From assembly GCF_025996515.1 (NCBI RefSeq), contig NZ_BLRH01000009.1, positions 186,001-250,000 of the forward strand: a stretch of 64,000 bases of DNA. Direction: 5' to 3'. The notes under the pieces were generated by a model. The model ran no database searches, was not told the DNA's origin, and was given only the letters and a program-made list of their open reading frames with translations. The translations under genes and the position numbers were made by a program. Source of the stretch: Rhizohabitans arisaemae. Its GTDB lineage: Bacteria > Actinomycetota > Actinomycetes > Streptosporangiales > Streptosporangiaceae. Positions 1-64,000 of this stretch are shown in pieces (position 1 is the stretch's first letter; every line of letters begins with the position of its first letter).

Positions 1-1945
<1,945 letters not shown>

Positions 1946-1961
1946 CACACGGTCCCCTGAA

Positions 1962-1989
1962 ATGCCCGGCGTCAGCGGATGCCGGGCAT
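1962..1989. terminator. Hairpin between convergent genes, possible bidirectional terminator
   Basis: A perfect 9-bp inverted repeat (ATGCCCGGC / GCCGGGCAT) with a 10-nt loop lies 17 bases after the geosmin synthase stop and before the convergent SRPBCC gene. There is no T-run, as is common for actinomycete terminators, so the role is inferred from position. Confidence 0.5.
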
Positions 1990-2058
1990 CGGGAACGATC
2001 GTGATGGCGTCTCGCACTTCCGGGGCCGGACGTCGCGGTGTGAACGGCGTGGAGCGGT

Positions 2059-2505
2059 TCAGGCCTTGGGACCGAGGGAGAGGAGCATGTCGGAGGAGTT
2101 CCGCCGGATGGCCGCGGCGGCGAACGGATCGAGCACGTCACGCAGGACCGGGATACCGATCTCGAAGTCGACTTCGAGGGTGACCGAGGTGATGCCCTCC
2201 CCTTCGTCGAGGACCTGCCAATGACCCGAGAACCGGTCCATATCACCAGCGACCTGCTCGAATGTCACGCGCAACCGGTCGGGCTCGTGACGCTCGCGTT
2301 CCACCCAACGCAGCACGGAACCCTCCAGCTCGACCTCCCAGCCGACCACGGACTCCGTGCTGCCGTCCGCGTGGCCGACGTGGTCGAGGAGCTCGATGAG
2401 CAGCACGCATTCCATCAGCTCGGGATACCGCTTCACATCCAGGATGAGATCCCAGACGGCCAGGGGCGGTGACTTCAGGCGTTCTGTGACCACGATCAGC
2501 GGCAT
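2059..2505 (-). CDS. SRPBCC/START-fold protein (polyketide cyclase-like)
   Basis: A 148-residue protein with the START/Bet v1 pattern: an N-terminal strand and helix (PPLAVWDLILDVKRYPEL), then a run of beta strands and a C-terminal helix (IRRNSSDMLLSL). The length is typical for single-domain SRPBCC proteins, which bind hydrophobic ligands and include aromatases/cyclases and coenzyme Q-binding proteins. No catalytic residue can be assigned. It is the last gene of a short minus-strand pair with the SDR upstream (31-bp gap), so it may act on the same metabolite. It sits at the left edge of the biosynthetic region, and membership of that region is inferred from proximity and shared orientation. 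The ligand is unknown. Confidence 0.75.
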   Translation of the reverse strand: MPLIVVTERLKSPPLAVWDLILDVKRYPELMECVLLIELLDHVGHADGSTESVVGWEVELEGSVLRWVERERHEPDRLRVTFEQVAGDMDRFSGHWQVLDEGEGITSVTLEVDFEIGIPVLRDVLDPFAAAAIRRNSSDMLLSLGPKA

Positions 2506-2536
2506 GTTCTCCCCCGGTTCCCCGTTGTCACGACGC

Positions 2537-3565
2537 TCACCTCGCGGCGGCTTTCCATGGTGTGAGCTCCCGGCACGCCCGGTCGGGGTGGCGATCCGCC
2601 CAGTAGTCCACGCAGCGGTCCAAGCAGTCCTCCAGCGGCTCGACCGGCCAGGTCACCGCGAGTGAGTGGGGAATGGACATGTACGGAACGAACGGCTCAA
2701 GCGTGTCCAGGACCCGCTGCTGGTGGCGGGTCAGGACACGACCCGCCAGCGGGCGGAAGAACCGGTACCACTGTTCGGGAGTGAGCAACCGGGGCCGCTC
2801 CAACGGCTCCGCTCCCCGGCGGGCCCTCCAACGGTCGAGCCGCCGGAGTGTGCGCTCGATCAGTTCCCCCACGGTCATCGCACCGAGGCCGCGACCCTGG
2901 ACGTGCACGGTGGTCGTCGCGGGCCGTCCCGCCGCGGCGACCTCCAGGCAGCAGGACACCACATCCGTGCTGGACACCATCTCCAGCGGCGACTCCTTCT
3001 CGCAGACCAGCGCGGGAAGCGTACCCGAGGTGATGGCGGTGAGCCTGCTGTACAGCCCGGAGAACCGGGCGACGGCACCATCGGACCTACGGCCGACCAC
3101 GAGCGGCGGCCGAATGATCGTCGCGGGGCCGAACCTCCCGCGGACGGTGCGTTCGGCGCCGGCCTTGGACCATTCGTAGGTGTTCCGGTAATCGCCGACC
3201 TCCGGGCTCTCCACGTCGCCGTTGAGGCCGATGGCCCAAGCGGTGGACACGAAGACCAGGTGGGTTCCCGGCCCGAGGAGCTCCGCGAGCGGATCGAGCG
3301 GGGTTACGTTGGCCCGCCACGCCTCGACCGCGGGCAGCGTCCATCGCGTGCTGGCGGCTGCGTGCACAACCACATCCCAGTGGCGCCGGAGCACCGCCGG
3401 GGCAGACTCGTTCATCATGTCCCACGACACCGATCCGGCGCCACCCCTGCGTGAACAACCGACCACGTCCCAGCCCGCCGCACCCGCCCCACGGACGATC
3501 TCGGCGCCCACCACGCCGGTGGCCCCGGTGACCAGCATGCTTCCGGAGTCGCCACCCCGAACCAT
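2537..3565 (-). CDS. Extended SDR / NAD(P)-dependent epimerase-reductase
   Basis: A protein of about 342 residues. The Rossmann nucleotide-binding motif GATGVVGAEI lies close to the N-terminus, and the catalytic YxxxK (YEWSK) is mid-protein, matching extended SDRs (sugar epimerases, thioester-reductase-like domains). The open frame runs up to 3772, but ATG at 3565 is preferred: it has a good ribosome-binding site (GGGAGG about 5 nt upstream), it places the Gly motif near the N-terminus, and the upstream stretch overlaps the divergent NRPS start. The gene is divergent from the NRPS (110-bp intergenic) and followed by the SRPBCC gene. It could reduce or epimerise a cluster intermediate; the substrate is not predictable. 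The extended-SDR family is sure, the role is not. Confidence 0.8.
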   Translation of the reverse strand: MVRGGDSGSMLVTGATGVVGAEIVRGAGAAGWDVVGCSRRGGAGSVSWDMMNESAPAVLRRHWDVVVHAAASTRWTLPAVEAWRANVTPLDPLAELLGPGTHLVFVSTAWAIGLNGDVESPEVGDYRNTYEWSKAGAERTVRGRFGPATIIRPPLVVGRRSDGAVARFSGLYSRLTAITSGTLPALVCEKESPLEMVSSTDVVSCCLEVAAAGRPATTTVHVQGRGLGAMTVGELIERTLRRLDRWRARRGAEPLERPRLLTPEQWYRFFRPLAGRVLTRHQQRVLDTLEPFVPYMSIPHSLAVTWPVEPLEDCLDRCVDYWADRHPDRACRELTPWKAAAR

Positions 3566-3674
3566 TTCGCCTCCCGGAGTTTCAATGTTTTGTACATACG
3601 CGTTTCTTGACATGCTAGAACCGCCGTGACGCAATTGAACACCGCAACGTTGAACAGCAAATCTGGAGCGGTCG

Positions 3675-6600
3675 ATGAATTCCGATCCGATGGCCCCCCT
3701 CTCATATGCACAGGAGGGAATCTGGTTCACGCAGCTCATGAATCCGAACAGTCCGCAGTTCAATATCGTCACGGGTCTGGGGCTGCGGGCCGATCCCGGA
3801 CGCGCGGCCGTGGAGCAGGCACTCCGCGCCGTCGCCGACCGGCACTCGATCCTGAGGACCGTGTTCGGCAGCCCGTGGGACCCTCCTCATCAGCGGATTC
3901 ATCCGTACGAGCGCTTCGATGTGGATCTCGTCGAGGCGGATCTGTCCACCGCCGGTTCACCCAGGGACGCGGCGGCGGAGATCGTGAAGGCCAGTGTGGC
4001 GACGCCCTTCGACGTAAGTGCGGCTCCGCCGTGGCGCGCGCATCTCCTCCATCTCAACAAAGGAGAGCATGTCATCGCGATTGTCGCGCATCATTTGATC
4101 GCCGACGACAGATCAATGGAGATATGGGCGGACGAGCTCGATTCCCTGATTTCGGGAAGAACGCCGGAATCACTGCCGGAGTTGAACATTAAATACGATG
4201 ACTTCGTGTCCTGGCAACGGGAGTGGCTCGACGAGCCTGAACAAGCCGAGCTTTTCCGGTATTGGAGGCACGCGCTTTCCGGTTATCCGTCGTGGTCCGG
4301 GCCGTGCCCCGACCTGCCGAAGGGCGCCGAGCCGAGCAGGGTCGCGCGGAGCTTCCCCGCCGACGTCGAGACCGTCGAACGGGTGCGCGCACGCGCGCAC
4401 GAGGCGGGCACCACGCTGCTGGCGGCCTGGGCGACCGTGGTCGGGGCGGCCGTCGCCCGCCATACCGGTGGCGACCGGGTGCTGCTCGGCTGCGTCACGA
4501 CCGGCCGCACGCTTCCGGAGCTCCAGTCTCTGATCGGGTGTTTCAGCAACATCGTCGTCCTGCCGATCGATCTGGGCGGGGACCCGAACTTCCTCGACGG
4601 CCTGGCCGCGGGAAGGCGGGCGCTGCTCAGCGCCCTGCAGCACGAGGACGTGCCGTTCAGCCGGGTCGTCGAGCTGGTCAACCCACCCAGAGGCGGCGTG
4701 CGCGGACCTATCGCGCAGGTCGGCGTGCAGGTCACGGAGCGGTCGTACCCCCTGCCCGGAGTCCGCGGCGAGGAGGTCGCGGGGGTCGCGGCCGGAACCG
4801 CCGCCGGTCCCTTCGACCTGGAGTTTCAGCTCCGCGCCGATGACGGGAACGCGATCGCGACCGTGCTCTACCGGGCCGACCTCTACTCCCGTGACCTGAT
4901 CGAGGAGCTGGGAGCACAGGCCCTCGGCCTGCTCGACCAGGCGGCCGGGCATCCGGACAGGCCACTCATCCCCGCAAGAGCCGCAGCGCCGTACCGGCCC
5001 GCCGGCGGCGAGCCCTCGACGGTGGACGGACTCATCGCGGCACAGGCCGCACGTACCCCGGACGCGACGGCGGTGCTCTACGACGACCTGCGCCTGAGCT
5101 ATGCCGAGCTCATGACACGGGCATACGCGATCGCCGCCGGGCTGCGGGACGGCGGAGTCACCGCCGGGACCCCCGTCGGCGTTCTCATGGAGCGCTCGAT
5201 CGACCTCGTCCCGGCCGTCCTCGGGGCCCTCGCGGCCGGTGGGGTCTACATCCCGCTCGACCCCGGCTACCCCGCGCCGCGTCTGCGTCAGGCGGTGGAA
5301 CGCGCGGGGTTGAAGGTCGTACTCGGTGACCGGACCACGGCCACGGTGGCCGGGCGGATCGGGGTCCACCTCCTGAAGGCGAACGGGCTCACCGGCCTCG
5401 GGCCTCAGGTGGACGGCCACGACGAACACGACGCGGCGTACGTCATGTTCACCTCCGGATCCACCGGCGTGCCGAAGGGCGTGGTCGTCGAGCACCGCTC
5501 GGCGGTCGCGACCATGCGCGCGATGACCGAGGAGATCGGGCTGGGCGCGGACGACGTGTGGCTGGCCGTCACCCCGATCTCGTTCGACATCTCGGTGCTG
5601 GAGCTGCTGCTCCCGCTGACCGTCGGCGGCACCGTGGTGGTCGCGCCCCGCGAGGCGACCCGCGACGGCGAGCAGCTCTGCGCGCTCGCCCGGCGCAGCG
5701 GCACGACGGTGATCCAGGCCACCCCCGCCACCTGGCGCATGATCCTGGCCGCCGACGATTCGGACGGCCTCAAGGTCAGCGTGCTGTGCGGCGGGGAGGC
5801 GCTCGCCCCGGACCTCGCGGCCCGCTTGCGCGGGTTCGGGCGGGGGCAATGGAATCTCTACGGCCCGACCGAGACGACCATCTGGGCCTCCGCGTGGCGG
5901 CTGCACGAGGCCGACGGGCGGCGGGTGTCGATCGGCAGGCCGCTGGCCGGTGCGGAGTTCCTGATCCTTGACTCGGACCGCACCCCCGTGCCCACCGGCT
6001 CCCTCGGCGAGCTGTACATCGGCGGGCCCTGCGTGGCCAGAGGCTACCTGGACGATCCGGCCACCACCGGCGAGCGTTTCGTGTGGCTCGGCACCGGCCG
6101 CCACTACCGCACCGGAGACCTGGTGCGGCGGCTGCCGGACGGCATGTATGAGTTCGTCGGCCGGAACGACGCACAGGTCAAGGTACGCGGATTCCGGATC
6201 GAGCTACCCGAGGTGGAGACCACTCTGCGGGCTCATCCCCTGGTCGACGACGCGATGTGTACGGTCGTCCGCGACGACAGCGGCGAACACCGGCTCGTGG
6301 CCCACCTGGTGACGGCCGTGACCGAGACCCCCGCGCCGGATGAGTTCCGCCGTTTCCTCGCCGAGCGGCTTCCGCCGTACATGGTGCCGTCGTCGTGGTT
6401 CGTCATCGACGCGGTCCCGCTGACGCCCAACGGCAAGGTCGATCGCGGCGCGCCGGGTACGGCGAGCCGGCGGCTCGGCCCGCCGTCCACGCGACCGGCG
6501 ACGATGTCGGAGGTGGAACGGGAAGTCGCCAGGATCGGGGCGGAGTTGCTCCGGCTCGACGCTCTCGGCGCCGACGAGGACGTGTTCGCGGTCGGCGGGC

Positions 6601-6824
6601 ACTCATTGCTGATCGTGCATCTGCTCGCCCGGCTGCGTGCCCACTTCGGGGTCGCCGTCCCCCTCCGGGCGCTGTTCGATCGGCCCACGGTACGCGAGAT
6701 CGCCCAGACGATCGAAGCGCACCTCACCATGGCACGTGCTTCCGAGGCGCCCAAGCTCGTCCGCCAACCCCGAAGCCGGCCTCCTTCCTCACCGGATCGG
6801 GCGGATCCGGCGACGAGCGGTTGA
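3675..6824 (+). CDS. NRPS module C-A-PCP, predicted to activate glycine
   Basis: 1049 residues. The condensation domain (about 1-430) has active site HHLIADD near 139, with the usual final Gly of HHxxxDG replaced by Asp. The adenylation domain (about 450-930) has A3 FTSGSTGVPKG near 590, YGPTE, and A10 PLTPNGKVDR. The peptidyl carrier (about 940-1025) has the phosphopantetheine site GGHSLL. The specificity pocket read against GrsA numbering is D-I-L-Q-L-G-L-I-W-K, the established glycine code. There is no thioesterase. The ATG at 3675 has GGAGC upstream. The gene is convergent with the acyl ligase-carrier gene and overlaps its 3' end by 36 bases. The likely role is condensing an acyl donor, perhaps the one loaded by the neighbouring ligase-carrier, with glycine. 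The glycine call is strong; the donor is inferred. Confidence 0.93.
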   Translation: MNSDPMAPLSYAQEGIWFTQLMNPNSPQFNIVTGLGLRADPGRAAVEQALRAVADRHSILRTVFGSPWDPPHQRIHPYERFDVDLVEADLSTAGSPRDAAAEIVKASVATPFDVSAAPPWRAHLLHLNKGEHVIAIVAHHLIADDRSMEIWADELDSLISGRTPESLPELNIKYDDFVSWQREWLDEPEQAELFRYWRHALSGYPSWSGPCPDLPKGAEPSRVARSFPADVETVERVRARAHEAGTTLLAAWATVVGAAVARHTGGDRVLLGCVTTGRTLPELQSLIGCFSNIVVLPIDLGGDPNFLDGLAAGRRALLSALQHEDVPFSRVVELVNPPRGGVRGPIAQVGVQVTERSYPLPGVRGEEVAGVAAGTAAGPFDLEFQLRADDGNAIATVLYRADLYSRDLIEELGAQALGLLDQAAGHPDRPLIPARAAAPYRPAGGEPSTVDGLIAAQAARTPDATAVLYDDLRLSYAELMTRAYAIAAGLRDGGVTAGTPVGVLMERSIDLVPAVLGALAAGGVYIPLDPGYPAPRLRQAVERAGLKVVLGDRTTATVAGRIGVHLLKANGLTGLGPQVDGHDEHDAAYVMFTSGSTGVPKGVVVEHRSAVATMRAMTEEIGLGADDVWLAVTPISFDISVLELLLPLTVGGTVVVAPREATRDGEQLCALARRSGTTVIQATPATWRMILAADDSDGLKVSVLCGGEALAPDLAARLRGFGRGQWNLYGPTETTIWASAWRLHEADGRRVSIGRPLAGAEFLILDSDRTPVPTGSLGELYIGGPCVARGYLDDPATTGERFVWLGTGRHYRTGDLVRRLPDGMYEFVGRNDAQVKVRGFRIELPEVETTLRAHPLVDDAMCTVVRDDSGEHRLVAHLVTAVTETPAPDEFRRFLAERLPPYMVPSSWFVIDAVPLTPNGKVDRGAPGTASRRLGPPSTRPATMSEVEREVARIGAELLRLDALGADEDVFAVGGHSLLIVHLLARLRAHFGVAVPLRALFDRPTVREIAQTIEAHLTMARASEAPKLVRQPRSRPPSSPDRADPATSG

Positions 6825-8564
6825 CGGGGTGAAAATCAGGGCCTTGGCGAGCCTGCCGGGGCGGGCGTGTTCCAGGACCGTCGCGATCGGGACGTGGCGG
6901 TCCAGCGCGTCGGAGAGGCGTACCGCGACCTGCGCGGCGAGCAGGGAGTAGGAACCGACCTCCAGCAGATTCTCGTCCGGGTCCACCGTCTCCCGGCCGA
7001 GGGTCTCCGCCCAGGCGGACAGGACCGTCTCCATCACATCGGCGGTGCGAGGCTCCGGTTTCGGGGTCCTGCGCGGTGACGGCCTGAGGGCGATCAGGTC
7101 CTGAAGCGCCGTCTTGCGGATCTTGCCTGTGGGGGTGAGGGGAAGCGCGTCGACGATCGTGATGCGGGAGGGCCGGGCGTGCGCCGGAAGCCGCTCGGCA
7201 CAGTGACGGTACAGCTCGGCGGTGCTCGCCGGGGCCTTGAGGGTGACCACCGCGGCGATCGTTCTGCCGAGCATGGGGTGCGGAACACCGATCGCCGCGG
7301 CCGCCAGCACCGCTGGGCTCTCCGAGAGCACGGCCTCGACTCGGGTGGTGGACACGTTGTGCCCGGCGATCACGACCGTGTCGTCGCGCCGGTCCACAAA
7401 GTAGACGAATCCATCGGCGTCGGCATAACCCAGGTCACCGGTGGCGACCCAGCCGTCGTCCAGGATCCTGGTCGCGCCCTCCCCACCGGGCGGCGACAGG
7501 TGGTGCCGGGGCGGTATCCCGACCGGCCGCAACCAGATCTCACCGGTCTCCCCCACCGGCACCGCGTCGCCCAGGCCGTCCACGATCCTCAGTTCGGTGT
7601 CCTCCCCCGGCCGGCCGATCGACCCGGACCTTCCCGACTCGTGATCGTGGACCAGGGAGACGCCCTCCGTCAGCGTGTACGCGTTGAAGACCTTGGCCCC
7701 CGGAAACGTGACGGCGAGCCGGTCGAACAAGACGGGCGGCAACGGCGCCGAGGAACTCACCACGCACCGGACCGAGGAGAAGTCGTACGGCACGGCATCG
7801 GCGGCGGCCAGCAGCGCCGCGGCCGAGGACGGCACCAGCCCGACCACACGCACCCGGTGCTCCTCGATCAACTCGCAGTGCCTGGCCGGATCGAACCGGG
7901 ACGGGACCACCAGTTTGGGCCCTCGGACACAGTCGTGGACCAGGCCCTGGGTGGCCTCGCCTCCGATGCTCACGGTCATCAGCACGGCGGGTTGCTCCGC
8001 CAGGCCGGAGAGCATGTCCTCCACGGGGTACAGCGCGGCCAGGCCGGCGTGCGACACTGCGACGATCTTGGGCCGTCCGGTTGTGCCGGAGGTCCGCACC
8101 AGGTACGCGAGGTCGTCGGGGTCAACGGCGCCGGCGTCCCCGTCGCCCCCTTCCCCGGCCCGTTCCAGCCCGGCCAGCGTCACCGCGTGACCCGTGAGCC
8201 GCCCGCCGACGTCGACCACCAGATCGGCCGCGGTCTCGTCGAAGGCGGCGGCGAGCTCGTGATCCGGCAGGTCGGCGGAGAGGGGCACCGCGGCGGCCCC
8301 CGCCTTGTAGACGGCGTAGTGCGCGACCACGAAGCCGTCCCACTCCGCGTCGGCCGCGACCAGCGCCACCCGGCTGCCCCGGCCCAGGCCGCGGGCGCGC
8401 AGCGCGGAGGCGGCCAGTCCCGACCTCCGGTCGAGGTCGCCGAAGGTGAGGGTGCCGCCACGGTCGACGACGGTGGCGATCGCGTCAGGCCGGTGGCGGG
8501 CCGCCCGGCGCAGCTGCCGCAGGACGGTGACCTCGAACGATCGGGGCACGGTCATGTCAGGCAC
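6789..8564 (-). CDS. Acyl-AMP ligase fused to carrier protein (A-like-PCP didomain)
   Basis: 591 residues. The ANL-superfamily adenylating domain (about 1-500) has P-loop RTSGTTGRPK and C-terminal PLTPTGKIRK. A carrier domain (about 510-580) follows with GSYSLLAAQ, which keeps the phosphopantetheine serine but not the usual GG(H/D)S context. The A4 region reads VSIGGEATQGL where amino-acid-activating domains have FDxS. The Asp that binds the alpha-amine is therefore missing, and the substrate is probably a carboxylic acid without an alpha-amino group. It is translationally coupled to the LLM gene (ATG at 8564 lies 13 bases inside the 3' end of that gene, which stops at 8552). It may load a starter acid for the C-A-PCP protein. 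The acid cannot be named. Confidence 0.88.
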   Translation of the reverse strand: MPDMTVPRSFEVTVLRQLRRAARHRPDAIATVVDRGGTLTFGDLDRRSGLAASALRARGLGRGSRVALVAADAEWDGFVVAHYAVYKAGAAAVPLSADLPDHELAAAFDETAADLVVDVGGRLTGHAVTLAGLERAGEGGDGDAGAVDPDDLAYLVRTSGTTGRPKIVAVSHAGLAALYPVEDMLSGLAEQPAVLMTVSIGGEATQGLVHDCVRGPKLVVPSRFDPARHCELIEEHRVRVVGLVPSSAAALLAAADAVPYDFSSVRCVVSSSAPLPPVLFDRLAVTFPGAKVFNAYTLTEGVSLVHDHESGRSGSIGRPGEDTELRIVDGLGDAVPVGETGEIWLRPVGIPPRHHLSPPGGEGATRILDDGWVATGDLGYADADGFVYFVDRRDDTVVIAGHNVSTTRVEAVLSESPAVLAAAAIGVPHPMLGRTIAAVVTLKAPASTAELYRHCAERLPAHARPSRITIVDALPLTPTGKIRKTALQDLIALRPSPRRTPKPEPRTADVMETVLSAWAETLGRETVDPDENLLEVGSYSLLAAQVAVRLSDALDRHVPIATVLEHARPGRLAKALIFTPSTARRRIRPIR

Positions 8565-9577
8565 CGCGCCAGCGTGCCCAGCCCGGCCAGGACGTCCGCG
8601 TCTTCGAGACCGAAGTCGACCAGGCAGGCGATCTCATCCACGCCGACGGCGGCGAGTCGCTCCACCAGCTCCCGGCAGCGTGCGGGGGTGCCGATCAGCG
8701 AGTCCGACGCCATGTATCGCCGGGCGGCGAAACCCAGCAGCACGTCCCAGTCGTCCGGGGACAGCTCGCCGGTGGGCACGTCCACCCCGAGCCGCGCGAG
8801 CGAGGCCGCGGAGAGCCCGAACGAGCTGCGGAGATACCCCTTGAGCGGCTCGGTCGCAAGCCGCTCGGCCTCGCCTTCCCCCTCGTGCACGAACGTGTGC
8901 AGCATCAGCGTCACGTGACCGGGTCCCACGCCGGAGGAGCGCGCGCCACGGTAGGCGGCGACGGTGTCCCGCAGCTCGTCGATGCTCTGGCCGAGCAGAT
9001 GGGTAAGCAGGTTGGCACCGGCCTTGCCCGCGGAGACCGCCGTCTCGGCCGAACCCGCCGTGGTGATCCAGGTGGGCAGCTCCCGTTGGATCGGCGGCGG
9101 GAAGACCTTCGGCAGCGACTCCTCGCCCTCCGCGTCCACGAACGCGACGGGCTCCCCACGCCACAGGGCCCGGACGGCTTCGACCCCCTCCCAGAACACC
9201 TGATGCCGCTCCGAGTAGGGCTGCCTGGCAAGCGTGAAATCCCCACGCTGCCAGCCGGAGGCGAACGAGACTCCCACCCGGCCCCCGGACAGATTGTCCA
9301 CGACCGACCATTCCTCGGCCACCCGGATGGGGTGGTGCAGCGGCATCACCACGCTGCCCGCGCGGATGGCCACCCTCCGGGTGCGCACGGCGAGCGCCGC
9401 ACCGAGTACCGAGGGGTTCGGATAGAGCCCGCCGAACCCGTGGAAATGCCGTTCCGGCGTCCATACGGCGGTGAAGTCATTCTCATCGGCGAACCGGGCA
9501 CACGAAAGAAGCAGATCGTAGCCCGCAGCCGCCGAGGTGGAACCGGTCGCGGCAAAGAAGAACAACCCGAATTGCAC
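8552..9577 (-). CDS. MupA/Atu3671-type luciferase-like flavin monooxygenase
   Basis: 341 residues from a GTG at 9577 preceded by AAGGGGG; an in-frame extension to 9745 has no ribosome site and overlaps the dioxygenase region. The sequence starts with the family pattern QFGLFFFA and continues with WTPERHFH, NPSVLGAALA, VVMPLHHPIRVAEEW and GVSFASGW, which are typical of the LLM subgroup found embedded in or beside NRPS/PKS modules. Those enzymes use reduced FMN and O2 and often act on carrier-bound intermediates (alpha- or N-hydroxylation). It lies between the ligase-carrier gene and a PhyH gene in one operon. The substrate is probably the acyl or glycyl unit on one of the carriers (inference). 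Family assignment is strong. Confidence 0.9.
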   Translation of the reverse strand: MQFGLFFFAATGSTSAAAGYDLLLSCARFADENDFTAVWTPERHFHGFGGLYPNPSVLGAALAVRTRRVAIRAGSVVMPLHHPIRVAEEWSVVDNLSGGRVGVSFASGWQRGDFTLARQPYSERHQVFWEGVEAVRALWRGEPVAFVDAEGEESLPKVFPPPIQRELPTWITTAGSAETAVSAGKAGANLLTHLLGQSIDELRDTVAAYRGARSSGVGPGHVTLMLHTFVHEGEGEAERLATEPLKGYLRSSFGLSAASLARLGVDVPTGELSPDDWDVLLGFAARRYMASDSLIGTPARCRELVERLAAVGVDEIACLVDFGLEDADVLAGLGTLARCLT

Positions 9578-9603
9578 GCGTGCCCCCTTGTGAAAGTTAT
9601 TCC

Positions 9604-10365
9604 TTAGAACCCCTCGAACAGATAAAGATCGACCGTGGGCTGGCTGAGCCCGAGTAGCCGGAGTCGATCCTCCGAGGCGTCGGTCACGGCCTCGGGACAG
9701 ATCGGCAGTTCGGCACCCGTCGGCTTGATGAACCAGAATCCCCACAGCAGCGCGACTCCCCTGCGCGGCCGGTTGGACCGGTTACGGCCCCGGGAATGCA
9801 CCAGATGGCTGTTGAACAGCAATGCCTCGCCGTACTCGAGGGGGATGGCGACCTCGTCCGGATGCGGCTCGGTGGAATGCTCGGACACCGCTGCGTATCT
9901 GCTGCGGTGGCTGCCCGGCAGGACGACGGTCGGGCCGGACCGATCCTTGGTGTCATCCAGGAAGAGCAGCATGTTCAGGGTGAGCGGGCGGGCCGGATCG
10001 GCACCCACGAAGCTCACGTCCCGATGCCAGTCGCGCTCTGTCGGTACGGTGTACTTCGGGGTCCGCCAGCGCGACGCCCCCGGCTGATAGGTGAGCCAGT
10101 AATCCAGCAGCTGCAGGTGCGCACCGTACACCGAACGGGGGGCCGCCAGCGCCGACGCACTGTCGATGAATTCCCGGAACGCGGCATACCTCAGCAGATG
10201 CAGCCGCTCGGTAATTCCGCTCTCACCTTCATCCCAGGCCCGGTCATAGGTGTCTCGCATAGCGTCCAGCATTGAGTGATCGGCGATATTCGTTAATTTA
10301 ACAAAGCCCAGATCCTCCAAGGCTGAGCGCTGTTCAAGGGTGAGCCCTCCGGTGACTGAGGTCAA
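9604..10365 (-). CDS. PhyH-family Fe(II)/2-oxoglutarate dioxygenase (first of three)
   Basis: About 253 residues. The jelly-roll dioxygenase signature is intact: HxD as HRD (in DWHRDVSFVG), then a distal His in SHLVHSRGRN followed by the Arg that binds 2-oxoglutarate. The open frame extends to an ATG at 10440, but that extension has AT-ending codons unlike the rest and no ribosome site. TTG at 10365 has GGGGAGG five bases upstream and leaves about 100 bases for a divergent promoter with the YcaO gene. The start is therefore uncertain (10365 or 10440). It is the first gene of the minus-strand operon with LLM and ligase-carrier genes. Family members hydroxylate amino acids on carriers or peptides; the position is unknown. 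Confidence 0.88.
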   Translation of the reverse strand: MTSVTGGLTLEQRSALEDLGFVKLTNIADHSMLDAMRDTYDRAWDEGESGITERLHLLRYAAFREFIDSASALAAPRSVYGAHLQLLDYWLTYQPGASRWRTPKYTVPTERDWHRDVSFVGADPARPLTLNMLLFLDDTKDRSGPTVVLPGSHRSRYAAVSEHSTEPHPDEVAIPLEYGEALLFNSHLVHSRGRNRSNRPRRGVALLWGFWFIKPTGAELPICPEAVTDASEDRLRLLGLSQPTVDLYLFEGF

Positions 10366-10463
10366 ACCGCCCTCCCCGATTATGCGATCAATTCGGAGTT
10401 TCGCGACGGAACGCAATCCTGCATTATTGTCCCCGGACATTCAAGCCACTGCCCGGGGGTCAC

Positions 10464-11656
10464 ATGAACCTGAACGGCATTCGCACGTCCTTGCACCGTC
10501 CTTCACCCAAGGCCTTTCGCGACGGGACCGACAGGAGCGTGTCCCCGGAGGAGACACTGGCCCGGGTGGCGCCGATCGCCCGCGCCGCGGGGGTGACCCG
10601 GGTCGGGGGTGTCGGCGGGCTGGACCGCATCGGAATACCGGTCTACTGCGCCTTCCGCCCGGACTCACGCAATCTCGCCGTCTCCCAGGGCAAGGGCACC
10701 ACCCGGCCCGCGGCCCGCGCCTCCGCCGTGATGGAGGCGATCGAGCTGTGGCACGCGGAGCGGCACCGGCTGCCGGTACGGTACGACACCGCGGAGCGGC
10801 TGGCGGGCTCCGGTGAGCGACCGGCGGACGTCGCCGGGATGGTGAAGTGCCCGTGCCACGAGTTCGCACCGGACCGGCTGCTGCGATGGGTCCGCGGACT
10901 GGAGATGCTGGAGGAGGAGCCCGTCTGGGTGCCGTACGAGTCTGTGCACTGTGACTGGAGGTTGCCGACGGCGTACGGCGAGCACTCCTTCCAGAACGGA
11001 TCCAACGGCCTGGCGTCGGGGAACACGATGGCGGAGGCGGTGGTGCACGCCCTGTGCGAGGTGATCGAACGCGATTCGATCGTCCGTTTCGACCGGCTCG
11101 CCCCGGAGGCGTCCGCCGCCAGGAGGGTCGATCCGGCGACCGTCGACGACCCGGAGTGCCACCGGCTGATCGGCCTCTTCGAACAGGCCGGCATCGAACT
11201 GATCATCTGGGACATGACCTCCGAGCTCGGTGTGCCGACCTACTCCTGCGTCGCGGTGGAGGTGGATTCGCCGTGGTACCGGCCTCTGCCGCAGACCCAG
11301 GGGTCCGGTACGCACCCGCTCAGGCGGATCGCGTTGCTGCGTGCGATCACGGAGACCGCGCAAGCGCGGGCGGCCGTCATCGCCGGATCCCGCGACGACA
11401 TCTTCGACGAGCGCTACGAGCTGTACTTCGACGGTTCCGCACGGGATCGCGTCGCCGCCGAGGTCACGGTGTCCGCGACCCGGAGCTTCCACGACCTGCG
11501 GGACGCCGACCACGGCACCGCGAACGAGGACCTGGCATGGCTGCTCGGCGTGCTGGCCGGCCACGGACACCGCCAGGCCGCCGTCGTGGATCTGACCGAC
11601 CCCGCGTACGGCCTGCCGGTGGTCAAGGTCGTGGTACCCGGTCTGGAGTGGCGCCC

Positions 11657-11669
<13 letters not shown>
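10464..11669 (+). CDS. YcaO-domain ATP-dependent backbone-modifying enzyme
   Basis: 401 residues covering a full YcaO domain. ATP/Mg-binding blocks are visible: ASAVMEAIELWHAERH (near 90), SGNTMAEAVVHALCEVIERD (about 185-205) and ITETAQARAAV (near 300). The C-terminus (PGLEWRPWEE) lacks the PxPxP tail of azoline-forming E1-dependent YcaOs, which fits the TfuA-partnered class. YcaO enzymes activate a peptide amide with ATP to give an azoline, amidine or, with TfuA, a thioamide. The TfuA gene overlaps its last bases. No E1-like or RRE protein is recognisable nearby. The candidate substrates are the small peptide encoded at 25093-25272 or the NRPS product; both are inference. Confidence 0.95.
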
Positions 11670-12418
<749 letters not shown>

Positions 12419-12419
12419 C

Positions 12420-13337
12420 GTGCCGCCGGGCCGACTGCGCCGGTTCGCCCGCGGACTCGGCCGTGAACTGATCGAGCTGATCTCCCCCATCGATCAGAAG
12501 TGGTCGATCGGCATGTACGCGGGTCCCGCGCCGCATGAGCTGAGACCGGTGGAGGCCGGACCGGTGCTGACGCGCCGCGACGTCACCGATCGAGACGCCG
12601 ACTTCGTCGCCGACCCGTTCATGATCCGGGCGGACGGCGAATGGTGGATGTTCTTCGAGGTCTACGTGCGCAGCCGGGGCCGGGGCGAGATCGGTGTGGC
12701 GTCGAGCCCTGACGCACGAAACTGGTCATACCGGCGGATCGTGCTGGAGGAGCCGTTCCACCTGTCCTATCCCCAGGTCTTCGCGTGGGAGGGCATGTAC
12801 TACATGATCCCGGAGAGCTATGCGACCCGCTCGGTTCGCCTCTACCGCGCGACCGGTTTCCCGTGGCTCTGGGAGTGCGTGGCGACCCTGCTCACCGGCG
12901 GCGTCCTGCTGGATCCGTCCCTGTTCCGGTACGACGGGCTCTGGTGGCTGCTCGTCGAGACCGATCCCGAACAGGGCTACGACACGCTCCGCCTCTTCTT
13001 CAGCGAGTCCCTGGAGCACGGCTGGCGCGAGCATCCGGCCAGCCCGGTGGTGGCCGGCGACCGGCGCGCGGCGCGGCCCGGCGGCCGGGTGGTGCTGTGG
13101 AACGGCCGCCCGGTGCGGTTCGCCCAGGACTGCGAGGGCGGGTACGGCCTGCGGCTCCGCGCGTTCTTGATCGAGGAGCTGACCGGCGAGTCCTACCGGG
13201 AGCGCCCCCTGGGGGTGGTTCTCGAGCGTGGCCGGGACGGCGACGACCTCGGCTGGAACCGGCGCGGCATGCACCACACGGACTCTCATCCGGACGGCCG
13301 AGGCGGCTGGATCGCCTGCGTCGACGGCTGGCGCTGA
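12420..13337 (+). CDS. GH43-like beta-propeller protein (GINT1 N-terminal-like)
   Basis: 305 residues from GTG at 12420, preceded by GAGGGAGGGG and only one base after the TfuA stop, so it belongs to the YcaO-TfuA operon. Repeated blade motifs are seen: FVADPFMIRADGEWWMFFEV, HLSYPQVFAWEGMYYMIPES, LLDPSLFRYDGLWWLL, FAQDCEGGYG. They match the five-bladed propeller found at the N-terminus of glucosamine inositolphosphorylceramide transferases and in bacterial formyltransferase or glycan loci. It may bind or process a sugar. The nearest sugar enzyme here is the GT4 glycosyltransferase at 19266. Its pairing with YcaO-TfuA is unusual. No catalytic residues can be assigned with confidence. Confidence 0.75.
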   Translation: MPPGRLRRFARGLGRELIELISPIDQKWSIGMYAGPAPHELRPVEAGPVLTRRDVTDRDADFVADPFMIRADGEWWMFFEVYVRSRGRGEIGVASSPDARNWSYRRIVLEEPFHLSYPQVFAWEGMYYMIPESYATRSVRLYRATGFPWLWECVATLLTGGVLLDPSLFRYDGLWWLLVETDPEQGYDTLRLFFSESLEHGWREHPASPVVAGDRRAARPGGRVVLWNGRPVRFAQDCEGGYGLRLRAFLIEELTGESYRERPLGVVLERGRDGDDLGWNRRGMHHTDSHPDGRGGWIACVDGWR

Positions 13338-13342
13338 GACGG

Positions 13343-14182
13343 CTACACGGCGGGATAGCCGAAGAGCTTCTGAATCCCGCCGACCACCCTGCCGCTGACC
13401 TGCGAGCGGAACCAGAAGCCGAGCCGGGATCGCAGGGCCAGTGAGAGCGGTGTCCAGGTGTTGTCCACCGAACGCCAGAAAAAGGTCACCGACGCGCTGA
13501 GTCCCTGATTCTCCGTGACGTGACTCCAGAACAGCGGGATGAACAGGGCGTCGCCCTGCTCCAGGACGCACTCGTACGGCCGGGCGCGGCGAAGCCGGGC
13601 GTACCGCGTCTCCGGCTCACCGGAGAGATCCATGTCACTGAAGTTGAACCGGTAGGAGAACGGGTGCGCGTAACGCAGGTTCCGATAGTCCTCCGGGGCG
13701 TAGAGCACCACCTTCTTTCGCCCGCTGATCTGGCAGAGCAGAGCCTCGTCCCGGCTGTGGTAGTGCAACGCGGTGATACTGTCCCTGCCCAGGAAAGCAC
13801 CGGCACCGATCCCGTCCTGACCGTCGAGAACAGCGGGAACCGGCACGTCGTCCACCAATTCCGGCAGGTACTCGTCCACCTTCGCCTGCGCGAGGTAGCA
13901 CATCTCCGGTGCCCCCTCGGATTCCAGGATGTCGATATACCGGTCGAGCCGCATGGACACCGTCGTCCACTGCCCGTACCAGCTGCCGCCGGGGTAGAAC
14001 TCGATCGGCACGACCCGGTGGCCGGACTTCTCCCTGATATACGCCGGCGACCATTCGCCGAGCGCCGGCCACTTCTCCGTGGCCCCGCGAACGATGACCG
14101 GCTGTCCCGCACGGACGATCCGCATGAAATCCTCGCGGCCCGGATTGTCGATGACGGGGACTTCGAAACTCACGACTGGCAT
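13343..14182 (-). CDS. JmjC/cupin_8-family oxygenase-like protein
   Basis: 279 residues with the cupin_8/JmjC architecture: an N-terminal VIVRGATEKWPALGEW block, a central LHYHSRDEALLCQISGRKKV metal-site strand, APEDYRNL, and distal IPLFWSHVTENQ. In characterised family members the first metal ligands are HxD/E; here the aligned positions read H-Y-H, with the distal His kept. It is either an enzyme with an unusual iron site or a non-catalytic homologue. Family members hydroxylate peptides and proteins with 2-oxoglutarate. It is convergent with the propeller gene (5-bp gap) and downstream of the ureohydrolase on the same strand (11-bp gap), so both are likely co-transcribed. Confidence 0.82.
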   Translation of the reverse strand: MPVVSFEVPVIDNPGREDFMRIVRAGQPVIVRGATEKWPALGEWSPAYIREKSGHRVVPIEFYPGGSWYGQWTTVSMRLDRYIDILESEGAPEMCYLAQAKVDEYLPELVDDVPVPAVLDGQDGIGAGAFLGRDSITALHYHSRDEALLCQISGRKKVVLYAPEDYRNLRYAHPFSYRFNFSDMDLSGEPETRYARLRRARPYECVLEQGDALFIPLFWSHVTENQGLSASVTFFWRSVDNTWTPLSLALRSRLGFWFRSQVSGRVVGGIQKLFGYPAV

Positions 14183-14193
14183 TGTCGAAAGGC

Positions 14194-15111
14194 CTACCTC
14201 TCGTTACGTGCCCGATGTGTTTTGGCGGAGAGCAGTTCCATGACGCAGCGGTTGGCCACTATCGCGGTGATCTCCGATTGGTCGTACGGCGGGGAGACCT
14301 CGACCACGTCGAACCCCACCACGTCGAGATTGCGGGCCAGGATCCGTACCGCGCTGAGCAGTTCGCGGCTGGTCAGCCCGCCGGGTTCGGGGGTGCCGGT
14401 TCCCGGCGCGTAGGCCGGGTCGAGCGCGTCGATGTCGATCGAGAGGTAAACCGGTCCTGTGACCTGCATCAGGACGCTCTGGATCACCTCGTTGAAGCCG
14501 AGTTCCTCGATGGTATCCATCGACCAGACGGTCAGCCCGTTCTCCTCGCCCCACCGCAGCACCTCGCCGAACGGGCCGTAGCCCCGAATGCCGATCTGGT
14601 GCCCGCGCCGGATCAGGCCCTGCTCGACGGCCCGGCGCACCACGGTCGCATGAGTCAGTTTGGGAGTCCGCTCACCCCACGTGTCGGTGTGCGCGTCGAA
14701 GTGCACGAACGCGACCGGTCCGTGGCGCTCGGCCACCGCCTCCATCACCGGCAGCACGACCGAGTTGTCCCCGCCCAGCGTGACCAGGCAGCCGGTGTTG
14801 GAGACGACCTCCCGCGCCTTCTTCCGCAGGTTGTCGATCGATTGGACGTGCGATGCGATCGAAACGTCGCAGTCGCCGACGTCGACCACCGCCGTGTGTG
14901 CGAAGACCTGGGTCTCCAGCGGAATGTGAAATATCTCGCCGGACAGATACGGTGCGTTCCTAATGGCATCCGGACCGAAACGCGCGCCAGGACGGTCGGC
15001 GGCGCCCAGATCTATCGGCGCACCCAGGATCGCGATATCGGTCGAACGTCCTTGGATCCGTCCGTCATCGGATTCCGGCACACCGTGAAAGGTCTTCATT
15101 CGCATACGCAT
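14194..15111 (-). CDS. Ureohydrolase (agmatinase/arginase fold) with altered first metal ligand
   Basis: 305 residues. The binuclear metal motifs are FDAHTDT and SIDIDALDPAYAPGTGTPEPGG, both intact, but the first motif reads GGDNS where agmatinases and arginases have GGDHS, so the His ligand of metal A is Asn. The family hydrolyses guanidino groups to urea plus amine. Inside a biosynthetic region it could trim an arginine-derived guanidine; notably the candidate precursor peptide is rich in Arg. Three in-frame ATGs lie at 15111, 15105 and 15099, with GGGAG just upstream, so the exact start is ambiguous by up to four residues. It is divergent from the AS-like gene at 15259 (147-bp promoter region). 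Confidence 0.85.
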   Translation of the reverse strand: MRMRMKTFHGVPESDDGRIQGRSTDIAILGAPIDLGAADRPGARFGPDAIRNAPYLSGEIFHIPLETQVFAHTAVVDVGDCDVSIASHVQSIDNLRKKAREVVSNTGCLVTLGGDNSVVLPVMEAVAERHGPVAFVHFDAHTDTWGERTPKLTHATVVRRAVEQGLIRRGHQIGIRGYGPFGEVLRWGEENGLTVWSMDTIEELGFNEVIQSVLMQVTGPVYLSIDIDALDPAYAPGTGTPEPGGLTSRELLSAVRILARNLDVVGFDVVEVSPPYDQSEITAIVANRCVMELLSAKTHRARNER

Positions 15112-15258
15112 CTCCCAACGTCGATCATCGAAGTATCCGACCTTCGCCGTATCAGATCACGGAACGACATCAACGGTCGAGACAATTCGCCGGGGTCCAT
15201 TTTCCACTGATCAGGCATAATTGCGATACGTTCGATTTCGGTCGCCACGGGGAGTGCC

Positions 15259-16497
15259 ATGCATAAACACATGCATAAGCAGGGCGCCACTGCATTCGAG
15301 TCGGCGTTCGCATTCGACCACGAGACGGGTGACCGGGTCCGGCACGTGGTCGGCCTCTCCGAGACCTTCGGGGCCGATTACTCCCTCGCCCGGCTGGCGC
15401 TGCTGCTGTCCGCGCCCGCCCTGACCACGGGCACGGCGGTGGAATCCCCGTGGTCGGGGGTGCGGATACGGCGGCCCTCGACCGAGCGGACACGGGCCGC
15501 CGTCCGCCCCGAACCGGCCGAGGCCGCCGCGCGGATCCGCCACGCGCTCGGGAACCACGAACGGGCCTCCGTCCTGTACACCGGGACCCCTGCCGACGTG
15601 GTCCTGCTGCATCACACCGCCTCGGCCTGCCGCGACGACGCCCGTGAACTGCTCGTGCTGGTGCCCGAAGGGCTGGGACCTCCGGAGGGCACCAGCCTGG
15701 CCATCGCGGCGACGCCGTTGCTGGCCGCGCTCGCCCCGCGCGCCGACATCCGGATACTCGAGCCCCACGTCCAGACCGCCGACACCGCATGGCGTCCGGC
15801 GCTGCCGGCCATCGCCCCCTGGGAAGGGGCACTGGGGGCCGCGCTGACGGCCGCGCGTGACTGGGCCGCCGGGGTGCTCCTGACCTCGGGCGGCGCGGAC
15901 GACGCCTACGCCTGCCCGCCCTACCTGCGCCCGACGCCCGGCGGGCTGGCGTTCCGCATGCTCCCCTTCGCCAGGAGGTCGATCCTGCGCGCCCGGCGAA
16001 CGGACACAGGACCGGTGGGTGCGCCCTACCGGCAGGCGGTCTCCGCGTGCTCCGCGGCCTGGTTCGCCGGCCTCGCCCGACTGAACCGGCGCGGCTGGAA
16101 CCGGAACCTGGAGGTGACGGCGGCGGACCTCCGCCTCATCGGCCGTCAGCCCTGGTACGACGGGGACGGCGCTGAGCTGCCACCTGTCGCGGTGCCGCTG
16201 CTGGATCCGGACCTGGCGGGCGCTCTGCTCGGCTCGGCCGGGCTGTACGACCGCCGGGCGGCCACGCCGTACCGGCGGACCCACGCGGCCGTCGCCCTGC
16301 TCATGCCCCCTGAGCTGCGTGACCGGCTCCCCGCGGCTCCTCCGCCGGATCCGCCCGAGCCGGTACGCGCCGGAGAGCTGGTGCTGGTGGAGGCGTCCGG
16401 TCTGGTGGACCCCTCGCTGTTGCCGGTGCCCGGCGGAACCAGGCTGGCCTCGGCGCTTCGGGGGGTGGAGCGTTGGCTGCGGGCGGTGGGCAGATAG
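15259..16497 (+). CDS. Degenerate asparagine-synthetase-like protein (no PP-loop, no glutaminase domain)
   Basis: 412 residues, ATG at 15259 with GGGGAG five bases upstream. No database-type hallmark is obvious, but aligning by eye with the two AS-like proteins of this region gives a consistent match. VLYTGTPADVVLLHHTAS (near 107) occupies the position of VMYSGGLDSTSVLVTAA. VLLTSGGADDAYACPPYL corresponds to the second nucleotide-site loop (LLTGVGGDEVLAAW). PLLDPDLAGALLGS near the C-terminus corresponds to SPFLEPSFIRYALGL. The pyrophosphate loop SGGxDS is thus lost while the rest of the fold survives. It may act as a partner or allosteric subunit of the active AS-like enzymes. The alignment is manual, so the family call is moderately confident. 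Confidence 0.6.
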   Translation: MHKHMHKQGATAFESAFAFDHETGDRVRHVVGLSETFGADYSLARLALLLSAPALTTGTAVESPWSGVRIRRPSTERTRAAVRPEPAEAAARIRHALGNHERASVLYTGTPADVVLLHHTASACRDDARELLVLVPEGLGPPEGTSLAIAATPLLAALAPRADIRILEPHVQTADTAWRPALPAIAPWEGALGAALTAARDWAAGVLLTSGGADDAYACPPYLRPTPGGLAFRMLPFARRSILRARRTDTGPVGAPYRQAVSACSAAWFAGLARLNRRGWNRNLEVTAADLRLIGRQPWYDGDGAELPPVAVPLLDPDLAGALLGSAGLYDRRAATPYRRTHAAVALLMPPELRDRLPAAPPPDPPEPVRAGELVLVEASGLVDPSLLPVPGGTRLASALRGVERWLRAVGR

Positions 16498-16652
16498 GCG
16501 GCCGGGCGTTTCGGCAGCGACGCGGCCGTGGACGCCACCGGACGACACGCCGTCCCGGCTCGCCGGTACCCGGCGGACGGGATCCGGCTCAAGACCCTCC
16601 GACAGGGGAGAACGGACCGCGGATCGGCTCGATCCGGGTCTACACCCGGTCG

Positions 16653-18395
16653 ATGGCCCTGCTCTGGACCTGCGCCCGCCCCTACGTACTGATCACCGGG
16701 GTACTGCTGCTGATCACCGGGGTGGGGGCCGGGCTGCGGGTGCTGCTGGCCAAGTGGATGATCGACCGTCTGATCGATCCGGCCACCCGCACCTTCGGCG
16801 ACCTGCTGCCCCTGCTGGCCGGCCTGGGCCTGCTCATCGTGCTGATCGAGTTCGCGATCGGGATCCGGCCGCATGTGATGCGGCTGATCGAGGGGGCACT
16901 GACCCGGCACACCCAGGAGAAGATCTTCGACGTCAGCGCCAACGTCCGGTACGGATGGTTTGATCGGCCCGGCTTCTACCAGCTCTTGGAGCGCGCCCAG
17001 CAGGGTACGCAGACCAAGACCCAAGCCGTGGTGCAGGGCGTCGAGGCCCTGCTGGACGGTCTGGTCGGGCTGATCTCGCTCCTCGCCGTCCTGATCGTGA
17101 TCGACCCGCTGCTCGCGGTCATCGTCGTGATCGCCTACATCCCCGCGCTGATCACCAGCCTGCGCAGCGGCAAGGGCTACTACGAGTTGCAGCAGTCGCT
17201 CACCGAGGGCGACCGCCGCCGGAAGTACCTCACCACCCTGCTCGCCGACCGCGCGGCGGCCAAGGAGATCCGGGTCAACGGGTCGGGGGGACATCTGCGC
17301 GGGCTGCTCAGAGGACTCTGGGACGAGCGCATCACCGAGCTGTCCCGGCTGGTCAGGACCAGGATCCTGGCCGCTTTCCTGGCGGCGTTCAGTGCCGGGT
17401 CGATCACCTTCGCCGCCGCCTTGCTGATCGTCTTCGGGGTCGTCAGCGGCCGGTTGACCGTCGCCAGCGCGGCGGCGGCGGTCCTCGTGCTGTGGGAGGC
17501 GGGAACCAACCTCCAAGTGCTGAGCTGGAGCGCCGGGCAGCTTCGCGAGGTCGGCCTGTTCGTCAGCGACTACGAGGCGTTCCTCCGATTCGATCCGGAC
17601 GCGCCCGCCCGGGGTGAGCCGGCCGGCCCGGCCTCCCTCCGGGTCGAGACCGTCGAGATGCGCGGCGTGTACTTCCGCTACCCCGGCGCCACGCGGGACA
17701 CGCTGCACGGCGTCGATCTCCGTCTGACACGCGGCAGCGTGGTCGCCCTGGTCGGGCTGAGCGGGGCAGGCAAGACGACCCTGGTCAAGCTGCTGTGCGG
17801 GTTCTATCCGCCCTCTTCCGGTCAGATCCTCTGGGACAGCCGGGACTTCTCCGCCGAGGGCTCCGAAGCGCTGCGGGACAGAATCGCGGTGATCTTCCAG
17901 GACTATGTGCAGTACGCGTTCTCGGCCAGGCACAACATCGAGCTGGGCGCCCCGGACCGGCCGACCCCCGCCATGACCGTCCGGGAGGCCGCGGCGGCAG
18001 CCGGGGCCGACGGTTTCCTGCACGCTCTCCCCGACGGCTATGACACGATGCTGTCCAAGGAGTACTCGAACGGGGTGGATCTGTCCGGCGGGCAGTGGCA
18101 GCGGGTGGCGCTGGCCCGCGCACTGTATCGGGACTCGCCGTTGCTGATCCTGGACGAACCGACCTCCGCACTCGACCCGCTTTCCGAGCGAGAGGTCATC
18201 GACACGATCCGGCGGCGCTGCCGCGACAAGGCGGTGCTGCTCATCTCGCACCGGCTGTCCGCCGTGAGCATGTGCGACCGGGCGTATGTGATGGAGCACG
18301 GCAGGGTGGTGGAATCGGGCCGGCACGACGACCTGATCGCGGGCGGCGGCGTCTACGCGGATCTTTACCGCACCAACGGCCGCCGCCCGGGGTAG
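16653..18395 (+). CDS. ABC exporter, fused TMD-NBD half-transporter
   Basis: About 580 residues from ATG 16653. Roughly six transmembrane helices lie in the first 310 residues (for example VLITGVLLLITGVGAGL, LLPLLAGLGLLIVLIEF). The nucleotide-binding domain follows: Walker A GLSGAGKTTL (near 370), signature LSGGQWQRVA, Walker B LLILDEPTSALD, and switch His in ISHRLS. A TTG at 16473 would add 60 Arg/Gly-rich residues and overlap the preceding gene by 25 bases; that part looks non-coding, but the ATG lacks a good ribosome site, so the start is unsettled. Fused exporters of this shape accompany lasso and other peptide clusters, which supports a peptide product. No C39 peptidase domain is present. 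Confidence 0.92.
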   Translation: MALLWTCARPYVLITGVLLLITGVGAGLRVLLAKWMIDRLIDPATRTFGDLLPLLAGLGLLIVLIEFAIGIRPHVMRLIEGALTRHTQEKIFDVSANVRYGWFDRPGFYQLLERAQQGTQTKTQAVVQGVEALLDGLVGLISLLAVLIVIDPLLAVIVVIAYIPALITSLRSGKGYYELQQSLTEGDRRRKYLTTLLADRAAAKEIRVNGSGGHLRGLLRGLWDERITELSRLVRTRILAAFLAAFSAGSITFAAALLIVFGVVSGRLTVASAAAAVLVLWEAGTNLQVLSWSAGQLREVGLFVSDYEAFLRFDPDAPARGEPAGPASLRVETVEMRGVYFRYPGATRDTLHGVDLRLTRGSVVALVGLSGAGKTTLVKLLCGFYPPSSGQILWDSRDFSAEGSEALRDRIAVIFQDYVQYAFSARHNIELGAPDRPTPAMTVREAAAAAGADGFLHALPDGYDTMLSKEYSNGVDLSGGQWQRVALARALYRDSPLLILDEPTSALDPLSEREVIDTIRRRCRDKAVLLISHRLSAVSMCDRAYVMEHGRVVESGRHDDLIAGGGVYADLYRTNGRRPG

Positions 18396-18407
18396 CGGCG
18401 GGACCGA

Positions 18408-19250
18408 TCAGCCGACCGACCAGCGCACCGGGTCGAATTCGTCGTCCGTGAAGTCGCACATCACCTCGACGCCGAGCGCGCCGACCCGGTCGGCCAGTTC
18501 CGCGGAGATCGTCAGCGGCCGGGTCGACTGGTATCGGTACCAGCCCGCCGCGATCAGGCCGAAGACGATCGGCCGCGGTACGGCGGAGGCGTTGTGCGTC
18601 CCGCAGTGCCAGGTCCGCACATCCCGGACGAGCAGGTCACCCGCGTCCATGGGGACCTGGAGCGGTGGCGCGACGCGGGCCAGCGCCTCGGCCCGGACGG
18701 TCAGCGCGCCCGGAGTGAATTCGTCGACGACGCGGTGTGAGCCGGGCCAGAGCCGGATGCTGCCGTTGGTCTCGTCGGTCGGCACCAGAGCCAGGTTGTA
18801 GGCGAGCAGAAACGGCGGATGGTAGCCGGGGTGCCCGGGCCACAGCGGCCCCCAATCCGCGTGCGCCGGCTGCGTGCCGGAGCCGGGCAGGACGGTGTGC
18901 CCCATGTAGTTGGCCATGTAGCGGTCCGGCCCGAGCACCTCCCGGGACAGATCGAGCAGGGCGCGGTTACCCAGCACGTCGAGCACCCGGCTGTCCGTCC
19001 CGGTGTGCGGATACTGCCGGAGATGGCCGTGCGCGTAGACGGTGAGCTCATCGAGGTGCGGCAACAGCAGATCGAGCTCGCCGAGCATCTGCGCCGCGGT
19101 CACGCCGGCCGATTCGGCCAAGCCGGTGCCGGTGAGCACCACGGCGCCGTCCCTGTCGAGCGCGGTGACGGCTTCCGTCAGCCGGTCTCCGCGTACATCG
19201 ACCCGGTGCAGCGCGGATCGGCGTGCGGCGGCTCTGATCCTTACCGGCAT
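18408..19250 (-). CDS. PhyH-family Fe(II)/2-oxoglutarate dioxygenase (second of three)
   Basis: 280 residues. The HxD motif is HAD (in QPAHADWGPLW), the distal His is in RTWHCGTHNAS, and NGSIRLWPGSHR is the usual strand between them. It ends the minus-strand operon peptide, AS-like, S9 peptidase, AS-like, GT, PhyH, with a 15-bp gap to the GT. It is convergent with the ABC exporter (12-bp gap). Because it shares an operon with the candidate precursor peptide, hydroxylation of the peptide is the simplest guess, by analogy with PhyH enzymes that act on ribosomal or carrier-bound peptides. The substrate is not determinable from sequence. Confidence 0.88.
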   Translation of the reverse strand: MPVRIRAAARRSALHRVDVRGDRLTEAVTALDRDGAVVLTGTGLAESAGVTAAQMLGELDLLLPHLDELTVYAHGHLRQYPHTGTDSRVLDVLGNRALLDLSREVLGPDRYMANYMGHTVLPGSGTQPAHADWGPLWPGHPGYHPPFLLAYNLALVPTDETNGSIRLWPGSHRVVDEFTPGALTVRAEALARVAPPLQVPMDAGDLLVRDVRTWHCGTHNASAVPRPIVFGLIAAGWYRYQSTRPLTISAELADRVGALGVEVMCDFTDDEFDPVRWSVG

Positions 19251-19265
19251 CCTGCCTCCTTCTGA

Positions 19266-20441
19266 TCATGGATGGGAGAGCGCGAAGCGATCCGTCAACC
19301 GAGCACACAGCAGGTCGTACCGGCTGGACCAGCTCAGCTCCGCCCCGCGTGCGGCGGCCTGCCGCCGGTAACGGGCGCGCGTCCCTGCGTCGCGTACCAA
19401 CGGCTCCAGTGCCCGCCGCAGGTCACCCGGCCTGCGTGGCCGGAACAGCCGGGCGACGCCGTCACCGGCCTGTTCCGGCATCCCGCCGCGCCGGGACACC
19501 ACGCAGGCCAGCCCGGAGGCCAGCGCCTCGGACAGCACCAGAGGGCAGGCGTCCTGGCAGGTCGAGGGGGCACAGAACACGTCGGCCGACCGATAGGCCG
19601 CGCCGATGGCCAGCCGGTCGGCGAACGGGACGAACTCCACCCGGTCCGCGAGGGGCGCCGCCGACCGGCGCAACCGCCGCTCGTAGCCGCTGAGCCCGCC
19701 CTCACCGGATAGACCGGCACTGCCCACGATCCGCAGTCGCAGGTCGTATCCGTCGGCGACCAGCCGGCGGCAGGCACGCACCAGCAGATGTGCCCCCTTG
19801 TCCCGGACCGTACGGCCGACGAAGAGAATCACCGGCGGGCCGTCGTGGCTCCGCTCGCCGGGGAAGAACTGCCCCGGATCGGCCCCGTTGGGCAGGACGA
19901 GAACCTTCCCATCGGGCACCCGGATACCTCGGGTAAGTCTGTCGGCGACGAACGTGCTCACGCAGACCACCAACGCGCACCGCTCGATCACCCGGGCGCG
20001 CTCCCGGCGGCCAAACGTCCTGAACAGGTCGTTGTGCAGATAGAGGCAGAGCCTGGCCCGGGGGCGCAGCCGTACGAATCCGGCGACCGCCGCCAGGGCG
20101 TTGTGCAGCAGCACGGGCCCGTCGAAGTCAGGCGGAACGGCGCGGATCACAGGCTCCAGCGCGGCCTCGGCGTGTGCGCGCCCTCGGCCCGCCAGGGCGG
20201 ACGCGGCGTCGCGGTAGAGCTGAAGCCGGGTCACCGCCACCGGACCGCTCGGATAACGCAGCAGCGTGGCCCCGCGCGGCTGGTGCGGGAGCCCGTCCTC
20301 CACGACGACCGAGGTATGCCCGCCCCGCGCCGCGTGCTGACGCGCCAGCTCGGCCACGACGGTCGGCATCGAACTCCCCCCGGCCGACGAGTAGAGGTCT
20401 CCCGGTGGCGGCACATGGATCCAATGACCGACGCCGGTCAT
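19266..20441 (-). CDS. GT4-type (GT-B fold) glycosyltransferase
   Basis: 391 residues. The N-terminal domain begins WIHVPPPGDLYSSAGGSS, a nucleotide-sugar GT-B start with a Gly-rich loop. The C-terminal donor domain shows VLVLPNGADPGQFF, VILFVGRTVRDKGAHLLV, and the E-x7-E region CPLVLSEALASGLACVVSRR. The ATG at 20441 overlaps the stop of the upstream AS-like gene by four bases (ATGA), excluding the much longer open frame in this phase as the true start. It transfers a sugar from an activated donor, retaining mechanism by family. No sugar-nucleotide biosynthesis genes are seen in the window, so a housekeeping sugar is likely. Confidence 0.9.
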   Translation of the reverse strand: MTGVGHWIHVPPPGDLYSSAGGSSMPTVVAELARQHAARGGHTSVVVEDGLPHQPRGATLLRYPSGPVAVTRLQLYRDAASALAGRGRAHAEAALEPVIRAVPPDFDGPVLLHNALAAVAGFVRLRPRARLCLYLHNDLFRTFGRRERARVIERCALVVCVSTFVADRLTRGIRVPDGKVLVLPNGADPGQFFPGERSHDGPPVILFVGRTVRDKGAHLLVRACRRLVADGYDLRLRIVGSAGLSGEGGLSGYERRLRRSAAPLADRVEFVPFADRLAIGAAYRSADVFCAPSTCQDACPLVLSEALASGLACVVSRRGGMPEQAGDGVARLFRPRRPGDLRRALEPLVRDAGTRARYRRQAAARGAELSWSSRYDLLCARLTDRFALSHP

Positions 20442-21811
20442 GGCGTCGATCCCGCCTGGAGCACGGCGGATCGGCCCGCCGGGACGGCTCCCCGGTCCAG
20501 CGCGCCCCTGATCCAGGTCTCGCAACTCATGGTCATCGCGATGTCGAAGGCGTCCCGGCAGTGCCGACGCCAGTCCGGCCGGATGAGTCCCAGCTCGAGG
20601 CTGTGGTCCGGTTCCCGGACCACAGCCTGCCAGTAACGCCGGTAGGCCTTGTAGCAGCGCTGCCGCCGCCCGGCCAGCACGGTCTCGAACCCGGCGGGGA
20701 GCAGCCGGGCGACCAGCCCCTTCCCCCGCATGTACGCGTTCGGCTGCTCCGGGGCGAACCGGGCGGTGAGCGGGAGATGGTAGGAGTACCGCGCGAACGT
20801 CGGATCCAGGAACGGCATGATCTCGGGGATGTCCCCCGCGTCGGCGAGCAGGTCGTAAGGGAACAGCCGGTGCATCAGGGTCGCCTCGGCCCAGGTGGCG
20901 CGGGCGGCGACGGTCACCCGCAGGGACTCCTCCTGAAAAGCGGACATCCATTCGCGTACGGGGATCGCCGCCTGGTCGGTCAGCACCGGGGCGCCGCGGT
21001 CGGTGGTGAACCCCGGCCACGCCGTGGCCCAGTAGAGCTGGGCGCGGGCCGCGCCACCGATCCGCCCGGTGGCTGCCAGCAGCCGGTTGATCCCGCCGCC
21101 GTCCGCCGTGTCCGCGCGGTAGCTCGCGCCCGCCCGCCACTCGCGCCGCCGGGCGAACTCGGCAGCCAGGTAGAGCGGTACCTGCAGGAGCTGATCGGCC
21201 CCGTTCCCCTGCAGGAGCACGGTCGCGCCCCGGTCGGCGGCGGCCTGGACCAGGCCGGCGTGCAGTCGCGGCCACGCGTCGAAGCGCGGCCCGGCGGGAC
21301 CCCAGGGCGGTTCCGGCCACATCGAGGCCTGCGCGGATACCGCCACCAGCTCGGCGTCGGCCCGCAGGAACTCAAGCTGCCTGGCCACCAGGCTTCGAGT
21401 GCGCCGTCCCGTGTCGTCGGCGATGTCGAGCACGACGACGATCAGCCGCCGGCCGTCCCGCCGGCACAGCCGCGCCGCCGTGTCGATCAAAGCGGCCGAG
21501 TCCATGCCGCCCGACCCGGCGATCGCCACGTGGTCGTGGTCGCCCATCGCGTCGGCCACCGCCGCGCGGAACCGGTCGGTGAACTCCTCCGGATCGGAGG
21601 TGCCGTCAGGTCGGGGCGGCGCCGGCCGTACCCGCTCGGCGCCGGCCCACGGCGGGATCGGGTACAGGTCGCGGGTGAGGCCGGGCAGTCCGAAGTAGAC
21701 CGCCAGGTTGTTCACCGAGAACTCCCCACCGAGTTCGTTCGCCGCGTCCCGGGAACGGAGTCGGGCGTCGAACGGGTCCTGGCCGGGCCCCGGCCGGCTG
21801 TAGCGGAACAT
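20438..21811 (-). CDS. Asparagine-synthetase-like amide synthetase, PP-loop only (copy 1)
   Basis: About 457 residues. There is no N-terminal Cys glutaminase (Ntn) domain; a short N-terminal remnant leads straight into the ATP pyrophosphatase domain with IAGSGGMDSAALID (near 103), second-site LLQGNGADQLLQ, and MPFLDPTFARYSYHLPL. The lack of glutaminase argues against making asparagine and for ATP-driven amide formation on another amine, as in lasso cyclases and beta-lactam synthetases. ATG at 21811 has GAGG eight bases upstream; GTG 21817 is an alternative. Coupled upstream to the S9 peptidase and downstream to the GT. Together with copy 2 it gives two intact PP-loop enzymes in one operon. 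Confidence 0.88.
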   Translation of the reverse strand: MFRYSRPGPGQDPFDARLRSRDAANELGGEFSVNNLAVYFGLPGLTRDLYPIPPWAGAERVRPAPPRPDGTSDPEEFTDRFRAAVADAMGDHDHVAIAGSGGMDSAALIDTAARLCRRDGRRLIVVVLDIADDTGRRTRSLVARQLEFLRADAELVAVSAQASMWPEPPWGPAGPRFDAWPRLHAGLVQAAADRGATVLLQGNGADQLLQVPLYLAAEFARRREWRAGASYRADTADGGGINRLLAATGRIGGAARAQLYWATAWPGFTTDRGAPVLTDQAAIPVREWMSAFQEESLRVTVAARATWAEATLMHRLFPYDLLADAGDIPEIMPFLDPTFARYSYHLPLTARFAPEQPNAYMRGKGLVARLLPAGFETVLAGRRQRCYKAYRRYWQAVVREPDHSLELGLIRPDWRRHCRDAFDIAMTMSCETWIRGALDRGAVPAGRSAVLQAGSTP

Positions 21812-21820
21812 GGTCACACC

Positions 21821-23614
21821 TCACTGCCTTCGGAATCGACTGCGCAGAAAGCGGTCCACCAGCCGCGCGAGGATCACCCGGTTCGCGGGCCTGCGGATGC
21901 CGTGTCCCTCGTCGGGGAAGACGGCGAGGCGGCACGGGCTGCCGGACTCGCGCAGTGCGGCCGCCATCCGCTCGGCCTGGGTCACGGGCATCAGGCGGTC
22001 CCGCGCGCCGTGCACGAGCAGCACGGGAGTGTGGCAGGCGGCGGCGTGGGTGAGCGGCGATCGCGCGGCCAGCAGGTCCCGGTCCCGGTCCGGATGGCCC
22101 AGCCGGTGCAGGAAGAGCGCGTGCAGGTACGACCGTTCGCGGGTGAACGGCTCGGTCAGCGCGACGAGGTCGCTCGCGGCGCAGACCGCCACCGACGCCG
22201 CGAACACCTTCGGTCCCATGGTGGCCGCCGCCAGGGCCGCGTAGCCGCCGTAGGAGGTCCCCATGATCGCCAGTCGTGCCGGATCGGCATACCCGGCGGC
22301 CACCGCCCAGCGCACGGCGTCGGTCAGGTCGGACTGCATGCGCCCGCCCCAATCCCGGTCCGCGGCGTTCATGTGATCGACGCCGTACCCTTCCGAGCCG
22401 CGGAAGTTGAGCTGGAGGCACGCGTACCCGCGGCTCGCCAGCCACTGCACATCGGGGTTGTACTCCCAGTCGTCCCTGGCCCACGGCCCGCCGTGGGGCA
22501 GGACCACAGCCGGTCCCGGCCCACGCTTCGGCAGGGTCAGGTATCCCTCCAGCGGCAGCCCGTCGGAGGCCTCGATCCGGTACGGCCGGGTGCGGGCGAG
22601 CCGCCGGGCGGCGACGGTCCGCCGGTGCCGTGGGACGGGATGCGCGCTCCGGTTCCGCCGATCCCACACGACATAGCGGGGCGGCATCCGGTCGGCGTCG
22701 TACCGGACGAGCCATGTCTCGCCGTCGGCGGAAGTCGCGATGACCCGGTAGTCGGCCGGGTACAGGGTGCCGAGCCGGTGCAGGTCCGCGGCGGCGCTCG
22801 CGGTGAGCGGCAGATGCCCGCGGCGCACGCCGACCGTCCGGATGGCCATCGGGTGCTGATCGACGGGGTGCAGCAGGACCGCGTCGGCGTCTCTGCCCGG
22901 CTGCTCGGCCACGATGCGGAGCGTGCCGGTGCCGAGATCCAGTATGGCGAGGCGCAGGTGCTTGGCCCCGAGCGGACCGTGCAGGAAGAGCCCGGCGCCG
23001 TCCGCCGTGACGTCACCGGGATGGGTGAGCAGCGAGTCGGGCGGAGCGAACCTGCGCACCTCCGGCCACCGGCCGGTCGCGTGATCGCGGCTGAACACCA
23101 CGAGGGTCCCGTCCGGATCCCAGCGGATCCCGCAGCGAGGCTCGTCCCGGCGGTCGAACAGGCAGCGGTCCACCTCCGGTGGCACGTCGATCGGGATGAC
23201 GACCGGCCCCCGGCCGTCGCCGGGGACGACCCGGTGCAGTCCGCCGCCGGTGCGGACCACCACTCCCCGCGCCCGGTGCAGATCCGGGTCCATCAGGGTG
23301 GGCTCGCCGTCGAGTGCCACCGGCGTGAGAGGCCCGGCTCCGAGCTCGGCCATCAGGAGCCGTTCCGCTCCGCCGGGGTCGGGGCTGCCGGTGAGGAAGA
23401 TCGTGCTGTTGTCCGGGCACCACGCGTGGGCGCTGATTCCCCCGGAGAGGGTCGCGACGGTGGTCCGGACGCGGCGCCGCCAGTCGAGTACCGTGAGCCG
23501 CCCCCCGTACGCGTGGTTGGTCACCACGCCGACCCTGCTGCCGTCCGGGGCGAGCCCGATGCCCGCCACGTCGCAGTCGGCGTAGAGTTCCGCCGCCGAG
23601 GGCCCGCTCAGCAT
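21821..23614 (-). CDS. S9-family (prolyl oligopeptidase clan) serine peptidase
   Basis: 597 residues. The N-terminal beta-propeller (about 1-330) has repeats such as AGIGLAPDGSRVGVV and AHAWCPDNSTIFLTG. The C-terminal alpha/beta hydrolase has catalytic Ser in MGTSYGGYA (near 455), Asp in HGARDRLMP (near 538) and His in DEGHGIRR (near 570). The ATG at 23614 overlaps the upstream AS-like stop; the longer in-frame extension is shadow. The ALAAATMGPKVFAASVAVC context resembles S9B/S9C (dipeptidyl or acylaminoacyl peptidase-like) members. Propeller-gated enzymes accept short peptides, fitting maturation of a small precursor. No signal peptide, so it acts in the cytosol. Being embedded between two AS-like genes strongly suggests a processing role. 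Confidence 0.92.
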   Translation of the reverse strand: MLSGPSAAELYADCDVAGIGLAPDGSRVGVVTNHAYGGRLTVLDWRRRVRTTVATLSGGISAHAWCPDNSTIFLTGSPDPGGAERLLMAELGAGPLTPVALDGEPTLMDPDLHRARGVVVRTGGGLHRVVPGDGRGPVVIPIDVPPEVDRCLFDRRDEPRCGIRWDPDGTLVVFSRDHATGRWPEVRRFAPPDSLLTHPGDVTADGAGLFLHGPLGAKHLRLAILDLGTGTLRIVAEQPGRDADAVLLHPVDQHPMAIRTVGVRRGHLPLTASAAADLHRLGTLYPADYRVIATSADGETWLVRYDADRMPPRYVVWDRRNRSAHPVPRHRRTVAARRLARTRPYRIEASDGLPLEGYLTLPKRGPGPAVVLPHGGPWARDDWEYNPDVQWLASRGYACLQLNFRGSEGYGVDHMNAADRDWGGRMQSDLTDAVRWAVAAGYADPARLAIMGTSYGGYAALAAATMGPKVFAASVAVCAASDLVALTEPFTRERSYLHALFLHRLGHPDRDRDLLAARSPLTHAAACHTPVLLVHGARDRLMPVTQAERMAAALRESGSPCRLAVFPDEGHGIRRPANRVILARLVDRFLRSRFRRQ

Positions 23615-25083
23615 GGTTCCGCGCCGAAGGCCAGCGCGCCGCGGATCCACTGCTCCACATTGCGCAGGGCGGCCGGCAGCCTGGGGTGGATCCGGTCCAG
23701 ATCGCGCTTGTCCAGTGGCCGGACCAGGCCGAGGTCGACGCTGACCAGGCCGTCGTCGGGCAGCATGTCGAGCTCGTACTCGCGGAAGATGTGCGAGTAG
23801 CTCTGCTTGTACGTGGGCGCGACGGCCAGGTAGGACTCCGGAAGGAGCCGGAAGTGCAGTGGCTTGTACCAGTGGTACGGCGGAGCCTTCGAGTAACGGA
23901 AGCGATCGGCGATCGGCAGGCCGAGGGCGTACCGGATGAACGACGGCTCCAGAAAGGGTGACGCCTCGTAGATCGGCACACCGGCCGGGTGCGCCGCGTA
24001 GGCCAGCGGGTAGATCGAGTCCCACAGCGAGGCCTGGGACCAGGTCTGCCGGTCCGCGGCGAACCGCTCGAACCGGGCCCGCCGCCACCGGCGCGCGGCC
24101 GCCTCCACCACGGGCCGGAACCGATCGGTGACCACGGGACTCGGCAGAGGACGGAGCTGACGACCGAAGGCGAACGCCGCGTAGAGGTCGAAGGACCGCT
24201 CCGGGGGAAGCGCCCGGGCTCCACCGCTGACCACCTCGGCCATGAGCTCGACGACGGTGTCGCCCTTGACGAAGCCCAGCTGGTAACCGCGCAGGTCGCG
24301 CCACCGGCGAGCCGCGACGAGGTCGGGAGTCATGAACTGCCAGGCGGCGAGCACCTCGTCTCCGCCCACGCCGGTCAACAGCACCTCGGCGCCCTCGGCG
24401 GCGACGAGGTCGACCATGGCCCGGTGCAGCCGGGTGTAGTAGTCGATCCGGATACCCGCCGGACTCCAGCCGGGTTCCGGCAACGAACGCCAGTCCACCG
24501 GCATGACCTTCAGCTCGCAGGGCACTTCCATGGCTTTGAGCTGCCGGTGTGCCAGCTGTCCCGTCGGCACGCCGTACTGATCGTCCAGATTCCACACGAT
24601 CGCCAGTAGCCGGCGGCCCTCCGCCCTGCAGATCTCGGCGGCGGTGACCAGGACGCTGGTGGAGTCCAGGCCCCCGGAGTACATCACGGCGACCACGTCG
24701 GCCTCTCCGATGCACGCCTTCACCGCGTCCCGGAAAGCGTCCCGCAGGTCGGACACCGAGGAAGAGCCGGGCCGGTGACCGGAGACCGGCTCCTCCAGCC
24801 GGGAAACCCCCTCCCACGGGCAGGCCGGTGGAAACTCCGCTTCCAGAAACGGGTTCTCCAGATTGATCGCGATCTTCTCCAGGGAAAACCGCGGAGTGCC
24901 GTCGATCAGCGACAGCGGGTCGTTCGCGGTCTCGCCGGTACGGTCGGCGATGAAAACCGGCCTCTGCGCCAGTGGAGTTCGCGCTTGCGCCATATCCCGC
25001 TGCGCCGTGTCCGTCCGTACCGCGCGCGCCTGTATGGGGCGAGGGGAGCCACCGCGGTGGCCCCCCTCGTTGGGAATAGGCAT
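23608..25083 (-). CDS. Asparagine-synthetase-like amide synthetase, PP-loop only (copy 2)
   Basis: 491 residues. It has an intact PP-loop MYSGGLDSTSVLV (near 137), second-site LLTGVGGDEVLAAW, and the synthetase C-terminal helix region SPFLEPSFIRYALGLP with YKPLHFRLLPESYL. The glutaminase domain is missing; the first 90 residues are a truncated, Cys-free remnant. ATG at 25083 follows the candidate precursor peptide stop by only nine bases, with GGGA just ahead, so the two are translationally coupled. This geometry (short peptide then ATP-dependent amide synthetase) resembles lasso peptide operons, but the RRE and transglutaminase-like leader protease of that class are absent. It is probably a macrolactam- or isopeptide-forming enzyme (inference). 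Confidence 0.88.
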   Translation of the reverse strand: MPIPNEGGHRGGSPRPIQARAVRTDTAQRDMAQARTPLAQRPVFIADRTGETANDPLSLIDGTPRFSLEKIAINLENPFLEAEFPPACPWEGVSRLEEPVSGHRPGSSSVSDLRDAFRDAVKACIGEADVVAVMYSGGLDSTSVLVTAAEICRAEGRRLLAIVWNLDDQYGVPTGQLAHRQLKAMEVPCELKVMPVDWRSLPEPGWSPAGIRIDYYTRLHRAMVDLVAAEGAEVLLTGVGGDEVLAAWQFMTPDLVAARRWRDLRGYQLGFVKGDTVVELMAEVVSGGARALPPERSFDLYAAFAFGRQLRPLPSPVVTDRFRPVVEAAARRWRRARFERFAADRQTWSQASLWDSIYPLAYAAHPAGVPIYEASPFLEPSFIRYALGLPIADRFRYSKAPPYHWYKPLHFRLLPESYLAVAPTYKQSYSHIFREYELDMLPDDGLVSVDLGLVRPLDKRDLDRIHPRLPAALRNVEQWIRGALAFGAEPC

Positions 25084-25092
25084 TATTCCCGG

Positions 25093-25272
25093 TTACCGGC
25101 CTCTACGGAGGGCGATCGACGAGCGAACACTCGCCACGATCTCCGTTACCGCACGCAGATTACGCGTAATCGAGGACTCCTTCTTCGCCGGAGCCGCAGT
25201 GGAAACCAGCAGGTTTCCTCCGCAGCGCCGTGCCCCGCCACAACTGTCGCGGGGGTCATCGGAATGGCTCAT
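25093..25272 (-). CDS. Candidate RiPP precursor peptide, 59 residues
   Basis: The ATG at 25272 is preceded by AAAGGA seven bases upstream and sits about 40 nt from a predicted transcription start. An in-frame extension to 25347 overlaps the promoter and is rejected. The product begins MSHSDDPRDSCGGARRCGG; a Ser/Thr/Ala/Pro linker runs to about residue 28, followed by a basic, helix-prone C-terminal half (about 33-57) with alternating Ile/Val/Leu and Arg. It has two Cys (11 and 17), each followed by Gly-Gly, and Pro at 7 and 28. It is the first gene of the operon with two AS-like synthetases, an S9 peptidase, a GT and a PhyH. Its size, position and composition suggest a precursor substrate with an N-terminal core and C-terminal recognition helix, but no known family is recognised and a plain small protein remains possible. 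Confidence 0.6.
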   Translation of the reverse strand: MSHSDDPRDSCGGARRCGGNLLVSTAAPAKKESSITRNLRAVTEIVASVRSSIALRRGR

Positions 25273-25318
25273 ACCATTTCCTTTCCCTATAGAAGGTGAG
25301 CGGTTGCAACCATTCCGC

Positions 25319-25347
25319 AGATTAGAAGGCAGGCGATAATGGGTCAA
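25319..25347 (-). promoter_or_regulatory. Sigma70-type promoter of the peptide operon
   Basis: Read on the minus strand: -35 TTGACC, 17-bp spacer, -10 TAATCT, then about 40 bases to the peptide ATG with an AT-rich 5' leader. This is the best promoter match noticed in the window. It fixes the peptide start at 25272 and predicts high expression of the peptide relative to the downstream enzymes. Confidence 0.7.
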
Positions 25348-25517
25348 ATATTGCGCCCATCGCCCTCATTCATGAATTTCATCGATATCAATAGCTAATT
25401 CCGCGTGTCGCGGCCCGGCGCCGATGGACGGTGGGTAACCCCGGACCGAATTCACGCCGTACGAGAACACCGGACACACCGCGACCTCCCAGCCCGGCAT
25501 CGGAAATCCCCGGTTGA

Positions 25518-26651
25518 TCACCGGGCTAGGTCGCGTCCACGTTCCTGAAGCTCCTTCGCGAAGTCGCGCCAGGTCTCGGCGCAGTACATGGCCAGATCCG
25601 CGACGATGAGCGTGAGATGCGGCGGCACGGCCTCGATCATGTCCGAGCGGCGGTCCTCGGCATGCCCTTGCACGTGCAGCCAGCGAAGCAACTCCCTGCC
25701 CGCGTCCGTGAACCGCAGTGACGGATCCTTCTGCAACGACCGCAGCCGCGCCAGCGCCTTCCGGTCCTCGTTCCGCCGCGCTTCCGCGAGAGCCGCCGCC
25801 TCAAGCCCGAGCACCGCGGGATCGGACCCGTCCTCTCCGCAGCCGTCCGTTCCCAGGCCGTTGACCGGCCGGTTGACTCCGTCGCCGACATGGGCTCCGC
25901 CCCGGCCCTTGAGCGCGACCGGATCCTCTCCCCGGCGCATCCGCTCTCTGACGTCGTGCGCGGTTCCCAGGGACACCTCGGCGTCCTTGGCGATCTCCCT
26001 GAGCGTCGCACCCGGACGGGCGGCTATCACATCGGCGGCGCGGCGCCGGCCGTCCACGGCGCTGAGCGGCCGGCGTCTCCCGTCCTTGCCGAGCCTGCTG
26101 TTCGACTGAGGATCCTCCTCGGTTGAATGCCGGCGTAACCCCGCAACCGTCTTGGCGGACAACCCTGCGGCCTCCGCGATCGCGCGATCGGACATGTGCG
26201 GCTGCGAGCACAGGATGCGCAGGGCGGCCGCCCGCCGATCCGCCAGCGAGAGTGGCATCCCGTGTGCGATGTTGGCCTTCACCGCGAGGATGAAGGCGTC
26301 CTCCTCGCAACCGTCGAAGAACTCGACCTCGATCGAACGATGGCCCCTCAGGATGGCCGCCCGCAGGCGATGCATACCGTCGATGACCTTCAAGGTGGGC
26401 TTGTGGACGAGAATCGGCGGCAACGTGGCGTCGGTCTCGGCGAGCCGCCGGATGTGCGCCTCGTCCTCTCCCGACAGGCGAGGTGAGTCGCCGGGGTGCA
26501 GCAAACCGATCTCGACCCTGCGCGTCTTCTGTGGATACGGCCTCGGGTGCCGATAGCGGTTTGGCCCCGAAGTGTCATGGAGTACGCACGGATCGTCGTC
26601 CGACGAGCCTTTGACGGTTGGCAGCGATTTTAGTTCTGGTTGAACACTCAC
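25518..26651 (-). CDS. StrR/NovG-like ParB-domain transcriptional regulator
   Basis: About 377 residues from GTG at 26651 with GGGGGAGG just upstream. The N-terminal ParB/Sulfiredoxin-like domain shows SPRLSGEDEAHIRRL, LPPILVHKPTLKVIDGMHRL and HRSIEVEFFDGCEEDAFI, followed by helix-turn-helix DRAIAEAAGLSAKTVAGLRR (about 150) and a second HTH-like TLREIAKDAEVSLGTAHDVR. This arrangement is that of pathway-specific activators such as StrR and NovG rather than chromosome-partitioning ParB. It lies directly upstream of the peptide operon and divergent from the GNAT, so it is the likely cluster activator. Family targets are inverted repeats of the GTTCGAC type; no perfect copy was seen by eye. Confidence 0.87.
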   Translation of the reverse strand: MSVQPELKSLPTVKGSSDDDPCVLHDTSGPNRYRHPRPYPQKTRRVEIGLLHPGDSPRLSGEDEAHIRRLAETDATLPPILVHKPTLKVIDGMHRLRAAILRGHRSIEVEFFDGCEEDAFILAVKANIAHGMPLSLADRRAAALRILCSQPHMSDRAIAEAAGLSAKTVAGLRRHSTEEDPQSNSRLGKDGRRRPLSAVDGRRRAADVIAARPGATLREIAKDAEVSLGTAHDVRERMRRGEDPVALKGRGGAHVGDGVNRPVNGLGTDGCGEDGSDPAVLGLEAAALAEARRNEDRKALARLRSLQKDPSLRFTDAGRELLRWLHVQGHAEDRRSDMIEAVPPHLTLIVADLAMYCAETWRDFAKELQERGRDLAR

Positions 26652-26978
26652 CTTTCCTCCCCCGTAGCAGTCAGGAACAGTGAAATGGCCAAGCCCCCCA
26701 CCGTGGCCTCGGCAGACTCGAAACACCGCGCGTAGAACTCGGCGCTGCGCGAGGATCCACCCGCACACCGCTGGAGACGGTTCAACATGCGCGGCGGCCA
26801 CAGCTGCTCGTCACATCATGGGGCGTAGTGATGTGATCGAGATAGACATATAAGAACATTGCCCCGCACCCGAAGATGTCCCTGGATTACGGACATGCCC
26901 TCCCGATTCATTCGAGAGTGGACTGAGTGCTTTCACTCGTGATAGCTCCGTACCGTGCATCGAAGCCGGGAAGAGTCG
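26652..26978. promoter_or_regulatory. Divergent regulatory region between StrR-like gene and GNAT
   Basis: A 327-bp non-coding stretch, AT-rich in its right half. An imperfect inverted repeat (TTCGAGAGTG ... CACTCG) lies near 26910-26940 and could be a regulator site; the match to the StrR consensus is weak. The open frames crossing it are shadows of the GNAT gene. No RNA gene seen. Confidence 0.35.
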
Positions 26979-27512
26979 GTGACCACACCGATCACCAACA
27001 CAGAGATCAGACCGCTGGCCTCGGGTGATATAGAGCAAGTCAGGCTCCTGTGGGGAACCAACGTGCTCGACGATCTGGAGATCCTCTCCTACGACCGCTG
27101 GGGGCCCGGTGTCGCGGTACCCGCGCGGACGGACGTCGCCGAGGTCAAAGTCCAGACCCTGGACCCCAAGGAGGGCATGACCCGCCTGCTCGAACACCTG
27201 CTCACCGCGGAAGACGCGTTCTGCCTGGTGTCCGCGGAGGGCGATGACGTGCACGGATACGTCGTGGCCGGCATCCACGACCAAGGCGTCAACGATTTCC
27301 GATCCGGCCGGATCGACGAGCTCTACGTCCGGGAGGACCGCCGACGCCGCGGCATCGCCACCCGCCTGGTGCGCGCCGCCCTGTCCGAGCTGCGGAACAG
27401 GGACGCCTGGGTCTTCAAGGTCGAGGTGAACAAGACCTGGCAGCACGGAAGGCGGTTCTGGGACGCCCAGCGGTGGGAGCAGGACGCGGTGGTCTACAGG
27501 TTGTACGACTGA
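26979..27512 (+). CDS. GNAT-family N-acetyltransferase
   Basis: 177 residues from GTG at 26979 with GGAAGAG upstream; an earlier GTG at 26955 is possible. The GNAT acetyl-CoA-binding motif A is clear: IDELYVREDRRRRGIATRLVRAAL, with the Arg/Gly-X-X-Gly/Ala turn RRGIA, followed by motif B VFKVEVNKTWQHGRRFWDAQRW. It acetylates an amine, cytosolic. Co-oriented with the PhyH gene 14 bases downstream, so probably co-transcribed. In this setting it could serve tailoring or self-resistance to an amine-containing product. The substrate is unknown. Confidence 0.88.
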   Translation: MTTPITNTEIRPLASGDIEQVRLLWGTNVLDDLEILSYDRWGPGVAVPARTDVAEVKVQTLDPKEGMTRLLEHLLTAEDAFCLVSAEGDDVHGYVVAGIHDQGVNDFRSGRIDELYVREDRRRRGIATRLVRAALSELRNRDAWVFKVEVNKTWQHGRRFWDAQRWEQDAVVYRLYD

Positions 27513-27526
27513 GGGAGGACGAACGG

Positions 27527-28417
27527 GTGGACGACGAGGTTGAACTCGGCGCCGGCGGGGAGACCGTCAGGGCACGACTCAGAGACCACGGCTACTTCGT
27601 CGTACGCGGGCTGCTGCCCGCCGACGCCGTGCACGCCGTACGCCGGGACATATCCGCGGTCTACGGCGCCCACGGGTGGCTGTCTCCGGACGCCGATCCC
27701 AGTGATCTTTTGCCGGACGCGCGCCGCCGGGACGGCGCACCGGGATGGTGGCGATTCGCCGAGGACATTCAGCGTCTGGAGTCCTTCCATCGCCTGGCGC
27801 ACCACCGGGCGCTCGGTTCACTGATGGCCACGATCATCGGCGGCAACGTGCTCAACCATCCCCGGCGCCACCTCACGATCGTCAATCCCGAGTTCTGGGT
27901 GCCGCCGCATCAGGAGTACACCTACATCCAAGGCACCGTGGACTTCTTCACCGCGTTCGTGCCCTTCACCACGCTCACCCCCGGCGCGGGCGCCCTGCGG
28001 ATCCTCCAGGAGGACGACCTGCGCCGGATCAGGCCGCTGCGGATCCTCCCGACCCGTGGTGTGGAGGCTCGCGTCGACGAGACCGAGGGCACCTGGGCGG
28101 AGTTCGCACTGGTGCCCGGCGACGTGGTCGTCATGCACTCACTCGTCACCCGCGGGCTGGCCGAGAACACCGGGCCCGCGATCCAGCTCGCCGCCCAGTA
28201 CCGCTTCCAGTCACGCCGTCTCCCCGTGGTCAAGGCCTCCTTGAAGCCGGAGCACTACCCCCGGCTTCCCGATTGGCCCCAGATCACCAGGGGATGGTCG
28301 TCCCGAAAGTGGATCACGCCGCCGCTGGTCCCCCGGCTGGTGCCGTACACCATGCCGTCGGAGCTGGAGACCTGGCACGAGACCCTGGCCACGCCGGTCT
28401 CGTCGTACCTGGCCTGA
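27527..28417 (+). CDS. PhyH-like dioxygenase (third of three), HxE variant
   Basis: 296 residues from GTG at 27527, with GGGAGG nine bases upstream, right after the GNAT stop. The jelly-roll core is recognisable: DHGYFVVRGLLPADAVHAVR near the N-terminus, metal motif PPHQEYTYIQG (HxE instead of HxD), TPGAGALRIL, and distal His in VVMHSLVTRG. HxE is tolerated in some family members, so activity is plausible but not certain. It ends 6 bases from the convergent MMPL gene. Likely role: hydroxylation of a cluster intermediate; the substrate is unknown. Confidence 0.82.
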   Translation: MDDEVELGAGGETVRARLRDHGYFVVRGLLPADAVHAVRRDISAVYGAHGWLSPDADPSDLLPDARRRDGAPGWWRFAEDIQRLESFHRLAHHRALGSLMATIIGGNVLNHPRRHLTIVNPEFWVPPHQEYTYIQGTVDFFTAFVPFTTLTPGAGALRILQEDDLRRIRPLRILPTRGVEARVDETEGTWAEFALVPGDVVVMHSLVTRGLAENTGPAIQLAAQYRFQSRRLPVVKASLKPEHYPRLPDWPQITRGWSSRKWITPPLVPRLVPYTMPSELETWHETLATPVSSYLA

Positions 28418-28423
28418 ACGTCC

Positions 28424-30682
28424 TCATTCCGTCATCGCGAACCGCTCGTACACGCGGCGCAGCGGCCGGGGAGCCCACCAGTTGGCGTCCCCGGCCAGCC
28501 GCATCACCGCGGGCACGAGCAGGCACCTGACCACCGTCGCGTCAACGACGATCGCGAGGGTGAGCCCGACTCCGATGAGCTTCAGATCGACGATCTCAGA
28601 GGTGGCCAGCCCAACCAGGACCACGCAGATGAGAGCCGCGGCGGCGGTGACGATTCCTCCCGTGCGCTCCAGCCCGAAGGCCACGCTCTCGGTGTTGCGA
28701 CCGGTCTGCGTGTAGCGCTCACGCATCCGCGACAGCATGAACACCTCGTAGTCCATGGACAGGCCGAACGCCATGCAGAAGATCAGCACCAGCACGTTCA
28801 TGTCCAGATACCCGGTCACCTGGAAGCCGCCCAGCAGCTCGCGCAGATGGCCTTCCTGGAACACCCACACCGCGGCACCGAAGGTCGCCATCAGGCTGAG
28901 CAGGTTCAGTATCAGAGCCTTGATCGGGATGAGCAAGCCGCCGGTGAAGAGAAAGAGCAGGACCAGCGTGGTCACGACCAGGATCCCCAGTGCCCAGGGC
29001 AGTCCGCGTGCGATGGCCCGCTCGGTGTCGTGGAGCTGCGCGGACTCGCCACCGACCCAGGCCTTCGCCGTCGGCGGAGGGGCAACGGCACGCAGCGCGC
29101 GTACGGCCTCGCGCCCACGATCGGAGTTGGGGTCCAGCGAGGTGCTCACCGAGAACCACACGGTCTTGTCGGCCGCGTACCGGGCGGCGGCCTCGTCCGG
29201 CTCCCTGGCGGACACGCCGCCCGCGAACCGCCCCGCCACACCGTCGACGCCGGTCACCCCCGGCACCTGGGACAGCCGCGCGGCATATCCCGCCAGCTCC
29301 TGAGCGTGTGCCCCGGGCGACCCGAGGCCGGTCAGCACAACCTCGTACAGCCCGCTGGTGCCGGGGAACCGGGTCCGCATCGCCTCGTGGACCTGGCTCG
29401 ACTGCGCGCTCGCGGGCAACTGCCGGTGGTCCGCCTGCCCGAAGGTGATGTTGAGGAACGGCAGGCCGAGAGCGATCAGCAGCGTCGCGGACGCGATCAA
29501 TGTGACGACCGGCCTGGCCATGATGGACGTGGCCAGCCTGCGCCAGCCCGGAGAGGCGGCGGTGGCGGCCTGGCCGGTCCTCGGCGGCAGCCCGCGCAGG
29601 CGGCGCCAGCCGTTCCGCACGTCCAGCAGCTCGATCCGGCGGCCGAGCAGGGCCAGGATCGCCGGGAGCACGACAAGCGTGACGACGGCGGTGAGCGCGA
29701 CGACCGCGATGCCCGCGTAGGCGAACGAACGCAGGAAGTACTGGGGGAACACCAGCAGTGCCGACAGCGCCAGCGCCACCGTGACCGATGAGAACAGGAC
29801 GGTACGGCCGGCCGTACGCACCGCGACCCGCACCGCGTCCGGCGCCTCGCGCCCGGCCCTCAGCTCTTCACGGTATCGGCGCAGGACGAACAGGCTGTAG
29901 TCGATGGCCAGGCCGAACCCCAGCACGGTGAGCAGGTTGAGCGAGAACACCGACACCGGCGTGAACATCGTGATCACACGCAGCACCAGCAGCGTGGTGA
30001 CGATGGAGAACACGCCCACCACCACCGGCAGCAGTGCCGACACGACACTGCCGAAGATCAGTAGCAGGAGCAGAAAGGTGATCGGCAGGACGATGAGCTC
30101 GGTACGGGTCAGATCCTCACCGGTCTGCTCGTCGATCGCCCGGTCCACCTCGGCCTTTCCGCCCACCCGTACGGCGAAGCCGGGATCCGAGGCGGCCAGC
30201 CTGCCGCTCAGCGCGGACACCCGGTCGGCGACGACCGCAGGGTCCACCGCGCTGACGCCGAGCACGAGTGCCGACCTCCCGTCGGTGCTCCGCAGCCGGG
30301 GGTCCTGGGTGGACCAATACGACATCGCCCCGGCCATGCCTTCGATGCCGGACAGGTCGTCGACCACCGCCTTCCCGACCTCCGCGGCCTCCGGGGTGTC
30401 CACGCCGCCGGGGGTGTCGACAAGCAGCACGAGATTGGGCCTGCCCGCGGGGAACCGGGTCTCCAGCAGATAGTTGGCCTGCGTCGACTCGGCCCCGGGA
30501 TCGACCATCCCTCCGCCGACCAGTTCCTCCCCGACCGTGACGCCGAAGACGCCCGACACGGCGAGCACCAGGCCGGCCAGGGCCAGCACCAGTTTGGACC
30601 GTCTGACCGTCAGCCGGCCCAGACGATCCAGCCATCCCCCGGCTCCCCGCGCGGCCAGAGCCTGATCTCGCACGGCCGTCAT
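28424..30682 (-). CDS. MMPL/RND-family membrane transporter
   Basis: 752 residues. Two repeats of an RND half are present: a first TM near the N-terminus (KLVLALAGLVLAVSGVFGV), a periplasmic domain, then a block of five TMs (about 190-350 and again about 575-740). Conserved MMPL motifs such as GFGLAIDYSLFVLRRYREE and FGLSMDYEVFMLSRMRERY carry the proton-relay Asp-Tyr pair. The family exports lipids or hydrophobic natural products using the proton gradient. Its place between a tailoring oxygenase and a condensation-domain gene supports product export or self-resistance. Start ATG 30682 lacks a strong ribosome site. Confidence 0.93.
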   Translation of the reverse strand: MTAVRDQALAARGAGGWLDRLGRLTVRRSKLVLALAGLVLAVSGVFGVTVGEELVGGGMVDPGAESTQANYLLETRFPAGRPNLVLLVDTPGGVDTPEAAEVGKAVVDDLSGIEGMAGAMSYWSTQDPRLRSTDGRSALVLGVSAVDPAVVADRVSALSGRLAASDPGFAVRVGGKAEVDRAIDEQTGEDLTRTELIVLPITFLLLLLIFGSVVSALLPVVVGVFSIVTTLLVLRVITMFTPVSVFSLNLLTVLGFGLAIDYSLFVLRRYREELRAGREAPDAVRVAVRTAGRTVLFSSVTVALALSALLVFPQYFLRSFAYAGIAVVALTAVVTLVVLPAILALLGRRIELLDVRNGWRRLRGLPPRTGQAATAASPGWRRLATSIMARPVVTLIASATLLIALGLPFLNITFGQADHRQLPASAQSSQVHEAMRTRFPGTSGLYEVVLTGLGSPGAHAQELAGYAARLSQVPGVTGVDGVAGRFAGGVSAREPDEAAARYAADKTVWFSVSTSLDPNSDRGREAVRALRAVAPPPTAKAWVGGESAQLHDTERAIARGLPWALGILVVTTLVLLFLFTGGLLIPIKALILNLLSLMATFGAAVWVFQEGHLRELLGGFQVTGYLDMNVLVLIFCMAFGLSMDYEVFMLSRMRERYTQTGRNTESVAFGLERTGGIVTAAAALICVVLVGLATSEIVDLKLIGVGLTLAIVVDATVVRCLLVPAVMRLAGDANWWAPRPLRRVYERFAMTE

Positions 30683-30822
30683 CGCACGTCACCCGCAAGT
30701 CGGACCACCACTGAGGTCTCCTTAGACATTGGTTGCCCGGCATCTTATAAACGCACTTCTCGCAACCGGTAGGCGTTGACAAACGATGGAAATCACAGCA
30801 AAGCTGAATTACATTCGGCCAG

Positions 30823-32265
30823 ATGTCGGAACCGAACTCCCGTGGCGACGGAATGACGACACCAGAGCCTTCTTCTTATTCGGAGGCATATCCGGAGCTC
30901 AAACGATGGCCGATGTCCTATGCACAGCAGATGCTGTGGTTCCTCGGTAAGCGATGGCGCCACTCCGAAATGCCCAATCGACTCACCGTGTCCATGGTCG
31001 AGACTTTTACTGAGCCCGTCAACGTCGGCGCATTGCGGCTGGCACTTGCGGACCTGATTTCCCGGCACGAGGTGTTGCGATCGGCCGTGGTGGTCGACGA
31101 GGATGACCCTTGTCTCGTGGTGCTCCCCGAAGTCGAGGTGCCGATCGCCTGCCACGACCTGCGCGGCCGTCCCCCGGCGGAGCGGCCGACAGCCGCCGAA
31201 GGGCTGCTGAGCGACGCGTTCCACGCTTCCGTTTCGGCATTCGAAGCGCCGGCGATCAGGTTCACGCTGGTGTCGGTCGCCGACGACCTGCACCACCTCG
31301 CCGTCACCGCCCACCACCTGTTCTTCGACTACTGGTCGGCCCGGCTGCTCAGGCGGGAGCTGCGCGAGGTGTACGCCGCCTTCCTCGCGGGGGAGAAGTC
31401 GCCGCACGCCGCCTCCGAGATCCAGTACGTCGACTTCGCCGTCTGGGAGCGCGAGATGGTTCGCACCCCGGCGATGCGCGACGGCGTCGAGCATTGGAGC
31501 GCCACACTGGCCGACCTGCCCACGCTCGCCCTGCCCACCGACCGCCACCGGCCCTGGCTCCCCACCGGCGAAGCCCGCCGTGCGACGGTGCTCGTCCCGG
31601 CCCGGCTCGCCGGCGACATCAAGATCCTGGCCGAGCGGCACCGGGCTTCTCCCTTCATGGTGCAGGCGGGGGTGTTCCTGTGCCTGCTGTCCAGGCTCAC
31701 CGGACAGGCGGACGTCGGCATCCCGACCCTCTTCTCCGGCAGAACGCACCCGGAGACGTGGAACCTGATGGGCTACTTCGACCGCCTGCTCTTCCTGAGA
31801 CTCCGCTGCGACGAGACGGAGACGGTGTCGGCCATGCTGCGCCGGGTCCGGGAGAACGTGGTGACCGCGTACGAGCACCACGAGGTACCACTGCTCCGGG
31901 TGATCGAGCATCAGCCCCGGCTGCTGTTCCTGCTGGGTAACCCGGTCAATGTCTGGACCCTCTTCCACCTGGAGGTGGACCCCCATCGGCTCCGCCCGGA
32001 GGCCCTGGGCACCCAGGTCCCGGGTGACGCGCCGACGGACTTCGGCGGGGACGGCGAGGACGAGGAGAAGGTCTACTCCTTCGGTGCCGACATCGACGTG
32101 ACGTTGCGGGAGACCGGCAACGGGCTCTACATCCGCGCGCTCTACAACGCGGACCTCTTCGACGGATCCACGATCAGCGGATGGCTGCGGCATTTCCGCA
32201 CCGGCCTCCAGCGTGCCGTCGACAACCCCTCGATCAAGGTTGGCGACCTCTTCCCGATCCCGTGA
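30823..32265 (+). CDS. Free-standing NRPS condensation domain
   Basis: 480 residues, a single C domain with no A or carrier domain. N-terminal C1/C2 motifs are present (WPMSYAQQMLWFLGK, DLISRHEVLRSAVVV), as is the active site AHHLFFDYWS (HHxxxDG with the last Gly replaced by Tyr) and later VGIPTLFSGRTHPETWNLMGYF. Stand-alone C domains join carrier-bound acyl groups to carrier-bound or free amines. It could link the glycyl carrier of the C-A-PCP protein to a free amine acceptor. ATG 30823 follows a TACATT -10-like box by seven bases; MTTPEP at 30853 is an alternative start. It is the last recognisable gene of the main biosynthetic region. Confidence 0.87.
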   Translation: MSEPNSRGDGMTTPEPSSYSEAYPELKRWPMSYAQQMLWFLGKRWRHSEMPNRLTVSMVETFTEPVNVGALRLALADLISRHEVLRSAVVVDEDDPCLVVLPEVEVPIACHDLRGRPPAERPTAAEGLLSDAFHASVSAFEAPAIRFTLVSVADDLHHLAVTAHHLFFDYWSARLLRRELREVYAAFLAGEKSPHAASEIQYVDFAVWEREMVRTPAMRDGVEHWSATLADLPTLALPTDRHRPWLPTGEARRATVLVPARLAGDIKILAERHRASPFMVQAGVFLCLLSRLTGQADVGIPTLFSGRTHPETWNLMGYFDRLLFLRLRCDETETVSAMLRRVRENVVTAYEHHEVPLLRVIEHQPRLLFLLGNPVNVWTLFHLEVDPHRLRPEALGTQVPGDAPTDFGGDGEDEEKVYSFGADIDVTLRETGNGLYIRALYNADLFDGSTISGWLRHFRTGLQRAVDNPSIKVGDLFPIP

Positions 32266-32293
32266 CACGTGCCCTGCGGCTGCGGCCTGGCGA

Positions 32294-32299
32294 TAGGGT
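32294..32299 (+). promoter_or_regulatory. -10 box of a leaderless transcript
   Basis: TAGGGT lies seven bases before the ATG at 32307, with no Shine-Dalgarno between, the usual arrangement for leaderless mRNAs in actinomycetes. It supports the chosen start of the BpsA-like gene. Confidence 0.5.
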
Positions 32300-32306
32300 T
32301 CCCCCC

Positions 32307-33932
32307 ATGGACCGAGACGGCGTGGGGCAGCTGCTGGCCGACGCGGGGATGGACACCAGGCGGTTCCGCACGGCGCTGGCCTTGCTGTGCGACGGCGGCT
32401 GGTGGACCCTCGCCGACCTGGTCCGGGAGACCGCCACCTCCAGACGGAGCATCGAGGCTCTGCTTCGGGAGGTGGCGCCGGAGCGGTCCGGTGAGCGGTT
32501 CCGGCTCACTCCAGACCAGATCCGTTCCTGCCGTGACCTGCTCGCGGACGACCCCGACCTCGCCGTACCTCTCGGCCGGGGGCCCGTACCGGGCCCGCGG
32601 TCCCACGGGCCGGCCGACCCTGTCTCACATCTCCTCCCCCACCACCGCCAGGTGGTGGAACAGCTGGCGAATCTGATCGCCCAGGCGCCGCGTGGCCGTC
32701 ACGTCCTGGACCACGTGGCCGCGACTCCGGAGACGGTCGTGCGCCGGGCGCTCCTGCTCGGCGCCAGGTTCTGGCTGAGGGGCGCGCGGCTCCTGTGCGT
32801 GGGCGACCACGACCTGACCTCGCTGGCGGTCAAGCTGATCCACCCCGAGGCCGACGTCACCGTGGTCGACATCGACGAGCGGATTCTGGCCTACATCGAC
32901 GAGCAGGCGGAGCGGATGGGCTGTACCGTGCGGACCCGCTGGGCGGACCTGCGGCTGGGTCTCCCACCGTCCACCCGCGACCAGGCGGACCTGGCCCTCA
33001 CCGACCCTCCCTACACCCCCGAGGGGGTCGGGCTGTTCGTTTCCCGGGCGGTTGAAGGGCTACGCGACCCCGAGAAGGGCAGGGTGATCCTGGCCTACGG
33101 AGCGAGCGAGCGAACCCCGATGCTGGCGCTGAAGGTGCAGAATTCCCTGCACGACCTCAATCTCACCTATGAAGCGATTTATCCCGACTTCAACCGCTAT
33201 TTCGGAGCAGAGGCCATCGGCTCGGCCGCCGACCTCTACTTCTTGCGTCCCACCACCAAGACCCGCCCCGCCGTCTCCGCCAGAGTCGACCACTACGGCA
33301 CGGCCATTTACACGCAGGGCCCCCAGTCCGTCGAGTCCCACCGGCCTTCCGGCGCGGCGGACACGGCGGCCGCCGGCCCCGGCTTCGAGCCTGGCGTTCT
33401 GGTCGGAGACTGGCCGAAGGACGTTTCGCCCAAGACTCCCAGGGCCCGTCTGTCCACCTGGCTCGCCAAGCCGTACGCCAGCGCACCCCAACACGTCGCG
33501 ATAGCCGTACCCGCCGGCCTTGAGGCCGCGATCCCCCGCCTCCTGCTGGCCGCCCGCGCCCGCCACGTCCGGGTATCGCTGGCCGAGTCCCCGGACGACC
33601 TGGCCGCGCTGTCCGAGCTGCTCTCCCCCGTCTACCGGATCACCGCCCGCGGCACGGTCCTCGATGCGGTACGGCTGGCGCCCCCCGAAGACCGGGCGGG
33701 ACGCCTTCTGCGCGGAATCCTGGACAACGCGCACGGCAAACTCGCCAATACCTGGCGCGAAGGGCTGATCCGAGCGAACGCCGAGCTCACGAAGAAACAG
33801 GCCCGTGCGATCATCACCGAGGTCGCGCCCTGGGCCGACGACGTCACCCTCCTGGAACTCCCGGTCCACCGCCTCCGCGGCGTTCGAGCCGCCGTGATCG
33901 CCTCGCTTGGCAGCGTCACCGGCTCTCACTAG
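32307..33932 (+). CDS. BpsA-like aminopropyltransferase / methyltransferase-fold protein with C-terminal extension
   Basis: 541 residues. Residues about 1-95 form a winged-helix-like domain (WWTLADLVRETATSRRSIEA). Residues about 100-355 show a Rossmann methyltransferase fold with LLCVGDHDLTSLAVKL, VVDIDERILAYI and LTDPPYTPEG, as in N4-bis(aminopropyl)spermidine synthases of archaea and thermophiles. Those enzymes are about 350 residues. The remaining 180 or so residues (from about 360, containing STWLAKPYASAPQHVA) are an extra domain that I do not recognise. Actinobacterial homologues of this size exist but their substrate is not established. It begins right after the biosynthetic region and looks chromosomal. 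Confidence 0.78.
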   Translation: MDRDGVGQLLADAGMDTRRFRTALALLCDGGWWTLADLVRETATSRRSIEALLREVAPERSGERFRLTPDQIRSCRDLLADDPDLAVPLGRGPVPGPRSHGPADPVSHLLPHHRQVVEQLANLIAQAPRGRHVLDHVAATPETVVRRALLLGARFWLRGARLLCVGDHDLTSLAVKLIHPEADVTVVDIDERILAYIDEQAERMGCTVRTRWADLRLGLPPSTRDQADLALTDPPYTPEGVGLFVSRAVEGLRDPEKGRVILAYGASERTPMLALKVQNSLHDLNLTYEAIYPDFNRYFGAEAIGSAADLYFLRPTTKTRPAVSARVDHYGTAIYTQGPQSVESHRPSGAADTAAAGPGFEPGVLVGDWPKDVSPKTPRARLSTWLAKPYASAPQHVAIAVPAGLEAAIPRLLLAARARHVRVSLAESPDDLAALSELLSPVYRITARGTVLDAVRLAPPEDRAGRLLRGILDNAHGKLANTWREGLIRANAELTKKQARAIITEVAPWADDVTLLELPVHRLRGVRAAVIASLGSVTGSH

Positions 33933-34121
33933 GATCAGGGCGAAGCACCGGATTCGCCGAACCTTCGCACCGTTGAGGCCATTTCCCCGCGCCCTCCGGC
34001 GAGTGCGCATTCGACGGCCCGGAGCCGACGCTCTTAAGCCGTGAGCCCTTGGAGAGACGGCCGGTGCCGTCGTCCGGCGATATGCCCCCGCGATGCCGAG
34101 CCCAGCGGCTCCAGGAATCCC

Positions 34122-34127
34122 TACAAT
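34122..34127 (+). promoter_or_regulatory. -10 box TACAAT of a leaderless transcript
   Basis: TACAAT ends six bases before ATG 34134, with no ribosome site in between. It supports the short VOC protein start over the longer open frame beginning at 34041. Confidence 0.55.
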
Positions 34128-34133
34128 CACCGC

Positions 34134-34502
34134 ATGTTGCACATCGGAACTATCGTGCTGGGTGTCTCCGACGTACGGCGGGCGGCGGACTTCTGGGGTC
34201 GGGCCCTGCGTTACGTCCCCCGTGACGGCGAGGCGAAGGACGACTGGACCGTTCTGGTGCCGACGGAGGGGTCCGGTCCCGCGCTGGCACTCGACCTCAG
34301 CACGGTCCCCGTCCAGCCTGTCCCACGGGTCCACCTGGACCTGTACGCCCGCGACACCGCCGACCAGGCGGCCGAGGTCGAACGGCTCGTCTCCCTGGGC
34401 GCCGAACGCGTCGACTGGCACCTCTACCCGGAGAACCCGGACTTCACGGTGCTCGCCGACCCCGACGGCAATCGCTTCTGCGTCATCGACCCCACCCATT
34501 GA
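34134..34502 (+). CDS. VOC-family (glyoxalase/bleomycin resistance fold) protein
   Basis: 122 residues with the paired beta-alpha-beta-beta-beta fold: IGTIVLGVSDVRRAADFWGR at the start and FTVLADPDGNRFCVIDPTH at the end, each typical of VOC proteins. Metal-ligand positions include the N-terminal His and a C-terminal region without an obvious Glu ligand, so an enzymatic role cannot be assigned. Proteins of this type act as dioxygenases, glyoxalases or drug-binding proteins. Stand-alone, with a leaderless-type promoter. No link to neighbouring genes is evident. Confidence 0.85.
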   Translation: MLHIGTIVLGVSDVRRAADFWGRALRYVPRDGEAKDDWTVLVPTEGSGPALALDLSTVPVQPVPRVHLDLYARDTADQAAEVERLVSLGAERVDWHLYPENPDFTVLADPDGNRFCVIDPTH

Positions 34503-34950
34503 GCGCGTTGAGAGCCATGCCGAGCAGCTGACCGGTATCGGTCGACCGTTGCCATAAGCAACGGCTGGCGCTCCGGGTGAAGGATCGCACCATGACGTCG
34601 ACGAAGCGGCGGACTTCCCGGGTTCTGTCGGTCGACGAGCGCGATCGCCTGCTTTTGCCGTGTGCTCGAGACCCCCGTAGTCCGGGTGCGCGAGGGTGGT
34701 TCACGGTCGGCGCACGGCTCACCTTGCAGCTGCCGGCGACCCACCTCGCCGAGGCCGTGGCCCGTCGTCCGTGGGGCACTGCCCTTAACCGCGCCTTTAC
34801 ATCGTAGATCTTAGAATCGACCCATACGGCTGCCTGTGGAACGGTGGATCGGAAGACGGCGTCACCCGCGGCGTGTCCCCGGGTGACGCCGTCTCGTCTC
34901 GGATCCGACAGCCGCCGAGAACCGAATTCCGCTCTATCATCAGAAATCTG
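34503..34950. other. Intergenic region without a supported gene
   Basis: 448 bases. A 76-codon open frame at 34577-34807 has no ribosome site and no recognisable pattern. The last 100 bases are probably the LysR promoter and operator; imperfect repeats of GACGCCGTC type occur near 34857-34891. Nothing else is seen. Confidence 0.4.
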
Positions 34951-35820
34951 ATGGGCATCTCCTACGACCTGCTTCGCACCTTCCTCATCGTCTACCGGGC
35001 CGGGTCCGTCACCAGGGCCGCCGAGATCCTCGGGCTCTCCCAGCCCGCGGTCACCGCCCAGATCAAGGCGCTGGAACAGGCGCTGGCGCGGCCGCTGTTC
35101 GAGCGGCTGCCGCGCGGCATGGCTCCGACCCCGGCGGCCGACCAGCTGGCCCGGCGGGTGGCCGACCCGCTCGACGCCCTGCAGGGACTCGTCGAGGGAG
35201 ACCTCGGCGGACCGGCCGAGGCGTTCGGTCGCGCCGTCCACCTCGGCGGACCGGCCGAGCTGATCTGCTCCCGGGTCCTCCCCTCCCTCGCCGCCCTGGT
35301 CGCCGACGGCCTGCAGCTACGGGTCACCCTGGGGCTACCCGACGACCTGGTGACCGCGCTGGCCGGGGGCGCCCTTGACCTCGCCGTCACCACGCTCCGC
35401 CCACGCCGGCGCGGCCTGCGCGTGGATCCCCTGTGCGATGAGGAGTTCGTCCTGGTCGCCGCGCCGGTCTGGACTCGGGACCAGCTGGACCGGGCTCCGC
35501 TGGTCGGCTACGCCGAGAACCTGCCGATTCTGCGCCGCTACTGGCGTACGGTGTTCGAAACCCGGCTGACCCGCGGGCCGGCCCTGGTCGTCCCGGACCT
35601 GCGCGGCGTGCTGGCCGCCGTCGTCGCCGGCGCCGGCGTCACCGTACTGCCCCGCTACCTGTGCGCGGACGAGTTGGCCGACGGCAGGCTGCTGGCGTTG
35701 CTCGATCCCGAACCGGCCCCGCTCAACACCCTGTTCCTCGCCTCCCGAGCGGGCACGGCGCACCCGGAAGCGGAGTCCGTCCGCAACCATCTGCTGCTGC
35801 AGGGACCGACCTGGGACTAG
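34951..35820 (+). CDS. LysR-family transcriptional regulator
   Basis: 289 residues from ATG 34951; the open frame starts at 34873 but the conserved N-terminus MGISYDLLRTFLIVYRAG begins here. The winged HTH is clear (SVTRAAEILGLSQPAVTAQIKALEQAL), followed by a linker helix and a periplasmic-binding-like effector domain (about 95-285). It usually controls a neighbouring gene. The SDR 108 bases downstream on the same strand is a candidate target. The effector is unknown. Confidence 0.93.
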   Translation: MGISYDLLRTFLIVYRAGSVTRAAEILGLSQPAVTAQIKALEQALARPLFERLPRGMAPTPAADQLARRVADPLDALQGLVEGDLGGPAEAFGRAVHLGGPAELICSRVLPSLAALVADGLQLRVTLGLPDDLVTALAGGALDLAVTTLRPRRRGLRVDPLCDEEFVLVAAPVWTRDQLDRAPLVGYAENLPILRRYWRTVFETRLTRGPALVVPDLRGVLAAVVAGAGVTVLPRYLCADELADGRLLALLDPEPAPLNTLFLASRAGTAHPEAESVRNHLLLQGPTWD

Positions 35821-35928
35821 AACGCCGCAACGGGAAATCCGGTAGCGTCATGACCGATCGATTTTCGTCCGACCTGCCATAAATAGATTTATTGGTCCTT
35901 GAGCGGCTACGTCCATACCGTGTGGCCC

Positions 35929-36594
35929 GTGAAGACAACGTTGATCACAGGGGGATCCAGCGGTATCGGGGCCGCGCTCGCCAAGCGACTCGTCGCGGAC
36001 GGACAGGCGGTCGCCGTCACCGGCCGCGACAAAGCCAGACTCGCCCGGATACCCGGGGTGCTGCACCTCCCCGGGGACTCCACCGACTACGACGCCGTCC
36101 TGGACGCCGTGACGGCCACGGTCAAGGAGTACGGGAGGCTCGACCACGTCGTCGCCAGTGCCGGCTTCGCCACCCACGACCGGCTCACCGAGACCGATCC
36201 GGACCGGCTGCGCGACATGATCCTCACCAATGTGCTCGGCCCCGCCCTGCTGGTCAAGGCCGCCCTGCCCGCACTGCGCGAGACCCGCGGCCGGATCGTG
36301 CTGGTCGGCAGCGTCGCCGGGTTCATCCACTCGCCGGGCAACATGTACTCGGTGACGAAGTGGGCGGTGACCGCGCTCGCCGAGAACACCCGCATGCTCG
36401 TCACCGGCGACGGCGTCGGCGTGACGCTGATCGCCCCCGGCCGGGTGGACACCCCGTTCTGGCCGGACGGTCCCCCCGCCGGCCCGGCGCTGAGCGGCGA
36501 CGACATCGCCGGCACCATCGCCTGGGGCCTCGCCCAACCCCCCGGCGTCGACGTGAACACCGTCGTCGTACGGCCCACAGGCCAGCCCACCTGA
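35929..36594 (+). CDS. Classical short-chain dehydrogenase/reductase
   Basis: 221 residues from GTG 35929. NAD(P)-binding TGGSSGIGAALAKRL lies at the N-terminus, with Asp/Arg region VTGRDKARL suggesting NADP preference, catalytic Ser in LVGSVAGF, and YxxxK as YSVTKWAV. The usual NNAG is ASAG. TACCGT lies about ten bases upstream of the GTG and could be a -10 box for a leaderless transcript. Oxidoreduction of a small alcohol or ketone is expected; the substrate is unknown. Possibly regulated by the adjacent LysR protein. Confidence 0.88.
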   Translation: MKTTLITGGSSGIGAALAKRLVADGQAVAVTGRDKARLARIPGVLHLPGDSTDYDAVLDAVTATVKEYGRLDHVVASAGFATHDRLTETDPDRLRDMILTNVLGPALLVKAALPALRETRGRIVLVGSVAGFIHSPGNMYSVTKWAVTALAENTRMLVTGDGVGVTLIAPGRVDTPFWPDGPPAGPALSGDDIAGTIAWGLAQPPGVDVNTVVVRPTGQPT

Positions 36595-36755
36595 GTGTCG
36601 CCGAACCGGTCCAGGCTGGAACACCTCCCCGGACAAGGGCCAGGGGACGGGGTTTGCGGCCTCATCCCCTGGCACACAGGGCCGTACGCCCCTCACCTTC
36701 GCCGGTTGCGGTCCGTCCGGTTCGGCTGCAACCACCTGACGTCGCCCCCGGCGGC

Positions 36756-37421
36756 TCAGGCGTCCGGGGCGGGGTCGGCACGGCGGGCGAGGCGCACGTG
36801 GGTGACCGTCTTGGAGCTGATCATCTCGGTGACCTCGTAACGTTGCAGAGCGTCGTCCAGATCCTCGAAGAGCCGCTCCCCGCCCCCGACCAGGATCGGC
36901 GCGATGACGAGGTTCAGCTCGTCGACGAGCCCGGCGCGGAGGAACTGCCGGATCGTCGCCGCCCCACCGGCCAGCAGGACGTCCTTGCCGCCCGCGGCGG
37001 CGAAGGCCTCTTTCAGGACGGCCCCGGGGGTGGCGTCGACGAAATGGAAGACGTTGCCGCCCTCCAGGTGAAACGTGGGCCGCTCGTGGTGGGTCAGCAC
37101 GAAGACGTCGTTGTGGTACGGCGGATTGTCACCCCACCAGCCCTTCCACGACTCGTCCTCCCACGGGCCGCGGAACGGGCCGAACATGTTGCGCCCCATG
37201 ATGGTGGCGCCGGCCCCTTCCCCGTGCCGGGCGACGCGTTCGTCGTCCAGCCCATCCTCGCCTCCGTCCAAGCCCTGGCCCGCTCTCGCCGTACGGGTGG
37301 CGAACATCCAGTCGTGCAGCCCCTCGGTCCCGTCGCCGAACGGCGCGTCCAAGCGCTGGTTCGGACCGACCGCATAGCCGTCCAGGGAGATCGTGAAGCT
37401 GTCCACTCGCAGCTTTGGCAT
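36756..37421 (-). CDS. RibD C-terminal / dihydrofolate-reductase-fold protein
   Basis: 221 residues. The family start RVDSFTISLDGYAVGPNQRLDAPFG is followed by ATIMGRNMFGP, VFVLTHHERPTF, VLLAGGAATIRQFLRAGLVDELNLVIAPILVGGGERLF, all standard for the RibD-C/YwjB-like group. These NADPH-dependent reductases are widespread in actinomycetes, mostly without known substrates. ATG 37421 has AAGGAGAG six bases upstream. Monocistronic, convergent with the SDR (161-bp gap). Confidence 0.9.
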   Translation of the reverse strand: MPKLRVDSFTISLDGYAVGPNQRLDAPFGDGTEGLHDWMFATRTARAGQGLDGGEDGLDDERVARHGEGAGATIMGRNMFGPFRGPWEDESWKGWWGDNPPYHNDVFVLTHHERPTFHLEGGNVFHFVDATPGAVLKEAFAAAGGKDVLLAGGAATIRQFLRAGLVDELNLVIAPILVGGGERLFEDLDDALQRYEVTEMISSKTVTHVRLARRADPAPDA

Positions 37422-37789
37422 CGCAGCTCTCCTTCACCGAGGGTGTCCGCGGGTGATCGTCACAGATGAGTCGGAGCCGCCCGCGACATCTGCACATCCG
37501 GCCGCGAACTCGTCCCGCCCTCCTGTTCGTTGCGACTGCAACCTTGACCGTCTCTCCGCTATTCCTCCCGAAACAGCCATGCTCCGACCTGCGAGAACGC
37601 TCCTCAGCCCACTGGCCCGGGCCTACGCCGAGCCGACGACACGGCGCAGGCACCTGAGAGGAAATCGCCGGAGGTCTACCCACCGCGCCCTGGACCGGAT
37701 TCGCTGGTAGCGGAGCCCGTCGGCCCGTGCCGCCGCCATCGACGGCGTTTCTTGGGGCAGGGTGGCCTGCCCGAAGGCCGTCTGACATG
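37422..37789. other. Intergenic region without a supported gene
   Basis: 368 bases. Several GC-rich frames cross it without ribosome sites or family patterns. It probably contains the promoter of the RibD-like gene at its left end. No hairpin with a T-run and no RNA gene were noticed. Confidence 0.35.
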
Positions 37790-38395
37790 TCAATGAGGGT
37801 TGTGGTAGCGGCTGAGCACCCCCATGGCATTCAGTCGATCGACGATCTCGGTTCTGATGGGGTGGTAGGAGATCCCTAGACCGGTGAGGATCCGGCAGGC
37901 GCGGCAGTCGTGCACGGCGAGCAGGGCGAGCAGGATGTGCTCGGATCCGACGTAACCGTGTCCGGTCTTGTTCGCCTGTCGCGGCGCGCCTTTGGCCAGG
38001 ACGAACGCGGCGTGATCGCTGAAGGCGACCGCCTGCGATGCGCGGGTCTCACCCTTGGGCGTGGCGGTGGTGACGGCCGATTCGACGGCCTCCACGCCAC
38101 CGGCCAGATCGTCCAGGATCTCGAAGGCCAGGCCGCCCGCCCCGTCGTCGAGGAGCCCCAGCAGCAGATGCTCGGTGCCGAGCACGCTGTGCCTTCGAGA
38201 TCGGACGTGTTCGCGCGCCAGATCGACTACGTGGCGCGCCTGGCCGCTGAATGAGTCGAAGGTGACCACCTGCGTTTGCCTGGCGTCGATTTGCCGGTCC
38301 AGGTCACGGGCGGCATCGGTGTAGCTCTTGCCCGTGTGCGCCCTGTGCTCTCTGATGGCCTTCTTGCGGGCGGAGTCCTTGACCACGGTCTTCAT
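37790..38395 (-). CDS. Clp N-terminal (double Clp-N motif) domain protein
   Basis: About 201 residues from ATG 38395; ATG 38458 is an in-frame alternative and neither has an ideal ribosome site. After an N-terminal basic helix (KKAIREHRAHTGKSYTDAAR) two Clp-N repeats follow: ARHVVDLAREHVRSRRHSVLGTEHLLLGLLDD and AAFVLAKGAPRQANKTGHGYVGSEHILLALLAV. There is no AAA+ ATPase domain, so it resembles the substrate-recognition part of ClpC/ClpA alone. Such proteins may bind Clp substrates or act as anti-adaptors. A stand-alone gene with no informative neighbours. Confidence 0.85.
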   Translation of the reverse strand: MKTVVKDSARKKAIREHRAHTGKSYTDAARDLDRQIDARQTQVVTFDSFSGQARHVVDLAREHVRSRRHSVLGTEHLLLGLLDDGAGGLAFEILDDLAGGVEAVESAVTTATPKGETRASQAVAFSDHAAFVLAKGAPRQANKTGHGYVGSEHILLALLAVHDCRACRILTGLGISYHPIRTEIVDRLNAMGVLSRYHNPH

Positions 38396-38892
38396 CCTCT
38401 CGGGCGGCGTCCTACGCACCCCACCGGGAACCGTGTCCACCGAGGGAAGACTTGTCATGAAAACAGGAACGCCGATCCGATGGACCTTGTCCTCTTCACC
38501 GGGTGGCGTAGGCACCACGGCTCGGAACGGGCGAAACGCTCAACCGCCTCTGATGTGGAGTCTACGCGCTGTCGACGACCTGCGCGCGGGTGCAAAACCC
38601 CACGAAAAAGGCCCCCGAATGGGCGTCTAAGTAGACGTCCCCGTCCTACTCGGGTCGCAATGAGTGGCTACGTCGATGAGTAGCGATGGTGTTTGTCGTT
38701 CAGTCCAGGAGGCACCGCGCTAAGTAGGCAGCTGGTATCGCTGAGTTTTGACGGCACGCACGGCCTTGCGGTGAGACGATTGTTGTGCCAGTTCGACGGC
38801 ACCCACTTCGTCACGGTCACCCAGCACTCGCTGCGTGACTCCGGCTACCGCCCCTCTTTCGACTGCCGCCGAGAGGATTCAGGAGACACCCG
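38396..38892. other. Intergenic region without a supported gene
   Basis: 497 bases between the Clp-N gene and the spike gene. A weak GC hairpin near 38605-38625 precedes a short A-rich tract. The open frame at 38693-38935 overlaps the spike start and has no family pattern. The spike gene's promoter must lie here; no clear -10/-35 pair was found. Confidence 0.35.
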
Positions 38893-39420
38893 ATGTCATC
38901 TCCCGCCGAGCGCGGCCTGCTGGTCGGTCTCGTGATCGACCTGAACGATCCGGAACACCTCGGCCGGGTGAAGGTCAGCTATCCGGAACTGGGCGACGCC
39001 CGCAGCGACTGGGCCAGGCTGGTCACCCCGATGGCGGGGAACCACCGGGGAATGGTGTTTCGGCCTGAGAAGGGCGACGAGGTGCTGGTCGGCTTTCTCC
39101 AGAGCGACAGCCGGGAGCCTTTCGTCCTCGGGGCCGTATGGAATGACCAGGACCCGCCCCCGCCCGGCGACGGTAAGCCGGCCGAGAACAACTGGCGGTC
39201 CATCACCTCCCGTAGCGGCCACGTGATCCGGTTCGACGACACCCCGGGCAAGGAAAAGATCGAGGTAATTGACAAGGGCAAGAACTGCTCGGTGACCATC
39301 GACAGCACCAGCGACCAGATCACCATCAAGGCGGGCTCCGGTGGGATCAAGCTGTCGGCGCCGGACGGCGCAATCACGCTGTCGGGCAAGACCATCGAGC
39401 TGGATCCTCCACCTCGCTGA
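38893..39420 (+). CDS. Phage baseplate V / VgrG-like spike protein (lone contractile-injection component)
   Basis: 175 residues, ATG 38893 with AGGAG upstream. The OB-fold of the gpV/VgrG spike is plain: GLLVGLVIDLNDPEHLGRVKVSYPELG, WARLVTPMAGNHRGMVFRPEKGDEVLVGFLQ, REPFVLGAVWNDQDPPPP, then a beta-helix-like repeat (HVIRFDDTPGKEKIEVID, SVTIDSTSDQITIKAG, GIKLSAPDGAITLSGKTIEL). It normally forms the membrane-piercing tip of phage tails, T6SS and extracellular contractile injection systems. No sheath, tube or baseplate genes are near, so it is either an orphan or a remnant. The final residues look frameshifted relative to the usual family ending. Confidence 0.85.
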   Translation: MSSPAERGLLVGLVIDLNDPEHLGRVKVSYPELGDARSDWARLVTPMAGNHRGMVFRPEKGDEVLVGFLQSDSREPFVLGAVWNDQDPPPPGDGKPAENNWRSITSRSGHVIRFDDTPGKEKIEVIDKGKNCSVTIDSTSDQITIKAGSGGIKLSAPDGAITLSGKTIELDPPPR

Positions 39421-39853
39421 AGGCGAAGGCCGGGCAGGCATCGGCCTGACCGCGGGCACGTCTGGGTTGGATGCTCGCGGCCGGCCGCGGGTGGTCGCGA
39501 GCAAACCAAGCCGCTGCTTGTCGGCTGATCTCGTCCTGTGCGTCCACCTCAAGTCGTCGCAAGTCCTGGCCAGCCAACCGCCGATGGTGAGCGTTTCCTT
39601 GGCCGGGCGCCGCATACCGCAATCGGTCGCGTTGGCGTTGGCTGCGCACGAACGGGCTTGACGCACTGATGATCGACTTCCGTTTCACCACGAAGAACCT
39701 CGACTGGCGGGTTGTCGCCGTCGTCGCGGGCTTCGTCCTGGCCATTGTCATGCCCCGCACGTCGTCCGCATTCCGCGCCTCTCCCTCGCCAGGGCACGGA
39801 CACAGATGTGGAATGTCTGGCACACCGACCCCGAAGATCACTCAGCGAACCCC
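39421..39853. other. Intergenic region, possible gene remnant
   Basis: 433 bases. Frames on both strands are open but none has a ribosome site or family pattern. The first 50 bases can be read, after a frameshift, as the continuation of the spike protein (SSTSLKAKAGQASA). Nothing else is identified. Confidence 0.35.
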
Positions 39854-40351
39854 CACGAAAAAAGCCCCCGCAAGGGGGCTTCCAATTAGGCGACCCCGAC
39901 CTCCAGGCTCACCGCAAGCATCGACGCCCGCAAGCGCGTCCAGCCCCACCCAAAGGTGGCGGCGAAGCCACCACACCGAGGGCCCGGGGTCGCCCCCGGA
40001 AAAAATCGCAGGCCACCGCGAAAAGCCCCCGCCGGAAGCTCCCAAGGAGGCGCCCCCAAAATCCCTTCAGGCCTCACGCAGGCGTCAACGCCCACAAGGG
40101 CGTCCAGCAAACCACCCAAAGGTGGCGGCGAAGCCACCACACCGGAGGCCCCGGGGTCGCTCCCCGGAAAAAAATAGCGGGCCACCGCGAAAGGCCCCCG
40201 CCGGGAGCTCCCAAGGAGGCGCCCCCAAAATCCCTTCAGGCCTCACGCAGGCGTCAACGCCCACAAGGGCGTCCAGCAAACCCGCCAAAGGTGGCGGCGA
40301 AGCCGCCACAGACGGGGTTCCAGGGGTCGCCCCCTGGAAAAAATAGCGGGC
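39854..40351 (-). repeat. Three tandem hairpin-rich repeat units downstream of tRNA genes
   Basis: Three units of about 155-170 bp (about 39854-40012, 40013-40181, 40182-40351). Each contains, on the minus strand, CGCGGTGGCC, a T-run, a GGGGCGACCCC-type hairpin, a GGTGGC/GGCGGC stem around TTCG, and a GACGCCCTTG.GGGCGT hairpin. Units two and three are nearly identical across CAGGCCTCACGCAGGCGTC. The outer end repeats the terminator hairpin. A fourth diverged copy follows the tRNA at 45700. They are non-coding and of unknown role; extended terminators are likely. Confidence 0.8.
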
Positions 40352-40356
40352 CACCG

Positions 40357-40384
40357 CGAAAAAAGCCCCCGCAAGGGGGCTTTT
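40357..40384 (-). terminator. Rho-independent terminator of the tRNA-Gly/tRNA-Val transcript
   Basis: On the minus strand a stem AGCCCCC / GGGGGCT with a short loop is followed by TTTTTT, 20 bases after the tRNA-Val 3' end. An identical hairpin with a T-run recurs at 39857-39882 at the far end of the repeat block. Confidence 0.85.
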
Positions 40385-40404
40385 GAGTAGGCGAACCCGC
40401 CTCG

Positions 40405-40476
40405 TGGGCGATACTGGGATCGAACCAGTGACCTCTTCCGTGTCAGGGAAGCGCTCTCCCGCTGAGCCAATCGCCC
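40405..40476 (-). tRNA. tRNA-Val (anticodon GAC)
   Basis: 72 nt on the minus strand beginning GGGCGATTGGCTCAGCGG, anticodon stem CTTCC/GGAAG with loop CTGACAC, T-arm GGTTCGATCC, acceptor GGGCGAT/ATCGCCC plus discriminator A. CCA is not encoded. Co-transcribed with tRNA-Gly nine bases upstream. Compare tRNA-Val(CAC) at 45700, which is nearly identical outside the anticodon arm. Confidence 0.96.
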
Positions 40477-40485
40477 GGGTGTTCG

Positions 40486-40557
40486 AGCGGAAGACGGGAT
40501 TCGAACCCGCGACCCTCACCTTGGCAAGGTGATGCTCTACCACTGAGCCACTTCCGC
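40486..40557 (-). tRNA. tRNA-Gly (anticodon GCC)
   Basis: 72 nt on the minus strand: GCGGAAGTGGCTCAGTGG start, anticodon stem TCACC/GGTGA with loop TTGCCAA, T-arm GGTTCGAATCC, acceptor GCGGAAG/CTTCCGC plus discriminator T. CCA is not encoded. First gene of the two-tRNA transcript. Confidence 0.96.
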
Positions 40558-40766
40558 GTGCCGCTTCGGCTGTTTCACCTTGGCGTCGTGAAGAGACTTT
40601 AGCCGATCCTTGCGGATGGTCAAACTCGGTTCAATGCGGGCCGGGTGGTTGGCCGGGCTTGGGCACCTGCCGTCGAGCACGATCGCGCCGTGTGGACAAT
40701 AGCCCCATATGCCATTACCTGACGACCGTATCGGCATGACCGGGCCACGAGGAGGTGAACACGATC

Positions 40767-41756
40767 GTGCACACGTCCTACGCCCATGTCGCGGGGATGC
40801 TGGCCACCGGGCTCCGTGACATGACGACGGATCTCGGCGCGTTGGACTCGCGTGGCTGGTGGGCGGTCGTGGTGACCTACGAGGGAAAGGTGACCTGCGC
40901 CCGCTTCGATCAGGTACGGCGTGCGCCGCTCCCCCAGGGTGCCCCGTGGCGGGGTCCCGCCGCCGGCGCGTGGACGACCTCGCTCGATCAGGACGCCTAT
41001 GAGCGCGGGGTACGGCGTATACGCGACCACATCGAGCGCGGCGAGGTGTACCAGGCCAATCTGTGTCGGGTGCTCTCCGCGCCGCTCCCCGGGCCGGTGG
41101 ATCTCCGCGGACTCGCGGTACGGCTGGCCCGGGGGAACCCGGCCCCGTACGCGGCAGCCGTACAACTGCCCGGTCTGTCCGTCGTGTCGGCCTCGCCGGA
41201 GCTCTTTCTCAGCCGGGACGGATCGGTCGTCGAGTCCGGGCCGATCAAGGGCACCGGGGAGACCGAGGCCGATCTCCTGCCCAAGGACCACGCCGAGAAC
41301 GTGATGATCGTCGACCTCGTCCGCAACGATCTGGGCCGGGTGGCCGAGGTCGGCGGGGTGAGCGTGCCGGCGCTCTGCGCGGTCGAGCGCCATCCGGGCC
41401 TGGTCCATCTCGTGTCGACCGTGCGCGCCCGGCTCGCCGAGGGAACCTCCTGGCCGGAGCTGTTCGCCGCGACCTTCCCGCCCGGTTCGGTGACGGGAGC
41501 ACCCAAAGCCGCCGCGGTGGAGATCATCAACGCGCTGGAGCCCCGGACCCGGGGTCCGTACTGCGGTGCGGTGGGCTGGGTGGACGCCGATCGGCGGCGT
41601 GCGGCCCTCGCCGTCGGCATCCGCACCTTCTGGATGGAGGACGCGGAACTGTGTTTCGGCACCGGAGCGGGGATAACCTGGGGTTCGGACCCTCGGCGGG
41701 AGTGGCAGGAGACCGAACTCAAGGCCGCCCGTCTCATCGCCCTCGCATCCACCTGA
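40767..41756 (+). CDS. pabB: Aminodeoxychorismate synthase component I (chorismate-binding enzyme)
   Basis: 329 residues. The chorismate-binding domain shows RRIRDHIERGEVYQANLCR, VSASPELFLSRDG, the diagnostic PIKGTG (Lys that attacks chorismate C2), NVMIVDLVRNDLGRVAEVG, and FPPGSVTGAPK. A perfect anti-SD match AGGAGGTGA ends eight bases before GTG 40767; the GTG at 40755 lies inside that ribosome site, so 40767 is chosen. It converts chorismate to 4-amino-4-deoxychorismate with an amidotransferase (not in the window) for folate synthesis. The lyase partner follows ten bases later. It lacks the long N-terminal domain of some homologues. Confidence 0.9.
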   Translation: MHTSYAHVAGMLATGLRDMTTDLGALDSRGWWAVVVTYEGKVTCARFDQVRRAPLPQGAPWRGPAAGAWTTSLDQDAYERGVRRIRDHIERGEVYQANLCRVLSAPLPGPVDLRGLAVRLARGNPAPYAAAVQLPGLSVVSASPELFLSRDGSVVESGPIKGTGETEADLLPKDHAENVMIVDLVRNDLGRVAEVGGVSVPALCAVERHPGLVHLVSTVRARLAEGTSWPELFAATFPPGSVTGAPKAAAVEIINALEPRTRGPYCGAVGWVDADRRRAALAVGIRTFWMEDAELCFGTGAGITWGSDPRREWQETELKAARLIALAST

Positions 41757-41766
41757 GGAGTTCTCG

Positions 41767-42612
41767 ATGTCGATCTATCCGGATGGCGCCCCGGTCTGGG
41801 TGAACGGACGTCTCGTCGACGCCTGGCAGGCCGTGGTGTCCGTCTTCGACCACGGGCTGCTGGTGGGGGACGGCGTCTTCGAGACCGTGAAAACGGTCGG
41901 CGGCCGCCCGTTCGCGCTCACCCGTCACCTGGAGCGCCTCCGTACCTCGGCTCGGCGGATGGGGCTGGCCGACCCCGACCTGGCCCAGATCCGGGACGGA
42001 GTCCGTACCTGCCTCGACGCGGCGTCGCCCTGGGAACTCGGGCGAATCCGGATCACCCACACGAGCGGCGTCGGCCCACTCGGCTCCGCCCGAGGCGACG
42101 AGGGCACCACCACGATCGTCATCGTGGCCCCGCAGCCTCCGCTGCCGCCGGTAGGGGACGTGGTGATCGCCCCCTGGGCCCGTAACGAACGCGGTGCCCT
42201 CGCCGGAGTGAAGAGCACGTCGTACGGCGAGAACGCGATCGCGCTCGCCTACGCCAAGGAGCACGGCGCCGGCGAAGCGGTGCTGGCGAACCTCAAGGGG
42301 GAGGTCTGTGAAGGCACGGGGAGCAACGTCTTCGTGGTCCGGCAGGGCCGCCTGTTCACCCCGCCGCTCACCTCCGGTTGCCTGGCCGGGGTGACCAGGG
42401 ATCTCGTCCTGGAGTGGTGCGGCGGGGAGGAGGCCGACCTGCCGATCGAGGCGCTGCGCGAGGCGGAGGAGGCCTTCCTGACCTCCACCACCCGTGACAT
42501 CCAGCCGATCCGCCGGGTCGACGGCCGTGAACTGCCGGCGTGTCCGGGGCCCGTCACCGCGAAGGCGATGCGGGTGTTCGCCGAGCGATCCACGGCCGAC
42601 GTCGACCCGTGA
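41767..42612 (+). CDS. pabC: Class IV PLP aminotransferase, probable 4-amino-4-deoxychorismate lyase
   Basis: 281 residues. Family pattern: VFDHGLLVGDGVFETVKTVGG, catalytic Lys in GVKSTSYGENAIALA, GEVCEGTGSNVFVV and TPPLTSGCLAGVTR. Class IV includes branched-chain and D-amino-acid aminotransferases and ADC lyase. Coupling to the PabB gene (ten-base gap) points to the lyase that releases p-aminobenzoate and pyruvate for folate. Cytosolic. Convergent with the LVIVD gene 11 bases away. Confidence 0.87.
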   Translation: MSIYPDGAPVWVNGRLVDAWQAVVSVFDHGLLVGDGVFETVKTVGGRPFALTRHLERLRTSARRMGLADPDLAQIRDGVRTCLDAASPWELGRIRITHTSGVGPLGSARGDEGTTTIVIVAPQPPLPPVGDVVIAPWARNERGALAGVKSTSYGENAIALAYAKEHGAGEAVLANLKGEVCEGTGSNVFVVRQGRLFTPPLTSGCLAGVTRDLVLEWCGGEEADLPIEALREAEEAFLTSTTRDIQPIRRVDGRELPACPGPVTAKAMRVFAERSTADVDP

Positions 42613-42623
42613 CGGCTTACTCG

Positions 42624-44027
42624 TTACTCGGGGTAGGAGTACTGGGTCTGGGCGTTGAGCTCGGTGAGCCGCACCTGCTTGGCGGGGGCCGCCACGGGAT
42701 CGGTGAGGTCGAGCACGTCCAGGCCGAGGGTGATGTCGCTGGAGTAGATGTAGCCGTTGTAATAGTAGGCCGACCATGAACCGCCGAACTTGACCGGGGG
42801 ACGGTCGAAGTAGGCGATCTCGGTGGGCTTGTCCGGGTCGGTGAAGTCGACGACGGAGATCCCGCCCTGGTACCACCCCTGCACCATGATGTCCTTGCCG
42901 GGCACCGGGATCAGCGACCCGTTGTGGGCGACGCAGTTCTCCCCCGCGGCCTGGTTGCGCGGGATTTTGAAGTAGCCGCGCCGGACCAGCTTGCGGGCGT
43001 CTCCCTCGCCGACGATGTCGTACACCGCGTCCGCGCCGCGCTTGGGGCCGGTCTCGGCGTCGCAGTGGGCACCGAGACCACCGCCGAGTTCGTCGGTGAA
43101 GAGCACCCGGGTGCCCTTGTTGTTGAACGTCGCCGAATGCCAGATCGAGAAGTTCTCGTCATCGGTCACCCGCTGCAGCACCCTGGGACGGGCCGGGTCG
43201 GAGATGTCCATCAGAAATCCGTCACCCAGGCACGCACCGGCTGCGAGTTTCTTCTCCGGGTAGACGGTGATGTCATGACAACCGCTCTGGTCTTCCGGTC
43301 CCCCGTCACCGCTTTCGCTGTCGGGGATCGCGGGCCCGCCGATCACCTTGGCCTTGGCCGGGTCGTCCAGAGGTACCTCGACGACGGAGAACCTGCCGTC
43401 GCCCACCCGGCATTCCGGCAACAGGGCGATCGGGGAGATGTACAGATAGACGTTCTTTCCCGGGGTCCCGGGAACCAGGGTGTGCGTGTGTGATCCGCAG
43501 GGCGTGGAGACCGCTCCGACGAAACGCGGGCTGGCCTTGTCCTTGATGTTGAAGATCCGGATCCCCGCGAACGACTTTCCTCCGGAGGGGCCGGACTCCT
43601 TGCTTTCGCAGGAGCTGCTCTCGCGTGGGCTCTCGACCGAGAGGAACATCAGGTCGCCGCTCACCGAGACGTCGTTCTGCGCGGCGGGGCAGGCGAGCTG
43701 ACTGACGATCTTCGGAGCCTTCGGATCGGCGATGTCGTAGATCGTCACGCCCCCGAAGTTGCCGACGAACGCGTGGTTCCCTTGGAAGGCGAGGTCGGAG
43801 TTCCACGAGTTGGGGTCCGTGAAGGGGGCCTTCAGCGGCACGTTCGCGACGAGCTTGAGATTGTCACTCTGCCGTACTGCTCCCGGATCGGCACTCGTGG
43901 CCGCCGGTGGAGGAGCCGGACTTGAACTTCTCGCCGCGGGGCTTGGTGTTCCTGTGGAGCACGAGGACACCACCATGGCAAGAATGCCGATGAGTGCTGG
44001 AACCATCGCACGCCTCGCTGATGCCAC
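42624..44027 (-). CDS. LVIVD-repeat beta-propeller lipoprotein
   Basis: 467 residues. GTG 44027 has GTGAGG upstream, then a basic n-region (ASARRA), hydrophobic core (MVPALIGILAMVV) and lipobox VSSC, so it is exported and lipidated. The mature part contains LVIVD-type blades: GVTIYDIADPKAPKIVSQL, IRIFNIKDKASPRFVGAVS, GFLMDISDPARPRVLQRV, ISVVDFTDPDKPTEIAYF and LDVLDLTDPVAAPAKQV. Function is unestablished for the family; it may bind ligands outside the cell. Divergent from the DUF305 lipoprotein (66-bp gap), a pairing that suggests shared regulation. Confidence 0.88.
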   Translation of the reverse strand: MASARRAMVPALIGILAMVVSSCSTGTPSPAARSSSPAPPPAATSADPGAVRQSDNLKLVANVPLKAPFTDPNSWNSDLAFQGNHAFVGNFGGVTIYDIADPKAPKIVSQLACPAAQNDVSVSGDLMFLSVESPRESSSCESKESGPSGGKSFAGIRIFNIKDKASPRFVGAVSTPCGSHTHTLVPGTPGKNVYLYISPIALLPECRVGDGRFSVVEVPLDDPAKAKVIGGPAIPDSESGDGGPEDQSGCHDITVYPEKKLAAGACLGDGFLMDISDPARPRVLQRVTDDENFSIWHSATFNNKGTRVLFTDELGGGLGAHCDAETGPKRGADAVYDIVGEGDARKLVRRGYFKIPRNQAAGENCVAHNGSLIPVPGKDIMVQGWYQGGISVVDFTDPDKPTEIAYFDRPPVKFGGSWSAYYYNGYIYSSDITLGLDVLDLTDPVAAPAKQVRLTELNAQTQYSYPE

Positions 44028-44093
44028 GTGTCCTCACTTAGTCTGGAGATCTAGATTTTGGTCCAGTATGTCGGAGGGACAGGGCTTTCGCGG

Positions 44094-44741
44094 ATGAGAT
44101 CGCGCTATGTCGGTATAGCAGCGCTGCTTTCGGGCGGCCTGCTCGCGGGAAGCCTCACCGCGTGCACGGGCGCTTCGCCCCAGCCCACGGTGATCGGGAC
44201 GGATGCCCCGGTCATCGTGCCCGCCGGACCCGGGGAAGCGGCTCGAACCGCCCGGCCGGGCGAGACCTACGCCCCGCCGAGTTCGACGGCGAACGCGGCC
44301 GACGTCCGATTCATCGAGGCGATGATTCCGCACCACCGGCAGGCGCTGGACATGACGGCACTCGCCCGGACCCGGGTCGGCGACGGCAAGGTACGGGCGC
44401 TCGCCGAACGGATCGACACCGCGCAGAAGCCGGAGATCTCGACGATGGCGACGTGGCTGCGCGCCCAAGGCCGTACCGTCCCCCAGGGGCACCACGGCGG
44501 TGCGCCCATGCCGGGGATGGCCACGGCGGGGCAGCTGGAACGGCTACGCGGGCTCCGGGGGCCGTCGTTCGATCGGCTCTTCCTGGAGTTGATGATCGTC
44601 CATCATCAGGGCGCGCTGACGATGTCCACCGAGGTGCTCAAGGCGGGTTCGGACCAGGTGATCCGGCACTTGGCCAGGGAGATCGTGTCCGGTCAGGGCA
44701 TCGAGATCAACCGGATGAGGAAACTGCTGGCCCGGTTATGA
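44094..44741 (+). CDS. DUF305 lipoprotein
   Basis: 215 residues from ATG 44094 (MRSRYVGIAALLSGGLL, lipobox LTAC). The mature domain is a helical bundle with duplicated His motifs: FIEAMIPHHRQALDMTALA and LELMIVHHQGALTMSTEVL, plus a His/Met-rich loop GHHGGAPMPGM. This is the DUF305 pattern, often linked to copper or oxidative stress at the cell surface; metal binding is an inference from the His and Met residues. The last bases overlap the convergent ssgB stop by six. Divergent from the LVIVD lipoprotein. Confidence 0.88.
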   Translation: MRSRYVGIAALLSGGLLAGSLTACTGASPQPTVIGTDAPVIVPAGPGEAARTARPGETYAPPSSTANAADVRFIEAMIPHHRQALDMTALARTRVGDGKVRALAERIDTAQKPEISTMATWLRAQGRTVPQGHHGGAPMPGMATAGQLERLRGLRGPSFDRLFLELMIVHHQGALTMSTEVLKAGSDQVIRHLAREIVSGQGIEINRMRKLLARL

Positions 44742-45152
44742 GCTCCACAGCATGTTGTCGAGCTCGTTGTCCAGGTCCATGAACTCGCTCTCCCGGCCGG
44801 CGGGGACGATCTCATACGTCCGGTGCAGGAACTCCGTGAGCGGAGTCAGCGGAACCTCGAACAGGGCCTGACCGAACGGCGAGGTCAGGCAGATGTTCAG
44901 GGTGCGCTCACGCTCGGTCCGCGCGGGCCACACCTGGACGTCCCCCTCACCCACCTTGCGGACGATGCCCACGGTGAGCAATTCACGGGCGAAGATCCAC
45001 TCGACCGGTTCGTCGTTCCCCACGTGGAAGGCCATGCGGATCGCGTACGGATCCTCGGCCGAGTAGCTCAGTCCGGCGAGCAGGGGGACGGTGGTACGGT
45101 CGGGGACCACAAGCCGAAGGCCCAGCTCGGCAAAGACGGTGGTGCTGTTCAT
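44736..45152 (-). CDS. ssgB: SsgB-type sporulation/cell division regulator
   Basis: 138 residues, full length for SsgA-like proteins. Conserved stretches: LVVPDRTTVPLLAGLSYSAEDPYAIRMAFHVG, EWIFARELLTVGIVRKVGEGDVQVWP, TLNICLTSPFGQALFEVPL and FLHRTYEIVPAGRES. SsgB recruits FtsZ to sporulation septa in morphologically complex actinomycetes. The FtsZ-binding family member is recognised by its conserved beta-sheet core; assignment to SsgB rather than another SsgA-like paralogue rests on its high conservation and typical neighbourhood with a tRNA-Val gene. Confidence 0.9.
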   Translation of the reverse strand: MNSTTVFAELGLRLVVPDRTTVPLLAGLSYSAEDPYAIRMAFHVGNDEPVEWIFARELLTVGIVRKVGEGDVQVWPARTERERTLNICLTSPFGQALFEVPLTPLTEFLHRTYEIVPAGRESEFMDLDNELDNMLWSS

Positions 45153-45699
45153 CGTCAGCCAAACCTTTTCATCGTCGGGTCCCCTCTACGGGGCTTTCAC
45201 TGCTCCAACGGACTTCGTCCAGAGCTATGACGCGGGAACGAAGAAACCACTAGGAAAGATTCCGCTTCCCGGGCGTTCTGTAACACAGATCACACTACGA
45301 CATTTGGGTGATGACCTGGTTAAACACCTGCAAGATGGCCGTGAGGACCGTGGTTTTTCCGTCAGCGAAGCCCATCCGGATGGCAAAGGACGAACAGAAC
45401 AACCTCGATCATCCTCGGCCATACATGTGATCTTCTGGACGGTCACGACCAACGGCACCTCGGGGACGAATCCGACCTGCCGGCTGGGTGTCCTCACCGT
45501 CGGCTCCCTAGCAGTGCTCACCGGGTTTGATCATGAATGCGGCGCGAGCGCGAACTCCGCCACGTCCGTCGCCCACCCGGCAGTCGCGGTGCTGGTCGCA
45601 GTCTATGCGCCCAGCCCACGGTTTCGCAGTCCCATCATGTGCCCGAGGTGCGGTATGGTTTTCTCCGTCGCCCCCGAACGACCGGGGAACGACAGGCAA
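45153..45699. other. Upstream region of ssgB and tRNA-Val, no supported gene
   Basis: 547 bases. The part next to 45153 should hold the ssgB promoter and leader; it is less GC-rich than the flanks. A 98-codon minus-strand frame at 45225-45521 has no family pattern and is not called. GGTATGGTTT near 45653 could be part of the tRNA promoter. Confidence 0.35.
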
Positions 45700-45771
45700 G
45701 GGCGATTAGCTCAGCGGGAGAGCGCTTCGTTCACACCGAAGAGGTCACTGGTTCGATCCCAGTATCGCCCA
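45700..45771 (+). tRNA. tRNA-Val (anticodon CAC)
   Basis: 72 nt: GGGCGATTAGCTCAGCGG start, anticodon stem CTTCG/CGAAG with loop TTCACAC, T-arm GGTTCGATCC, acceptor closed by ATCGCCC with discriminator A. CCA is not encoded. Followed after 20 bases by a strong terminator and a repeat copy. Confidence 0.96.
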
Positions 45772-45791
45772 CGTGGCGGATCACGCTACTC

Positions 45792-45817
45792 AAAAGCCCC
45801 CTTCGGGGGGCTTTTTT
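45792..45817 (+). terminator. Rho-independent terminator of tRNA-Val(CAC)
   Basis: Stem AAAAGCCCCC / GGGGGGCTTTT around TTC, followed by TTTTTT. Same hairpin as at the other tRNA locus, here in plus orientation. Confidence 0.88.
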
Positions 45818-45932
45818 CGCGGTGGCCCGCAATTTTTTTCCAGGAGGCGACCCCTGGAACCCCGCCTGTGGCGGCTCCGCCGCCACCGTTGGACCCGGTC
45901 GCCGCCCTGGGCGCCCTTGCGGGCGCCGACGC
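45818..45932 (+). repeat. Fourth copy of the tRNA-associated hairpin repeat
   Basis: Reads CGCGGTGGCCCGC, a T-run, CCAGGAGGCGACCCCTGG, GGCGGCTCCGCCGCC, then CGCCCTTGCGGGCGCCGACG. The same order of blocks occurs on the minus strand at 39854-40351. Diverged in spacing and shorter than those units. Confidence 0.75.
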
Positions 45933-46342
45933 CTAGTGGGTGACCGACCCACCTCAACCACCCTTGTCAGACGCTGCTCCTCATCGATCGCGACTGCTTG
46001 TCCAAGGGGTAACCCGGGACCAGGTCCCCTGCTTGGCTTAAAGATCGACGCGCTTCCTCCGAGGGCGTCTTCGGGAGAAACGGTATGGCGGCTACTGGCG
46101 CGGACCAGTCGGTCTGAGCCGTGTCCTGAGGTGTCAACGCCCGCCAGGTGGCTACCCACGGCACTGGGCCTGCGTCGTGGCCTGACTTTGGACCGGGTCG
46201 GCCTGTTTGCGACCTGCGGGTGCCGCACATTGTTGGTCGCTTCCGCCTTCATGCTCCGGAGACTGATCACGGTTTGTATGTCTTCGTACCGAATTCAGCG
46301 ATCTCTTTGGTGGGGTTTGGCGGACGGTGGTAGGTATCGCGG
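45933..46342. other. Intergenic region without a supported gene
   Basis: 410 bases of mixed composition. No frame with a ribosome site or family pattern was found. TAGGTA six bases before the GTG at 46343 could be the -10 box for a leaderless SUKH transcript. Confidence 0.35.
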
Positions 46343-46897
46343 GTGAATACTGATCATGCTGAACCCAAGGATCTTGAGGTGCTCCGCGCGGCCTTTGACG
46401 TCGATCGCCGTGCCGCCCCTCTGGGCTGGGACGCCGTACGGGCTTTCGAATCGCTGCATGGGATCGTGCTGCCCGAGCCGTATCGGACCTTCGTCGCGGA
46501 GATCTGCAACGGGTACAAGGACGGGCCCCCCGGCTATGGGCTCATCTCCCTTGAAGGGATGCCCGGCAGCTGGGGGGAGGGCCGCCCTGAGCGGGACTTG
46601 GCCCAACCGTTCCCGCTGACCGAAAGCTGGTACTGGGAGACCGATCCCGAGTTCGACGACGAGGACCTCCTGGACCCGATCCACAACCACGGGTCGATCG
46701 TCTTGGGCACGGACGGGTGCGGGTTGAACTGGCACCTCATCGTGGCCGGCCCGCACCGTGGACACATGTGGGAGATCAGCGGTGAAGGAGCCCTTGCTTT
46801 CGGAGCACCGCCGTTCGGTTTCACCGACGCCGATCCGGGGTTCGCCGGATGGGTCAAGCATTGGGCCGCGAAGAAACCATGGTGGAACAATGACTGA
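46343..46897 (+). CDS. SMI1/KNR4 (SUKH) family protein
   Basis: 184 residues from GTG 46343. SUKH features: WDAVRAFESLHGIVLPEPYRTFVAEICNG at the start, then GPPGYGLISLEG, GSIVLGTDGCGLNWHLIV, GHMWEISGEGALAFGAP and the terminal WVKHWAAKKPWW. SUKH proteins are commonly immunity proteins against secreted or contact-dependent toxins, or take part in anti-phage systems. No toxin gene is adjacent, so it may be an orphan immunity gene. It lies just left of the TIR operon, facing it. Confidence 0.87.
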   Translation: MNTDHAEPKDLEVLRAAFDVDRRAAPLGWDAVRAFESLHGIVLPEPYRTFVAEICNGYKDGPPGYGLISLEGMPGSWGEGRPERDLAQPFPLTESWYWETDPEFDDEDLLDPIHNHGSIVLGTDGCGLNWHLIVAGPHRGHMWEISGEGALAFGAPPFGFTDADPGFAGWVKHWAAKKPWWNND

Positions 46898-47181
46898 ATG
46901 AGGATCCCGGCATCTCGGCCAGGCAAGCGGGTCCCCGCGCAGTCTCGATGCGGAATCGCCCGCGCCGGAGAATCCGCCCGCCGAGCGGCCTGCCGGCGAA
47001 TCCCGCCAGGGAACCGCTTTGGTGATACCACCCTGACGGGAACCCGTACCAACCAGGTACCCCTGTCTCCTCTGCTCCGGTGATCGACGTTGAGAAGAGG
47101 GGCCGGCGGTCACCCCAGTGGAGGTCTAGGTTGGTGAACCCCGCAGCCGGACGTGGTGGGTATTGTGCGACGCGGCCGGGG

Positions 47182-47214
47182 CCGTCAGACCCCGGCCATA
47201 CCGGGGTCTGACGG
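47182..47214 (-). terminator. Perfect 14-bp palindrome at the end of the TIR operon
   Basis: CCGTCAGACCCCGG / CCGGGGTCTGACGG with a 5-nt loop. It spans the last codons and stop of the small ORF. There is no T-run. The position at the end of a five-gene operon makes a terminator likely; a protein-binding operator is possible. Confidence 0.6.
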
Positions 47215-47394
47215 CAGATGACATCGCAATCCTGCGCGTGATGTACCGCCACCGGCGGCGAATCCGGCCGGCCCGCCGTCAGCGCCACCCTGGAGCTCGC
47301 CGACAGGGATCAGCATGTTGGCCACGTTGAGCGAGGAAGCCTCACTCCACCACGTCGGGCGGAGCTTCTCCCCGATCTCCATCATCACCTTCAT
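47185..47394 (-). CDS. Small protein of unknown function (69 residues), last gene of the TIR operon
   Basis: ATG 47394 has GGAGGAGG nine bases upstream, one of the best ribosome sites in the window, and lies 53 bases inside the end of the membrane-protein gene, so translation is coupled. The product starts MKVMMEIGEKLRPTWWSEAS, continues NVANMLIPVGELQGG and ends in a Gly/Ala-rich tail. The tail is overprinted by the 14-bp palindrome, so the C-terminus may be poorly conserved. No family is recognised. Its place in the operon suggests a modulator, toxin or antitoxin of the TIR system (inference). Confidence 0.55.
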   Translation of the reverse strand: MKVMMEIGEKLRPTWWSEASSLNVANMLIPVGELQGGADGGPAGFAAGGGTSRAGLRCHLPSDPGMAGV

Positions 47395-48448
47395 GGGGAG
47401 CGCCCTCCTCCATGGGATGACCGGTCCCAGCTGATCGATCAGGATCCGACTCCGGTGGCCAACGGTGCCTCAAGTCTTCGGCCTGCTTTGGACGTCCGTT
47501 CGAGGCGAAACTGGCCGCCATCTGGTGGATCACCAGCTCATGAAGCGGATCACTCTCCGGAATGTCAACCGCCACCAGGTACGCGTCCAAATGATCGATC
47601 GCGGACGCTCCATCACCATTGAAACGTCGGCTCGGCCCATCAGCCGGGTTCTCGTCGAACTCGACCCGCGCGAATCGGTGCAGATGTTCCGGGATCTCCG
47701 TTCCGGTGGCCGCCGATAGTTTGACAAGAAGCCCGATCTCCTGCGCTGTCCTCGCCAGATTCTCGTCGTTTCTGGCGAACTGCCACCGTACGAGGCCAGG
47801 GAAGTCCTTGAATGCCGTGCTGCTGAGATACTCCTGCCTGAACTGTTCGTTCTGCTGGAGATGCTCCTGAAGCGCCCGGGTCTTGCGCAGAGTCGCGAGT
47901 TCCTCCAGTCGCTGCCGATCGGCAGCGGAGAGCACGAGTTCCACCGATTCGGCCATCGCCAGGACGGTCCGCGTCTCATCGGGTTCCATCGTGCCCAGTA
48001 CGCCGCTGAGTTCGTGCTGAACATAGGAGAAGTCCTCCGGCGCACGCTTCTCAGCGAGCCTGCGCGCCCGTTCCACGACGGCCTCCGCCGCCAGCGCGCC
48101 CGGGTTGACGAGCGACTCGTCCACCGCGTCTTCGAACGGACGCCAGAGCACCTTCGCCGAGAACAGGAACTGGTAGTCCGGCTCGCTGCTCGGCAGCAGG
48201 GCCCTGACGATAGGGCGTGCTTGACGGTCCCGCGACATCACCGGCACATACCGGCCGGACCTACCCGGGTGCGGATAATGGGATCGACGCCGAACTCCCC
48301 GAATTGCACGCACCGCTAGGAGCACCAGCAGAAGTACCGCGATCAGCACCACCGACACCTGCCAGGGCGCGAATATCGCCAGACCGACCAGGAGCGCTCC
48401 GCCGACGAGGGCGAAGAAGACGGCCACCAGCTTGCGGTCAGCGCTCAT
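47342..48448 (-). CDS. Membrane-anchored protein of the TIR operon, unknown family
   Basis: 368 residues from ATG 48448 with GGAGG upstream. Two adjacent transmembrane helices at the N-terminus (VAVFFALVGGALLVGLAIF and VSVVLIAVLLLVLLAV) are followed by a basic stretch and a cytosolic helical domain with EAVVERARRLAEKR, a probable coiled coil around EELATLRKTRALQEHLQQ, and a charged C-terminal tail. The Ser/Pro/Arg-rich open-frame extension to 48745 is shadow of the NTPase gene. No enzymatic motif is visible. In defence operons such proteins often anchor or execute membrane damage; here that is inference. It follows the NTPase gene by 43 bases. Confidence 0.7.
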   Translation of the reverse strand: MSADRKLVAVFFALVGGALLVGLAIFAPWQVSVVLIAVLLLVLLAVRAIRGVRRRSHYPHPGRSGRYVPVMSRDRQARPIVRALLPSSEPDYQFLFSAKVLWRPFEDAVDESLVNPGALAAEAVVERARRLAEKRAPEDFSYVQHELSGVLGTMEPDETRTVLAMAESVELVLSAADRQRLEELATLRKTRALQEHLQQNEQFRQEYLSSTAFKDFPGLVRWQFARNDENLARTAQEIGLLVKLSAATGTEIPEHLHRFARVEFDENPADGPSRRFNGDGASAIDHLDAYLVAVDIPESDPLHELVIHQMAASFASNGRPKQAEDLRHRWPPESDPDRSAGTGHPMEEGAPHEGDDGDRGEAPPDVVE

Positions 48449-48491
48449 GACGCTGCCTCCATCTTGTTTGTCGAACAACAGAATTGACGAT

Positions 48492-50447
48492 CTACGCGAC
48501 CTGGGCGCACTGCGCGGCAGTGATCTTCTCCAGGACGCGGTTGACGAATGCCGTATGGCTCTCGCGCCCGTCCGTCGCCACCCAGGGCAGACTCCGGGCG
48601 GTCTGGTACAGGAAAGCCGGAGCCTTCGTGGTCCGTACAGCGGCGGTGACCATGACGTCGAGGAGCCGATCCCGGTGCCACTCGTCGGCGGAGAGCGCCG
48701 CTCGCAGCCAGCGCTCCGCAGGACGGGCCCACGTCTGGTGGTCACGGCGCTGAAAGACGACGCTCCAGCCGCAGGTCAGCTGATCCCGTACGACGTCGTC
48801 CGCACTGAGCGCATGATCGCGCTTGCCCGCCTCGCTGAGCTGAACCGGGTCACTGATCGCGAGAAACAGGTCGGTGTCTGCGTCAAGGTTCTGGGTGCGT
48901 TGGCTGAAGGTGTGATGGAACCGTGCCAGAAGGCGGTGGTGGAACTGGAGATTCGGGCCGATCAGTTGCGCGAGCGCGTCCCTCGCCCGGGTGGTGCCAC
49001 GCTCGCGCCTGGCCAGGTGGTGAAGGCGGACCAGCGCCTGGTCAGGATGGCGCAGGGCGATGACCTGGGTGCACATCTCGACGATCAGTTGAGCGAGCGC
49101 ACCAGGGATCCTCTTGTCCTTCGACCAGTTGTAGAGCTCCCGCCGGAAGAACCGACCGTGGACCTCATGGTGCAGGCCCACCTTCAGAACTTGGGCGGCC
49201 GCGCGAAGACGCTGGTCGTTCCTGGCCTCCCCAGTCCACTTCGGAACGAGGTCTGTCAGCGTGCTGAGGTATCTCTCATGGAGGCACAGTTCGGTGAATC
49301 GGCGGATCAGCCGTTCGCCATCCTCCTGGTCCAGATTCGGAACGGCGATGACATCACCGACCCATTCGGTGAAGTCGGTGCGAAGCTGCGGAACCTTCCT
49401 CCAGAAGTGGCTACGGACCGCAGCGTCGTATCCCAACTTCGTAAACCGCACGATGCCCGATTCATCGAGTTCGGCCTCCACATCCTTAAGCCGAACCTCA
49501 AGATCGTCCTGTTCGAGCGGGAACTTGTCCTCTGCGTACTCGTGAATCCGGAGGAGTTGGCCGGCCGCCTGATGCACAACGTCGGAATGCGCTCCGTGCA
49601 ACATGGCAACGGTGAGCAGAAGTCCACGCTGCGGCGCCGTGGTGAGCCTACGCATGTGTCCGGTGATGTCGATCTGTTCGGTCAACGCGTCCCGCGCGGT
49701 GGCGCACCACTCGGCGAATCCCCGGGTGTTTCCGGCGCTTTCCCGTGCTGCCACGACCAACTCAGCGAATCGGGCGATCTTCCGCATCGGCTGGTTCATG
49801 CCCAAGTGCCTGGCGACAATCGATGCGGGTGCACTCGTCTCGGCGTAGGGAATACCCGCGGCCCGAAGATGCTGTTGGAGCACCTGGTCATCCGCTGGGC
49901 GCTTGATCTCGAAGCGGTACTGAACGAGCTCCGGTGGGATTTCACGCTCTCCGACCGCCGGAAGCGCGACCACCAGCTGCGCGGCCTGCTTCTCCACAAC
50001 GTTGCGCAGCGCAGGTAGCAGACCCTGAGCTTTGCCCCAATCGCCCGCCTGATCTGTGGAGAGGTCGAGTAGCAGCCGCTCTCCATGCTGAATGGCCCAT
50101 GCGTCCAGGTAGTCCGTCACACCGTCGTCCAGCAAAAGCTCCCGGAAGACTCTGCCGCTTTCACCCAGGTCGTAGAGGAGAACCTTGGCGGCGGCGCTCC
50201 GCCCGCTGCCTCGTGCTCCGTCCAGGAGTACACATCCGCAGGCTTGCAGGGCGGCACGAGCCATGCCGAACCCGGGGGGGTCGAGGAAGCGTTCACGCAG
50301 CCAGCGCAGGTCGGCGAGCGCGACCTCTCGGGGAGTCAGTCCCTTTGAATCCTTCAGCAACCCGAGAAAGAAGGCGTTCAGATCTCCGCTACCCGTGTGG
50401 ACGAATCCTTGCGCGTTGGCGATGAGTGTGGCGAAAGAGTCACTCAT
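48492..50447 (-). CDS. STAND-like P-loop NTPase of the TIR operon
   Basis: 651 residues. An N-terminal FVHTGSGDLNAFF motif (15-27) is followed by a P-loop domain with Walker A DGARGSGRSAAAK (77-84 core), where the usual GKS/GKT is GRS, and a Walker B-like RLLLDLS. The rest is helical (HMRRLTTAPQRGLLLTVAML, then HEAT/TPR-like), typical for sensor regions of STAND ATPases. Its ATG overlaps the TIR stop by four bases, so the two are co-translated. Likely the sensing or oligomerising partner of the TIR protein. The Lys-to-Arg change in Walker A leaves nucleotide hydrolysis in doubt. Confidence 0.75.
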   Translation of the reverse strand: MSDSFATLIANAQGFVHTGSGDLNAFFLGLLKDSKGLTPREVALADLRWLRERFLDPPGFGMARAALQACGCVLLDGARGSGRSAAAKVLLYDLGESGRVFRELLLDDGVTDYLDAWAIQHGERLLLDLSTDQAGDWGKAQGLLPALRNVVEKQAAQLVVALPAVGEREIPPELVQYRFEIKRPADDQVLQQHLRAAGIPYAETSAPASIVARHLGMNQPMRKIARFAELVVAARESAGNTRGFAEWCATARDALTEQIDITGHMRRLTTAPQRGLLLTVAMLHGAHSDVVHQAAGQLLRIHEYAEDKFPLEQDDLEVRLKDVEAELDESGIVRFTKLGYDAAVRSHFWRKVPQLRTDFTEWVGDVIAVPNLDQEDGERLIRRFTELCLHERYLSTLTDLVPKWTGEARNDQRLRAAAQVLKVGLHHEVHGRFFRRELYNWSKDKRIPGALAQLIVEMCTQVIALRHPDQALVRLHHLARRERGTTRARDALAQLIGPNLQFHHRLLARFHHTFSQRTQNLDADTDLFLAISDPVQLSEAGKRDHALSADDVVRDQLTCGWSVVFQRRDHQTWARPAERWLRAALSADEWHRDRLLDVMVTAAVRTTKAPAFLYQTARSLPWVATDGRESHTAFVNRVLEKITAAQCAQVA

Positions 50448-51178
50448 CGGTCGTCGTCCCTGTCGCCCCGTGAGCCACCGAAACGGTGGCCAAGGCTGCC
50501 GTGATGGTCGCCGGTGATATTCGTTCCGCCGTCTCCCGAGAAATGCGGGGAATTGTCGTAGCGGTAGTTGTTCCCCTTTCCGGTGTGCAACTGCCCGGAC
50601 ATGTTGTGGACGACGGTGCCTATGGCATCCCCAAGAACGTCACGGTTCTGGATGACTGTGCCGTGGACGTCGACGGTCGAGTTGGTCACGGTCCCGCCCT
50701 CCTCAGAATGGGAACGCTCCAAAGCCTTGAGCGACGGCACCCGGGTGGCGACCGTGTTGCCGATGCGGGTGAGGCCAGCTTGGGCGTCGTGCAGGTCGAA
50801 GCAGACTGACTGCATTTCCGCCAGCCGAGCGAGCTCCGCCGGGAGGTCGGCGGGGTTCAGCCGGTCGGTCTTCCTTCCGTCCAGGATGGGGATGACGGGT
50901 TTGCCGGCGGACAGGGCCTCCAGGATCTCCCGCCGAACCCAGTCGCTCTCGTCGTGGAGCCCTGGGTGCCGGGACCAGGCGGGACCGACGACGGCGAGCA
51001 GGACCGCGCATCCCCGTACCCCGTTGAGCAGGTACTTCGGGTAGGGGCTCCCTGGCGGGATGGTCGAAGACGCATGAAAGATCGCATCGTTCCCGAAGCG
51101 ATGGGAGAGTGCCGTGGCAAGAGTCCCGGCGGTCTTCTCCCCGTCCCCGGTGCGGTAGTTGATGAACACTTCGTGCAT
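50444..51178 (-). CDS. TIR-domain protein, probable NADase effector
   Basis: 244 residues. The TIR domain (about 1-145) has EVFINYRTGDGEKTAGTLA (box 1), the glycine/loop region, GCAVLLAVVGPAW, and SDWVRREILEAL with Glu84 in the catalytic position of NAD-cleaving TIRs. The C-terminal 90 residues are a low-complexity, Asn/Gly/His-rich tail (VDVHGTVIQNRDV, GQLHTGKGNNYRYDN, GDHHGSLG). ATG 51178 has AAGGAG upstream. Bacterial TIRs of this type deplete or convert NAD on phage sensing. The following NTPase gene overlaps by four bases. TIR assignment is firm; NADase activity is inferred from Glu84 and context. Confidence 0.87.
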   Translation of the reverse strand: MHEVFINYRTGDGEKTAGTLATALSHRFGNDAIFHASSTIPPGSPYPKYLLNGVRGCAVLLAVVGPAWSRHPGLHDESDWVRREILEALSAGKPVIPILDGRKTDRLNPADLPAELARLAEMQSVCFDLHDAQAGLTRIGNTVATRVPSLKALERSHSEEGGTVTNSTVDVHGTVIQNRDVLGDAIGTVVHNMSGQLHTGKGNNYRYDNSPHFSGDGGTNITGDHHGSLGHRFGGSRGDRDDDR

Positions 51179-51243
51179 GGGCTTTCTCCTTCTCCAAAGC
51201 GAAATCGGCGAGGGTGAATCGGTTCCCCTCGCCGATCGAGGCC

Positions 51244-52524
51244 CTATCCGGCGACTATCTGGCTGAGTACGGGGTTGATCTCCCGAACCGAAGCGTTGCC
51301 GGGGTGGCGGGCCAGCACCCGCGCGAGGCTGCGCATGTCGGCCTTGACGGTGGCCGACCGAACGCTGCGGGCGGCGTCGAGCAACCGGCCGGTCAGGTCA
51401 CAGGCGTGCTCGACCTCTCCGGCGGCGGCGTGGGCGAGCGCGCGGCGGACGCCGTACCGGACCTGGGTGCGGAGCGCCCCGGGTGGCACCTGGGCAAGCT
51501 GCCTGTCGATGACCTCGGCCGCCTCACGCGAGCGGCCGAGGTCGTGGAGACACCAGCCGGAGATCATTGCTGCCGGGTCGGACAGGTTGGTGGTGCCGAT
51601 GACCGGCAGATTCGGGTCAGGGGTGTGGCGGGCGAGGAGTTCCCTGGCCCGATCCAGGCTCCGCATACAGGAGTCGTAGTCGCCGGCGAGGGCATGGCCT
51701 TGCGCCTCCCGCTGGGCGGCCAGTCCTCGAATCCTCGGCGGCAGGGTTGCGCTCTGTGCCTGCCGGGCCAGCTCGATCGTCTGCTCCGCGTCATTCCGAT
51801 AGAGGGTGACCAGCGCACGCCGTACGAGCCCGTAGGCCGCGAGGTCGTCATCGCCCCCGGCCGCGGCAAGGTCGACGGCACGCTGCGTCCACCACAGCGC
51901 GCCTTGATCGTCTCCGGTCTCCTGGACCAGCCAGCCCACATACTCGGCGTATCGGGATCCGAGTCGCAGTAGCTCTTGGCGGGTCCGTGAGCCGGCGTGG
52001 GCGGACTGTTCCCGGATCGAGTGGGTGTGCGTGATGAGGCCAGGAAGCAGAAACCCCGGATCGACCTGCTGCCCGAGTGATCGGTAGTGGTCGAACAGCG
52101 ATCGGAAGGCTCCGAGCAAGGTCGTGTCTTCAGCGTCGGACGACGGCCCCTGCCTTCCGATACTCATCCCCGCGACCGATACGGCTCCCGCGGCGATCAC
52201 CTGCCGCCGACCTATCGGCTGGAACCAGCTCTGCCCGCCTCTGGACAATTGCATCAGCCATACCCCCTCGTCACCGTTGATGGCCTCGACGGGCTCCTCC
52301 CGGAGAAGCTCCTTGCGGACGAGGGCGATAAGCACTCCTCCGGCTTCGAGTTCGTCGTCGCACCGACGAGCCAGGTCGAGGCTTGGTGCTTTGAGTCCTC
52401 GCTCGACTTTGCTCAGCTGGCCTTTGCTGAAAAAGACCTGCCTGGCTAGATCAGTAAGACTGAGTCCCGCCTCGAGGCGTCGTCTCCGCAGTTCTTCACC
52501 GAATCGGATCGGCTGCCGGACCAC
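51244..52524 (-). CDS. XRE-family regulator with TPR-like C-terminal region
   Basis: 426 residues from GTG 52524, with GGAGG five bases upstream. The N-terminal HTH is FGEELRRRRLEAGLSLTDLARQVFFSKGQLSKVERG. A twin-Arg-like segment FQPIGRRQVIAAGAVSVAGM follows, then helical repeats (WTQRAVDLAAAGGDDDLAAYGLV, RGLAAQREAQGHALAGDYDS) of TPR type. This Streptomyces-style architecture is common in signalling and defence loci. It precedes the TIR gene by 65 bases on the same strand, so it may head the operon and regulate it. Ligand unknown. Confidence 0.87.
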   Translation of the reverse strand: MVRQPIRFGEELRRRRLEAGLSLTDLARQVFFSKGQLSKVERGLKAPSLDLARRCDDELEAGGVLIALVRKELLREEPVEAINGDEGVWLMQLSRGGQSWFQPIGRRQVIAAGAVSVAGMSIGRQGPSSDAEDTTLLGAFRSLFDHYRSLGQQVDPGFLLPGLITHTHSIREQSAHAGSRTRQELLRLGSRYAEYVGWLVQETGDDQGALWWTQRAVDLAAAGGDDDLAAYGLVRRALVTLYRNDAEQTIELARQAQSATLPPRIRGLAAQREAQGHALAGDYDSCMRSLDRARELLARHTPDPNLPVIGTTNLSDPAAMISGWCLHDLGRSREAAEVIDRQLAQVPPGALRTQVRYGVRRALAHAAAGEVEHACDLTGRLLDAARSVRSATVKADMRSLARVLARHPGNASVREINPVLSQIVAG

Positions 52525-52694
52525 ATGAACCTCCGTCACCGCCCGTCCGGGCAGCCGTGGGTTCCCGCGTGCAAGCGTGCGGCACAGGCCATCGGACAGA
52601 CAAGGCTGATTCCGGTGTTTCCCGTTTCCAACTGTGACGGCAACGGGCAACCACGCCGATTGCCGTCACGGCTACAGGTCTGGGCCGGGGATGG

Positions 52695-54062
52695 TCATGT
52701 CGCGCTGTGACCGGCTTTGGAGGATGGCGTGAGCAGTGTGGTTCCGCGGGATCGGCTGTCCCCCCGCTTGGCGTATCGCGGCGCCAGTGATTCGGCGGAT
52801 AAGCGATCCGACATGCTCAGGAGATCTCCGCACCGTTTGTGGGGCTCGGCCGCGATTCGGGCGAGCAGCCGGAGGTATTCGTCGATCCATTCATTCGAGG
52901 TCCGCCCTTGATGTTCGGCGGTTCCGAATCCGGCGGGAAGCCTGAGGTTCCCGCGGATGGGTCTCCCGTACGGCGCCGGAGGCCCGGGGGTGGTGTCGAC
53001 GGTGAGGGCGAGTCCGCGGTCAATGCCGGCGATCTCCTCGCCGCGCATGAGCAGTCCGCCGTGGAGCTTGAGTTCCGGAAACCTCGGTGCCGCCGGACCC
53101 GCCGTGACAAACATCGTCGAGTCATCGCCGAAGTGGTCGCGTCGTGCCTCGATCAGCGGGCCGTAGGGGATCCTGTCCTGGGTCAGCGCGGTGTCCAGGC
53201 TGTCGCGCACCCTCGCCAGCAGGGTGGTGAACGGCGGGTCGCCGGTCAGGTCCAGCGGGACGGCGAGCAGCTCGGTGAAAGGGCCCACCTGATCGCCGGT
53301 CCTGTGGTCGGGAACCCCGACGACGAGGTGTTTCCGGTTCGAGCGTGTGCCGACGACGAGCCCGAACGCGCCGAGCAGCAGGGCGAACAACCCGGTCCCG
53401 GCGACCCGGACCAGCCCTGCCGCCGTCGGTGCGGAGATCGTGAACCTGCCTCCCGGTTCCGTTCTACCGGTCGCGGTCCACGGGGACTCGGCTTCGCCGG
53501 AGCCCAAAGGCCCGGTACGGCCTGCGGCGGCCCCCACGAAGGCGGACACGCCACGGCCACCGGCGGCACCGGGCGCCTGGCGGACGGCGAGCGCGTCGTA
53601 CGCAGCGGCCAGCTCGGTGTAGAGGATCTCCACGGAACGCCGGTCGGCGACGAGGCGGTGGACGCGGATCAGCAGGAGGTGGTCTCCGCCGGTTTCTCGA
53701 AACAGCCGTATCCGATATGGCGGACCCTGAATAAAGGTAGACGGAATACTGAGTTCAGCATGTATCGCTGCGGACAGGTCAATCGGGTCGACCACGGATA
53801 ACGGGATATCGGAGTAGGGCTCGATGATCTGACGCAGTCCGTCGTCGCTGACCACCATTCGCGCGGAGAGCACCGGATGCGCGCGGATGACACGCCGGAC
53901 GGCTGCGGCTACGGCGGCGACGTCGATCGGTCCGCAGAACCAGATCGCCAGGGATATGACCAGGGATATGTCGTCGGCGCCGTGTTCCTCGACACGCCAG
54001 AGCCACTCCTGAAGCCGACTCGCCGGGGTCGGCCAGCTCTCCGGATCATCGACCAGGTTCAT
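52695..54062 (-). CDS. Free-standing condensation-like domain lacking the catalytic His
   Basis: 455 residues with C-domain layout: PASRLQEWLWRVEEHGADDIS, VRRVIRAHPVLSARMVV, then VHRLVADRRSVEILYTEL where the active site HHxxxDG should be, and VVGVPDHRTGDQVGPFTELLAVPLDL. Aligned with HHLIADDRSMEI of the first NRPS, the second (catalytic) His is Arg. Normal amide-forming chemistry is therefore unlikely; it may be a scaffold, a pseudo-C domain or do other chemistry. No A or carrier domain. It is divergent from the ParA-like gene and near the P450/Cy-PCP-TE set. Last residues are Ser/Arg-rich. Confidence 0.78.
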   Translation of the reverse strand: MNLVDDPESWPTPASRLQEWLWRVEEHGADDISLVISLAIWFCGPIDVAAVAAAVRRVIRAHPVLSARMVVSDDGLRQIIEPYSDIPLSVVDPIDLSAAIHAELSIPSTFIQGPPYRIRLFRETGGDHLLLIRVHRLVADRRSVEILYTELAAAYDALAVRQAPGAAGGRGVSAFVGAAAGRTGPLGSGEAESPWTATGRTEPGGRFTISAPTAAGLVRVAGTGLFALLLGAFGLVVGTRSNRKHLVVGVPDHRTGDQVGPFTELLAVPLDLTGDPPFTTLLARVRDSLDTALTQDRIPYGPLIEARRDHFGDDSTMFVTAGPAAPRFPELKLHGGLLMRGEEIAGIDRGLALTVDTTPGPPAPYGRPIRGNLRLPAGFGTAEHQGRTSNEWIDEYLRLLARIAAEPHKRCGDLLSMSDRLSAESLAPRYAKRGDSRSRGTTLLTPSSKAGHSAT

Positions 54063-54702
54063 CGCGGTTCCCCCAGGAGGGAGCGGCCTCCGGGAGAGGC
54101 CATGCCCTCCGGCCGGATCGCGCCCACCGGAACGGTCCGAAACAGGGACGACCCGGTGATCGATGCTTCTCCGACGCCGAAAGCCATGACAGCCGGGAGC
54201 GGGGGGAGGCGAGGGCGCGACACATGACAGGCAGTGTTGACGCCACTTTACTTATTGTCAAGATCCTTGTCGACATCCCTTGACCCGGAGAGCCGACTGA
54301 AATCTCATGGTGGACATATCGCGGGGTCCGCTGAATCGCCGGGTAAACCGGGGAAGCCCTCCGAAACCCCGACTGCCCGGCTCACGCCGGGATAACCCCC
54401 ACACTGGAGCGCGAGTCCAGTAATAACCGTGACATCCACACTCTAATTCACCGACCCCGGAAGCCCAACCACCTCTGTGAGCCCCGCCCGGGGATCCGGC
54501 CATGTCCCCCATAGCCATCCAGGACGTGCTGAACCGGAGCGCCCTAAGCACTTCGAGGGCCGGCGCGTCAGCCTCTTGTCCGGACCTTTGGACTTGCCGA
54601 CGCCTTTATGACCCGCGCCGCCGGAGGGTCACGGATATAAAAGCCTGTGAGCTGCACCCAGCGTGCTCACCTCTATCCGATTCCGGCCAAGCGGAGGCCA
54701 CC
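54063..54702. other. Divergent regulatory region with no supported gene
   Basis: 640 bases. An AT-rich island near 54236-54270 contains TTGACAATAAGTAAAG on the minus strand, a plausible -35 for the condensation-like gene, but no clear -10 box follows. The plus-strand open frame through 54502-54702 lacks a ribosome site until GTG 54703. No RNA gene is seen. Confidence 0.4.
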
Positions 54703-55746
54703 GTGACCCACGTAGGCGAGCTCGTCGACGACATCGGCTCCGAGGAGATCGACCACAGCGTCGCCATGCCCTACCTCGGTCACATGCGGGTCGTCACGCG
54801 GACCGGAACGCTCACCCCGGAGCTGCTGCTGCGGAGCCGCCGGCACCCCCCGGCCGGAGGCTGGCGCCGGTTGGTCCACCGGCTCAGCGGCGGGCGGGTC
54901 CACCCCGGGGAGTCCAGCGCGGAGCTGTGGCGCAGGGAGTTGACCGGCCGGGCCCGTACCCCCGTGGCGGGCGGCCATCACCGTGTCGCCGTACTCAGCC
55001 TCAAAGGCGGCGTCGGCAAGACCACCACCACCGTCGGGCTCGGCTCGACCCTCGCCGGGATCCGCGGCGACCGGGTCATCGCGGTCGACGCCAACCCCGA
55101 CCACGGCACGCTCTCCGACAAGCTGCGGCTGGAGACCCCGGCTACCGTCCGGGACCTGCTCGCGGAGCTGGTCGGGATGGACAGCCCCCGGTACGCAGAC
55201 GTCCGCGCCTACACCTCGCAGTCGGCGTCGAGCCGACTGGAGATCCTCGCCTCGTCGCGGGATCCGTCGCTGTCGGAGACCTTCAGCGCGGAGGACTACC
55301 TCACGGTCTCCACGTTGCTTGAGCACTTCTACTCGATCTGCATCACCGACTGCGGCACCGGGCTGCTGCACTCGGCGATGTCGGCGATCCTCGGCGCCGC
55401 GGACCAGATCGTGCTGGTCACCACGCCGTCGGTGGCCGCGGCGCGCTCCGCGGGGGCGACGCTGGACTGGCTTGAGGCCCACGGTCACGCCCGGCTCGCG
55501 CACGCGGCGACGGTGGTGCTCTCCGGGGTCCACCCCAAGAGCAAGTCGACGGTTGATCTCGCCGCACTCCGGAACTACTTCGACGAACGCTGCCAAGCGG
55601 TGGTGAGCATCCCCTTCGATCCGCATCTGGAGGAAGACGCGGAAATCGAACTCGACCAGCTCGGCGAGGAAACCCGGAACGCCTACCTCACCCTGGCGGC
55701 CATCGTGGGCGACGGCTTCAGCCGCCCCCGTCTCCGCAAAGTTTGA
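54703..55746 (+). CDS. ParA/MinD-like P-loop ATPase
   Basis: 347 residues from GTG 54703 with GGAGG five bases upstream. After about 85 residues of a variable N-terminal region, the deviant Walker A of the ParA/MinD class appears (AVLSLKGGVGKTTTTVGLGS), then VIAVDANPDHGTLSDKL, CITDCGTGLLHSAM and IVLVTTPSVAAARSAGATLDWL. In actinomycetes these ATPases serve ESX/type VII secretion, polar growth or cell-surface positioning; no ESX genes are in the window. It is followed after 32 bases by a VOC gene on the same strand. Family secure, role unknown. Confidence 0.88.
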   Translation: MTHVGELVDDIGSEEIDHSVAMPYLGHMRVVTRTGTLTPELLLRSRRHPPAGGWRRLVHRLSGGRVHPGESSAELWRRELTGRARTPVAGGHHRVAVLSLKGGVGKTTTTVGLGSTLAGIRGDRVIAVDANPDHGTLSDKLRLETPATVRDLLAELVGMDSPRYADVRAYTSQSASSRLEILASSRDPSLSETFSAEDYLTVSTLLEHFYSICITDCGTGLLHSAMSAILGAADQIVLVTTPSVAAARSAGATLDWLEAHGHARLAHAATVVLSGVHPKSKSTVDLAALRNYFDERCQAVVSIPFDPHLEEDAEIELDQLGEETRNAYLTLAAIVGDGFSRPRLRKV

Positions 55747-55778
55747 GGTCGTCGCCCCTTTCCCGGCAGACTGATCGT

Positions 55779-56075
55779 GTGCGTCAGACGTTGACGGTGA
55801 TCTACACGGCTCGACTGGAGGAGTGCACGCTCTTCTACCGCGGGCTGGGGTTGGAGTTCGTCCGGGAACGGCATGGTTCCGGACCCGAGCACCATGCGGC
55901 CGTACTCCCCGACGGAACGGTGTTCGAGCTGTATCCGGCTGCGGACGGACGATCCACGGGCGCCCTGCGACTCGGATTCTCGCTGGACGCTCCACCCGAC
56001 GGATCGGCCCTCGAGCCGGGCCGCCAGGTCCTGCGCGACCCCGACGGGCGTGCCGTCGAGATCCACATCACCTGA
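55779..56075 (+). CDS. Short VOC-fold protein
   Basis: 98 residues from GTG 55779. The half-fold start LTVIYTARLEECTLFYRGLGLEFVRERH and end VLRDPDGRAVEIHIT fit the VOC superfamily at minimal length. A C-terminal Glu in VEIHI could be a metal ligand. Too short to assign an activity; possibly a binding protein or a dimeric enzyme. The gene lies 32 bases after the ParA-like gene. Confidence 0.75.
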   Translation: MRQTLTVIYTARLEECTLFYRGLGLEFVRERHGSGPEHHAAVLPDGTVFELYPAADGRSTGALRLGFSLDAPPDGSALEPGRQVLRDPDGRAVEIHIT

Positions 56076-56109
56076 CACACCGCTTCTCAGCGTCCGGTAC
56101 GGGCTGCGC

Positions 56110-56823
56110 CTACCGCACGGGTGCGGCGCCGACGGCCCGCATCGGCCGGGGATAGAGGTCGTGCAGGTTGAGCGGGGCGGGCGGCGGCAGAGGCACGGCC
56201 AGCTCGACCCGGTCGGCGCGGAAGGCGTCGAGCAGATACGCGACCAGCCGACGGGACGCCGACGGTGCCGCGTCGGCGAACTCGGCCGCCATACCCCCGT
56301 TGGCCATGAGCAGCAGCGTGAAATCGGCCTCGGTGAAGTCGGTGCGCAACCTGCCGCAGGCTTTGGCCCGCCGTATCAGTTCCGCCAAACCCGCTAGGGC
56401 ACGGTCCCGTATCCCCGAATCGATCATGTGGGGAAACGATTGAACGACCGCCCGGAAACCTCGATCCACGGCCTGCACGGCGCACACCTTCTCGATGACG
56501 CCGCAGAATCCCCGCCACGGGTCGGGATCGGCCAGCCCGTCGTCCACCGCCTGCACGCATGCCGCCAGCCGGTCGGCGAAGACCTCGGCCACCAGTGAGT
56601 CCTTGGTGGGGAAGCGACGGTAGAGCGTCGCGACGGCGACACCCGCGCGCCGGGCGATCAAGGCCGTCGGCACGTCGAGTCCCCGTTCCGCGAACAGTTC
56701 CCGGGCCGCTTCGACGATTCGGTTGCGGTTGTGCAGCGCGTCGGCACGCAACCCCGCCACGTCGCCGCGGGCGGCATCGGACTCCGGGCGCAAATGAAAG
56801 GTTCCGACGTTCATCTTTCTCAC
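56110..56823 (-). CDS. TetR/AcrR-family transcriptional regulator
   Basis: 237 residues. The HTH is textbook: NRIVEAARELFAERGLDVPTALIARRAGVAVATLYRRFPTKDSLVAEVF, followed by an all-helical ligand-binding domain and a Pro-rich tail. It faces away from the P450 gene across 570 bases and is the likely repressor of the P450-ferredoxin-NRPS set. Two near starts (ATG 56823 and ATG 56814) differ by three residues. Confidence 0.92.
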   Translation of the reverse strand: MRKMNVGTFHLRPESDAARGDVAGLRADALHNRNRIVEAARELFAERGLDVPTALIARRAGVAVATLYRRFPTKDSLVAEVFADRLAACVQAVDDGLADPDPWRGFCGVIEKVCAVQAVDRGFRAVVQSFPHMIDSGIRDRALAGLAELIRRAKACGRLRTDFTEADFTLLLMANGGMAAEFADAAPSASRRLVAYLLDAFRADRVELAVPLPPPAPLNLHDLYPRPMRAVGAAPVR

Positions 56824-57393
56824 TTCCGGTCGAATGGATGAGGTCCGCGATTTTCCATACTAACGTGGAAGCTGTCCGGAGAAGCGACTGCAATGGTATC
56901 CCGTCTGAGGGAAACCGTCGACGATCGGATTGCCTGTGAATTATCAGGACGTTAAGCAAGGCAGCAGTACGAATTTAAGGAAATGCGCCCACCCTCTACG
57001 AACGGTGGGGGCCACCGTATAGGTCCGCTAGGAGGGCGGGGTCCGGTACCCGACCCCAAGTCGGCGAGATCCTGGATTCGCGGCCACGCGAGCAGCACAA
57101 ACGGGGTGATCTGCCTGAGCAGACCGGGCAGCTTCGGCTGCCGACCGGGCTTCGTTTCCCCAAGGCCGTCGGCATCGCCTTCGTCGCAGAGACCGTCGAG
57201 ATCGGCGCGACAACCGACCGGCTGCGAAAGGCGATTAAGTGTTGGATTACTCGACGATCTTGCCCGATACATCAACACCCGCGTTCTCACGTCATCGAGC
57301 TCGCCTGATAACCATGGCATGAAGCCGTCGTGAACGCTCCAAGAATCACACTCAACACCACTCGGTACCCCTAACCAGTTCAGGAGACTTGAG
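56824..57393. promoter_or_regulatory. Divergent region between TetR and P450 genes
   Basis: 570 bases, AT-rich next to both genes, so promoters and a TetR operator are expected. No perfect palindrome of operator length was found by eye. Frames at 56983-57333 (+) and 56952-57722 (-) are open in the middle, without ribosome sites or firm family patterns; a decayed gene cannot be excluded. Confidence 0.4.
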
Positions 57394-58602
57394 ATGGCAG
57401 AAGTATCGCATTCCGAATACAACTTTCCGCTGGAAAGAACCTGTCCGTTCACACCGCCGCCCGAATACCGGAAGATCCGCGAAGAAGAGCCGATCACAAA
57501 GGTCGTATTGCCGAACGGCAACCGGGCCTGGGTCGTCACCAGGCACACGGACGTCCGCCAGGTGCTCAACGACCACCGGTTCAGCGCCGACCGAGAGCAT
57601 CCCGCATTCCCCCACCTGCTGGAGGGAGCCTTCGGCCGTGGCCCGGACGCCGAGAAGTCGATGATCTCGATGGACGGGCCGGAGCACACGACCGCCCGGC
57701 GTCTGGTGGTCGGCGAGTTCACGGTCCGGCGACTGGAGGGGCTGCGCCCGCGAATCCAGGCGATCGTCGACGAGTGCGTCGACGCGATTCTCGCCGGACC
57801 GAAACCCGTCGACCTCGTGCCCGCGCTGGCTCTGCCCGTACCGTCCCTGGTGATCTGTGAGCTGCTCGGGATCCCCTACGCCGATCACGATTTCTTCCAG
57901 CGAAACTCGGCGAAGATCCTCCTCCGGGGAGGGCCCCCGGAGGAACGCAGAGCCGCGTTCGACGCCCTCGGCCGGTACATGAACGAACTGATCGCGAAGA
58001 AGGAGGTCGACCCGGGAGACGACCTGCTCAGCCGGCAGATCGCCAAACGCCGCGAGAACGGTGTCCACCGGCGTCCGGCGCTGGCCGAACTGGGCTTCCT
58101 GCTGCTGGTCGCCGGACACGAGACCACCGCGAACATGATCTCACTCGGCACCGCCGGGCTCCTGAAACACCCCGATCAGCTGGCGGTGATCCTCGCGGAT
58201 CCGAGCAAGACCCCCGGCGCCGTCGAGGAACTGCTGCGGTTCTTCACCATCGTCGACACGGCCCAAGCGCGGCTGTGCGTCGAGGACGCCGAGATCGGCG
58301 GGGTCACCATCCGGGCGGGCGAGGGCGTGCTGGCGCTCGGCTACGCCGCCAACCGGGATCCCGAGGTGTTCGAGGATCCGGATTCACTGGACGTCGAACG
58401 CGGGGCACGCCATCACGTCGCCTTCGGCTTCGGGCCGCACCAGTGCCTCGGCCAGCATCTCGCCAGGATGGAGCTTCAGATCGTCTTCGACACCCTGTTC
58501 CGGCGGATCCCCACACTGCGGCTAGCGGTAAGGATCGAGGACCTGCCCACCAAAAACGACGCCGCGGTTTTCGGACTGCACCGGCTTCCGGTGACCTGGT
58601 GA
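57394..58602 (+). CDS. Cytochrome P450
   Basis: 402 residues, ATG 57394 with AGGAG eight bases upstream. P450 motifs: I-helix LLLVAGHETTANM, ExxR in EELLRFF, and heme-binding FGFGPHQCLGQHLAR with axial Cys. The length is standard for bacterial class I enzymes, which take electrons from a ferredoxin; that partner is the next gene seven bases on. Oxidation of an NRPS-bound or free metabolite is probable given the Cy-PCP-TE gene downstream. The substrate is not predictable. Confidence 0.96.
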   Translation: MAEVSHSEYNFPLERTCPFTPPPEYRKIREEEPITKVVLPNGNRAWVVTRHTDVRQVLNDHRFSADREHPAFPHLLEGAFGRGPDAEKSMISMDGPEHTTARRLVVGEFTVRRLEGLRPRIQAIVDECVDAILAGPKPVDLVPALALPVPSLVICELLGIPYADHDFFQRNSAKILLRGGPPEERRAAFDALGRYMNELIAKKEVDPGDDLLSRQIAKRRENGVHRRPALAELGFLLLVAGHETTANMISLGTAGLLKHPDQLAVILADPSKTPGAVEELLRFFTIVDTAQARLCVEDAEIGGVTIRAGEGVLALGYAANRDPEVFEDPDSLDVERGARHHVAFGFGPHQCLGQHLARMELQIVFDTLFRRIPTLRLAVRIEDLPTKNDAAVFGLHRLPVTW

Positions 58603-58609
58603 GGACGCG

Positions 58610-58804
58610 ATGAAGATCGTCGTGGATACCGGAAGGTGCGTCGGCGCCGGTCAGTGCGTCCTGACCGCCCCCAGCCTGTTCGACCAGGACGACACGGACG
58701 GCGTGGTCGTCGTCCGCGACCGCACCCCGAATGGTGCCGCCGCCGAATGGGCCCGCGAAGCCGTGCGTGTTTGCCCAAGCCGTGCGCTGTCACTCCACGA
58801 GTAA
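58610..58804 (+). CDS. [3Fe-4S]-type ferredoxin, P450 electron donor
   Basis: 64 residues: KIVVDTGRCVGAGQCVLTAP and REAVRVCPSRALSL give three Cys for a 3Fe-4S cluster (CxxxxxC...C), with the usual second Cys replaced by Gly/Ala context. Seven bases after the P450 stop, so co-translated. Typical of actinomycete P450 operons. Confidence 0.94.
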   Translation: MKIVVDTGRCVGAGQCVLTAPSLFDQDDTDGVVVVRDRTPNGAAAEWAREAVRVCPSRALSLHE

Positions 58805-59118
58805 ACATCTATGCGCCACCCGAATCCTGAATCAGGTTTCACATCCCTGAAAAGGATCTTGTGGTCCTGAAGCGTATCCGGCCACTAGATTCCCTCTCAT
58901 GGTGGACGAATCTCACCATTTCGCACAGGCTTCCTCCACTGGAGAGCCTCGACGAAGGGAGCCACTCCTTCAGGTTTGATCACGCGCCCGGTCGGCGCGA
59001 GCGAACAAGGGAAGTCGGGGGATTGCCACATGCGCACGAGACGGGACGACCATCCACAGGGTGAGGCCGGTACCGGGCCGGACCCGGCGAAGCCCGTACC
59101 GGCCGAACGAAGCGGCCG
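58805..59118. other. Intergenic region before the Cy-PCP-TE gene
   Basis: 314 bases with lower GC in the first half. Short repeats of TCCTGAA/ATCAGG type near 58826-58870 could form a small hairpin. The open frame at 58861-59064 has no ribosome site. A promoter for the NRPS gene may lie here, or it is read through from the P450 operon. Confidence 0.35.
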
Positions 59119-61869
59119 ATGACCGCGGGGACCGAGCCGATCGGATTCGATCGGGAGCAGGTCGCCGAACTGATCGCCGAGATGGAAGCCGCCGGAATCA
59201 GCCTCTGGGAGGACGCGGGGGAACTCCGATTCCACGCCCGCCGAGACGCCCTCACCCCGGAGCGCCGCGCCGCCCTCGCCGAGGCCAAACGGTTGATCCT
59301 GGCTCATCTCCGCGCGGGGTCCACGCTGTCGATCCGGCCCACCCCGGACGCGCGGTTCGAGCCGTTTCCGCTGACCGACGGCCAGCTCGCCTACCTGCTC
59401 GGACGGCACGACATGTTCGGGTACGGCGGCGCCGCGTGCCACACCTACCTGGAGGTTCGTCACGCCGACCTCCAGCCCGCGCGCGTCCAGGCGGCCTGGC
59501 GGACCCTGATCCGGCGCCACGACATGCTGCGCGCCGTGATTTATCCGGACGGACGCCAGCGGGTCCTCCCGGAGGCACCCGACTACGAGATCCCCGTCGT
59601 GGACCTGCGCGGGACCGGCCCCGCCGAGATCCAGGCGGCGATCGTCGGCGCAATCCGGGAGGAGATGACCCGCACCGTCTACCCGGCGGGGGCGTGGCCC
59701 CTCTTCGAGCTACGGATCACCCGTACCGACGACGGTGCTTTCCTTCACATATCGGTTGACCTGCTCATCGCCGACCTGACGAGCGTCCGGCTCCTCCTCG
59801 CCGAACTGCAACGGCTGTACGAGGATCCCGCCACCGAACCACCGCCTCCCCCGGTGACCTTCCGGGACTACGTGCTCGCGCTGCGCGCACAGCGGGAGAC
59901 CCCGAAGTACGACCGGGATCGAGACCACTGGCTGGCGCGTGTCGACCGGTTCCCGCTCCGGCCGGAGCTTCCCACCCTGGGAACGGACCAGGGATCCGAA
60001 GTCCGATTCCATCGCATTACGGGCGTGCTCCCGCGAGAGGAATGGGCCGCCTTGTGCCGTACCGCCGCTCGCCGAGGAGTCACGCCGTCGCAGACGGTGC
60101 TCGCCGCATACGCCGAGACAATCGGCCGTTGGAGTCGCCGCCCCGGGTTCACGCTCGCGCTGACGCTGCCCAACCGTCCGCTCCTTCATCCGGTTCATCC
60201 GGGAATCGAACTGGTGGTGGGGAACTTCACCACGTTCAACCTGCTCGTCGTGGACACCACCCCGGAGGCCACCTTCGAAACGCGGGCTCAGGCACTCGCG
60301 GACCGGCTCCGCGACGACCTGGAACGCCACGAATACACCGGCATCGAAGTGATCCGCGAGCTGACGCGGCGCCGGGGCCGGGACGCCGGGCTCATGCCGG
60401 TGGTTTTCACCGATGCGATCGGCCTCGAAGACGACCGGTGTGAGCCGACCCACGGGCTCGGCCAGCCACCCCAAGTGTGGATCGACTGTCAGGTACGGGA
60501 CCACCAGGGAGCCCTGCGGATCGACTGGGACGTTCGGGAAGGCGTGTTCCCAGCCGGGCTTGTCGACGACATGTTCCACGTGTTCACCACATTCCTCAGC
60601 GAACTCACCCAGGAAACCCCGTGGTCCGAGCACTCCCCCATGAACACCCCCGCAGGCCGGCCCTCCGACGATCCACCCCATGAGGACACCCCCACCGCCG
60701 AACCCTCCCCCGAACCCGTCGAAGAGGAGCCCCAGGACGAGCTCGAACGGCGACTCACCCGACTCTGGGCGGAGCTACTCGACCGACCACACGTCAGCCG
60801 AAACCAAGACTTCTTCGCTCTCGGCGGTGACTCCCTCCTCATCTGGCGGCTGGCCGGCCTCGTCCACGCCGAGTTCCACCAGACCCACGACCTGGACCAG
60901 GAGAGCCTCGTCCGCCGGCTCGTCCGCCGGCCGACGGTCGCCGCCCTCGCCTCCCACCTCCGGCAACCCAGCGCGCGAAGCTCAACCCGAACCCCCGTCC
61001 GATCCCTCACCCGCCTGGCCGACGGAGAAGGCGTCCCACGCGTCCTCATCCACGACGCCAGCGGCACGCTGACGCCGTACCGGGCACTCGTCCCCGCGCT
61101 GACCGGACCCATACTCGGATTCGAAATCGACGACGCCCTCCCCTACCTCGAACTGGACCCGACCCTCGCCGCGGAATCCGTCGCCGACTCCTACGCACGG
61201 CTCCTCCACGACGAACCCGGTGACCGCTTCCACCTCATCGGATACGGCATGGGCGGGCTCATCGCCACCGAACTCGCCCGCCGCCTCATCGAGACCGGGG
61301 CAACCGTCGAAAGCCTCACCGTCATCAGCAGCGCCCGACTCCCCTACCAGGTCGACGACGAACTACTGATCGAGTACGGCTTCGCGCAAACCGCCGGAGC
61401 AAACCCGACAGCGCTCGGCTATCCCGACGAACGCGACCTCGCGCTCACCCTCAGAGCCGTCCTCGCCGCCAGCCCCGGCATCATCGGCGGAGGCAGCCTC
61501 GCCCTCCTCAACACCGACGTAGGCCGACGCTTCAGCGACCTGGCCGGCTGGTCACAGCAGGAACGGCTGGCCTCCATCGCCCAAGCCGTCGGCAGGGCAC
61601 CCGAACAGATCGAACTTGACTACCGGGTCTTCCGGCAGAGCTTCAAAGCGGTCACCCGCTACGAGCCGGCACCCTACCCCGGCGACATCACCCTGCTCCG
61701 CCAGCACGGCACCACCAGCCCGATCCCCACCCTCCAAGACGACGCAGCCGCCTTCTGGCGAAGCCTCTGCCTCGGCCACCTCACGGTGATCGACATCCCC
61801 GGCAACCACTTCACCTGCCTCACCCCACCCCACGCCGAAACCATCGCCCGCCACCTCAACCACGTCTGA
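59119..61869 (+). CDS. NRPS protein: docking-Cy-PCP-TE-like, no adenylation domain, TE serine missing
   Basis: 916 residues. A TubC-like N-terminal docking domain (about 8-60: QVAELIAEMEAAGISLWEDAGEL), a cyclisation/heterocyclisation domain (about 70-510) with HISVDLLIADLTS (DxxxxDxxS near 212), a carrier domain with FALGGDSLLIW (about 568), and a C-terminal alpha/beta hydrolase (about 640-916). The hydrolase nucleophile elbow reads HLIGYGMGGLI, where thioesterases have GxSxG, so the serine is Gly; the terminal His (IPGNHFTCLTPP) remains. The docking domain implies an upstream NRPS partner. Cy domains form thiazoline or oxazoline from Cys, Ser or Thr, so an A domain in trans is required. Ser/Pro linker near 515-540. 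Confidence 0.88.
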   Translation: MTAGTEPIGFDREQVAELIAEMEAAGISLWEDAGELRFHARRDALTPERRAALAEAKRLILAHLRAGSTLSIRPTPDARFEPFPLTDGQLAYLLGRHDMFGYGGAACHTYLEVRHADLQPARVQAAWRTLIRRHDMLRAVIYPDGRQRVLPEAPDYEIPVVDLRGTGPAEIQAAIVGAIREEMTRTVYPAGAWPLFELRITRTDDGAFLHISVDLLIADLTSVRLLLAELQRLYEDPATEPPPPPVTFRDYVLALRAQRETPKYDRDRDHWLARVDRFPLRPELPTLGTDQGSEVRFHRITGVLPREEWAALCRTAARRGVTPSQTVLAAYAETIGRWSRRPGFTLALTLPNRPLLHPVHPGIELVVGNFTTFNLLVVDTTPEATFETRAQALADRLRDDLERHEYTGIEVIRELTRRRGRDAGLMPVVFTDAIGLEDDRCEPTHGLGQPPQVWIDCQVRDHQGALRIDWDVREGVFPAGLVDDMFHVFTTFLSELTQETPWSEHSPMNTPAGRPSDDPPHEDTPTAEPSPEPVEEEPQDELERRLTRLWAELLDRPHVSRNQDFFALGGDSLLIWRLAGLVHAEFHQTHDLDQESLVRRLVRRPTVAALASHLRQPSARSSTRTPVRSLTRLADGEGVPRVLIHDASGTLTPYRALVPALTGPILGFEIDDALPYLELDPTLAAESVADSYARLLHDEPGDRFHLIGYGMGGLIATELARRLIETGATVESLTVISSARLPYQVDDELLIEYGFAQTAGANPTALGYPDERDLALTLRAVLAASPGIIGGGSLALLNTDVGRRFSDLAGWSQQERLASIAQAVGRAPEQIELDYRVFRQSFKAVTRYEPAPYPGDITLLRQHGTTSPIPTLQDDAAAFWRSLCLGHLTVIDIPGNHFTCLTPPHAETIARHLNHV

Positions 61870-62707
61870 GCCGTTTCACCTGAATCCAGTACGGACCAGG
61901 TCGGCCTACCCTGGCTCCACGTAAATGCACGCGTGGCCATCACTGGGGCCCTCATCACGATGCCGCCCATCTACCCTCGTTGCCTTGGTCGCGGGACCAA
62001 GGGCGCTGATCAACACCCATCCCTGCAACAGCCTTACCAAAGCACCACCGAAACTTCTCCGGAGCCAAGCACGGTCGATCGTGAGTCACTTCGCCATTCG
62101 TACCTCCTACCGGACGACCTGTAGCTCCTTAGAAACATTCACCACGGAAGCACCAGTCCCCAGCGGGGACGAAACCGGTTCCCCAACGTATCCCAGACAG
62201 TTCAGGCCTAGGTCTCGTCAGCCACGCAGCTCATAGCAGGGTCAGCGCAACCGACGCTGGGGGCCTCCGTGCTACCAGGCACTAGCGACTGACCTGCGCT
62301 TACACACGCACACCCAACTACCACGCCGACCGAACAATCATCTGTTCTGGTCCCGTATCCGACATTTGCCCGAATAGCACACTTGGCTCCTCGACTCCAA
62401 CTATACTACCCTTCAATCCCATTTCATGCGCTTTATACATGCTTAGAATTCGGCCTCTAAATCTTGAGACCAGCCCCAAAGGCTGCATAGAGGAGGCCAC
62501 CGCCAGGGCCGACGCCTCCCAAATCTCTCCACAATAGAAAAGCACAACGACTCACCTAGCACAACGATTGGATCCACGGGATAATCACCCTGAGCCGCTA
62601 ATAGCCCCTCCACCGGTCCACAAACGCACAAGTGGCCGCCTCGCCAATCTGAGCGTAATCACAATAGATCAAACTACAACCCAAGATCCCCTATGAGGGA
62701 GAGGTCC
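61870..62707. other. Composition boundary region without a supported gene
   Basis: 838 bases. From about 62290 onward the sequence is visibly poorer in G+C than anything upstream in the window. Two overlapping minus-strand frames (62318-62545 and 62443-62631) could be one broken gene, but neither has a recognisable pattern or clear ribosome site. No tRNA, integrase or att-like repeat was seen. Confidence 0.4.
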
Positions 62708-64000
62708 ATGGATCATCAACCCATTCTTGGCTTGTATGACTCAATACTCACCCAGAAATTAGCAAAACAGATCGACCAATGGAGAGAGTCTGGACTAATC
62801 GCCGGCATTTCCGAAATCAACGAAGAACAGCTTCCTCTTCTAATCGGGCGCTATGTCGGAAAGATAGTGACCGAACTCCTCTCTGGCATTCGAGAACCAC
62901 AAACTCAGATCCAGTTAGCAAATGATCTACTCGCCACTCTTGAAAACGCGGACCTCATCAGCGAGAATCCGCTGAAGCTCACCTCTCTCATTAGAGACGA
63001 GCCAGGATCAGCACCCCCTGATCATCCACTCACTACACTTTCCGAAACTGCCCTCCTGACGAATGCAAAAGATGATCCAAACCTCTCTCATGAGCTAGCT
63101 CTAGAATTGACTAGTGCCGACCGAGTCGATATCATCTGTGCATTCATTAAGTGGTCCGGTCTGCGCCTGCTGAAAGATCCCTTCGAACAGCTTCGGCGCC
63201 GAGGTGTGCCAGTTCGCATCATCACCACTACCTACATGGGCGCAACTGAGCGGCGGGCTTTGGATCGCCTCGTCAATGAGTTCGGCGCCCAGGTAAAAAT
63301 CAGCTACGAGGAACGCTCCACTCGCCTGCATGCCAAAGCTTGGCTTCTGCGACGCGATACAGGCTTCGACACGGCATATATCGGAAGCTCAAACCTCTCG
63401 CGTGCAGCATTAGTAGATGGTCTGGAGTGGAACGTTCGACTCTCGCGAGAGGTAACACCTCGGCTCATCAGTAAGTTTGAGGGAACCTTCGACTCGTACT
63501 GGAGCAGAGCAGAGTTTGAGCGCTACGACCCTACAAAAGATGCGGAGCGCCTCGACGAAGCACTTGCCTCGAGTAGGAACGGTCAACAGCTAACAAGCGT
63601 TTCTCACAGAGTCCCGATTCCTTATCCTCACCAAGTAGAGATGCTCAACGACCTTGAAGTCGAGCGAGTCATGTACGACAGGCACCAAAACCTGCTCGTC
63701 TCGGCAACTGGGACTGGGAAGACGGTCACCGCTGCATTCGATTATCGAAACCTCCAAAAGGAACTGCGCAATCAGCCGTCACTGCTCTTCGTTGCGCATC
63801 GTCAGGAAATCTTGCAGCAGGCGATGCAGACTTACCGACATGTACTTGCTGCACCGGACTTTGGCGAGTTACATGTTGGAGAAGATAAGGCCTCCCACTG
63901 GCAACATGTGTTCGCCTCAGTCCAATCAGTCAGCCGAATAGTCGACCAGCTCGATCCACATAGGTTCGATGTGGTAGTCATTGACGAGTTTCATCACGCT
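62708..64000 (+). CDS. PLD-nuclease/DEAD-box helicase protein (DUF3427-type), 3' truncated by window edge
   Basis: 431 residues are readable and the frame stays open to the last base. ATG 62708 has GGGAGAGG three bases upstream. After an N-terminal helical part, a phospholipase-D-like domain (about 135-275) shows RLHAKAWLLRRDTGFDTAYIGSSNLS, the HxK and GSxN signature, around 207-230. A superfamily 2 helicase core follows: HQVEML, Walker A SATGTGKTVTA (about 332-342), SLLFVAHRQEIL, and VIDEFHHA at the edge (DEAH-like DEFH). This PLD-helicase fusion is known from restriction-like and mobile-island loci. Codon usage is AT-richer than elsewhere in the window, suggesting acquisition. Probably phage or plasmid defence (inference). 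Confidence 0.87.
   Translation, partial: MDHQPILGLYDSILTQKLAKQIDQWRESGLIAGISEINEEQLPLLIGRYVGKIVTELLSGIREPQTQIQLANDLLATLENADLISENPLKLTSLIRDEPGSAPPDHPLTTLSETALLTNAKDDPNLSHELALELTSADRVDIICAFIKWSGLRLLKDPFEQLRRRGVPVRIITTTYMGATERRALDRLVNEFGAQVKISYEERSTRLHAKAWLLRRDTGFDTAYIGSSNLSRAALVDGLEWNVRLSREVTPRLISKFEGTFDSYWSRAEFERYDPTKDAERLDEALASSRNGQQLTSVSHRVPIPYPHQVEMLNDLEVERVMYDRHQNLLVSATGTGKTVTAAFDYRNLQKELRNQPSLLFVAHRQEILQQAMQTYRHVLAAPDFGELHVGEDKASHWQHVFASVQSVSRIVDQLDPHRFDVVVIDEFHHA

What the first reader, a model, noticed from the sequence alone, without database searches (positions are those of the whole stretch)
2059..32265. Hybrid biosynthetic region combining NRPS parts with a YcaO-TfuA, triple AS-like and S9 peptidase RiPP-type set
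Glycine-loading C-A-PCP, ligase-carrier, and stand-alone C domain coexist with YcaO-TfuA, three AS-like proteins, an S9 peptidase, a small peptide gene, GT and several oxygenases, all in a nearly gap-free block with its own StrR-like regulator and two exporters. I know of no characterised pathway with this combination.
Basis: partly seen in the sequence, partly recalled or inferred. Interest (0 to 1): 0.88.

Follow-up and report, generated by a model that had tools for sequence, protein, structure and literature searches.

The report
Heavily decorated lasso-type peptide gene cluster
An actinobacterium carries a conserved gene set that probably closes a small ribosome-made peptide into a lasso-like ring, as in the antibiotics triculamin and lariocidin, and then decorates it with sulfur, hydroxyl, sugar and nonribosomal groups, which would be a new kind of hybrid natural product.

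Summary
Six other genomes (five Nonomuraea-type, one Actinomadura madurae) carry the same core: small peptide, AS1, S9 peptidase, AS2, AS3, cupin, TfuA, YcaO, arginase, ABC exporter, PhyH, GNAT, an acyl ligase-carrier, and a BpsA_C gene at the edge. C-A-PCP, stand-alone C, luciferase-like, PhyH1, GINT1 and MMPL genes have no orthologue in the relatives' regions, which hold other C-like, carrier and sugar-amine genes. In five relatives the peptide's residues 1-23 never change. AS1 groups, at moderate support (90/84), with cyclases of eight distant triculamin-type loci; all 16 peptides have Gly/Ser after Met and Asp at residue 9. Lariocidin's ring joins Ser1 to Asp8 (PMC11451635). Best reading: a leaderless lasso-type peptide, thioamidated by YcaO-TfuA, with Arg turned to ornithine and carrier-protein acylation. 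Ring, thioamide and acylation are inferred. Against: the window peptide matches no lasso model. No described YcaO-TfuA lasso peptide appeared in my searches; supplements were not readable. New variant of a known kind.

The parts
25093..25272 (-). precursor peptide, 59 aa: invariant N-terminal core, basic C-terminal follower
   Evidence: homologues beside AS1 in 6 of 6 relatives, 48-63% over 52 aa; no nonsynonymous change in residues 1-23 in 10 pairs of five copies
23608..25083 (-). AS1, asparagine-synthetase-like, proposed macrolactam (lasso) cyclase; likely start 24993
   Evidence: Pfam Asn_synthase; SGGxDS loop kept in 7 of 7; groups with cyclases of triculamin-type loci 90/84; NCBIfam macrolactam cyclase 1e-14, below its cut-off
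21821..23614 (-). S9 peptidase, proposed to remove the follower
   Evidence: Pfam; Ser, Asp, His motifs kept in 7 of 7
20438..21817 (-). AS2, second AS-like protein
   Evidence: Pfam; loop kept in 6 of 7, degenerate in A. madurae
15259..16497 (+). AS3, degenerate AS-like protein
   Evidence: no family match; weak similarity; loop lost here and in the third tandem AS gene of 6 relatives
10464..11669 (+). YcaO
   Evidence: Pfam 3e-78; nearest solved structure MJ1094
11666..12418 (+). TfuA
   Evidence: Pfam; HKE and SMGALRAAE stretches kept in 7 of 7
14194..15111 (-). arginase-family enzyme, proposed peptide Arg to ornithine
   Evidence: Pfam; nearest solved structure proclavaminate amidinohydrolase; motifs lost only in A. 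madurae
13343..14182 (-). Cupin_8 (JmjC-like) oxygenase
   Evidence: Pfam; 6 of 6 relatives
18408..19250 (-). PhyH oxygenase 2
   Evidence: Pfam; 5 of 6 relatives
27530..28417 (+). PhyH oxygenase 3
   Evidence: Pfam; 6 of 6 relatives
19266..20435 (-). GT4 glycosyltransferase
   Evidence: Pfam; 5 of 6 relatives
26955..27512 (+). GNAT acetyltransferase, possible self-protection
   Evidence: Pfam; 6 of 6 relatives
6789..8564 (-). acyl ligase fused to a carrier (A-PCP), no amino-acid Asp in the pocket
   Evidence: Pfam; 6 of 6 relatives; one clade of seven 96/96; pocket and carrier Ser
3675..6824 (+). C-A-PCP, predicted glycine
   Evidence: Pfam; code read by eye; no orthologue in 6 relatives' regions
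30823..32265 (+). stand-alone C domain
   Evidence: Pfam; only in the window among the seven clusters
8552..9580 (-). MupA/Atu3671-type FMN monooxygenase (ORF open to 9745)
   Evidence: NCBIfam TIGR04020 above cut-off; only in the window
9604..10440 (-). PhyH oxygenase 1
   Evidence: Pfam; only in the window
12420..13337 (+). GINT1_N-type protein
   Evidence: Pfam; besides own genome 1 of 342 genomes has a relative, not in such a cluster
16653..18395 (+). ABC exporter
   Evidence: Pfam; ABC gene at the same place in relatives, 30-34% identity, so orthology is unsure
28424..30682 (-). MMPL exporter
   Evidence: Pfam; only in the window
   Evidence: Pfam HTH only; 5 of 6 relatives at 55-57%
32307..33932 (+). 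BpsA_C gene, possible self-protection or tailoring
   Evidence: Pfam; at the cluster edge in 6 of 6 relatives; seven cluster copies group 89/91
2537..3547 (-). NAD-binding SDR-type reductase, edge gene, membership unsure
   Evidence: Pfam; not in relatives
2059..2505 (-). polyketide-cyclase-like protein, edge gene, membership unsure
   Evidence: Pfam; not in relatives

Best explanation
One RiPP pathway of the triculamin (leaderless lasso) kind with an unusual tailoring load. [quoted passage not shown] The conserved C-terminal part is a follower, cut off probably by the S9 peptidase. YcaO-TfuA puts one or more thioamides into the backbone, most likely at the Cys-Gly-Gly stretches. The arginase turns a core Arg (position 7 after Met removal) into ornithine, and AS2 may use that amine for a second amide bond. 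PhyH and cupin enzymes hydroxylate, GT4 adds a sugar, and the A-PCP, in the window helped by C-A-PCP(Gly), the monooxygenase and the free C domain, builds an acyl or acyl-glycyl group for an amine of the product. GNAT, exporters and the BpsA_C copy are candidates for self-protection. Shown: gene content, conservation, coding nature of the peptide, kept motifs, kinship of enzymes. Inferred: every chemical step, their order and the threaded topology.
For: Conserved set in six other genomes; purifying selection on the peptide, none of residues 1-23 changed in ten pairs; AS1 profile leads to eight distant loci, 8 of 8 with a short peptide M-S-x-K-S-x-P-G-D-G upstream, one of three scanned above the NCBIfam lariocidin/triculamin core cut-off; AS1 groups with those cyclases 90/84; Gly/Ser at 2, Pro at 7, Asp at 9 in 16 of 16 peptides against Asp at 9 in 19 of 246 other predicted proteins; lariocidin ring is Ser1-Asp8 (PMC11451635 section 5); no leader-peptidase or RRE family in 29 window proteins scanned; YcaO nearest MJ1094; arginase motif loss coincides with Arg8 to Lys and Arg16 to Gly (Met numbering) in A. 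madurae; A-PCP clade.
Against: The window and A. madurae peptides match no lariocidin/triculamin model even at E 10. The AS1 grouping is below the tool's strong-support mark, and the search patterns partly impose the residue-9 Asp. Lariocidin itself has B1/B2 leader processing; leaderlessness is read here from start codons only, and B1/B2 were not sought in the eight distant loci. The arginase co-change is one event. AS1 scores below the curated cut-offs of all cyclase models. Structure prediction failed (pLDDT 49.6). The C-type NRPS genes are not conserved. No shared operator links the halves.
Confidence: 0.5

Rival explanations
1. A thioamidated RiPP of a new class that is not a lasso: the AS-like proteins make side-chain amides or attach a small amine or the carrier-bound acyl group, without an N-terminal macrolactam.
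For: The peptide fails the lasso core models; two AS genes with intact loops plus a degenerate one exceed what one ring needs; AS-like enzymes also make Asn and other amides (TIGR01536 hit).
Against: Kinship of AS1 with cyclases of triculamin-type loci and the same Asp position and follower layout.
Confidence: 0.3
2. Two neighbouring pathways: a conserved RiPP cluster and a separate NRPS/monooxygenase set inserted into it in this strain.
For: No orthologue of C-A-PCP, C, monooxygenase, PhyH1, GINT1 or MMPL in the regions of six relatives; no common promoter motif above chance.
Against: Interleaving: conserved A-PCP lies between C-A-PCP and the monooxygenase, GINT1 between TfuA and cupin, C between PhyH3 and conserved BpsA_C; relatives hold their own C-like, free carrier and acyl-CoA-dehydrogenase-like genes in the same cluster.
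Confidence: 0.12
3. The arginase acts on a carrier-bound guanidino acid, not on the peptide, as in guanidinobutyryl-type starter units (recalled).
For: Nearest solved relatives are small-molecule amidinohydrolases; an acyl ligase-carrier is conserved; A. madurae has an extra Orn/Arg-type decarboxylase beside its A-PCP.
Against: Loss of its motifs coincides with replacement of core Arg residues in the same species; one event only.
Confidence: 0.25

Closest known systems
Triculamin and lariocidin lasso peptides
   Same: AS-like cyclase kin, Gly/Ser-first core with Asp8, Pro6, short basic precursor, a GNAT (lariocidin: GNAT hypothesised for self-resistance in PMC11451635)
   Different: Cys-Gly-Gly core, no match to their models, and YcaO-TfuA, arginase, oxygenases, GT4 and NRPS parts; lariocidin has B1/B2 and a clostripain-type peptidase, here an S9 peptidase
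YcaO-TfuA thioamidated RiPPs (thioamitides, thiovarsolins, thioamidated thiopeptides, chimeric lanthipeptides, std; list from PMC13174530 passages)
   Same: adjacent YcaO and TfuA and a short precursor; S9 and PhyH genes near other such pairs (PMC8120280 section 13); thiovarsolin-type clusters lie next to NRPS or PKS genes (PMC6511847 passage)
   Different: AS-like trio, arginase, unrelated precursor; asparagine is not mentioned in the main texts of PMC6511847 and PMC8120280
Aminoglycoside sugar genes (gentamicin/neomycin type)
   Same: relatives' class III aminotransferase is nearest gentamicin C-6' aminotransferase; GMC protein has a weak hit to 6'''-hydroxyparomomycin C oxidase, better ones to fructose/glucose dehydrogenases; GT4 and PIG-L in five relatives
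   Different: the window has only GT4; A. madurae has GMC and aminotransferase without GT4 or PIG-L; no aminocyclitol genes were looked for
Clavulanate-type AS/oxygenase/amidinohydrolase trio (recalled)
   Same: AS-like ligase, iron oxygenases and an arginase-family enzyme nearest proclavaminate amidinohydrolase
   Different: a ribosomal precursor is present; no carboxyethylarginine synthase among the window proteins scanned

Membership tests
Triculamin/lariocidin lasso peptides | first core residue amine (Ser/Gly) and Asp at core position 8 | tested here: met
   16 of 16 peptides, 7 of them from this cluster type; partly imposed by search patterns
Triculamin/lariocidin lasso peptides | core matches NCBIfam NF050021/22/31 | tested here: not met
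   no match of window and A. madurae peptides at E 10
Triculamin/lariocidin lasso peptides | cyclase of the same lineage | tested here: inconclusive
   AS1 with six cyclases 90/84; long branches flagged; no characterised cyclase in the tree
Lasso peptides in general | RRE (B1) and transglutaminase-like leader peptidase (B2) | tested here: not met
   none in 29 window proteins by Pfam; expected if leaderless
Lasso peptides in general | isopeptide ring threaded by the tail | not testable with these tools
   needs chemistry
YcaO-TfuA thioamidated RiPPs | adjacent YcaO and TfuA with a precursor gene | tested here: met
YcaO-TfuA thioamidated RiPPs | backbone thioamide in the product | not testable with these tools
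   needs mass spectrometry
NRPS | C, A and carrier domains with intact signature residues | tested here: inconclusive
   domains present; A code and carrier Ser kept, but both C domains read HHLIADD and HHLFFDY in place of HHxxxDG (by eye)
Aminoglycoside-type sugar module | GT, PIG-L, GMC oxidase and class III aminotransferase together | tested here: not met
   window has GT4 only; all four in five relatives

The most novel reading that the evidence does not exclude
A family of thioamidated, acylated and, in relatives, diamino-sugar-bearing lasso peptides: a three-way hybrid of ribosomal, nonribosomal and aminoglycoside-type chemistry on a lariocidin-like ribosome-binding scaffold, protected by a cluster-borne copy of a housekeeping BpsA_C enzyme acting on its RNA target.
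Probability: 0.2. Interest if true: 0.93.

Novelty: new variant of a known kind. Interest (0 to 1): 0.77.

Why it matters
[quoted passage not shown] It would show how NRPS parts are recruited to tailor a ribosomal peptide, and seven clusters in three genera are available from which to make the products. A leaderless system would also let the AS-like cyclase be studied without leader-processing proteins.

Tried and rejected
Shared operators: the recalled StrR box, exact dyads and common 20-mers in intergenic regions gave nothing clearly above chance. Virus contigs: no S9 relative. The YcaO-TfuA relatives found first and the two other pairs of the own genome (L012-L023) showed no AS gene of this kind, though some of those contigs are only 3-12 kb. 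AlphaFold model of AS1: mean pLDDT 49.6, so no fold search was made. The GINT1 relative in G264 is not in such a cluster. Spergualin, bleomycin, mycothiol and clavulanate readings were considered from memory and dropped as product assignments. Saskemycin (PMC12637814, abstract and outline seen) is a glycolipid and was dropped. Alignment A2 used a wrong strand and was ignored. Whether C-A-PCP, C, PhyH1 or the monooxygenase occur together in other genomes without the AS half was not searched. In an AS1 motif display the G219 row was a wrong short frame; its loop was read again.
Full report
What is in the window. AS3 at 15259-16497 is recognised by no model. StrR kinship of the regulator is not confirmed.

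Is it one pathway? A search with AS1 covered 345 genomes of the order; 33 had a match at E 0.001 or better, and seven, own included, at 1.6e-126 or better. Around the hit in the other six (G191, G198, G206, G212, G219, G281; 40 kb each) lie peptide, AS1, S9, AS2, cupin, TfuA, YcaO, arginase, ABC, PhyH3, GNAT and A-PCP; PhyH2, GT4 and the regulator are in five of six, not in G281. A third tandem AS gene follows AS2 in all six, with only 27-33% identity to the window's AS2.

A BpsA_C gene lies at the cluster edge in all six. It is not specific: of 17 genomes chosen 14 have a match, 7 of the 10 without the cluster among them, and in the three looked at it sits between genes that look like gltB and lgt by eye. 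But the seven cluster copies form one group (89/91). The seven A-PCPs form one clade apart from ten other ligases of these genomes and the window's C-A-PCP (96/96), although some non-cluster ligases score nearly as high by BLAST. C-A-PCP, stand-alone C, monooxygenase, PhyH1, GINT1, MMPL, SDR and cyclase-like genes have no orthologue in the six regions. The six relatives instead share a C-like protein, a free carrier, an acyl-CoA-dehydrogenase-like protein, a 310-aa protein of no firm family, a GMC oxidoreductase and a class III aminotransferase, and five have a PIG-L deacetylase (BLAST families; Pfam run on one or two members each).

The peptide. The 59-aa ORF at 25093-25272 has homologues beside AS1 in all six relatives (48-63% over 52 residues; sequences). 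In ten pairs of five Nonomuraea-type copies 8-22 codons differ synonymously and 1-5 nonsynonymously, none of the latter in residues 1-23. The layout, an invariant reactive N-terminus and a basic C-terminus, is that of a precursor with a follower, as in bottromycin (PMC4979651 passage).

What kind of RiPP. An AS1 profile found distant homologues in a class sample (3 of 394 genomes at 1e-20, own included), in family f20 (6 of 394 at 1e-30) and in family f39 (2 of 300). These make eight loci besides the own one, and I fetched all eight. Eight of eight have a peptide M-S-x-K-S-x-P-G-D-G upstream of the AS gene. Of three such peptides scanned, one passes the NCBIfam lariocidin/triculamin core cut-off (31 against 27 bits) and two match below it. 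AS1 groups with six of these cyclases at 90/84, with AS2 outside; long branches are flagged. In 16 of 16 peptides residue 2 is Gly or Ser, residue 7 Pro and residue 9 Asp, against Asp at residue 9 in 19 of 246 other predicted proteins; the patterns used to collect them partly impose this. Lariocidin's ring joins Ser1 to Asp8 (PMC11451635 section 5), and the AS-like McjC makes such bonds to Asp/Glu at 7-9 (PMC4979651 passages). I therefore propose a leaderless lasso-type ring. Against it: the window and A. madurae peptides match no such model, lariocidin itself has B1/B2, and threading cannot be tested here.

Tailoring. The YcaO's nearest solved relative is MJ1094, recalled as a thioamide-forming YcaO of methanogens. 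The arginase keeps its metal motifs in six clusters; in A. madurae they are lost, its precursor has Lys for Arg8 and Gly for Arg16 (Met numbering), and its AS2 loop is degenerate too. This single event suggests that the arginase makes an ornithine whose amine matters. The relatives' aminotransferase is nearest gentamicin C-6' aminotransferase; the GMC protein is nearest fructose and glucose dehydrogenases, with a weaker hit to 6'''-hydroxyparomomycin C oxidase. With GT4 and PIG-L this looks like a diamino-sugar module in five relatives; A. madurae has GMC and aminotransferase without GT4 or PIG-L, and the window has GT4 alone, so the sugar idea is weaker there.

Literature. Ten text searches listed no paper that, by title, abstract start or the passages I read, describes this combination. 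The RiPPER and global thioamide papers do not mention asparagine in their main texts, but RiPPER notes thiovarsolin-type clusters next to NRPS or PKS genes, and PMC8120280 notes S9 and PhyH genes beside other pairs. PMC13174530 lists the characterised YcaO-TfuA classes, none a lasso (passages). A 2026 review on interlocked peptides has no occurrence of thioamide, YcaO, ornithine, NRPS or aminoglycoside, but does mention glycosylated lasso peptides. The triculamin-evolution paper is not held and no supplements were read, so prior tabulation of these clusters is possible.

Noticed in passing
G000:C8:1250958-1251614 (L020) and G000:C28:520509-520997 (L021): Two further YcaO-TfuA loci in the same genome, without the AS genes in the 20 kb taken.
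   Followed up: partly
G000:C8:791723-793207 (L082): A second BpsA_C copy in the same genome, reported as two pieces and grouping with G025's copy rather than with the cluster copies.
   Followed up: partly
window 41-1945: A protein with two Terpene_syn_C_2 stretches, geosmin-synthase-like by layout, lies just before the cluster.
   Followed up: no
window 40404-40557, 45700-45772 and 44000-64000: tRNA-Val and tRNA-Gly side by side and a third tRNA; G+C drops from about 0.70 to 0.64-0.68 and to 0.53 in the last 2 kb, perhaps an integrated element.
   Followed up: no
window 13343-14182: The Cupin_8 protein reads HYH where such enzymes usually have HxD (recalled), in 7 of 7 clusters.
   Followed up: no
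L095:8690-8845 and L095:12257-12415: Two triculamin-like precursor genes flank one AS gene and a 287-aa GNAT gene.
   Followed up: no
L075, L076 and L077, near 9-11 kb: In genomes without the cluster a BpsA_C gene sits between gltB-like and lgt-like genes, which suggests a housekeeping role.
   Followed up: partly
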